Virus record (IMG/VR): IMGVR_UViG_3300025781_000063
Location: 1 to 25,904 of that record
DNA from: a virus
Reading direction: 5' to 3' (one strand)
Length of the DNA: 25,904 nucleotides
The notes below the pieces were generated by a model. That model was not told the DNA's origin. It made no database searches and saw only the letters and a program-made list of their open reading frames with translations. A program made the translations under genes and the position numbers. Below, piece by piece: positions 1-25,904 of this stretch (position 1 is the first letter of the stretch; each line of letters opens with the position of its first letter).

Positions 1-90
1 GGCTTAGAAAAGCCGAATCGCAAAACCCAACGCAACGAATGACGCAGTCCGTCCGGCGATTTATACGGCATTCTGGAGCGATTGTCGGCC

Positions 91-176
91 ATGGCGAAAG
101 GCGCCCAATTACTAAACCTCAAGCAATGGTCACATTTGACCACGCGAATTAAACAAAAAGTTATATCCCGTGGCTA
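91..176 (+). CDS. possible 28-residue ORF ahead of terminase
   Basis: An ATG-initiated 28-codon frame (starts MAKGAQLLNLKQ, ends KQKVISRG) whose TAA overlaps the GTG of the terminase small-subunit candidate. The frame stays open upstream to a stop at 40-42, so it could also be the tail of a gene disrupted or begun outside the window. Helical, basic composition and the overlap with the next start fit the style of this genome, but there is no Shine-Dalgarno sequence and no homology that I recognise. Two other frames are also open over parts of 1-169, so the first 169 bases are effectively unassigned. Confidence 0.2.
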
Positions 177-565
177 AACCTAAAGATGCAGAGAAAGTTA
201 AGCTGATGGAGCGAACTGGCATGACCCGCCAGGGCGTCGAGAGGCGCATCAAAGAGGGGCAAGCATCAGAGAGTTTCCAGCAATCAAGGGAGCGAAAGGA
301 GAAAGCCACGGCAGACTTGCGTGAGGAGCAAGCAGTCAAGGCTCGCCTTGAGCGTGAACTGCTGGAGGGATCGGTAATGACCAAGCAAGCGGTCAGGGAT
401 TCGACCAGAAGGATCGCGGCAATCCTGTCGGCAGAGATGAACTCATTCCGAAACAATGCTCCAGGGAAGCTGGCTGGTCTGGACGAGGTGGGGGTGCGGA
501 CGGTCTTGGATGCTGAAATGGATTCACTGATTGAGCGCATCCACCACCAGCTCAACCAAGTATGA
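170..565 (+). CDS. putative terminase small subunit (DNA packaging)
   Basis: A 131-residue protein with a GTG start (an internal ATG at 209 is the alternative). Residues about 12-28 (LMERTGMTRQGVERRIKEG) look like a helix-turn-helix. They are followed by a strongly charged helical stretch (about 30-75) with heptad-like E/K/R content, then a second helical domain. This is the Nu1-like build: N-terminal DNA binding that recognises the packaging site, and a C-terminal part that contacts the large subunit. The main support is position: the stop overlaps the terminase large-subunit start (ATGA, 4 nt), so the two are translationally coupled. A TTTGAC element lies at 135-140. Sequence identity to a named family is not obvious to me. 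Confidence 0.7.
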   Translation: MAKPKDAEKVKLMERTGMTRQGVERRIKEGQASESFQQSRERKEKATADLREEQAVKARLERELLEGSVMTKQAVRDSTRRIAAILSAEMNSFRNNAPGKLAGLDEVGVRTVLDAEMDSLIERIHHQLNQV

Positions 566-2292
566 GCGAGAATCCCGCAGCAGTAGGATTTAAGGAGGGA
601 TTGTTCCGTCGCCATGTTGGAAGCGCGTCTGATTGGCTAGAGCAGCATTTCAAGATTCCTCACTCGGCAAGAAGCACCAAGTTTGACCGCAACAATGCGC
701 CCCACCTGACCGACATCATAGAGGCCTGCTGTGATCTCCATCATCAGAAAGTGGTGGTGAGGGCTTGCACGGGGGCCGGAAAGACAACGGTCATGGAGGC
801 GGTCAGTCACTTTGCAATCGGCGTGGAGCCGGGTCCGATGCTGATCGCCGGAAGCACCGACAAGGACATCAAGGATTGGGCTGAGTCTCGATTGATCCCT
901 GAACTAAAAGAATGTGGCCCAATTGCCGCGATCATGGACGGAATGGACCGTCACGATAAGCGAAAGACCGAAATGCTTTTCCCTCACATGAGCATGTTCC
1001 TCACCGGAGCGAACATCTCCGGCCTTCAAGCCAAGTCCATGCGCTACTGCTACGGCGACGAAACATGGCTATGGGACAAGGGCATGGTCGGGGAAATGAA
1101 GGCACGGCATCATGACCGATGGAACCGCAAGACGATCCTTGTGACGCAGGGGTGGGAGACAGACAAGGAGCTGCCGCACGACATGGACAAAGAGTACGAC
1201 GACGGGGATGACCGGAGGAGGGGATTCGATTGCCCGTCATGTGGTCGGTGGCAAGTCTACAAGTGGGAGCAGATCAAGTGGGATGAGCAGAAGATTCCCG
1301 ACACCGAGACTCTGGACATGGAGGCGACCAAGCAGACGGTTCGCTATGAATGCGAGTTTGAGGACTGCGCGGCTATACATGTAGATACATCGGAAAACCG
1401 CAGGAAGCTGGCAATGGCCGGAAGTTATAGACCATTCAATCCACACCCCATGAGCAGGGTTACGAGCTTCACTTGTCCGGCCTGGGCGGTCTGGTGGATT
1501 CCTTGGGGTGATCTGGTGATGGAGTGGATTGATGCCCATGCGGCAAAGCATAAAGGGGATATTGAGCCACTGAAGAAGTTCACCATGAAACGGGCCGCAA
1601 GGGTGTGGGAGGTGACCCATACCAGGGTGACAGATGCTGACGTGACATCGATGCGGTCTGATGAGTTTGTGATGAAGGAATGCCCGATTGATCCGGCACT
1701 TGTGACGCTATGCGCGGACGTTGGAGAGAAGCGGACCCACTGGAGTGTCCAGGCATGGGCAAAGGAGGGGACTAGCTATGTGATTGACCACGGGACGGTG
1801 CTGGGTCCGGAGGATCTACTGATGCTCATCCCGACTCTCAATTACCCGATCAAAGGAACCGACCGCTTCGCGCAAGTCCAGCAGGGGCTGATCGACTCTG
1901 GTGACTTTACTGAGTTGGTCTACAACGTCTGCCTGAGATCCAATGGGACGCTATACCCAAGCAAGGGATCGGGGGCGCAGATTGGAACCTATCGGGAAAG
2001 CCGGTTGGACAACTACGGAGGCCTGCCGCTTTACCTCTACTCTGATTACCAAGCCAAATGCGCATTGTATGAGGGCAAGATCGCCAAGAAAGATGCGCCT
2101 CGCCTGTTCTTTGCTTCTGATGTTGCCGAGGAATTTCTGATCGGTCACATGGGGCAAAGGAAGATTGATTCGCAGGACAAGAAAACCAAATCATGGAAAT
2201 CGGTGGCACAGGATCACTATGGGGATTGCACCAAGCTCCACCTTGTGACCTGGTGGATATTGCGTCGGTATATTGAAGGTGCTGGGATTTGA
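562..2292 (+). CDS. terminase large subunit, GpA family
   Basis: A 576-residue ATP-driven DNA packaging motor with a headful/cos-cutting nuclease domain, acting at the procapsid portal. N-terminal ATPase: Walker A at residues about 67-76 (RACTGAGKTT) and Walker B at 162-167 (YCYGDE, with the catalytic Glu). A zinc-ribbon-like insert has CPSC at 224-227 and CEFEDC at 264-269, typical of GpA-type terminases. The C-terminal nuclease domain shows acidic residues in LCADVG (D386) and LIDSGDF (D445), then the PSKGSG motif near 467. Length is close to lambda gpA (about 640) and slightly shorter. It overlaps the small-subunit gene by 4 nt and starts the packaging/head operon. GpA-type enzymes usually cut at cos-like sites, which is inference here because no cos site was identified. 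Confidence 0.95.
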   Translation: MSENPAAVGFKEGLFRRHVGSASDWLEQHFKIPHSARSTKFDRNNAPHLTDIIEACCDLHHQKVVVRACTGAGKTTVMEAVSHFAIGVEPGPMLIAGSTDKDIKDWAESRLIPELKECGPIAAIMDGMDRHDKRKTEMLFPHMSMFLTGANISGLQAKSMRYCYGDETWLWDKGMVGEMKARHHDRWNRKTILVTQGWETDKELPHDMDKEYDDGDDRRRGFDCPSCGRWQVYKWEQIKWDEQKIPDTETLDMEATKQTVRYECEFEDCAAIHVDTSENRRKLAMAGSYRPFNPHPMSRVTSFTCPAWAVWWIPWGDLVMEWIDAHAAKHKGDIEPLKKFTMKRAARVWEVTHTRVTDADVTSMRSDEFVMKECPIDPALVTLCADVGEKRTHWSVQAWAKEGTSYVIDHGTVLGPEDLLMLIPTLNYPIKGTDRFAQVQQGLIDSGDFTELVYNVCLRSNGTLYPSKGSGAQIGTYRESRLDNYGGLPLYLYSDYQAKCALYEGKIAKKDAPRLFFASDVAEEFLIGHMGQRKIDSQDKKTKSWKSVAQDHYGDCTKLHLVTWWILRRYIEGAGI

Positions 2293-2308
2293 CTTTTAAG
2301 AATACGTC

Positions 2309-2623
2309 ATGGCATCGCCTACTCCAGATCATCACAAAATATCCGGCATTAAGGCCTACTTGCGCTATAAGAGCCTTGCAGAACTGCAAGCCTTAGCGGA
2401 CGCCATTTTTTCTGCGGCTACTGAGGAAGTGACCATTACTGGCAGCAGCGCCGATGGTGGGTCTGCCAATGGCGAGGTGACATTCCCCAAGTGGCTCTAC
2501 CTTGATGCGGTCATGGCAGTCCGCGCCGAGAAGGGAGACCTCCCGACCAATGCCGACGGTACGATTGTCAGCCGCCAGCTTGGAACCCGTCCCGACTACA
2601 GCAGGACTTGGGCGGTCACCTAG
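2309..2623 (+). CDS. gpW-like head-tail joining protein candidate
   Basis: A 104-residue small protein between the terminase and portal genes, the slot occupied by gpW in lambda-type phages. It shows a helix (about 12-36, KAYLRYKSLAELQALADAIF), a beta-prone Thr/Ser/Gly stretch (37-62) and a second helix with LYLDAVMAVRAEKG (about 66-80). This is compatible with the small alpha+beta gpW fold, but the sequence is not diagnostic. In lambda, gpW binds beneath the portal and stabilises packaged DNA before the tail docks. No Shine-Dalgarno is visible. TTGAC sits 15 nt before the ATG, a context shared by several genes in this genome. Confidence 0.6.
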   Translation: MASPTPDHHKISGIKAYLRYKSLAELQALADAIFSAATEEVTITGSSADGGSANGEVTFPKWLYLDAVMAVRAEKGDLPTNADGTIVSRQLGTRPDYSRTWAVT

Positions 2624-2641
2624 TTTGATTTTTATGAAAAC

Positions 2642-2735
2642 CCGCTAAAACCACCGCTGGGATCCGAGGACTGTTGCGCTAGGGCAGGAAACCGGAGGTG
2701 CAAGGATCGAGTAGGTAATCCCAGCGGAATAGCGG
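2642..2735 (+). ncRNA. candidate structured RNA between gpW-like gene and portal
   Basis: The 153-nt gap before the portal gene contains nested complementarity. An outer 6-bp stem pairs 2642-2647 with 2730-2735 (CCGCTA/TAGCGG). A perfect 10-bp stem pairs 2654-2663 (CCGCTGGGAT) with 2718-2727 (ATCCCAGCGG). An inner 6-bp stem with one G:U pairs 2674-2679 (TTGCGC) with 2698-2703 (GTGCAA). There is no U-tract and no good ORF. The element is bracketed by copies of AGTTTGATTTT at 2622-2632 and 2737-2747. I do not recognise it as a known riboswitch or ribozyme. It could be a portal-level translation control element, a processing site or a packaging-related structure. Confidence 0.5.
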
Positions 2736-2776
2736 CCAGTTTGATTTTATTTGATTTTTGACAGAGGCGGTTTGCT

Positions 2777-4273
2777 ATGAGCGAACCGAAATCAAAGCGC
2801 GGTGGGGCAAGGGCAGGGGCCGGACGCCCCAAGAAAACCGATCTGGCGGCATACGAGGCAAGCTATCGGTACAACCCACAACGGATGTGGGTTTATTCCC
2901 CAACGCTTGACGCAAAGAAGGAACTCACGGGCGGTTCGCGTCAGGAACTCATTAAGAAAGCGCAGTGGTTATACAACAACAGCGGCCTTGCCGGAGGCGC
3001 GGTTGATAAGATTGCACGCCTTGTCGGTCCTCTCCAACCGCAGGCGCGGACGATGGATGAGAATTGGAACCGCATGGCAGAGAAAGCATTCAACGATGCC
3101 TGCCGCAATGCCGCCTTTGGCGTGGATGTTTCCGGCATGGTCAACTTTGACCAAGCAGTCCCGCTCCTAGTTCGCCAGATGGCGATTGCCGGAGATGTGT
3201 TTTGGCAGCGCATGACCAGCAAGTCTGGCCGCGCCATGTTCCGACTTATCCCTGGAGAGAACGTCGGATCACCAGTTGGCAATGAGGAGGAAGGATGGAA
3301 CGACGGTGTGAAGGTTGATTCCAAGACGGGACGCCCGATCCGTTTCCGTGTTTTGAAGTCTCCAGCATCTCAGGAATACACCGATATTTCTGCCGATGAC
3401 ATTGCCCAGGTGCGCCGCGCCTATCGCATCGGCTACACCCGCGCACCATCATGGTTGGCTAGGGCTGCCAATACGCTTCAAGACATTGCCGAGTATCTGG
3501 CCTTTGAAAAGCAGTCGGCAAAAATCGGTGCATCAATGGCGGTAGTTTTGACCTCTCCAGAGGCCGGACAAATAGGGCTTGGGTCATCGTTGGTAAAAGG
3601 CAACAGCAGCTCAAGCCAACAACCAATGACCGTGGATGCGTTGACCAATGGATCAATTATTCCGCAACTGAAGCCCGGAGAGCGTTTGGAGAGCTTGGCC
3701 AATCAACATCCCGCCGGAAACATGAAGGAGTTCCTTGGGACTCTGAAGGAGGAGATTGCGGTTGGCCTTGGATTCTCTAGCCAATTCCTTTTTGACTCCA
3801 CCGAGGCCGGAGGGGCCAACCAGCGGTGGATTCTTGAAGAGGCGGCATCGGCGATTGATGAGATACGAGACATCATCGTTCAGAACTTTGCAGCACCATT
3901 CTGGAGGTTTTGGATCTGGCAGGAAATCCAAGCAGGCCGCCTGCCAATGCCAAATGACGGATCTGATTGGTGGCGCATGGAGACCGTTGGTCCCGCTAGG
4001 TTGTCGGTGGATTTTGGCAGAGATGGTCGCCTCATGAGCGATCTCCTGCTCCGTGGACAGATCTCCCCGCAACGCTACTACGCTTTGCAGGGTCTGGACG
4101 CTGATACCCAAGATGCAGATATTATTAGGTTCGCAGCGCGGAGAAAAAAGTTGGTTCAAGAAATCGCCAAGGAAGAGGGGGTTGATTTGTCAGTGTTAGA
4201 AGTTTTCCCTCCAGCACCAGGTTCACCAGTAGTTGCCGCGCAAGGTGATTTGACACCCGCCGAAAACCCGTAA
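2777..4273 (+). CDS. portal protein, lambda gpB-type
   Basis: A 498-residue protein forming the dodecameric ring at the unique capsid vertex through which DNA enters and leaves. The N-terminus carries a Gly/Arg/Lys-rich segment (KRGGARAGAGRPKK, about 7-20), possibly nucleic-acid binding. The body has features of lambda-family portals: LYNNSGLAGGAVDKIARLVG near 65-84, the QMAIAGDVFWQRM block near 134-146, RLIPGENV near 157-164, and the GLGFSSQFLFDS segment near 331-342. The C-terminal tail is Pro/Ala-rich. Length is close to lambda gpB (533). A GAGG 9 nt before the ATG could act as a weak Shine-Dalgarno, and TTGACA lies at 2758-2763. The stop overlaps the next start (TAATG). Confidence 0.93.
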   Translation: MSEPKSKRGGARAGAGRPKKTDLAAYEASYRYNPQRMWVYSPTLDAKKELTGGSRQELIKKAQWLYNNSGLAGGAVDKIARLVGPLQPQARTMDENWNRMAEKAFNDACRNAAFGVDVSGMVNFDQAVPLLVRQMAIAGDVFWQRMTSKSGRAMFRLIPGENVGSPVGNEEEGWNDGVKVDSKTGRPIRFRVLKSPASQEYTDISADDIAQVRRAYRIGYTRAPSWLARAANTLQDIAEYLAFEKQSAKIGASMAVVLTSPEAGQIGLGSSLVKGNSSSSQQPMTVDALTNGSIIPQLKPGERLESLANQHPAGNMKEFLGTLKEEIAVGLGFSSQFLFDSTEAGGANQRWILEEAASAIDEIRDIIVQNFAAPFWRFWIWQEIQAGRLPMPNDGSDWWRMETVGPARLSVDFGRDGRLMSDLLLRGQISPQRYYALQGLDADTQDADIIRFAARRKKLVQEIAKEEGVDLSVLEVFPPAPGSPVVAAQGDLTPAENP

Positions 4274-5382
4274 TGTCTATGCTTTCGCTTTTCGCCGCAG
4301 CTACCGATGGTCGCGTTGATGCCGAAAATGGCGTCTTGCGCGGAGTCCGTGTGATCAGCAAGGGAGAAGCAAAGGGGCATAGCTACCTTGGTGAACCCAT
4401 CATTATTGATGACATCACTTTGGATGAGGTTGTTGAGGCATCCGCTTCTTTCCCCGATGGCGTCCCAGTCAAGTTGGCGCATGGCACTGACATCGAGGAG
4501 CTAGTGGGAGCAATCAAGGGCTTCGTGCGCGATGTGGATTGCGTCCGTGGCGATCTCTACCTCCTCAAGAGCCATGAAAACTACGCCACCATCATTGAGA
4601 TGGCGCAAACCATGCCTTCCAATTTCGGTGTTTCCATTTCCTTCATGAACGCTCCGGAACCCATCAAGGGAATGGACATGGAGCCGGATGGCGATGAGGA
4701 CGATGAGGACGGCACTTTGGCTCAACTAGTAGGCGATGACATCGTGGCCTATGCCGCCCGAGTTTGTGAGCTTTACTCCGCTGATCTGGTTCAGGCCCCC
4801 GCTTGCAACCCTTCACTTTTTTCCAATCCCATGAGCGATACATCCGCCACACCTGAAGTCCTCCCCGAGGCTCCCGTCGAGGAAGTCAAGGTGGAGGAGA
4901 CCGCCCCTACCGAGGTTCCTGCCGAGGAGGTTGTTGAAGCACCCGTTGAAGTTCCCGCCGAGGAGGTCAAGTCCGAGGAAGTGAAGCCAGAGGAACCCGC
5001 CGTTGAAGCTGAAGAGGTTCCTGCTCCGGCAGAACTCTCCCGCGTCATGGATGCCGTCAAAACCGATTTTGAGGCGACCAAGACCGAGCTTTCCCGTGTG
5101 ACCACGGAACTTGCCGCAGTCCGCTCCGAACTGACCGCCGCCCAGGAGAACCTTGCCATCAAGGACGCTCAACTCGTTGAGCTTAATATGCTCCACCGCA
5201 GCGTCCTTTCCGTCATGGGCCTCGGCGCTTCCATTGAGATCCCTGAAATTTCTGAAGAGGCTCCAGAGCAGTCTTTGATTGAACGCTACGAATCCATGCC
5301 TGCCGGCCCCCAGCGTCTTGAATTTTTCCAAACCCACCGACGTGCGCTTGAAAAAGCCATTGCGGCACGTCTTGGAAACTAA
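4273..5382 (+). CDS. prohead protease fused to scaffold
   Basis: A 369-residue head-maturation polyprotein. Residues about 12-125 look like a phage prohead serine protease of the HK97 gp4/Mu-like class: KLAHGTDIEELVG contains the candidate catalytic His70, and NFGVSISF contains the candidate catalytic Ser121 (or Ser123). Residues about 190-255 are Glu/Pro/Val repeats (EVPAEEV, VEVPAEEVK and similar), disordered and acidic. Residues about 255-310 form a coiled coil (TELSRVTTELAAVRSELTAA), followed by a short basic C-terminal helix (THRRALEKAIAARL) of the type scaffolds use to bind coat protein. It directly precedes the coat gene, as expected for scaffold-protease fusions. The N-terminal family assignment rests on motif pattern only. 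Confidence 0.85.
   Translation: MSMLSLFAAATDGRVDAENGVLRGVRVISKGEAKGHSYLGEPIIIDDITLDEVVEASASFPDGVPVKLAHGTDIEELVGAIKGFVRDVDCVRGDLYLLKSHENYATIIEMAQTMPSNFGVSISFMNAPEPIKGMDMEPDGDEDDEDGTLAQLVGDDIVAYAARVCELYSADLVQAPACNPSLFSNPMSDTSATPEVLPEAPVEEVKVEETAPTEVPAEEVVEAPVEVPAEEVKSEEVKPEEPAVEAEEVPAPAELSRVMDAVKTDFEATKTELSRVTTELAAVRSELTAAQENLAIKDAQLVELNMLHRSVLSVMGLGASIEIPEISEEAPEQSLIERYESMPAGPQRLEFFQTHRRALEKAIAARLGN
4831..5382 (+). CDS. possible nested scaffold from internal ATG
   Basis: An in-frame ATG at residue 187 of the protease-scaffold gene (NPMSDT) falls exactly at the boundary between the protease domain and the acidic/coiled-coil scaffold. Starting here would give a free 183-residue scaffold in excess over protease, the arrangement known from lambda C/Nu3. 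There is no clear Shine-Dalgarno upstream (ACTTTTTTCCAATCCC), so independent initiation is inferred only from the domain boundary. Confidence 0.35.
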   Translation: MSDTSATPEVLPEAPVEEVKVEETAPTEVPAEEVVEAPVEVPAEEVKSEEVKPEEPAVEAEEVPAPAELSRVMDAVKTDFEATKTELSRVTTELAAVRSELTAAQENLAIKDAQLVELNMLHRSVLSVMGLGASIEIPEISEEAPEQSLIERYESMPAGPQRLEFFQTHRRALEKAIAARLGN

Positions 5383-5411
5383 CCCAACCCTAACCCAACA
5401 CACACACCACT

Positions 5412-6314
5412 ATGGCTAATACATTTAGCTCCTCACTGGTGACGGATACGGCCACTAAGGCTGCTATTACCGTCCTCCAGAGCAAGTTGGCCCCGATCAA
5501 GAATTTCTCCACTGATTTCTCTTCGGATGTCGTCAACCCCCTACGCAAGCTCCAGGTTGGAGTTGCCACTTCGGCTGCTGCCGCTGTGACTTCCCCGACC
5601 AGCTTTGAGTCACAGGGAACCACCCTGACCAACACCGCTGTCACCATGACGCACTACTCGGCCCAGTTCGGTCTGAGCAGCGCACAGCTTAACCAAGGTT
5701 TCACCCTTGAGCGCATCATGGCTGTCAACCTTCGTTCCCTCGCCAACGCCCTTGTTGATGCGGCCCTTAGCCCCATCAACACCACGACCTATGGCGCGGC
5801 TGCTTATAGCTCCGCGATCACCACGGCCACCGGCGGCGTTCTCGGTAACGACCTCATCACCAAGGGGCTTCCCGCTCTCTGGTCGGCACTCAAGGACGGC
5901 ACTAGCCGCAACCTTGTTCTGGATGGCAGCTACTACAGCTACCTCCTGCCTCAGAGTGGCTTCAGCCTCAAGCCCGGTGATGGAGCTTACGGATTTGATT
6001 CCGTGAACTTCAACAACCGTTGGAACGGTGTCACCGGCGGATCCGATGTCCAGCTGAACGGAACCACCAAGACCATCAAGGGCTTTGTGGCTTCGCCCGA
6101 GGCTCTGGCAGTCGCTTCTGCGCTTCCGTACATCGACCCTGCTGTTGCTGGTTTGCTCCAGATGAGCGAGACCATTGAGATCCCCGATCTCGGTCTGGCC
6201 GTTCAGTTCAACGTGCACGGTTCCTTGGCCAGCCGCAGCCTTCAGGCGTCCTTTGACGTTGTGTTCGGAGCCGCTGCCGCTGACGGCTCGGCACTCAAGA
6301 TCATCAACGCCTAA
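5412..6314 (+). CDS. major capsid protein
   Basis: A 300-residue coat subunit. It follows the scaffold gene directly and has capsid-like composition: small, Ala/Ser/Thr/Asn-rich, no Cys, few charges, with long beta-prone segments. Blocks such as TMTHYSAQFGLSSAQLNQGF (about 78-97), the spine-helix-like RIMAVNLRSLANALVDAAL (about 101-119) and KTIKGFVASPEALAVASALP (about 220-239) are typical of HK97-fold coat proteins, where a long helix is followed by a late C-terminal domain. The 29-nt leader after the scaffold stop is almost purely C/A with runs of CCCAA, unstructured and without a Shine-Dalgarno sequence, which is notable for what should be the most strongly translated gene. A hairpin terminator-like element follows. 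Confidence 0.9.
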   Translation: MANTFSSSLVTDTATKAAITVLQSKLAPIKNFSTDFSSDVVNPLRKLQVGVATSAAAAVTSPTSFESQGTTLTNTAVTMTHYSAQFGLSSAQLNQGFTLERIMAVNLRSLANALVDAALSPINTTTYGAAAYSSAITTATGGVLGNDLITKGLPALWSALKDGTSRNLVLDGSYYSYLLPQSGFSLKPGDGAYGFDSVNFNNRWNGVTGGSDVQLNGTTKTIKGFVASPEALAVASALPYIDPAVAGLLQMSETIEIPDLGLAVQFNVHGSLASRSLQASFDVVFGAAAADGSALKIINA

Positions 6315-6335
6315 TCCTTCTAGGATTTCATCGCA

Positions 6336-6363
6336 AAGGGTCACCCCGCAAGGGGTGGCCCTT
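6336..6363 (+). terminator. terminator-like hairpin after the capsid gene
   Basis: A 12-bp stem (AAGGGTCACCCC with GGGGTGGCCCTT, one G:U) is closed by a GCAA tetraloop, 21 nt after the capsid stop. It is followed by CTTGCGTTT, only a weak U-tract, so it could be a partial terminator or an mRNA 3'-end stabiliser that raises capsid over downstream connector expression. Confidence 0.7.
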
Positions 6364-6389
6364 CTTGCGTTTGACTCGGTTTCTTCATC

Positions 6390-6716
6390 GTGAACCGCAC
6401 CGCCATCGCCGCCTTTCGCACCCGTGCGGCCAAGGAAATCGCCGACACGCTTGGCACACTGATCCAGCTCGGCACCGGCACGGCCTTCTATGCCCACGTG
6501 TCCACGCCGCAGCCGAACATGAGCCTAGAAACGGGAGGCTTTAATACCGACAAGGCGATCCGTGTGCGCTGGCCACAGACCCGCGCGGCCCGTCCGGCGG
6601 TCGGCACTTTGCTGAAACTCGTCCAGGATAACGTGACCTTCCGAGTCGAGACATCCACAAGCCTGCCGGGATCGCCGCTTTCTGCCGAGGTGCTGGTTAC
6701 TGCCGTTCGCGAATAA
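6390..6716 (+). CDS. putative head-tail connector / head-closure protein
   Basis: A 108-residue protein with a GTG start 14 nt after a TTGAC element and 26 nt after the capsid hairpin. It has an N-terminal basic helix (TAIAAFRTRAAKEIADTLG), then beta-rich sequence ending in a FRVETSTSLPG block and a final strand (SAEVLVTAVRE). Small beta-rich proteins at this position, after the coat and before the tail terminator, are usually head completion or head-tail joining proteins. The assignment is positional. The stop overlaps the next ATG (TAATG), so the pair is translationally coupled. Confidence 0.6.
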   Translation: MNRTAIAAFRTRAAKEIADTLGTLIQLGTGTAFYAHVSTPQPNMSLETGGFNTDKAIRVRWPQTRAARPAVGTLLKLVQDNVTFRVETSTSLPGSPLSAEVLVTAVRE

Positions 6717-7120
6717 TGAATCCTCTTTCCGTAGAATCCGCGATCAAGACGGCTTTTGCCGCCTCGGCTTTCCCGACTACGACTATCTACACCGGGACTG
6801 ACTATGAGGAGATGACGCCCGAGTCATTGAATCTCATCGTCTCGGTCGCGCAGCTCGATCACGTCGTGGGTGACACCTACAAGGCGCAGACCACGATTCG
6901 CATCGTCTCTCCGGCCCTGCTCGGTGCTGATGCAAAAGCTGAGATGGTCACCACGATCAATAGCGTCAGGAGTGCGCTTGCCAATACCTACCTTGCCGCG
7001 AACTGGCCTAGCACCGGCGCTCCGACCTACGGAGGAGTTTGGGTGAGCGCAACAAAGATGAGCCAGGACAACCACGCATGGGTAGCCGAGGTGGATGCCG
7101 TCATCGGCGTCTCGGTTTGA
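6716..7120 (+). CDS. putative tail terminator / tail completion protein
   Basis: A 134-residue alpha/beta protein. It has an N-terminal helix (VESAIKTAFAASAF), strand blocks (LNLIVSVAQLDHVVG and KAQTTIRIVSPALLG), a helix (AEMVTTINSVRSALANTYL) and a C-terminal strand pair (AWVAEVDAVIGVSV). This order and size match lambda gpU-like or minor tail terminator proteins that cap the tail tube next to the head. The gene is directly coupled to the preceding connector gene and followed by tail-tube candidates. Fold class is inferred from the pattern, with no diagnostic motif. Confidence 0.6.
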   Translation: MNPLSVESAIKTAFAASAFPTTTIYTGTDYEEMTPESLNLIVSVAQLDHVVGDTYKAQTTIRIVSPALLGADAKAEMVTTINSVRSALANTYLAANWPSTGAPTYGGVWVSATKMSQDNHAWVAEVDAVIGVSV

Positions 7121-7135
7121 CATCCAGAAAAGCGT

Positions 7136-7231
7136 ATGGCCGACGAGATCAAACCCAACCCTCTCATCCTTGAAAAGGATGTTGCCGCTCCGGCTCCCGC
7201 CCCTGCTCCCGAACCCAAGCCCTCCAAGTAA
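7136..7231 (+). CDS. 31-residue Pro/Ala-rich ORF
   Basis: Starts MADEIKPNPLILEKDVAAP and ends in alternating Ala-Pro and Pro-Lys residues. It fills the gap between the tail terminator gene and the next tail gene with 1 nt to spare before the following ATG. A TTGAC element 14 nt before its ATG matches the start context of other genes here, which is the best argument that it is translated. No homologue is recognised. It could be a short linker peptide or leader used to couple translation into the tail genes. Confidence 0.5.
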   Translation: MADEIKPNPLILEKDVAAPAPAPAPEPKPSK

Positions 7232-7232
7232 T

Positions 7233-7547
7233 ATGCCTGCAATCGGAATTTCCTCACTCGGATCACTTGTTACCGCCCCGACGGGATGTGTCATCAATGA
7301 GGTAACGCAAGACCAGAGCAAAGAGGTCAAGACCATCAAGAACTCGTCTGGCGTCACCGTGCAAGCCGGATTAGTTCCCATGACTGAAACCAAGATCTCG
7401 GTGAAGGGTAAGGGCAACGCAGCCCTCTCCACGGTTGCGGCCACCTCAAGCGTCGCCTCCGGAACCGTTGTGGTTACCGAGATCAGCGTGGACGAATCCA
7501 ATGAGGACTACCCCGACTTCAGCATTACTGCGCTCAAGTGGAGCTAA
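7233..7547 (+). CDS. tail protein, paralogue A (tail-tube candidate)
   Basis: A 104-residue beta-rich protein starting MPAIGISSLGSLV. I take the ATG at 7233, not the open frame that extends upstream through the preceding gene. It aligns by eye with the next gene: GIGISS-type start, K-V-K-T-I-K-N-S-SG against K-V-L-K-D-Y-SG, and C-terminal VASGTVVVTEISVDESNEDY against TISGGVIIIDSFSKTEKADD, ending KW near the C-terminus. Two tandem copies of a small beta protein between tail terminator and tail chaperone are best explained as tail-tube or tail-decoration proteins. There is 1 nt between the upstream stop and this ATG. Confidence 0.6.
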   Translation: MPAIGISSLGSLVTAPTGCVINEVTQDQSKEVKTIKNSSGVTVQAGLVPMTETKISVKGKGNAALSTVAATSSVASGTVVVTEISVDESNEDYPDFSITALKWS

Positions 7548-7568
7548 TCCCCTAACTGACCTACCGCC

Positions 7569-7898
7569 ATGCCTTCAACAGTCACCGCCGGAATCGGCAT
7601 TTCATCTTTCTCTTCTGGAGTTATTAGCAAAGTTTCCACCTCCAAGAAGGTAGAGACCAAAGTCCTCAAAGATTACTCTGGAGCATTTTCTACTGCCGCA
7701 ACTTTTGACCCAACTGGCGAATTTTCAGCGGATGGTCAGGGCGATTACCCATCCATCACGCTCGGAGTGGCCAGCAGCAATATTCCTAGCACGATCTCCG
7801 GCGGCGTCATCATCATTGACTCCTTCAGTAAGACCGAGAAGGCCGACGATTTCGCCTCGTGGAGCTACAAGGGCAAGTGGTTCCCTGGGGCTTCCTAG
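7569..7898 (+). CDS. tail protein, paralogue B (tail-tube candidate)
   Basis: A 109-residue paralogue of the preceding gene (shared GIGISSF/GISSLG start, Lys-rich strand followed by SG, and a YKGKW ending that corresponds to LKWS in the neighbour). It is beta-rich, Ser/Gly/Thr-rich and Cys-free. Either copy could be the main tube protein, with the other a decoration or initiator form. It is separated from paralogue A by 21 nt (CCCCTAACTGACCTACCGCC) without a Shine-Dalgarno. Confidence 0.6.
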   Translation: MPSTVTAGIGISSFSSGVISKVSTSKKVETKVLKDYSGAFSTAATFDPTGEFSADGQGDYPSITLGVASSNIPSTISGGVIIIDSFSKTEKADDFASWSYKGKWFPGAS

Positions 7899-7922
7899 CG
7901 GGATACCAACTGACATTCTGAC

Positions 7923-8372
7923 ATGAACCTCCACGAAAACATGAGCCTGCTCGTTGATTCCGAGCATCCTCTCTCCTCTCCAAATACCCACGCCGTCGCC
8001 GCATCGCTTACTTGCGGTGGAACCCTAGCCGAGAACGGTTACCTCGACACAATCGAACAGGGGCCGGATGGCAAGCCTCGCCGGACAGTGGTCTGGTTGA
8101 TGAAATCCTCCGAGATTGAGTTCAATGCCTTTGCTGGGGAAAAAATCACTCAGGCCGAGTTTCTCAAGCGGTGGAACGACCGGACATGGATTCAGGAGAA
8201 TCCTGACCACCCGATAGCTTTCATGAAGTGCCTTATGGAGAATGTCTCGGCACTCCGTAATGAGATCAAAAATGCGTCATCAACGATCAAAGTGACCCGT
8301 GGAGGCCGCGCTGCTTTCATCCCGGCTAATGCAAGCGAGGCAGAGCGCCAAAAGCTCCTAGCAAAACTATGA
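7923..8372 (+). CDS. unknown protein before the tail chaperone
   Basis: A 149-residue soluble protein of unrecognised family. The N-terminal half is beta-prone with two Cys-free strands around TCGGTLAENGYLDTIEQ and RTVVWLMKSSEIEFNAF. The C-terminal half is helical (PIAFMKCLMENVSALRNEIKNASSTIKVT) and ends in an Ala/Arg/Glu-rich helix. The WLMKSSEIEF segment probably forms a core strand. The stop overlaps the chaperone start (ATGA). Position suggests a tail-assembly or tube-associated role. In many Proteobacteria phages a related slot holds a tail-fibre or tube-binding factor, but no function can be asserted. Confidence 0.6.
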   Translation: MNLHENMSLLVDSEHPLSSPNTHAVAASLTCGGTLAENGYLDTIEQGPDGKPRRTVVWLMKSSEIEFNAFAGEKITQAEFLKRWNDRTWIQENPDHPIAFMKCLMENVSALRNEIKNASSTIKVTRGGRAAFIPANASEAERQKLLAKL

Positions 8373-8770
8373 GCGATACGACTTCCACAATTAACGAGCG
8401 CATCTACCAGGAGGAGCCGGTTATCGGTGGGCGCAAGGTTCGTCCCTTCTCGAACTCGGTGAAGCTCAAGCTGGCAAGGATCTTTCGCTGGCTGGATCTC
8501 GACACAGACACGCAGAACGAGGAAATCCTTTGTGCATTCGCCTACCTCATCGCCGCCCCGATTGAGAGGGTCAGTCTCAATACGCTGAACAAGGAAGCCT
8601 ATCTTGCCGACAAAGATCGCTTCCTGGACGAAATCAGCGCGGAAGATCTGAAGGTGGCTGGAGAATGGTTTGTGACCGTGACGGCATTGGAGAAGGAGAC
8701 CTCGGTGGAAGTAGTTCCCAAGCCATCCAGCTCCGGCAGCGATAAGGATCAACCACCCCCAAACTCCTAG
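8369..8770 (+). CDS. tail assembly chaperone, short (G-like) form
   Basis: A 133-residue protein, the zero-frame product upstream of a programmed frameshift. It has an acidic/basic helical core (SVKLKLARIFRWLDLDTDTQNEEILCAFAYLIAAPI) and a Ser/Pro/Asp-rich C-terminus ending near a TAG at 8768-8770. Small helical proteins immediately before the tape measure, with a frameshifted extension, match lambda gpG in role: they bind the tape measure and organise tail assembly without entering the virion. Family identity is inferred from position and the frameshift architecture. Confidence 0.7.
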   Translation: MSDTTSTINERIYQEEPVIGGRKVRPFSNSVKLKLARIFRWLDLDTDTQNEEILCAFAYLIAAPIERVSLNTLNKEAYLADKDRFLDEISAEDLKVAGEWFVTVTALEKETSVEVVPKPSSSGSDKDQPPPNS

Positions 8771-8991
8771 AGCCTCCGTCTCTGGCCGCGCTGGTATTCA
8801 CGCTGGCCAAGGAGGGGGGCTTCACCGAAAGGGAGCTGATGGAGGAGATTCCCGTCTATCGGGTGAATGCCTACTACCATGCCGCTCTCCGCAGTCACGA
8901 TGTCTGGACGGTGAAAGAACAACCCCCCGTGGATGTGCAGATCGACGATCTGTTAGCCTTTGCGGCGGTTGACATGGCAGAGGAAGAGTGA
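8369..8991 (+). CDS. tail assembly chaperone, frameshifted (GT-like) form
   Basis: A -1 shift at 8758-8764 joins 132 zero-frame codons to 75 codons in the -1 frame (about 207 residues), ending in TGA at 8989-8991. The extension begins LLEPPSLAALVFTLAKEGGF and continues through RELMEEIPVYRVNAYYHAAL to FAAVDMAEEE. It has no start codon of its own at its 5' end and no Shine-Dalgarno, so frameshifting is the economical explanation. In lambda the analogous G and GT products must exist in a fixed ratio for tail assembly. The downstream gene starts with a GTGA overlap of this stop, implying that ribosomes do reach it. Confidence 0.75.
8758..8815 (+). promoter_or_regulatory. -1 ribosomal frameshift signal
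   Basis: Slippery heptamer C_CCA_AAC (8758-8764) is in zero-frame register, satisfying X_XXY_YYZ. After an 8-nt spacer comes a hairpin: CCTCC (8773-8777) with GGAGG (8811-8815), then TGGCCGCG (8783-8790) with CGC-T-GGCCA (8801-8809, one bulged T). An AAGGA at 8744-8748, 9 nt upstream of the heptamer, could act as an internal Shine-Dalgarno stimulator as in dnaX. All three stimulatory elements are at canonical spacing. Confidence 0.8.
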
Positions 8992-9638
8992 GCAAGACGG
9001 GACTGCACATTGATACCTCCAACTTTACTCGGGCCATTCAAGAGATGGCGCGGCTCACGGGGGCATCATACGAGGACATTGTTAAGGCAGAAATTGGCGC
9101 GACCCTTTCCCAAACAATCAAGAACACCAAGGCAGCAACTAGGGAGTCGATTAAGAAGTCGATGGAAAAGGGAGTCTGGATTCCAGACAAAAAGAACCCC
9201 AAGTATAGAGGTGGAAGAATTGTCCCACCTAATTGGAAAATGACCGCAGAGCAATGGGCATGGTTACAAGAGAGAACCAAGGAGAAATATAAGAGGGCCG
9301 GACTACTAAAGCAAAGCTGGCTAAAAATCATCAAGGAGACGGGGTCTCCAATACCAGGCAACGCCAAGATTTCCCCAAAGGCTGAAAGCGCGGCGGTGAA
9401 CGGCAAGAGGATGTTTATCCCGACATCACACAATCGCAGAACCTTCGGAAGCAAGGTTGGCTACGACATTGCCAACTATGCAAAGGCGGCGGTCCAATGG
9501 GGTCCGGCAAAGGTGGCATTTATTCGGGCAATCAATGGCAGGGTTGGGTATTTCCACCGCAATGTAAGGACTGGGGTATTCAAAAAGGTCGGAGACATCG
9601 CAAAGAAGTATCCAGGATTCAAGGTGAGGGGCATTTAG
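8988..9638 (+). CDS. unknown basic protein between tail chaperone and tape measure
   Basis: A 216-residue, strongly basic protein (many Lys/Arg, predicted pI high) starting with GTG that overlaps the frameshifted stop by 4 nt. The start is fixed by this overlap. An N-terminal helix (TRAIQEMARLTGASYEDIVKAE) is followed by Lys-rich helices and a Gly/Arg-rich beta section. No signal peptide, membrane segment or known motif is visible. It is probably tail-associated by context (for instance a minor tail or tube-binding protein), but its role is unknown. The AT content rises in this gene relative to the preceding head genes. Confidence 0.65.
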   Translation: MSKTGLHIDTSNFTRAIQEMARLTGASYEDIVKAEIGATLSQTIKNTKAATRESIKKSMEKGVWIPDKKNPKYRGGRIVPPNWKMTAEQWAWLQERTKEKYKRAGLLKQSWLKIIKETGSPIPGNAKISPKAESAAVNGKRMFIPTSHNRRTFGSKVGYDIANYAKAAVQWGPAKVAFIRAINGRVGYFHRNVRTGVFKKVGDIAKKYPGFKVRGI

Positions 9639-9655
9639 TTCTTTGACATTGGTGC

Positions 9656-11236
9656 ATGGGCAAGATGCCCAACGATGCATTAACGGCGAGCTTTGGTCTT
9701 GATATTGCACCTCTGACGCAATCGCTCAAGAGGGCAACATCTGCCGTCTCTGATGCGACCGCAAAAATGGGCAAGGGTTCATTTCGCGATTTAATTGCTC
9801 CGATTGCTGAGGTCGCCGCCGCTGTGGGATCGGTTGCCGCCATTATGGAGGGCATGAAGGGTGGCCTTGACCTAGGGAAGCAAATGCAACTAGCCCATGA
9901 GGAAACGGGCATTGCGGTTGGTCAACTTGTCATGCTCCGCAAGGCGGCAATGCAAGCTGGGATGGAGTTTGAGGAAATACCCAAAACCGTTTTCAAGATG
10001 CAAAACGCGATTGGCGAAGCACTTGGAGGAGGCGAAAAAGGTCGAGTTTTCAATCAATTAGGACTGGATCCCAAGATGCTGGCGACCATTGCTCCGGATG
10101 ACGCTTTGAGGAAAATAGGGGTGGCGGTGATGCACCTGGACAACCTCAACGACAGGGCGCGAGTTCTTAAAGAGATCTTCGGGCGCGGCGGATCTGAAAT
10201 GGCTCGTTTCTTCAATTCTCCAGAAATGAAGCAAGGCACAAAAATGACATCCTTGGCTAAAGTTTTGGATGAATATTCTGCCCTATTTAAAGAAATAGGG
10301 GAAAAAATGGAAAAGATCGGTCAGCACTTGAAGGAATTTTTCGTCGGTCTTGACAAAACGATCATGCCGTCAATCGGGAGAATGCTTGATAAGCTAGAAG
10401 GATTTGATTTTGAGAAATGGGGAGAGAACTTTGGAAACTCCATTGTTGGCATCATCGGAGACTTCAAGAACCGAATTATCGCCATCAAAGACGCATTAAA
10501 AGCAATCTTTCTTGGGGTAATTCCGCCATTTGCAAACGCCCTTTTTGTTATTTTCACGGAGGTTGCATCTTTCCTTGGAGAGAAAATCTCCAGTTCAGTA
10601 AAATATGCTTACGCTGGAACGCCAATCGGAACAGCAATCGGCTCACCATCTTATGATGCCGTTGCAAAAGAGAACATAGCAAAGAATCAAGAAAACCTTT
10701 TTAAGAATCTCTCCGACATGATGAAGGCGGGGACTATTTCCGAAAAGGATGCGGCCCTACAATGGAGAACCGCACTAATGCACAACAAAGGGGAGGATGT
10801 CAGGGGATACAGAGCCATCCAAGATACAACAACTTTTGAATCCCTTTCACAAAAAGCCTCAGAAGCAATTAAAAAAGGAGTTGATGATGCAAACCCTGCT
10901 TTTGTGGATTTTCAGAATGCGCTATCTCGCTTAATGGCTCCAATCCCAAAATTGCAGCAAGAAAACAATCTACAAGCCAAAGAAGCAAAAGAAGAAGCCG
11001 ATTCTTATATTCCGCATTCAGGAATCGCTGCAATAGGCGTTGCAAATCCAATTATGGGAATCATTGCCGACAGCCTTGCAAAAGTAGGAGGAGGAGGTTT
11101 TGCCGTTGGACCAGGGAGCAATCCGATCCTTGAGGAAAACAAACGCCAGACCTCGCTTCTTCAGTCCATCAATCAGGGGATCTTGAGAGCCGCTGCGGCC
11201 TCCGGCCCTCTTGAAGCTCAATTCAGCATCAATTGA
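9656..11236 (+). CDS. tail tape measure protein
   Basis: A 526-residue protein, mainly helical, starting MGKMPNDALTASFGLDIAPL. The alternative ATG at 9665 is also possible and puts TTGAC 17 nt upstream. The features are those of tape measure proteins: an N-terminal helical region with T-A-S-F-G-L-D, long amphipathic helices (TQSLKRATSAVSDATAKMG), a hydrophobic segment (LGVIPPFANALFVIFTEVAS, about 283-302) and a Gly/Ala-rich tail (KVGGGGFAVGPGSN). Tape length usually scales with tail length at about 1.5 angstroms per residue, which would imply a rather short tail of about 80 nm. That is an inference, not a measurement. The C-terminal third is markedly AT-richer than the N-terminal third. Confidence 0.88.
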   Translation: MGKMPNDALTASFGLDIAPLTQSLKRATSAVSDATAKMGKGSFRDLIAPIAEVAAAVGSVAAIMEGMKGGLDLGKQMQLAHEETGIAVGQLVMLRKAAMQAGMEFEEIPKTVFKMQNAIGEALGGGEKGRVFNQLGLDPKMLATIAPDDALRKIGVAVMHLDNLNDRARVLKEIFGRGGSEMARFFNSPEMKQGTKMTSLAKVLDEYSALFKEIGEKMEKIGQHLKEFFVGLDKTIMPSIGRMLDKLEGFDFEKWGENFGNSIVGIIGDFKNRIIAIKDALKAIFLGVIPPFANALFVIFTEVASFLGEKISSSVKYAYAGTPIGTAIGSPSYDAVAKENIAKNQENLFKNLSDMMKAGTISEKDAALQWRTALMHNKGEDVRGYRAIQDTTTFESLSQKASEAIKKGVDDANPAFVDFQNALSRLMAPIPKLQQENNLQAKEAKEEADSYIPHSGIAAIGVANPIMGIIADSLAKVGGGGFAVGPGSNPILEENKRQTSLLQSINQGILRAAAASGPLEAQFSIN

Positions 11237-11237
11237 T

Positions 11238-11918
11238 ATGCCCAACAACATTACCACGATTGTTTCAAAATCAGCCAGTTGGGACCCCAAGATTGGCAAT
11301 TTCATTACCACGACCACACTGGAAAGTCTTGGCGATTTCCCAACCATTCCTGGGGGGGCCGTGGATGTCACCAAGTCCATCCAAGATGGAGTCTATCGCG
11401 TCACCTACAAGGATTTGGGGGATAACACGGGTGAACAAACGAATAACAATAACAACACGACTTCCTATAACTACGAGGCCCACAGCAGCGTCTCCACCGA
11501 GCCGCTGATTACATTTGGAAGTTTTCAATCAGGTGGAGATTGGGCGCTGGATGACACGGCTCGTGATAAAATCAAAAAAGCAGAAGCTGATCCGACTCTT
11601 TGGAAAACTTATGTGGTCGGGACTGATGGTCTTTCAAAATATGCTGAATTCATCCTTAAGGGCATTGAATCGTTTTTTGCTCCCGCCATCACCCTTACCA
11701 TTACTGAAGATGAAACCAATACCCCCAACCTGGCTGACCTTGGCAAAATAGCCACATTAAATAATGCACCCACGCTTCCAAGTGGGGGGAACTGGCTTTT
11801 TTCTGGATGCAATTTTTCGGCCCTCCAGAATGGCAAATGGAGAGTTTCCAGAGAATATCGAGCCAGTGGAAAGGGTGGCTGGAACGAGGATCTGTACGGC
11901 AACGGTGGCGGGGCCTAG
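11238..11918 (+). CDS. tail tip protein candidate A, unknown
   Basis: A 226-residue protein (start taken as ATG 11238, 1 nt after the tape-measure stop). It has a Thr/Asn-rich, beta-prone body with an unusual Asn run (TNNNNNTT near residues 71-78) and a C-terminal Gly-rich stretch (GNGGGA). There are aromatic and charged patches (WKTYVVGTDGLSKYAEFILKG) but no signal peptide or membrane segment. The first gene after the tape measure is normally a distal tail or tail-tip component, so a tip role is likely by position. No family is recognised. Confidence 0.6.
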   Translation: MPNNITTIVSKSASWDPKIGNFITTTTLESLGDFPTIPGGAVDVTKSIQDGVYRVTYKDLGDNTGEQTNNNNNTTSYNYEAHSSVSTEPLITFGSFQSGGDWALDDTARDKIKKAEADPTLWKTYVVGTDGLSKYAEFILKGIESFFAPAITLTITEDETNTPNLADLGKIATLNNAPTLPSGGNWLFSGCNFSALQNGKWRVSREYRASGKGGWNEDLYGNGGGA

Positions 11919-11923
11919 TAGCA

Positions 11924-12595
11924 ATGAAAAGGCTTCCGAGATTATCCAAATCCGGCGTCCTTACCCCGGCGCAGTGGGATGCCGTGGCACGGGTCATTGA
12001 GGATAACTTCCGCGAGGCAACGGTTCAGCCGGGAGTCGGGTACACGGTGACCAATTCCCCAGGAGGGGCTTCTTTATCGATCAATGCTGGTAAAATGGGA
12101 TTTTCGGCCTCAGCCTTCCCATTCCAATGCACTTTGGTCACCTCAGCAGGCACAGAAGGTAGCCCTGCGACGACCAAGGTCCGCGTCGAGCTGAACAGCC
12201 ACGTTTGGAATTACTCACCTTGGCAAGATATCGCCATTACGGGGCTTTTTAATCCAGACGTCACATCCACCGGCTACCCTGTGGAGCATTTGCTGAATGA
12301 CCCCGATTACGTCATTTTGGATATGGCCTTTGATACGTCGGGAGGCGTCACCTCGGCGGCCATCACGACACAGGGAGCCGGTTCCATGGTGGACCCGACT
12401 CTTGCGGCATGGGATTCCTCGGGCAATGCGCTCTTTGCATCCGATTCATCCACGCCACCCCTTCAGACTGCTGGGAGGCTTGTCATCGCGGAATATGCCT
12501 CTGGGACGCTGACTCAGGTGGTAAATCAGAATCTCTATCTCTACGACATGGTGGTGGATGGGCAACTTGCCCGATACCCAAGGCCTCCCTATTGA
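11924..12595 (+). CDS. tail tip protein candidate B, unknown
   Basis: A 223-residue protein. I take ATG 11924 (MKRLPRLSKSGVLTPAQWDAV), 5 nt after the preceding stop, rather than the longer open frame that overlaps the upstream gene. It contains VARVIEDNFREATVQPGVGY near residues 20-39 (a helix leading to a beta region), a Gly/Thr/Ser-rich middle (NSPGGASLSINAGKMG) and a C-terminal beta section (GRLVIAEYASGTLTQVVN). The composition resembles receptor-binding or baseplate-like beta proteins. The identity is unknown, and no large gpJ-like protein is present nearby. Confidence 0.6.
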   Translation: MKRLPRLSKSGVLTPAQWDAVARVIEDNFREATVQPGVGYTVTNSPGGASLSINAGKMGFSASAFPFQCTLVTSAGTEGSPATTKVRVELNSHVWNYSPWQDIAITGLFNPDVTSTGYPVEHLLNDPDYVILDMAFDTSGGVTSAAITTQGAGSMVDPTLAAWDSSGNALFASDSSTPPLQTAGRLVIAEYASGTLTQVVNQNLYLYDMVVDGQLARYPRPPY

Positions 12596-12596
12596 G

Positions 12597-13346
12597 ATGG
12601 CCAAGGTATTTTCCATCACGCCGTTTAATTTCCCATGTTCGCTACTGCCATCTGACGGCAGCGTGGACACGACGTATTATCTCAAGCTCACCAAGGCCCA
12701 AGTCATTTGGCTGGCTTGGAAAGTAAAGGAATTTGCGGTGGATAATTTTTCGTATTCTGGGATGCCTGGGTTTCATGGGGTTGGGGTGGCAATCTATGGT
12801 CAATCTGGAAATTTTGATGGGTTCATGGTTTCCAATTCAGCGCAATTCACAATTGATCGAACTGGAGATAGCTACCCGTATCAGTCAGAGCGCGACATTG
12901 CCGCGAGAGGCGCCCAGATATGGGCTACAAATCCGTCCCAGAACGTCGGAACACCAACTGATAATATTTATGGATACCAACCCACGATCTCTTGTCAGGT
13001 CCAATCGACTTTCCGTGATGGTATTTGCTTTAGGGATCAAACCCATGATTGCTATTGGGTGCGACCTCCTTCGTTTAGGTTTTATTCATTTGAGGCAGTC
13101 GGGGAAGGGGATTTCATCACATGGGGAATTCATACTTCTGTTGATGCCAGCGAAATCAGTTCATCAATTCAAGTAGGGACATTGACGCTTTCTTTGACCG
13201 GTATTGATCCCATTTCCGTTCCATTAGTTCCCGATGCACTTGCACCAGGGTCTACTGGAATCGATTACTCAACAGCATCGGTGTCCACAATATCCATGAG
13301 CGATTCCGACACCTATCCCTATTCTGGTGACATGAACGATTTTTAG
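12597..13346 (+). CDS. tail tip protein candidate C, unknown
   Basis: A 249-residue protein starting MAKVFSITPFNFPCSLLPSD, 1 nt after the upstream stop. It is aromatic- and Ser/Gly/Thr-rich with few charges and a beta-sandwich-like composition. Notable blocks include WLAWKVKEFAVDNFSYSGMP, DRTGDSYPYQSERDIAARG and IQVGTLTLSLTGIDPISVPL. The last looks like an extended strand pair. No signal peptide is visible, so it is likely a virion structural protein such as a tail-tip or receptor-binding component. Its family is not recognised. Confidence 0.6.
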   Translation: MAKVFSITPFNFPCSLLPSDGSVDTTYYLKLTKAQVIWLAWKVKEFAVDNFSYSGMPGFHGVGVAIYGQSGNFDGFMVSNSAQFTIDRTGDSYPYQSERDIAARGAQIWATNPSQNVGTPTDNIYGYQPTISCQVQSTFRDGICFRDQTHDCYWVRPPSFRFYSFEAVGEGDFITWGIHTSVDASEISSSIQVGTLTLSLTGIDPISVPLVPDALAPGSTGIDYSTASVSTISMSDSDTYPYSGDMNDF

Positions 13347-13353
13347 CCCTTTG

Positions 13354-13371
13354 ACACCGCACTAGCGGTGT
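13354..13371 (+). promoter_or_regulatory. hairpin abutting a start codon
   Basis: A perfect 7-bp inverted repeat (ACACCGC and GCGGTGT, 4-nt ACTA loop) ends directly before the ATG of the next gene. No Shine-Dalgarno is present, and TTGAC (13351-13355) begins the element. It may limit or time translation of the fibre genes. Confidence 0.5.
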
Positions 13372-13731
13372 ATGCCAGCGACGTTTGACCTTACAGGCGA
13401 GAGACGCATTTTCTGCGGCGCTGATTACACCTATGGGGTGACGCTCAAGGATGGTTCAAATGCTGCTATCAACCTGACAAATTGCACTTTGGCCAGCCAG
13501 ATCCGCCGGACTCAATCTTCCTCCGATGTCCTGGCATCTTTTTCAGTGACGATCACCAATGCAGCCCAGGGCACGGCCACCTTGGCTCTCTCTGCTACCA
13601 CCACGGGCACACTTCCGGCCACGCCTGCCGATAGCTACTGGAAGCATGACGTTTTGTTAACCCGCGCTGATGGGACAAAGATCCGCATCCTTGAAGGGGA
13701 TGTTGAGGTTGATGCCGCTGTGACCCGCTGA
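13372..13731 (+). CDS. small tail fibre-associated beta protein
   Basis: A 119-residue beta-rich protein. It begins with a DLTGERRIFCGADYTYGVTL block and has Ig/jelly-roll-like periodic strands (CTLASQIRRTQSSSDVLASF, ATLALSATTTGTLPATPADS) and a C-terminal strand with acidic residues (RILEGDVEVDAAVTR). Small proteins of this kind precede fibre genes in many phages (for example N-terminal modules of baseplate upper proteins), usually acting as an adaptor or fibre attachment module. The gene is preceded by the hairpin at 13354-13371 and followed after 2 nt by the collagen-like fibre gene. Confidence 0.6.
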   Translation: MPATFDLTGERRIFCGADYTYGVTLKDGSNAAINLTNCTLASQIRRTQSSSDVLASFSVTITNAAQGTATLALSATTTGTLPATPADSYWKHDVLLTRADGTKIRILEGDVEVDAAVTR

Positions 13732-13733
13732 TT

Positions 13734-14384
13734 ATGGGCACGGACATTGAGGTTGTCGTTGATCCGGCGGCTATATCCACTGCCGTTACGGTTGATCCTG
13801 CCTCGGTGGTGACATTCGTGACATTGTCCGTGGGAGTTCCTGGGCCAGCAGGCCCAATAGGACCCGTTGGCCCAGCAGGCCCAGCGGGATCGTATGATCA
13901 ATCGCTTAATACCACCAATAGCCCTCGCTTCAATGATTTGGAAATTGACCAGCTTGGAGGAGGATCATTAGCGGGAGTGATTCAAAATCTCGGGAACAGC
14001 ATTCCGACCGACCTTGGTCAGCTATCCAATCGGCCGGGATACATAACAGGACTCCCGCAACCCCTAGATAGCGGAGCATGGCCCAATTTTAACGGGGTCA
14101 CATGGGCAAGTGGGTATAAAACTGCAAATTCTGCCTTGTATCAAGATGGTTCGATTCGTGTTGGGTGGAATGGATCAAGTTACAATAATCAATTAAACCC
14201 AGACGGTTCCGGAAGTTTTGCTGCCGGAGCTTTAACTATTGATTCTAGCGGCAATTTAACCGCCACAAATTTCACGCCATCGGCATATTTGACCGACGCC
14301 ACAGCATTTGATGCCGCAGGATCTGCAAATTCTGCCCTCTCTACCGCCACGACGCGCGCCATCGCTTTTGCCATTGCTCTCTAA
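13734..14384 (+). CDS. tail fibre protein with collagen-like stretch
   Basis: A 216-residue protein. Residues about 34-52 are a collagen-like Gly-X-Y run (GVPGPAGPIGPVGPAGPAG), which would form a short trimeric shaft. Before it is a beta-rich attachment region (EVVVDPAAISTAVTVDP) and after it a Gly/Asn/Ser-rich distal part. The last stretch (SAYLTDATAFDAAGSANSAL) resembles a repeated fibre coda found before chaperone or adhesin segments. Trimeric fibres with this design bind host surface glycans. It is 2 nt downstream of the adaptor gene and 3 nt upstream of the larger fibre gene. The length is short, so it may be a proximal fibre segment. Confidence 0.75.
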   Translation: MGTDIEVVVDPAAISTAVTVDPASVVTFVTLSVGVPGPAGPIGPVGPAGPAGSYDQSLNTTNSPRFNDLEIDQLGGGSLAGVIQNLGNSIPTDLGQLSNRPGYITGLPQPLDSGAWPNFNGVTWASGYKTANSALYQDGSIRVGWNGSSYNNQLNPDGSGSFAAGALTIDSSGNLTATNFTPSAYLTDATAFDAAGSANSALSTATTRAIAFAIAL

Positions 14385-14387
14385 ATC

Positions 14388-16037
14388 ATGAAACAACTCG
14401 CCAGCAATTATTCCATCAGCGGATCAGACGTGACGCTCACGGGCGTTAATGTTCCGCTATCCCAAATCCTGCTCGTTTCCGATGCAACCACGGGAAATGT
14501 GCTTTACAGCATGGCAGGGCCAGCTTCCGCAAGTTACACGCAAGCGGCGAACAGCGTCATCACGCTGGCGATCGCTCCCGGATCAACCGACAAACTGACG
14601 ATCTATTATGACGACGGGGTTGCTCCGGCTAATGCCCCCACCAGCGTTTCGGTTTCCAACCTTCCCAGCACTCAGCCCGTTTCTGCAACATCGCTTCCGC
14701 TTCCTTCCGGGGCCGCTACCTCGGCACTCCAGACCACTGGAAATAGTTCCCTTTCCTCTATTGACGGCAAAACTCCGGTATTGAATGCCGATGGCGGATC
14801 GCCGGTCCATGTGCAGAATTTCCCGTCCACCCAGCCGATTTCCGCCGCAGCGTTGCCTCTACCCAGCGGCGCGGCGCAGGATGGAACCGACGGCACGGGC
14901 ATCACAGTTCCGACGGGAGGCTCCGGCATCCGAGGATGGTTGTCTGGCATTTACAGCAAGCTCTCCGCCGCGTTGGCGGTCACGCAGTCTGGAACGTGGA
15001 GCGTGGGCAGAACGTGGAACCTTGCCAGCGGAACGGATGCCGTTTCCGTGCAGGGAGGAAACTCAACCGCCGTTAAGGTGGATGGGTCGGCGGTCACCCA
15101 GCCCGTATCCTTGGCATCAGTTCCGTCGCACCCGGTCACCAACGCCGGAACATTCGCCGTTCAGCCGAGTGCTGGCGACCTTACCAGCGGATCGCAGACG
15201 ACCAAGATCGTCAACGGAACGAACACGCTGGCAGTCGATTCTTCGGGCGCGATCACAGCGAATAATGCGGCGAACCAAACCTATACTTACACCACGACAT
15301 CCAGCGTCACGAATGGAACCGTGGTCATAGGGCCGCTAAATTGTTCTTCGTATCGAACACTAATTTTGCAAATTACCTCGTACTCTTCTGGTTCTTACAA
15401 CGTCCAGATTTCCAATGATAATTCCACTTGGACTCAAATCGCAGGTCAGCAAACCACCCAATACGGATCCGGAATGTATTGGTCCACGGCCGGGTATGGT
15501 GCAGGAACTTCGTTCTTTTATCCTACTTATGGGGCCAACTACATCAAGGTTGTTGTCAATACCACGTTAAGCGGATCAACAAATGCGTTGTGTTGCGCTC
15601 TTTCCCAACAGCCGTTGACAATTACTTCAGTTTCTCCATTTAACGGGCCAAATGCCCTATCGGTTGCGGCAGTCCCGACCGCCAGCGTCATCAACGGCTT
15701 CTCCTCTTACCATTCCCTTGTCTGCGCGGCTACAACCAACGCCACTCTGGTTAAAAACTCACAAGGTCAGATCGGCTCCCTGATCCTGACCAACAACTCG
15801 GCAAGCTGGGCTTACTTCAAACTCTGCAACACTTCGACCGCGCCGACCCCCGGAACGACCACGGCGGTCATCAATATCGGGGTGGCTCCGAACAGCACGT
15901 TGGACTGCTCGACTTCTTTTGCTGGTCTCCGTCTCTCGACGGGCATTTCCTACTACGTCTCGGCGGGAACGTCGCTTACCGACAACACGTCTCTTCCTGC
16001 GGCGGGAACCTTTCTTGTCAACATGACCTACGCCTAA
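14388..16037 (+). CDS. large tail fibre / receptor-binding protein
   Basis: A 549-residue Ser/Thr/Ala/Gly-rich, beta-structured protein with almost no charge. Internal repeats are visible: NLPSTQPVSATSLPLPSGAA (about 92-111) and NFPSTQPISAAALPLPSGAA (about 144-163), with intervening SALQTTGNSSLSSIDG. A middle section carries periodic TQPVSLASV and TNAGTFAVQPS elements. The distal part (PFNGPNALSVAAVPTASVI onwards, about 420 to the end) is Ser/Thr-rich with three Cys. Such modular repeats typify fibre shafts with a distal host-binding head. The stop overlaps the next start (TAATG). Confidence 0.8.
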   Translation: MKQLASNYSISGSDVTLTGVNVPLSQILLVSDATTGNVLYSMAGPASASYTQAANSVITLAIAPGSTDKLTIYYDDGVAPANAPTSVSVSNLPSTQPVSATSLPLPSGAATSALQTTGNSSLSSIDGKTPVLNADGGSPVHVQNFPSTQPISAAALPLPSGAAQDGTDGTGITVPTGGSGIRGWLSGIYSKLSAALAVTQSGTWSVGRTWNLASGTDAVSVQGGNSTAVKVDGSAVTQPVSLASVPSHPVTNAGTFAVQPSAGDLTSGSQTTKIVNGTNTLAVDSSGAITANNAANQTYTYTTTSSVTNGTVVIGPLNCSSYRTLILQITSYSSGSYNVQISNDNSTWTQIAGQQTTQYGSGMYWSTAGYGAGTSFFYPTYGANYIKVVVNTTLSGSTNALCCALSQQPLTITSVSPFNGPNALSVAAVPTASVINGFSSYHSLVCAATTNATLVKNSQGQIGSLILTNNSASWAYFKLCNTSTAPTPGTTTAVINIGVAPNSTLDCSTSFAGLRLSTGISYYVSAGTSLTDNTSLPAAGTFLVNMTYA

Positions 16038-16240
16038 TGAAAACGATCACAATCAAACTTTCTGGCGACGAGTTCTGGGATCGTATCGCTGGCCTCGTCA
16101 ATGGCGAGTCCGGCCAGGTCACGGGATCGCCATTCACTGACGGGAAGCAATTCTATAACGCCGTTTTTCCCAACTACGGCGAGGTCACATGGATTCCCGA
16201 ATCCGTCGCAACCGTCACGGAAATGACTGACCCATCATGA
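16037..16240 (+). CDS. small unknown protein after the fibre gene
   Basis: A 67-residue protein whose ATG overlaps the fibre stop (TAATG) and whose TGA overlaps the next start (ATGA). N-terminal MKTITIKLSGDEFWDRIAGL is followed by an aromatic, Gly-rich middle (TGSPFTDGKQFYNAVFPNYG) and an acidic end. It has no transmembrane segment. Position and coupling suggest a fibre assembly chaperone or minor fibre component, which remains a guess. Confidence 0.55.
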   Translation: MKTITIKLSGDEFWDRIAGLVNGESGQVTGSPFTDGKQFYNAVFPNYGEVTWIPESVATVTEMTDPS

Positions 16241-16485
16241 GCGACGATCAGATCAACGTCCTCCGATCCGATATTGCCGCTTTGAAAGCGGTCATGGATG
16301 AGCGTACCCGCGCCGCCGACCGCAACTCGACCCTGCTCCGCACGGTGACGGCGGTGGTGCTTCTTCAGTTCATCGGAACGGTCTATCTGGCCGGGATCAA
16401 GACCCAGAAACTGGATTCCCTGGCTGAGGAAGTCATGCAGATCCGCAACCGGATCGACAACTTGACACCCGTTCATAGGGCATGA
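16237..16485 (+). CDS. coiled-coil single-pass membrane protein (lysis cassette)
   Basis: An 82-residue protein: an amphipathic N-terminal helix (INVLRSDIAALKAVMDERTR), one transmembrane helix (about 36-53, TVTAVVLLQFIGTVYLAG), then a C-terminal heptad-like coiled coil (KLDSLAEEVMQIRNRIDNL). This build recalls XhlA-type and spanin-linked small membrane proteins in phage lysis cassettes. It is coupled on both sides (ATGA overlaps). Context with the lipoprotein, holin and lysozyme downstream supports a lysis role, but the assignment is from topology only. The TTGAC that precedes the next gene lies inside its 3' end. Confidence 0.6.
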   Translation: MSDDQINVLRSDIAALKAVMDERTRAADRNSTLLRTVTAVVLLQFIGTVYLAGIKTQKLDSLAEEVMQIRNRIDNLTPVHRA

Positions 16486-16688
16486 GGGAATCCACCAAAG
16501 AAAACATCACGATTGTTTTCCTTCTCATCGCGGCGTTTTTGATGCTGGCTTTGATTTGTTTTTCGGCCACCGGCTGCGCCCATCAGCCCGCCGTATCTCC
16601 TGATTCTTACTTTGAACGGGCCTCGGTTATTTCCGACCGGATTGAGGACAAGGCCGTGATTGTCCAGGAATGGCTGAAAAGCCACTGA
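16482..16688 (+). CDS. small lipoprotein, outer-membrane spanin candidate
   Basis: A 68-residue protein starting MRESTKENITIVFLLIAAFL with a hydrophobic signal sequence ending in a lipobox-like SATGC (lipid-modified Cys32 expected). The mature part is only about 37 residues, with an acidic/amphipathic tail (VISDRIEDKAVIVQEWLKSH). Rz1-like o-spanins are exactly such short lipoproteins. They pair with an inner-membrane coiled-coil protein, here most simply a neighbour in the same cassette. The lipobox is imperfect at -3 (Ala rather than Leu). TTGAC lies 15 nt upstream of the ATG. Confidence 0.6.
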   Translation: MRESTKENITIVFLLIAAFLMLALICFSATGCAHQPAVSPDSYFERASVISDRIEDKAVIVQEWLKSH

Positions 16689-16692
16689 TGCC

Positions 16693-17118
16693 ATGAAAAG
16701 CCAATTCCTTAGACACGTTCTGCCGCTCATGTTCATTTTTTGCGGTTTTGTAGACATATCCGCCGCCGATCTTTCCAACGTCAGCAAAGCCGACATTTTG
16801 GCCACGGTCCGGCATATGCAAGCCCTAGCCGCCGAGCAAAAGGTGGCCTTAGCCAAGGCGGACGCTGATTTCCAGAAACAGGCCCTTGACCTTTCCAAAG
16901 CAGAGTCCGAGGCCAAGCTGATGGCCTCCGCCGCCCATAAAAATGCCAAAGAACGTGATGTGGTTGTTTGGGCCTTTGCCATCTGCTTTGCCGCTTTCTT
17001 TGTCCGCACTTTTCCGACCGTGGGATGGATTGTCGTGGCTGAGACATCGATTGCCCTTGCCGTCGGCTATGCCATGGGACGATTCGCCTTGGCATGGGTT
17101 GCCAATCTGATCCCGTGA
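16693..17118 (+). CDS. lysis-cassette membrane protein with coiled coil
   Basis: A 141-residue protein with an N-terminal signal sequence (MKSQFLRHVLPLMFIFCGFV, likely cut near DISA-AD), an Ala/Lys/Glu-rich helical coiled-coil stretch (about 28-82, with ALAKADADFQKQALDLSKAE) and two closely spaced C-terminal transmembrane helices (about 88-107 and 110-136). The start is 4 nt after the preceding stop. A periplasmic coiled coil anchored in the inner membrane is what an i-spanin partner would need, although canonical i-spanins have an N-terminal anchor, so this would be an inverted design. The TGA overlaps the holin GTG. Confidence 0.6.
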   Translation: MKSQFLRHVLPLMFIFCGFVDISAADLSNVSKADILATVRHMQALAAEQKVALAKADADFQKQALDLSKAESEAKLMASAAHKNAKERDVVVWAFAICFAAFFVRTFPTVGWIVVAETSIALAVGYAMGRFALAWVANLIP

Positions 17119-17360
17119 GCGATTGGCTCAAGCGCCTCTTTTCTGAGGCAAACGGCACACCATCCAGCACCCGAGTCCTGTTGGGTATTTCGGTTTTCGC
17201 GGTGATCGCGGCGATTACCTATGTGCTGGTCAATCACTATCTGAAACGGGAAATGACTGATCTGCCACCCAATGTCAGCAACCTCCTGACTTGGCTTGTC
17301 TCGGTCCTGTCCGGGGCAAAGGCTGCTTCCAAATTTGGTGAACTTCCCCCATCGGCATGA
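17115..17360 (+). CDS. holin candidate
   Basis: An 81-residue protein initiated at GTG (overlap GTGA with the upstream stop; a longer upstream ATG at 17094 is less likely because it would run through the neighbour). The N-terminal amphipathic SDWLKRLFSEANGTPSSTR is followed by one clear transmembrane helix (VLLGISVFAVIAAITYVLV) and a weaker C-terminal hydrophobic helix (NLLTWLVSVLSGAKAAS). The shape is that of a small class II-type holin with a short loop, immediately upstream of the muramidase gene. Holins form the membrane lesions that let endolysin out at the programmed time. No biochemical motif exists to prove this. Confidence 0.7.
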   Translation: MSDWLKRLFSEANGTPSSTRVLLGISVFAVIAAITYVLVNHYLKREMTDLPPNVSNLLTWLVSVLSGAKAASKFGELPPSA

Positions 17361-17917
17361 AAAAAACCGATATCACGCTTGCCGCGCTGACCGGCGGCTA
17401 TCCCGCTGGCTTTAGGATAGCCCTGAAACTGGTTTTGGATTGGGAATGTGAACTCAACCATGTGACCGGCGACATTGAATGGGAGAACGTCCCTGACGAC
17501 TCAGGGGGTCCGACTTTTGCAGGACTGCTGCTCAAAACGGGAGAAGTAACCCGAGATGCCACGCCGCATGATATTTGTCAGGTCTACTTTTTAAATTACT
17601 GGCAGAAACTGGCAGGCCTTCCGGTGCTGGTGCAGGAAATGGCTTTTTTCATGGGTGTCAACATTGGCATCGGAGCGGCAGTTCGATTCCTCCAATTCGC
17701 CCTTATCAATTACGGAGCAAGGCTCAACGTGGACGGCATTTTGGGAGATAAAACGTGCCAAGCTGCGTATGCCGTGTCCGATACCGACGGGCTTTGTATG
17801 CTCTTCCTCGGTAAGCTCAAGCGCCATTACGAGGAACTGGCCCAGCGCCCAGGACAAGCCAAGTTTTTGGCCGGTTGGCTGAATCGGGTGGAAGCCGCCA
17901 AGGGGCTGATGAATTGA
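17357..17917 (+). CDS. endolysin: GH108 muramidase with PG_binding_3
   Basis: A 186-residue lysozyme. Residues about 17-80 match the glycoside hydrolase 108 domain: ALKLVLDWECELNH carries the candidate catalytic Glu30, and VPDDSGGPTFAGL matches the DPGG-type motif (here DSGG). The C-terminal part (about 90-180, from VNIGIGAAVRFLQFALINYG to KFLAGWLNRVEAA) matches PG_binding_3, which includes the VDGILGDKT segment. Normal family size. It cleaves the glycan chain of peptidoglycan after the holin opens the membrane. It has no signal peptide, consistent with holin-dependent release. The start overlaps the holin stop (ATGA). Confidence 0.88.
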   Translation: MKKTDITLAALTGGYPAGFRIALKLVLDWECELNHVTGDIEWENVPDDSGGPTFAGLLLKTGEVTRDATPHDICQVYFLNYWQKLAGLPVLVQEMAFFMGVNIGIGAAVRFLQFALINYGARLNVDGILGDKTCQAAYAVSDTDGLCMLFLGKLKRHYEELAQRPGQAKFLAGWLNRVEAAKGLMN

Positions 17918-17933
17918 CAAGCGTTTGCATTCA

Positions 17934-18266
17934 ATGAACCCGTTCACGCCCGAGGAGGACGCTGAAGAAATTTGGGGCGAGGCATATCTTCAAGGGCGCA
18001 CCAAGTACGAGGCAGGAAGCAAAGAGCATAAGACCGCTTTTTGGTCTGCTGGAGCATCCTGGTATGCCGAGGAATTGCGCGGAGAGGCGATTGATTCAAT
18101 TGCTTACCTTTACCACCTACGCACCCGCCTTGAGTCCATCCGGTCCCTAGCCAGAATGATGCGTGAAGATGAGGATATGACCCTTTCAATGGCCGCGACC
18201 ATTTTGGAACACCTCGCAGGAAATCACCCCCCTAAAACGCTTCCCAAACCTCACAACCACGATTGA
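17934..18266 (+). CDS. unknown soluble protein after the lysozyme
   Basis: A 110-residue protein, start ATG 17934 (a TTG start 9 nt upstream would add MHS). TTGACA sits 15 nt before the ATG. The N-terminal part (PEEDAEEIWGEAYLQGRTKY) is acidic and helical, the centre is WSAGASWYAEELRGEAIDSI, and the C-terminus is a helical pair ending in a His/Pro-rich tail (PPKTLPKPHNHD). No signal, membrane segment or known motif is visible. It is separated from the upstream stop by 16 nt and from the next GTG by only 1 nt. Confidence 0.55.
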   Translation: MNPFTPEEDAEEIWGEAYLQGRTKYEAGSKEHKTAFWSAGASWYAEELRGEAIDSIAYLYHLRTRLESIRSLARMMREDEDMTLSMAATILEHLAGNHPPKTLPKPHNHD

Positions 18267-18267
18267 C

Positions 18268-19020
18268 GTGGCATCAATAACCCACAAATGGAAGCGGGTG
18301 CTGGCCGTTTCTTGTTCCCATGCCAAGTATGTGGATAAAGATGCCTGGGCGACCGTCTTGAAATTTAAGCAGAAGTTCAAACCGACGATTACGATTCATC
18401 TAGGCGACTTCATTGACCTTTCCGCCCTTCTAGGAAATGGCGTTGGATCTGGAAGTGAGGGGGAAGAAATCACTCCTGACATTGATACGGGACTTCAGCA
18501 TTTGCGTGAATTGCGCCCAAATGTGGTGCTTGCCGGCAACCATGAGGATAGGGCGTTTAAACTGACCTACTCCAAAAATGCCGTTACGGCATACGCATCT
18601 CACAAAATCGTCAATGCGATTGAGGAGACTACCGCCAAAATAGGAGCGAGGTTTATCCCATACACGGGCATCAAGCAGAAATACACCCTAGCCGATTGCG
18701 CTTTCACGCATGGGACTGAATACGGGGAGCAGGCCACAAAAAACATGGCAACCCGTTACACCAACGGAAGAACGCGAAAAATCATTTTTGGCCACACCCA
18801 CAAGGTTTCGATTGCAACCGCGCCCACGGATCACGGAGGCACGGGCTACAACATTGGATGCCTAGTCAACCCATGGTCGCTTGAATACGCCAAAGCTAGG
18901 GCATCCACCTTTGCTTGGACGCAAGCATTTCTGTGGGGGGAATACTGCGAGGAACTCAACCAAAGCTCACTTCAGATAACCCAAAGAGCGCAAGGAGAAC
19001 TATGGCGACTACCCATTTAA
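18268..19020 (+). CDS. calcineurin-like metallophosphoesterase
   Basis: A 250-residue protein with a GTG start, 1 nt after the preceding stop. The metallophosphoesterase motifs are in order: CSH at 16-18 in the position of the usual DxH, GDFID at 46-50 (GDxxD), GNHED at 90-94 (GNHE/D), His148 in FTHGTE and GHTH at 175-178. These ligate a two-metal centre for phosphodiester or phosphomonoester hydrolysis. The motif I Asp is replaced by Cys, which should weaken metal binding or change the metal preference. Phage enzymes of this superfamily act on nucleotides, RNA ends or protein phosphates, and the substrate cannot be read from sequence. It has no signal peptide, so it is cytoplasmic. Confidence 0.9.
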   Translation: MASITHKWKRVLAVSCSHAKYVDKDAWATVLKFKQKFKPTITIHLGDFIDLSALLGNGVGSGSEGEEITPDIDTGLQHLRELRPNVVLAGNHEDRAFKLTYSKNAVTAYASHKIVNAIEETTAKIGARFIPYTGIKQKYTLADCAFTHGTEYGEQATKNMATRYTNGRTRKIIFGHTHKVSIATAPTDHGGTGYNIGCLVNPWSLEYAKARASTFAWTQAFLWGEYCEELNQSSLQITQRAQGELWRLPI

Positions 19021-19271
19021 AGAAACCAACAGATCAGATGACTGGCAACGATTGGCTTTCCGTTTTGGCGCAAGCCAGCAAGGGAGTGGCAGACGATGTT
19101 CCTGCCGGATTCAAGACGTTGGCCGAAATAGCCAAGGAGACCGGCAAATCTGACTCCCAGACCAGAAAGTATATCCGAGAGGCGGTCAAAATGGGCTTGG
19201 TTGAGGAATCCAAGTTTCGAGTTCGTACAGGAAACAAAATCTACCCGACCCCACACTATCGGATCAAATGA
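19002..19271 (+). CDS. winged helix-turn-helix DNA-binding protein
   Basis: An 89-residue protein. ATG 19002 has a strong Shine-Dalgarno (AAGGAG) 5 nt upstream and overlaps the phosphoesterase by 19 nt. The FKTLAEIAKETGKSDSQTRK stretch (about 42-61) is a helix-turn-helix, followed by a recognition helix (YIREAVKMGLVEES) and a wing (KFRVRTGNKIYPTPHYRIK), the MarR/ArsR-like short winged-helix pattern. It is likely a phage regulator of late or accessory genes. A direct regulatory target is not visible. The stop overlaps the next start (ATGA). Confidence 0.65.
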   Translation: MATTHLKKPTDQMTGNDWLSVLAQASKGVADDVPAGFKTLAEIAKETGKSDSQTRKYIREAVKMGLVEESKFRVRTGNKIYPTPHYRIK

Positions 19272-19444
19272 GCGCGGCAGCTGATGAAGTCAATGTCCGA
19301 TGGGGGTTGACGATGGACGTTCAAGTTCAGGGAATTGAACTGCCGTTCAGGCTGCGGATCGTAACCGATGACGAGGACAAGATGCTGGAGGCGCTTTCCG
19401 ACTTTCAGAGTATGATTCTTAAAAAGGTAGAGGAGATGGGATGA
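19268..19444 (+). CDS. 58-residue unknown protein
   Basis: Starts MSAAADEVNVRWGLTMDVQV and ends ILKKVEEMG. The ATG overlaps the upstream stop (ATGA) and the stop overlaps the next ATG (ATGA), so it is translationally coupled to both neighbours. It looks like an alpha/beta fragment with an amphipathic C-terminal helix (KMLEALSDFQSMILKKVEEM). Too short and unfamiliar for a function, though the exact couplings argue that it is real. Confidence 0.6.
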   Translation: MSAAADEVNVRWGLTMDVQVQGIELPFRLRIVTDDEDKMLEALSDFQSMILKKVEEMG

Positions 19445-19689
19445 AACTGCCGCCAAAAATCACCATGCGGCGTAGAAAACTCGGCAAGGAACGTGCCGTA
19501 GGGCTGGCTCATCCCGACGGGCTTATTGAGATTGATAGCCGGGAGAAGGGAAAGGAGCTTCTGGACACCACCCTTCATGAGGCCCTCCATGTGGTTTTCA
19601 AGGAGCTAGAGGAGGAGGAGGTGGTTTTGATTGCCGGACTCCTCACCGATCTGCTTTGGGATGACCATTGGAGACGGGTGGAAAATTAA
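19441..19689 (+). CDS. mini HExxH metalloprotein
   Basis: An 82-residue protein. LLDTTLHEALHVVFKELEEE contains HEALH (His46, Glu47, His50), the zinc-metalloprotease signature. A third ligand (Glu58-61 or Asp downstream) is possible. The basic N-terminus (KITMRRRKLGKERA) may bind nucleic acid or a partner. At this size it lacks the usual domain body of ImmA/SprT-type proteases, but phage-encoded mini-HExxH proteins of similar length are common and their activity is unproven. It ends 4 nt inside the convergent membrane-protein gene on the minus strand. Confidence 0.6.
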   Translation: MKLPPKITMRRRKLGKERAVGLAHPDGLIEIDSREKGKELLDTTLHEALHVVFKELEEEEVVLIAGLLTDLLWDDHWRRVEN

Positions 19690-19991
19690 ACCAATGGTTC
19701 GTGACCATAAGCGCGGAGCAACTGGCGCGACAACTCGGATTGAGTGCGGATTTCTCGAACGAGAATGGCAAGGGAAAGCAGGATTACACATGAGATAAAC
19801 GCCCCGCACGCACAGATCATTCCCGTTCCAAGGTTGATAGAGCTTTCTATCTGTTGCATGATCGTCGTGCTTTTTGCAGAGGATGTGAGTCCATCAATAA
19901 TGAAACAAACCGCTATCAGGAACCCAACAGCGGAAAAAAGCCAAGCCGTGATGACCCGTGAACTATCAAGTGCTTTGATTGGTTTTTCCAT
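19686..19991 (-). CDS. two-helix membrane protein on the minus strand
   Basis: A 101-residue minus-strand protein, convergent and 4-nt-overlapping with the HExxH gene. Its sequence is coherent: a cytoplasmic-like N-terminus (MEKPIKALDSSR), transmembrane helix 1 (about 13-34, VITAWLFSAVGFLIAVCFII), a polar 20-residue loop, transmembrane helix 2 (about 53-78, GTGMICACGAFISCVILLSL) and a basic C-terminal tail (VREIRTQSELSRQLLRAYGH). It is the only structural-side gene on this strand. The opposite strand has a 91-residue frame that looks like a shadow. Position beside attP and int suggests a lysogenic-conversion or superinfection-exclusion role, which is inference. No Shine-Dalgarno. Confidence 0.6.
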   Translation of the reverse strand: MEKPIKALDSSRVITAWLFSAVGFLIAVCFIIDGLTSSAKSTTIMQQIESSINLGTGMICACGAFISCVILLSLAILVREIRTQSELSRQLLRAYGHEPLV

Positions 19992-20071
19992 GAGGCAAGT
20001 GGTAAGCCGTGTTCTCTAGATGGCAAGAGGTATTTCTACCATTTGCGCCATGAGGTTGATTGGGATGCAAT

Positions 20072-20150
20072 AGAGTAAAATTTGTTCCCAATAATGCCTA
20101 TTTTTGGGAACAATCTGCCATAATGTTCCCAATATTCGCTGTTTTACTCT
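20072..20150. repeat. nested inverted repeats upstream of the integrase
   Basis: An outer inverted pair AGAGTAAAA (20072-20080) and TTTTACTCT (20142-20150) encloses TTGTTCCCAA (20082-20091) and its complement TTGGGAACAA (20104-20113), plus a third half-site TGTTCCCAA (20124-20132). A fourth copy, TTGGGAACAA at 20299-20308, overlaps the integrase ATG. The set resembles integrase arm-type sites or a repressor operator array in an attP region. There is no gene in 19992-20307. Confidence 0.65.
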
Positions 20151-20168
20151 GTAAAAATCTCGCCATAT

Positions 20169-20193
20169 CTGGGTTCGAGTCCCAGCCAACCCA
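20169..20193 (+). other. tRNA 3' end fragment, probable attP core
   Basis: CTGGG TTCGAGT CCCAG (20169-20185) is a textbook T-arm, followed by the acceptor strand CCAACCC (20186-20192) and discriminator A (20193), with CCA not encoded. The D arm, a compatible anticodon stem and a GGGTTGG acceptor 5' strand are absent, so only the 3' end of a tRNA gene is present. Tyrosine integrases commonly use tRNA 3' ends as attB/attP identity, and the integrase gene begins about 115 nt downstream. Confidence 0.75.
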
Positions 20194-20307
20194 CGTTTTT
20201 CTGAGTAGCAGGAAAACCCGCAAACCCTGATAAACACTAGCTCGGTGGGTTATTGGTATTTATGGCATCAAGTGGGATTATTTGACTTTTGGGTACTTTT
20301 GGGAACA

Positions 20308-21333
20308 ATGGAAACCATGCCAAGAGGACGCCCCAACAAGCAGTTTCTGACCCCTGTATTCAACGAGGCCCGTGGCAAGTGGATGCTTGATATTCCCGCC
20401 GCGATGGCCGGAAAACGGAAAAAAATCTTTTTCTCCAGCCAGCAGGAGGCCCTCGTCGAGACCGCCAAGATCGTCCAAGAATTGTCTCTCGGCGCGGAAA
20501 TCACCCCCAAGGCTCAATCACGCAACGCCAAGCTCTCCAACTTGATTGCTGGCTACCTTTCCGACCGCAAGGGGGAAACATCTGCGGACAACTACACCAC
20601 CCTTGCATGGGGTCTTGGAATCCTTGCCGATCAATACGGGGCAACCGACCCATCGGAACTCACCCCCGCCGTCACCGCCGCATGGATCAAGAAACTACCC
20701 TACAAGACCCGAGGTCGGTTCAATGTGTTCGCTGCCTGCCGGACGTTTTTCAATTCCCCTGGCATGAGGGACATGGTTCCAAGCAATCCCTTTCGCGACG
20801 CACCCCCTAAAAAGGACAAGGGGCATCGTCTAGACATCCTGACCCCAGCGCAGATGAAAACCCTGCTGGCGCTGGATCTGGAGCCGTATTTCAAGGCGTG
20901 GTTGGTGTGCGGTGGATTTTCGGGGATGCGATCCTGCGAGTTTGAGCGCCTTTCCTATGAGTCCATTGACTACGACCATGACGAGATCGTCATCAAGAAA
21001 GACCAGAGCAAGCAGGGGGAGGCAACCCGCCCCCGATCAATTCCAATCTATCCGGCTTTTAAAAGGCACATCCCCAAGGGCAAGGGGCCTCTGGATGGCG
21101 GAGCAAGCTGGAAGCGAGTGGATATCGAGATGGAGAAGGCCCTAAAATCCCTTGGATGGAGGCAATGGAAGAAGAACTGCCTCCGGCACTCGTTTGCCAG
21201 CTATGCCCTTGCGGCGTCCCAGGATGCCGTAAAAACCGCCTATCAGATGGGTCACGCCTCACCGACCCTGATTTATACCACCTACGGAAATGCGGTCAGC
21301 AGGGCCGATGCGGACGCATGGTGGGCATTGTGA
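20308..21333 (+). CDS. int: tyrosine recombinase / phage integrase
   Basis: A 341-residue integrase that catalyses attP x attB recombination. I start at ATG 20308, which overlaps the TTGGGAACAA repeat; ATG 20317 is also possible. The AP2-like/N-terminal arm domain (MPRGRPNKQFLTPVF) is followed by a core-binding helical domain (NYTTLAWGLGILADQYGATD). Catalytic residues in the C-terminal half (numbered from ATG 20308): Arg208 in FSGMRSCEF, then NCLRHSFASY with Arg293 and Asn290 where the canonical HxxR His stands, His316 in MGHASP, and the nucleophile Tyr326 in YTTYGN. The His-to-Asn change recurs in related integrases I remember. TTTGAC occurs 21 nt before the ATG. Confidence 0.9.
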   Translation: METMPRGRPNKQFLTPVFNEARGKWMLDIPAAMAGKRKKIFFSSQQEALVETAKIVQELSLGAEITPKAQSRNAKLSNLIAGYLSDRKGETSADNYTTLAWGLGILADQYGATDPSELTPAVTAAWIKKLPYKTRGRFNVFAACRTFFNSPGMRDMVPSNPFRDAPPKKDKGHRLDILTPAQMKTLLALDLEPYFKAWLVCGGFSGMRSCEFERLSYESIDYDHDEIVIKKDQSKQGEATRPRSIPIYPAFKRHIPKGKGPLDGGASWKRVDIEMEKALKSLGWRQWKKNCLRHSFASYALAASQDAVKTAYQMGHASPTLIYTTYGNAVSRADADAWWAL

Positions 21334-21384
21334 GACTTGTTCAGAAAAGCGTTAGCTGGTAGTCATTAAACGGCGAACCACATG

Positions 21385-21408
21385 GAAAATGCACTATGCG
21401 GCATTTTC
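21385..21408 (+). terminator. convergent hairpin between int and the minus-strand gene
   Basis: A perfect 8-bp stem (GAAAATGC and GCATTTTC, loop ACTATGCG) sits across the end of the minus-strand gene, 52 nt after the integrase stop. It is followed by TTTCC on the plus strand, a weak U-tract. It may terminate transcription from both directions, but the stem is short and AT-rich, so this is only plausible. Confidence 0.4.
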
Positions 21409-21651
21409 TTTCCGAATGGCCCGCGTGGCCATTTTCTGATGAGTTGCAGCTTGCAAATCCTCCAAAGAATCAAAAACAGGCAGGCCAAGTTTTAACCGGC
21501 GGGCATTGATCGCCTCAAAAAGAAGAATAGTGGCGTAAGCACTGGTGGTCCTCATGTCAGCTTTGGCGTGAGCTTTGATGCATTCCCAAATTGACTCGGG
21601 AAGGCTTATTCCCCTTGGTTTTACGGGGTCGTTGGTTGGTTGCTGTGCCAT
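21394..21651 (-). CDS. ribbon-helix-helix-like regulator (minus strand)
   Basis: An 85-residue minus-strand protein with RGISLPESIWECIKAHAKAD (about 13-32): a beta strand (RGISLP) then a helix and the RTTSAYATILLFEAINARRL helix, the Arc/CopG-type ribbon-helix-helix pattern. It is convergent with int and divergent from the excisionase-like gene, across a 187-nt regulatory gap. Such a protein could be the phage repressor that maintains lysogeny, or an autorepressor of the early operon. The recognised operator candidate is the TTTTGCA/TGCAAAA inverted repeat upstream. The identity as the main repressor is unproven because no HTH repressor of the cI type was found in the window. Confidence 0.6.
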   Translation of the reverse strand: MAQQPTNDPVKPRGISLPESIWECIKAHAKADMRTTSAYATILLFEAINARRLKLGLPVFDSLEDLQAATHQKMATRAIRKENAA

Positions 21652-21838
21652 ATATCAACCCTTTAGGTGTTGTGATGTTTTAGCAAGACATATTTTTGCA
21701 AGCCGAAAATTGATGCAAAATCTTTTTTTCTTTTTCCTATTGCATCCCTGCATGAAACCTTATTAACTCATGCCATCAACAAGTAACCAATCGCATAGAA
21801 TCATCAACAATCTTATCCCATAAGAAATACACGCAACC
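21652..21838. promoter_or_regulatory. divergent regulatory region
   Basis: This 187-nt gap between the minus-strand RHH gene and the plus-strand excisionase-like gene has no ORF. An inverted repeat TTTTGCA (21694-21700) / TGCAAAA (21714-21720) lies where an operator would be. Possible plus-strand promoter: TTGCAT near 21739 and TTAACT after 17 nt. A possible minus-strand promoter overlaps the inverted repeat (TTGCAT with AAATAT). A T-rich run lies at 21721-21738. All box assignments are weak. Confidence 0.45.
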
Positions 21839-22078
21839 ATGACCACAACCCTCACAAAACCACGTTCCGCCAAAGCGGAACCGATCCGGGCAAACTCGCC
21901 CTGGCTCACAATTGATGAAGCCGCCGCTAGGGCCAAGGTAACCAAGAACACGGTTATCCGCTGGGTGGAGTCAGGAACTCTAAAAGCACATCGCACCATC
22001 CGTCAGGGTCTAACTCGTGGCATCACCCGCATCAAGCTCAACGAGTTGGATGCACTTCTTGAGGGAGAGACGAAATGA
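21839..22078 (+). CDS. excisionase-like HTH_17 protein
   Basis: A 79-residue basic protein with a MerR/excisionase-like helix-turn-helix: SPWLTIDEAAARAKVTKNTV (about 20-39) followed by IRWVESGTLKAHRTIRQG and a wing-like RITRIKLNELDALLEG. Proteins of this class (HTH_17) bend att DNA for excision or act as early regulators. Its place just downstream of int and divergent from the RHH gene supports a xis or early-activator role. A TGA/ATG overlap (ATGA) links it to the next ORF. Confidence 0.65.
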   Translation: MTTTLTKPRSAKAEPIRANSPWLTIDEAAARAKVTKNTVIRWVESGTLKAHRTIRQGLTRGITRIKLNELDALLEGETK

Positions 22079-22176
22079 TTGCCGCACTTTCCCTCGCCGT
22101 TTTTGTGACCCTTGTATGGGGGCGCGAAGAGCTTGCCGAACTTCTTGCCGCCGCCATTGAGCGTTTTAGCAAGTGA
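22075..22176 (+). CDS. 33-residue membrane micro-protein
   Basis: Starts MIAALSLAVFVTLVWGREEL, ends AAAIERFSK. A single hydrophobic helix (about 2-15) is followed by an acidic-to-basic helical tail. The ATG overlaps the upstream TGA (ATGA) and the TGA overlaps the next ATG (TGATG). No family is recognised. Coupling on both sides is the reason I list it. Confidence 0.5.
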   Translation: MIAALSLAVFVTLVWGREELAELLAAAIERFSK

Positions 22177-22328
22177 TGGACGAAACACTCAACGCCGCGA
22201 TCCGGTTTGTACGGCCATTATTCTTCCGACGCCTCTGGAATTGGTATGCGCGGATCACCGGATGGGAAAAGGCCGCATTACAACGCCGGACGGGTCTCCG
22301 TATCCGTTCCACCGCCTACCCATCATGA
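22176..22328 (+). CDS. 50-residue basic protein
   Basis: Starts MDETLNAAIRFVRPLFFRRL and ends RTGLRIRSTAYPS. It is Arg-rich with WNWYARITGWEKAAL in the middle and has no clear transmembrane segment. The start overlaps the preceding stop by 1 nt (TGATG) and the stop overlaps the next ATG (ATGA). A DNA- or membrane-associated role is possible, but none can be shown. Confidence 0.5.
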   Translation: MDETLNAAIRFVRPLFFRRLWNWYARITGWEKAALQRRTGLRIRSTAYPS

Positions 22329-22414
22329 ACATGGGACCATTTTACCAGGCACTTCTTGGAGTCGCTACATTTGCGCTCCTGGTCAACCTCTGGAAATCGG
22401 GAGGAGGACGATGA
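22325..22414 (+). CDS. 29-residue single-helix micro-protein
   Basis: MNMGPFYQALLGVATFALLV followed by NLWKSGGGR, essentially one transmembrane helix with a Gly-rich basic end. The ATG overlaps the upstream TGA and the TGA overlaps the next ATG (ATGA). The 3' end of the gene contains the GGAGGAGG Shine-Dalgarno of the nuclease gene, so it may mainly serve to couple translation into that gene. Confidence 0.45.
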   Translation: MNMGPFYQALLGVATFALLVNLWKSGGGR

Positions 22415-22770
22415 ACTCCCGCGCCAAAGGATGCCGAGGGGAGCGAGAGTGGCGCGATCAATTACGGGAGGCTGGGTTCCCAGCACGGCGTGGGCAGCAG
22501 TTCCACGGGGGTGGGGAATCGCCCGATGTCGTGTGTCCCAGCCTCCCAACCATTCACTGGGAGGTGAAAAGAGTGGAGGCTGGAAATCCCTATAGCTGGA
22601 TGGTTCAGGCTACCAACGATGCAGGGAAGAAAATCCCCGTTGTCGCCCATAAGCGGAACAACCGCCCTTGGCTCTGCATCCTCCCCTCCGAGGACTTTCT
22701 AGACATTTTGAGGCGGTCAGATTTGCCCGTCTCAACAGCGGATTACAAGGCCGCAATTGAATCCTTGTAA
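22411..22770 (+). CDS. PD-(D/E)XK nuclease, Holliday-junction resolvase-like
   Basis: A 119-residue protein starting MNSRAKGCRGEREWRDQLRE. The ATG is preceded by GGAGGAGG and overlaps the upstream stop. The active-site pattern is Glu near 11-13 in the first helix, PD at 38-39 in ESPDVV and EVK at 51-53 in HWEVKR, then a strand/helix region (WMVQATNDAGKKIPVVAHKR) typical of Hjc/VRR-like phage resolvases. It probably cuts branched DNA made during recombination and replication, together with the ERF and SSB proteins just downstream. Compact size is normal for this family. Confidence 0.8.
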   Translation: MNSRAKGCRGEREWRDQLREAGFPARRGQQFHGGGESPDVVCPSLPTIHWEVKRVEAGNPYSWMVQATNDAGKKIPVVAHKRNNRPWLCILPSEDFLDILRRSDLPVSTADYKAAIESL

Positions 22771-22793
22771 CAACCAAAAAACAGAAAAAAACA

Positions 22794-23096
22794 ATGATCC
22801 TAAAAGCATCCATTGATCTGACCCTTATCAATAAGGACAAGATCGTCAGCAAAACCCGCAAGAACGGCCAGCCGGCCAAGTTCTACGACATTACCATCTT
22901 CCTCAACGATGACGGAGAGGTGGACCAATACGGCCAAAGCGGAACAATCAAGGAGTCTATCAGCCTCGACGAACGCAATGCCGGAGTGAAACCCACGATC
23001 CTGGGCAATCTCAAGATCGTCGGCAATAAGCCCAAGCTCACCGAGGCTCCTGCTCCATCCAGCCGCAACGAAGACGGGGACGACATTCCTTTCTGA
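22794..23096 (+). CDS. ssb: phage single-stranded DNA-binding protein
   Basis: A 100-residue protein: a small OB-fold-like beta body (KASIDLTLINKDKIV through AKFYDITIFLNDDGEVDQYG and LGNLKIVGNKPKL), then a flexible tail ending NEDGDDIPF, the acidic SSB C-terminal tip that recruits partner proteins. It is short compared with bacterial SSB (about 170), which is usual for phage versions. The ATG follows an A-rich leader and no Shine-Dalgarno is seen. The ERF gene begins 3 nt downstream, forming a recombination operon. Confidence 0.75.
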   Translation: MILKASIDLTLINKDKIVSKTRKNGQPAKFYDITIFLNDDGEVDQYGQSGTIKESISLDERNAGVKPTILGNLKIVGNKPKLTEAPAPSSRNEDGDDIPF

Positions 23097-23099
23097 GCC

Positions 23100-23636
23100 A
23101 TGACAACCACCCTCTCGTCATCACTCGTCGCAGCGCTTGGGGAATTGGAGAACGTACAGAAGAACGCCACCAATCCCCATTTTCGCAACCGCTACGCCTC
23201 CCTTGATGCGATCCTTGATGCTGTCCGGCCCGTGCTGAAAAAGCATGGGCTGGCCATCAGTCAGGAACCAATCACATCGGATGGCATGGTCGGGGTCACC
23301 ACCAAGATCATCCACACAACTGGAGAATCCACGGCATCAACCCTGCTGCTTCCAGTTCAGCAGAACACCGCACAGGGATTCGGATCTGCCCTGACATACG
23401 CTCGACGATACGCCGTTGCCTCGGTGCTAGGGATTGCCGCCGACGATGATGACGACGGAGAGGTGGCAAGTAGTCCACCGCGAAAACCAACTGCCGCCCA
23501 ACCTCTCCCTCGCGTCGAAACTAAGGATAGGAAGGGGGCAGAAGCCGCACCTAATGCAGGGCAGAAGCCTAACAGCAAGCCCAGCGATGAAGTCAACCAC
23601 GGGCCGGATCTGGCCGACGACGACCTTCCTTTCTAG
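23100..23636 (+). CDS. erf: ERF-family single-strand annealing protein
   Basis: A 178-residue protein with the ERF superfamily hallmark blocks: NPHFRNRYASLDAILDAVRP (about 25-44), LKKHGLAISQ and GFGSALTYARRYAVASVLGI (about 93-112) ending in an acidic ADDDDDG. ERF proteins anneal complementary ssDNA for phage recombination and repair or circularisation. The C-terminal part is a Pro/Lys-rich linker that terminates in DDDLPF, resembling the SSB tip of the neighbouring gene. It starts 3 nt after ssb and precedes an unknown gene. Confidence 0.9.
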   Translation: MTTTLSSSLVAALGELENVQKNATNPHFRNRYASLDAILDAVRPVLKKHGLAISQEPITSDGMVGVTTKIIHTTGESTASTLLLPVQQNTAQGFGSALTYARRYAVASVLGIAADDDDDGEVASSPPRKPTAAQPLPRVETKDRKGAEAAPNAGQKPNSKPSDEVNHGPDLADDDLPF

Positions 23637-23638
23637 CC

Positions 23639-24007
23639 ATGAGCAAAACCATCCACATGGTCTGCGGTGGCGAGGAGCCAAGAATCCGCGACGAACGAAT
23701 CCAGCAGGAGATCATGGATTGGGAGGCCAAGCGCCTCAAGAGGGAGAGATACGGCGATGCCGATGCACCATCTCCCTACATGGTCGGCTGCTTCCACCAG
23801 GACATCAAGGCCACCACAACGGCCATCCTAGCTCAACTCACGGCAATACAAGAAAAGCGGGGGGCAGACAAAGCCGATCAATACCTCGCCGAGATATGCC
23901 ACATCCTCAACGACACTTTTGTGAAGTTGGCAAGGGTTGAGAGGACCACGCGAGGAATTGCCAATTTCGTTCCTTTTGAGGATCGATTTGAAAAGGAGGC
24001 CCAATGA
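23639..24007 (+). CDS. unknown protein of the recombination/replication operon
   Basis: A 122-residue protein beginning 2 nt after the ERF stop. It has an acidic/basic N-terminal helix (RIQQEIMDWEAKRLKRERYG), a middle with Cys (MVGCFHQDIKATTTAILAQL) and a helical Cys/His-containing part (YLAEICHILNDTFVKLARVE). The C-terminus is aromatic (NFVPFEDRFEKE). No recognised domain. The ATG of the next gene overlaps the stop (ATGA). It is probably a helper of early replication or recombination by context. Confidence 0.55.
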   Translation: MSKTIHMVCGGEEPRIRDERIQQEIMDWEAKRLKRERYGDADAPSPYMVGCFHQDIKATTTAILAQLTAIQEKRGADKADQYLAEICHILNDTFVKLARVERTTRGIANFVPFEDRFEKEAQ

Positions 24008-24330
24008 TCTCCGAGCAAATGGGCCTCTTCCGGCACAAGGTCCGGCACACCGACGAGGATCTTTCCCGCCTCATGGAATACCTCACATGGGCAAGTGGCT
24101 GGAGGACGGCAAAGACCATCTCTGCTGATCTCAGCATGGATGACCGCTACATCCGCAAGCTGGCAGAGGCATCCGAGGGACGCATCCTCGGAACCGATGC
24201 AGGCTATAAGCTAACCAGCAGGGTCACGCCTGAAGAGTTCAGCGAATGGCGTGGACGCTATGAGAGCCAGGTGAAGCGGATGCTGGAACGCCTTCAGCGC
24301 ACCACATCGCAATGGCATAGGAGGGCTTAA
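24004..24330 (+). CDS. winged-helix protein upstream of the replication gene
   Basis: A 108-residue protein with GWRTAKTISADLSMDDRYIRK (about 32-52), a helix-turn-helix followed by a winged-strand region (RILGTDAGYKLTSRVT), then an Arg-rich amphipathic C-terminal helix (GRYESQVKRMLERLQRTTSQ). It is probably DNA-binding. It is coupled to the upstream gene by an ATGA overlap and lies 2 nt upstream of the replication gene, whose AGGAGG Shine-Dalgarno (about 24319) lies inside its 3' end. Possible roles are origin-binding helper or early regulator. Confidence 0.6.
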   Translation: MISEQMGLFRHKVRHTDEDLSRLMEYLTWASGWRTAKTISADLSMDDRYIRKLAEASEGRILGTDAGYKLTSRVTPEEFSEWRGRYESQVKRMLERLQRTTSQWHRRA

Positions 24331-24332
24331 AA

Positions 24333-25229
24333 ATGGCAAGAACCCGCCTAATTAAACCTGCGCTTTTTGAAAATGAAGTGCTTGGGCAAATGGACGGAGA
24401 CACGGTTCTGCTATTCACAGGATTGTGGTGCATAGCAGACCGAGAGGGTCGGGTTGAAGATCGGCCATTAAGGATCAAAGCCCAGTTATTCCCATATAGG
24501 GATCTGGCAATCGCTGAAAAATTAAACTCCCTGGCAAACGCTGGATTTATCCAGAGGTATGAAGCTGATGAGCGTAAGTGCATACAAATCAACAACTGGG
24601 CAAAGCACCAACGGCCCCACATAAAGGAAAATCCCTCAGAATTACCACCTCCTCCACAACCCAGCACCAACCTTGCACTGCCTAGGGAGTGCAATGCACA
24701 ACCTAGGTTGTTACAAGAACGCCCTTCTCCCTTAACCCTTAACCCTTCTCCCTTAACCCTTCCTCCTTCTCCAGAGGTTGAGAATGAGGTGGTGAAAATC
24801 GGAAGGGATTGGGCAGCAGAGTTTGAGGCCTTTTGGGCTGAATATCCTGAATCTCGCAAAAAGAACCGCTATCGCGTTGAAAGCGCATGGTCGGCAGTCC
24901 GACACAATTTGCCCCCAATTAACGCGATACAGGACGCTTTACGTGCGTTTAAAGCATCGCGTGATTGGAAGCAAGATGGCGGAAAGTTTATACCGGCGCC
25001 AGAAACATGGATTTCCGAGCATCGATGGCAGGATGCACCAGCCTATTCCGCCCCAAAGGTTAAGCCAAAGCAAGAGGTGGATGAGCAGGATGCCTTTGCC
25101 TGGAGAAAGTCAGCATATCCCGAATCCCTCGAGGTTCACCCCACCGCCGCAACCTTCCCGTTCCGTGGATGGCCGGACTCCATCAAAGCCCAATACCGCA
25201 ACCGAAACAGACAACCCGTAGCCGCATGA
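24333..25229 (+). CDS. O-like phage replication protein
   Basis: A 298-residue protein. The N-terminal block ARTRLIKPALFENEVLGQMD plus LLFTGLWCIADREGRVEDRP (about 26-45) and RIKAQLFPYRDL is the replisome-organiser/O-like N-terminal domain common to phage replication initiators. Residues about 105-150 form a Pro-rich linker encoded by repeats. A second domain (EFEAFWAEYPESRKKNRYRV, about 163-182) resembles the C-terminal helicase-loading module found in the same family. It has the strongest Shine-Dalgarno (AGGAGG) in the window. It would bind the origin and recruit the host helicase. The next gene overlaps by ATGA. Confidence 0.8.
   Translation: MARTRLIKPALFENEVLGQMDGDTVLLFTGLWCIADREGRVEDRPLRIKAQLFPYRDLAIAEKLNSLANAGFIQRYEADERKCIQINNWAKHQRPHIKENPSELPPPPQPSTNLALPRECNAQPRLLQERPSPLTLNPSPLTLPPSPEVENEVVKIGRDWAAEFEAFWAEYPESRKKNRYRVESAWSAVRHNLPPINAIQDALRAFKASRDWKQDGGKFIPAPETWISEHRWQDAPAYSAPKVKPKQEVDEQDAFAWRKSAYPESLEVHPTAATFPFRGWPDSIKAQYRNRNRQPVAA
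24673..24763 (+). other. putative replication origin inside the replication gene
   Basis: The linker-coding stretch holds a 7-bp inverted repeat (TTGCACT/AGTGCAA, 24673-24679 and 24688-24694), a perfect 14-bp palindrome ACAACCTAGGTTGT (24698-24711), and two 21-bp direct repeats at 24722-24742 and 24743-24763 (CCCTTCTCCCTTAACCCTTAA with 19 of 21 matches). The layout parallels the lambda origin, which also lies inside the O gene. No strongly AT-rich unwinding block is visible immediately next to it. Confidence 0.5.
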
Positions 25230-25483
25230 ATCCCGAAACAAAATACATTACCAGAACCTTGAAAATTGCCGTTCTTCCCAAAGGACAACCAATTTTTTCA
25301 GAACAGGCTACCACCATTGAAATCGACGATATTTCTGGAGGTGAGTTTCTTCTTATCACTCAACAATCAACGCACGTTGATTCAAAGGAGCAGCAAATTC
25401 AGATCGACCAAGCAGAATGGGAGCCGATCAGAAACGGAATTGAGATGATGCTGAAAGAGATCAAGGAGCATTCTCAAAAATGA
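25226..25483 (+). CDS. 85-residue unknown protein
   Basis: ATG overlaps the O-like stop (ATGA), so 25226 is the start even though the frame is open further upstream. It is beta-prone in the first half (KYITRTLKIAVLPKGQPIF, EIDDISGGEFLLITQQSTH) with an amphipathic C-terminal helix (EWEPIRNGIEMMLKEIKEHS). No motif is recognised. It sits in the early operon and is followed by a coupled membrane protein. Confidence 0.6.
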   Translation: MNPETKYITRTLKIAVLPKGQPIFSEQATTIEIDDISGGEFLLITQQSTHVDSKEQQIQIDQAEWEPIRNGIEMMLKEIKEHSQK

Positions 25484-25632
25484 ACCCGCTTACAGATCCA
25501 CGGGTACTAAATTTCATCCTTTTGGCCCTCTACGCCGCCAATGCGGTCAGGTGGTCATTTGTCAGCAAGGCCGATGCCCTCTATTGGGCTGGGGCCTTTA
25601 TCATAACAACCGCAGTAACCCTAAAACACTAA
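25480..25632 (+). CDS. 50-residue two-helix membrane protein
   Basis: MNPLTDPRVLNFILLALYAA forms helix 1, and ADALYWAGAFIITTAVTLK forms helix 2, with a short basic turn (RWSFVSK) between. The ATG overlaps the upstream stop (ATGA). Small helical-hairpin membrane proteins in early operons can be exclusion or anti-holin-like, but no evidence picks a function. The frame is too short for chance to be dismissed completely, though the coupling supports it. Confidence 0.55.
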   Translation: MNPLTDPRVLNFILLALYAANAVRWSFVSKADALYWAGAFIITTAVTLKH

Positions 25633-25635
25633 ACC

Positions 25636-25904
25636 ATGAACGCCGAGAGCATACACGCTCGCTGGAAACAATTCTGGGCTACGCTCGGAATACGTCACCT
25701 TGGCATGGAGCCGGATGATTTCATCCCTACTCCCAAGGACAGGGCTGAATACGGATACAAAAACGGATTCAGTGAAGGATACGCTTCTGGGGAAGCCGAA
25801 GGCAGATTGCAGGCGTATGAGATATCAATCGCAATTCTGGATCATCAGTTCCAGCACCTAAAAACATTTTTCGGGAAGTCCCATGAAATGACGATGCTGG
25901 TTTC
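25636..25904 (+). CDS. unknown protein, cut by the window end
   Basis: Open from ATG 25636 (MNAESIHARWKQFWATLGIR) to the last base, at least 89 codons, with the 3' part missing. It contains EYGYKNGFSEGYASGEAEGR (a Gly/Tyr-rich helical repeat often found in small phage proteins) and a helix EISIAILDHQFQHLKTFFGK. No family is recognised. It starts 3 nt after the preceding stop. Confidence 0.5.
   Translation, partial: MNAESIHARWKQFWATLGIRHLGMEPDDFIPTPKDRAEYGYKNGFSEGYASGEAEGRLQAYEISIAILDHQFQHLKTFFGKSHEMTMLV

Follow-up and report, generated by a model that had tools for sequence, protein, structure and literature searches.

The pentamer TTGAC stands 14 to 18 nt upstream of the start codons of a set of genes, those for portal and tape measure among them, in one lineage of Verrucomicrobiales siphophages, and probably represents a phage-specific control of where or when ribosomes start. 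The signal is defined by its position, its exact sequence, its restriction to this lineage, its conservation within gene families and, in some of these, hairpins whose arms covary. The reading preferred here, with a probability of about one half, is that UUGAC is a lineage-specific mRNA element controlling translation initiation, coupled in some genes to a hairpin at the start codon.

The window analysed is the whole 25,904 nt stretch covering positions 1 to 25,904 of IMG/VR record IMGVR_UViG_3300025781_000063, and gaps are given as the number of nucleotides between the C of TTGAC and the start codon. TTGAC is found at gaps of 14–18 at 10 of the 42 plausible starts in the window, against 0.30 expected from its plus-strand density (binomial, 4e-13), which confirms the excess. 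Over the same gaps, the runner-up among pentamers not overlapping TTGAC reached 3 starts, and the mean of all pentamers was 0.20. The overall abundance of TTGAC in the window is unremarkable, with no over-representation (61 vs 55), and the pattern TTGAC-N14–18-RTG, counted without regard to ORFs, is close to chance (12 vs 8.9). The signal thus lies in the association of TTGAC with real starts. On the plus strand an ORF of at least 31 aa follows every listed copy, and on the minus strand the pattern leads to just three trivial ORFs of 2, 3 and 15 aa.

All ten copies are on the plus strand. Those previously assigned to the starts at 2309, 2777, 4273, 6390 (GTG), 7136, 9665, 13372, 16482 and 17934 were correct in position and gap on re-check; one had been overlooked, at 8969..8973, with gap 14 to GTG 8988 of a 216-aa ORF. 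The copy at 2289..2293 (gap 15) precedes ATG 2309 of a 104-aa gene in the gpW position, between terL and portal, and its TGA is the terL stop. The portal gene (ATG 2777) has its copy at 2758..2762 (gap 14), and a 369-aa gene between portal and the putative capsid gene (ATG 4273) at 4250..4254 (gap 18). Further copies precede a 108-aa gene 3′ of the capsid gene (6371..6375, gap 14 to GTG 6390), the tape-measure gene (9643..9647, gap 17 to ATG 9665) and a 119-aa gene assigned to phrog_1084 (13351..13355, gap 16 to ATG 13372). Two lie at gap 15: at 16462..16466, within the gene upstream of a 68-aa gene (ATG 16482), and at 17914..17918, where TTGAC supplies the TGA that ends the endolysin gene, before a 110-aa gene (ATG 17934).

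A positional peak in related phages, on which the original prediction turned, is present. Among 1,456 non-redundant genes from 220 related viral contigs, TTGAC at gap 14 tops every combination of pentamer and gap. Genes with TTGAC at gaps of 14, 15, 16, 17 and 18 number 97, 39, 27, 31 and 22, compared with none at gap 13 and about 3.5 at each of the other gaps, and the motif at gaps of 14–18 extends over 45 gene families, compared with 12–16 families at control gaps. The base after UUGAC is an A in roughly 75% of the copies. In the related phages one-mismatch variants are not enriched (44 vs 42), which fits specific recognition, the reverse complement is not enriched at starts, leaving a single orientation, and nothing is conserved 5′ of the pentamer. 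Within families, the motif was found in 24 of 25 members for the gpW position, in 22 of 44 and 11 of 12 for two portal clusters, in 11 of 16 and 8 of 8 for two families related to the 369-aa gene, in all 24 members of the 108-aa gene family, in 4 of 5 of the 216-aa gene family and in 13 of 22 of the tape-measure family; the putative capsid family has it in 0 of 24.

Chance, codon bias or adjacency to TGA stops, to which we attach a negligible probability, is already refuted by the sequences of these relatives. The suggestion that TGA stops contribute was right to the extent that, among 215 copies, 29 have a TGA that was called as the stop of the preceding gene, but stop adjacency is insufficient as a cause, the other 186 being away from a called stop (138 intergenic, 48 inside the upstream gene). 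The size of the peak, its cliff and its conservation in families also speak against chance and codon bias, and hosts or other phages with similar coding give no signal.

Prophages of the same TerL lineage, located in Verrucomicrobiales genomes via a 16S signature and a genome search, display the same TTGAC peak. Verrucomicrobiales chromosomes have TTGAC at gap 14 in 2 of 445 genes and none at gaps of 15–17, and unrelated prophages within the order have it in 1 of 276 genes. That neither the host chromosomes nor the unrelated prophages carry the peak shows the signal to be phage-specific. It also weighs against a signal intrinsic to the ribosome, a second code like that of Shine-Dalgarno (SD) sequences in which UUGAC would pair with host rRNA or fit a host ribosomal protein. 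Such a code would agree with the anchoring of the spacing to the start and with the scarcity of SD sites in the host, where they are not enriched (28 vs 45 control sites, 434 genes); some Verrucomicrobia are listed as SD-scarce (PMC10783764). Yet neither the hosts nor their unrelated phages use it, and it does not sit well with the lack of enriched one-mismatch forms. Verrucomicrobia 16S 3′ ends retain CCTCC, and no GTCAA (GUCAA in the rRNA) was found near the 16S 3′ end in Verrucomicrobia loci, the sole universal GUCAA being about 350 nt away from it; a base-pairing ribosomal partner is therefore not obvious, and we regard this explanation as very improbable.

In the portal and gpW-position genes, the spacer is predicted to pair with codons 2–4, placing the start codon inside a hairpin. 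The example at the portal gene of the window is a predicted 9-bp hairpin on the plus strand (2768..2788, CGGUUUGCU-AUG-AGCGAACCG), the triloop of which is the start codon (predicted −12.8 kcal/mol, z −3.9). Pairing between spacer and ORF start gave an MFE of −11.46 vs −10.42 for permuted sequences (sd 0.16), and the arms covary, within-family permutation reaching the observed value in 0 of 200 cases for portal and likewise for the gpW-position family. As judged from this covariation, a role in the mRNA is supported for some gene families; pairing that covaries between spacer and codons 2–4 needs a spacer within the mRNA, which argues against a leaderless promoter for the portal and gpW-position genes. 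The original preference for a translation-initiation element or a phage regulator is thus partly borne out, by phage specificity and, in some families, by a role in mRNA. A start-codon hairpin as a universal feature was ruled out, one sequence per family giving −0.41 kcal/mol with a permutation sd of 0.31. A single hairpin register was likewise rejected, pairing being dispersed over registers, as was a general spacer hairpin shortening the effective distance, hinted at in a small set of prophages and not upheld in a larger one. In the tape-measure and other families a start-codon hairpin is not a shared feature: that predicted around the tape-measure start in the window (9649..9683, plus strand, z −2.9) does not occur family-wide in the within-family comparison. 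Between the pentamer and ATG 13372 lies a 7-bp inverted repeat, ACACCGC-ACTA-GCGGTGT (13354..13371, plus strand, z −1.8). Curated covariance models gave no Rfam match in the window.

Two observations are not accounted for by a translation element. A G located 12 nt downstream of the C keeps register with TTGAC and not with the start codon, and terminator-like hairpins occur upstream of 7.2% of motif genes vs 1.1%, about 6.5 times more frequently; one lies immediately 5′ of TTGAC at 6371..6375. Both would suit a phage-specific late promoter, TTGACA-N11-G, from which an RNA polymerase modified by the phage would produce leaderless or near-leaderless mRNAs. Such a promoter would account for the cliff at gap 14, and the spacer of gap-14 genes, with 71% GC vs 54% upstream of other genes, is not like a normal leader; in host genes, moreover, TTGNNA peaks 29–30 nt upstream, as expected of leaderless sigma70 promoters. 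We nevertheless consider a late promoter quite unlikely: the covariation of spacer and codons 2–4 requires a transcribed spacer, there is neither a −10 nor a further upstream box, the gap-15 class has mostly a pyrimidine at the base expected for a fixed +1, GC-rich DNA at the presumed start would be hard to melt, and no sigma factor or RNA polymerase is found among the searched window proteins. An ordinary sigma70 −35 box had been judged unlikely from the outset and is excluded: about 17 bp downstream, where a TATAAT-like −10 would be needed, none is present, and its first base is T in 1% of the gap-14 class. A Bacteroidetes-like promoter was rejected for want of a second element.

For the mRNA element that we favour, the following scheme is proposed. 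UUGAC would be used by one Verrucomicrobiales siphophage lineage for controlling initiation at selected virion genes, and would lie at the 5′ edge of the presumed 30S initiation complex, never less than 14 nt from the start codon. A sequence-specific factor, phage-encoded or phage-recruited, would read it and aid 30S loading onto the neighbouring start codon; where a hairpin holds that codon, as in the portal and gpW-position genes, initiation would require help or remain low. What is inferred here is that the element is transcribed, that a factor exists, that ribosomes are recruited, and in which direction translation is altered. It is possible, though doubtful, that the arrangement goes further and amounts to a start code private to the phage, in which its own or a recruited system makes host ribosomes read UUGAC instead of SD sequences, the head-gene hairpins being opened only with that system. 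Against a translation element speak the lack of a non-structural gene common to all motif phages, the lack of an obvious 16S partner, the confinement of the hairpin to some families, and the gene expected to have the heaviest translation demand: the putative major capsid gene (5412..6314, plus strand; so assigned by gene order alone) has a CA-rich leader, AACCCAACCCTAACCCAACACACACACCACT, and no TTGAC.

This distribution could instead point to the operator of a translational repressor, a phage RNA-binding protein which would bind UUGAC, at some genes together with the hairpin, and so turn off virion genes of low copy number at a late stage or during lysogeny. The motif is carried by genes for portal, tape measure, the gpW position and TerS, all of them low-copy parts, and not by the putative capsid gene, the start-codon hairpins look like known operators, and the sequence requirement is strict. 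Blocking should, however, work equally well or better nearer the start, yet gap 13 is empty and shorter gaps are at background, and the sharp minimum spacing suits a ribosome-adjacent role better than a blocking repressor, so that an operator appears unlikely. Nor was a conserved candidate for the repressor found in 21 near-complete records. In the HMM comparison of these records, no non-structural gene was common to all motif phages, TerL and portal alone being found in 17 of 17 motif-bearing phages, and small ORFs scanned by regex for paired CxxC motifs yielded no conserved zinc-finger or zinc-knuckle candidate; a diverged or uncalled Com-like gene is possible. At least three records have no more than one copy of TTGAC at this position.

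Endonucleases of the MazF type have strict recognition sequences, and UUGAC might similarly be a processing site at which a sequence-specific endonuclease cuts, giving short-leader mRNAs. The strict pentamer without degenerate variants and its position tied to starts would agree with this. Recognition at every UUGAC was rejected, however, given that its observed/expected ratios (0.91 in motif-phage genes, 0.85 in hosts and 0.72 in other prophages) indicate no phage-specific avoidance, and cutting every copy would destroy the mRNAs. Cleavage also gives no reason for the 14-nt minimum gap, and we hold it to be improbable.

T4 RegA, which acts on several genes, and the R17/MS2 coat protein are phage proteins with RNA targets at translation starts, and their operators overlap the start or the SD sequence, unlike UUGAC with its 14-nt minimum gap. 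UUGAC shares with the SD sequence its shortness and a favoured spacing from the start codon that it precedes, but has no complement at the 16S 3′ end, lacks degenerate variants, is limited to a phage lineage and lies 14–18 nt from the start rather than about 5–9 nt. TTGACA is also the −35 consensus and, as in leaderless sigma70 promoters, is anchored to start codons; those genes, however, have the −35 at 29–31 nt together with a −10. The proposed scheme would resemble the way in which Com of phage Mu opens the hairpin at the start codon of mom, extended across many virion genes. The mom GUG lies in the stem of a translation-inhibition structure, and Com acts on one gene, its SELEX motif being NGAGNNCC repeats in a short hairpin loop (PMC6483171). 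Common to both are control of phage late genes, an RNA site just 5′ of the start, sequence-specific reading proposed to expose the start and, in the portal and gpW-position families, a start codon in a predicted hairpin. Unlike the Mu system, UUGAC has a fixed distance of 14–18 nt and about 45 gene families, most copies lack a strong hairpin, and no Com-like zinc-finger RNA-binding protein was found in the compared phages. The T7 gene 10 enhancer (PMC8748333) and epsilon-type enhancers are likewise upstream non-SD sequences proposed to stimulate initiation, but the former augments the SD sequence of a single gene, whereas UUGAC is a strict pentamer across a virion gene set. Among open-licence papers, nothing relevant was found on UUGAC in phage translation or on start motifs of Verrucomicrobia phages.

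Short non-SD elements linked to starts are seldom so clear, with a strict pentamer, a hard minimum distance and a single phage lineage whose hosts hardly use SD sequences, and the case bears on how starts are selected in SD-poor bacteria and on whether phages import their own rules. TTGAC offers an entry point toward a putative RNA-binding factor, and its role can be checked cheaply by reporter mutation. It also provides a practical predictor of start sites in the many Verrucomicrobia phages that lack annotation. The copy at 7117..7121 (plus strand) stands at gap 14 before ATG 7136 of a 31-aa ORF, which is probably a real small gene because it is conserved in six phages.

The pentamer TTGAC lies 14-18 nt ahead of 10 of the 42 start codons of the window, counting the nucleotides between its C and the start codon, compared to 0.30 expected. 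Nine of these copies made up the original prediction, and each was confirmed with its gap; the tenth, overlooked there, is at position 8969 (gap 14, GTG 8988). As the choice of start codons can itself generate such patterns, relatives provide the real test of the motif. Genes of relatives were called mechanically, allowing starts up to 60 nt from the first permitted one, alike for every pentamer and gap. Among seven contigs, the top combination of pentamer and gap was already TTGAC at gap 14 (18/175 genes). In 220 contigs (1,456 non-redundant genes), TTGAC was found in 97 genes at gap 14 and in 39, 27, 31 and 22 genes at gaps 15 to 18, with none at gap 13 and about 3.5 at each of the other gaps, a positional peak in relatives. 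Because the contigs have common ancestry, genes were also clustered: 45 of 637 clusters carry the motif at gap 14-18, whereas TTGAC in control windows of gaps gives 12-16.

The window is a linear, 25.9-kb IMG/VR record of a temperate siphophage with recognised TerS, TerL, portal, tape measure, endolysin, integrase, RusA, Erf and replication initiator genes. Its TerL has 15 relatives among viral contigs (28-95% identity), the closest named phage being Akkermansia phage Moulinsart (25%). TerL matches occur in 49/289 genomes sampled from one Verrucomicrobiales order and, with a second profile, in 47/236 genomes of a wider class sample, a distribution that suggests a Verrucomicrobiota host. Prophages of the same lineage in Verrucomicrobiales genomes display the motif (24, 12, 6 and 7 copies at gaps 14-17, 287 genes). 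No matching peak is evident on chromosomal stretches of Verrucomicrobiales genomes of this kind (2, 0, 0 and 0 copies, 445 genes), the host comparison envisaged in the original prediction. The motif is found in 0/139 genes of HK97-portal prophages and 1/137 genes of tail-sheath loci of the same order, is lacking in Moulinsart and Synechococcus phage S-CBS3, and occurs once or not at all in a few contigs within the motif lineage.

Certain gene families carry the motif almost throughout: the gene in gpW position between terL and portal (ATG 2309 in the window; 24/25), a 423-aa portal family (11/12), the 108-aa gene 3' of the putative capsid gene (GTG 6390; 24/24) and a 364-aa family (8/8). The putative capsid family (5412..6314; 0/24) is one of several never having it. 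The motif is present in 60% of genes starting 15-25 nt past an upstream stop codon, and in 7-24% of the genes in other distance classes. Two further features surround the putative capsid gene: a CA-rich leader (AACCCAACCC...; 5382-5411), shared with most relatives shown, and a terminator-like hairpin past the gene (~6325-6370, also in relatives L386, L399, L405 and L410), which stops a few nt short of the TTGAC of the next gene.

When copies are aligned on TTGAC, T (62%) or G (23%) comes just before it and A (75%) just after, with no conserved position from -60 to -2 upstream. One-mismatch forms are at background level (44 vs 42), and the reverse complement is distributed flatly. G at 12 nt past the C is over-represented in all gap classes (73, 52, 43, 71 and 51% for gaps 14-18, family-weighted), and is thus positioned relative to TTGAC rather than the start codon. 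The gap-14 class features GC before the start codon, with GTG as 37% of starts; at gaps 16-18 starts are nearly all ATG. Several TerS genes of gap 17-18 (e.g. at loci L147, L153, L220 and L235) contain a perfect inverted repeat, CTCCGC...GCGGAG, between TTGAC and ATG.

The original doubt about a -35 box was justified: no -10 is present, and both this role and a sigma70 promoter identity were rejected, as were a Shine-Dalgarno identity and pairing of UUGAC with 16S, which holds no partner for it near its 3' end. The 14 nt upstream of the start codon and the opening 40 nt of the ORF fold together at -11.46, better than the -10.42 of permuted partners (sd 0.16), with no such excess in non-motif genes. 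Part of this excess reflects sequence relatedness, since it falls to -0.41 (sd 0.31) with one sequence per family. Even with partners permuted among homologues, the effect is strong in the portal (-9.47 vs -6.75) and gpW-position (-9.85 vs -8.06) families, each equalled in 0/200 permutations, and double changes are seen, e.g. ttccgcccgtgc-GTG-gcggaa versus ttcggcccgtgc-GTG-gccgaa (loci L371 and L354). In the window, the portal AUG (2777) forms the triloop of a predicted 9-bp stem (z -3.9), and that of the tape measure (9665) lies inside a predicted stem (z -2.9); 7 of the 10 elements fold no better than shuffles. As the spacer pairs with coding sequence in the portal and gpW-position families, it is expected to form part of their mRNA, an argument against a leaderless promoter in these genes. 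Motif phages show no special avoidance of the pentamer, which makes cleavage at each UUGAC improbable.

The reading left standing is that of an RNA element recognised by a specific factor. We infer both this factor and the sign of its effect; no conserved candidate was found among the compared phage records. The abrupt onset at 14 nt suits a partner sitting beside the 30S subunit instead of obstructing it, and so favours an activating or positioning role, which we put at even odds (about 0.5), over a translational repressor, which we rate as improbable. The closest functional likeness is the translational control by Com of phage Mu, proposed to bind a hairpin adjoining a translation-inhibition structure and thereby expose a GUG start (PMC6483171). 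In the features compared, however, the element departs from this system: no Com-like protein was found in the phages examined, and the hairpin is not general. By analogy, Com/mom-like logic would be plausible in head genes, given their start-codon hairpins. The window element matches no Rfam family, and a search of the open-licence literature turned up no description of UUGAC start elements. We file UUGAC among non-Shine-Dalgarno, start-linked translational control elements, as a new form.

Host starts have a pattern of their own: TTGNNA is enriched 29-30 nt upstream (25 of 716 genes vs ~9 expected; host loci L171-L179 and L192-L219 plus Verrucomicrobiota 16S loci), as leaderless sigma70 promoters would give. 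A 31-aa ORF of the window (MADEIKPNPLILEKDVAAPAPAPAPEPKPSK; 7136-7231), with the motif at its head and conserved in six phages, is likely an unannotated small gene. Adjacent small ORFs of 58 and 82 aa (19268-19444 and 19441-19689), the latter with a HEALH motif, are each conserved in seven compared phages. An early protein of ~180 aa with a helix-turn-helix-like C-terminal stretch (G323:C1:2713-3228 in one compared record, and homologues) is present in 10/17 motif-bearing records.
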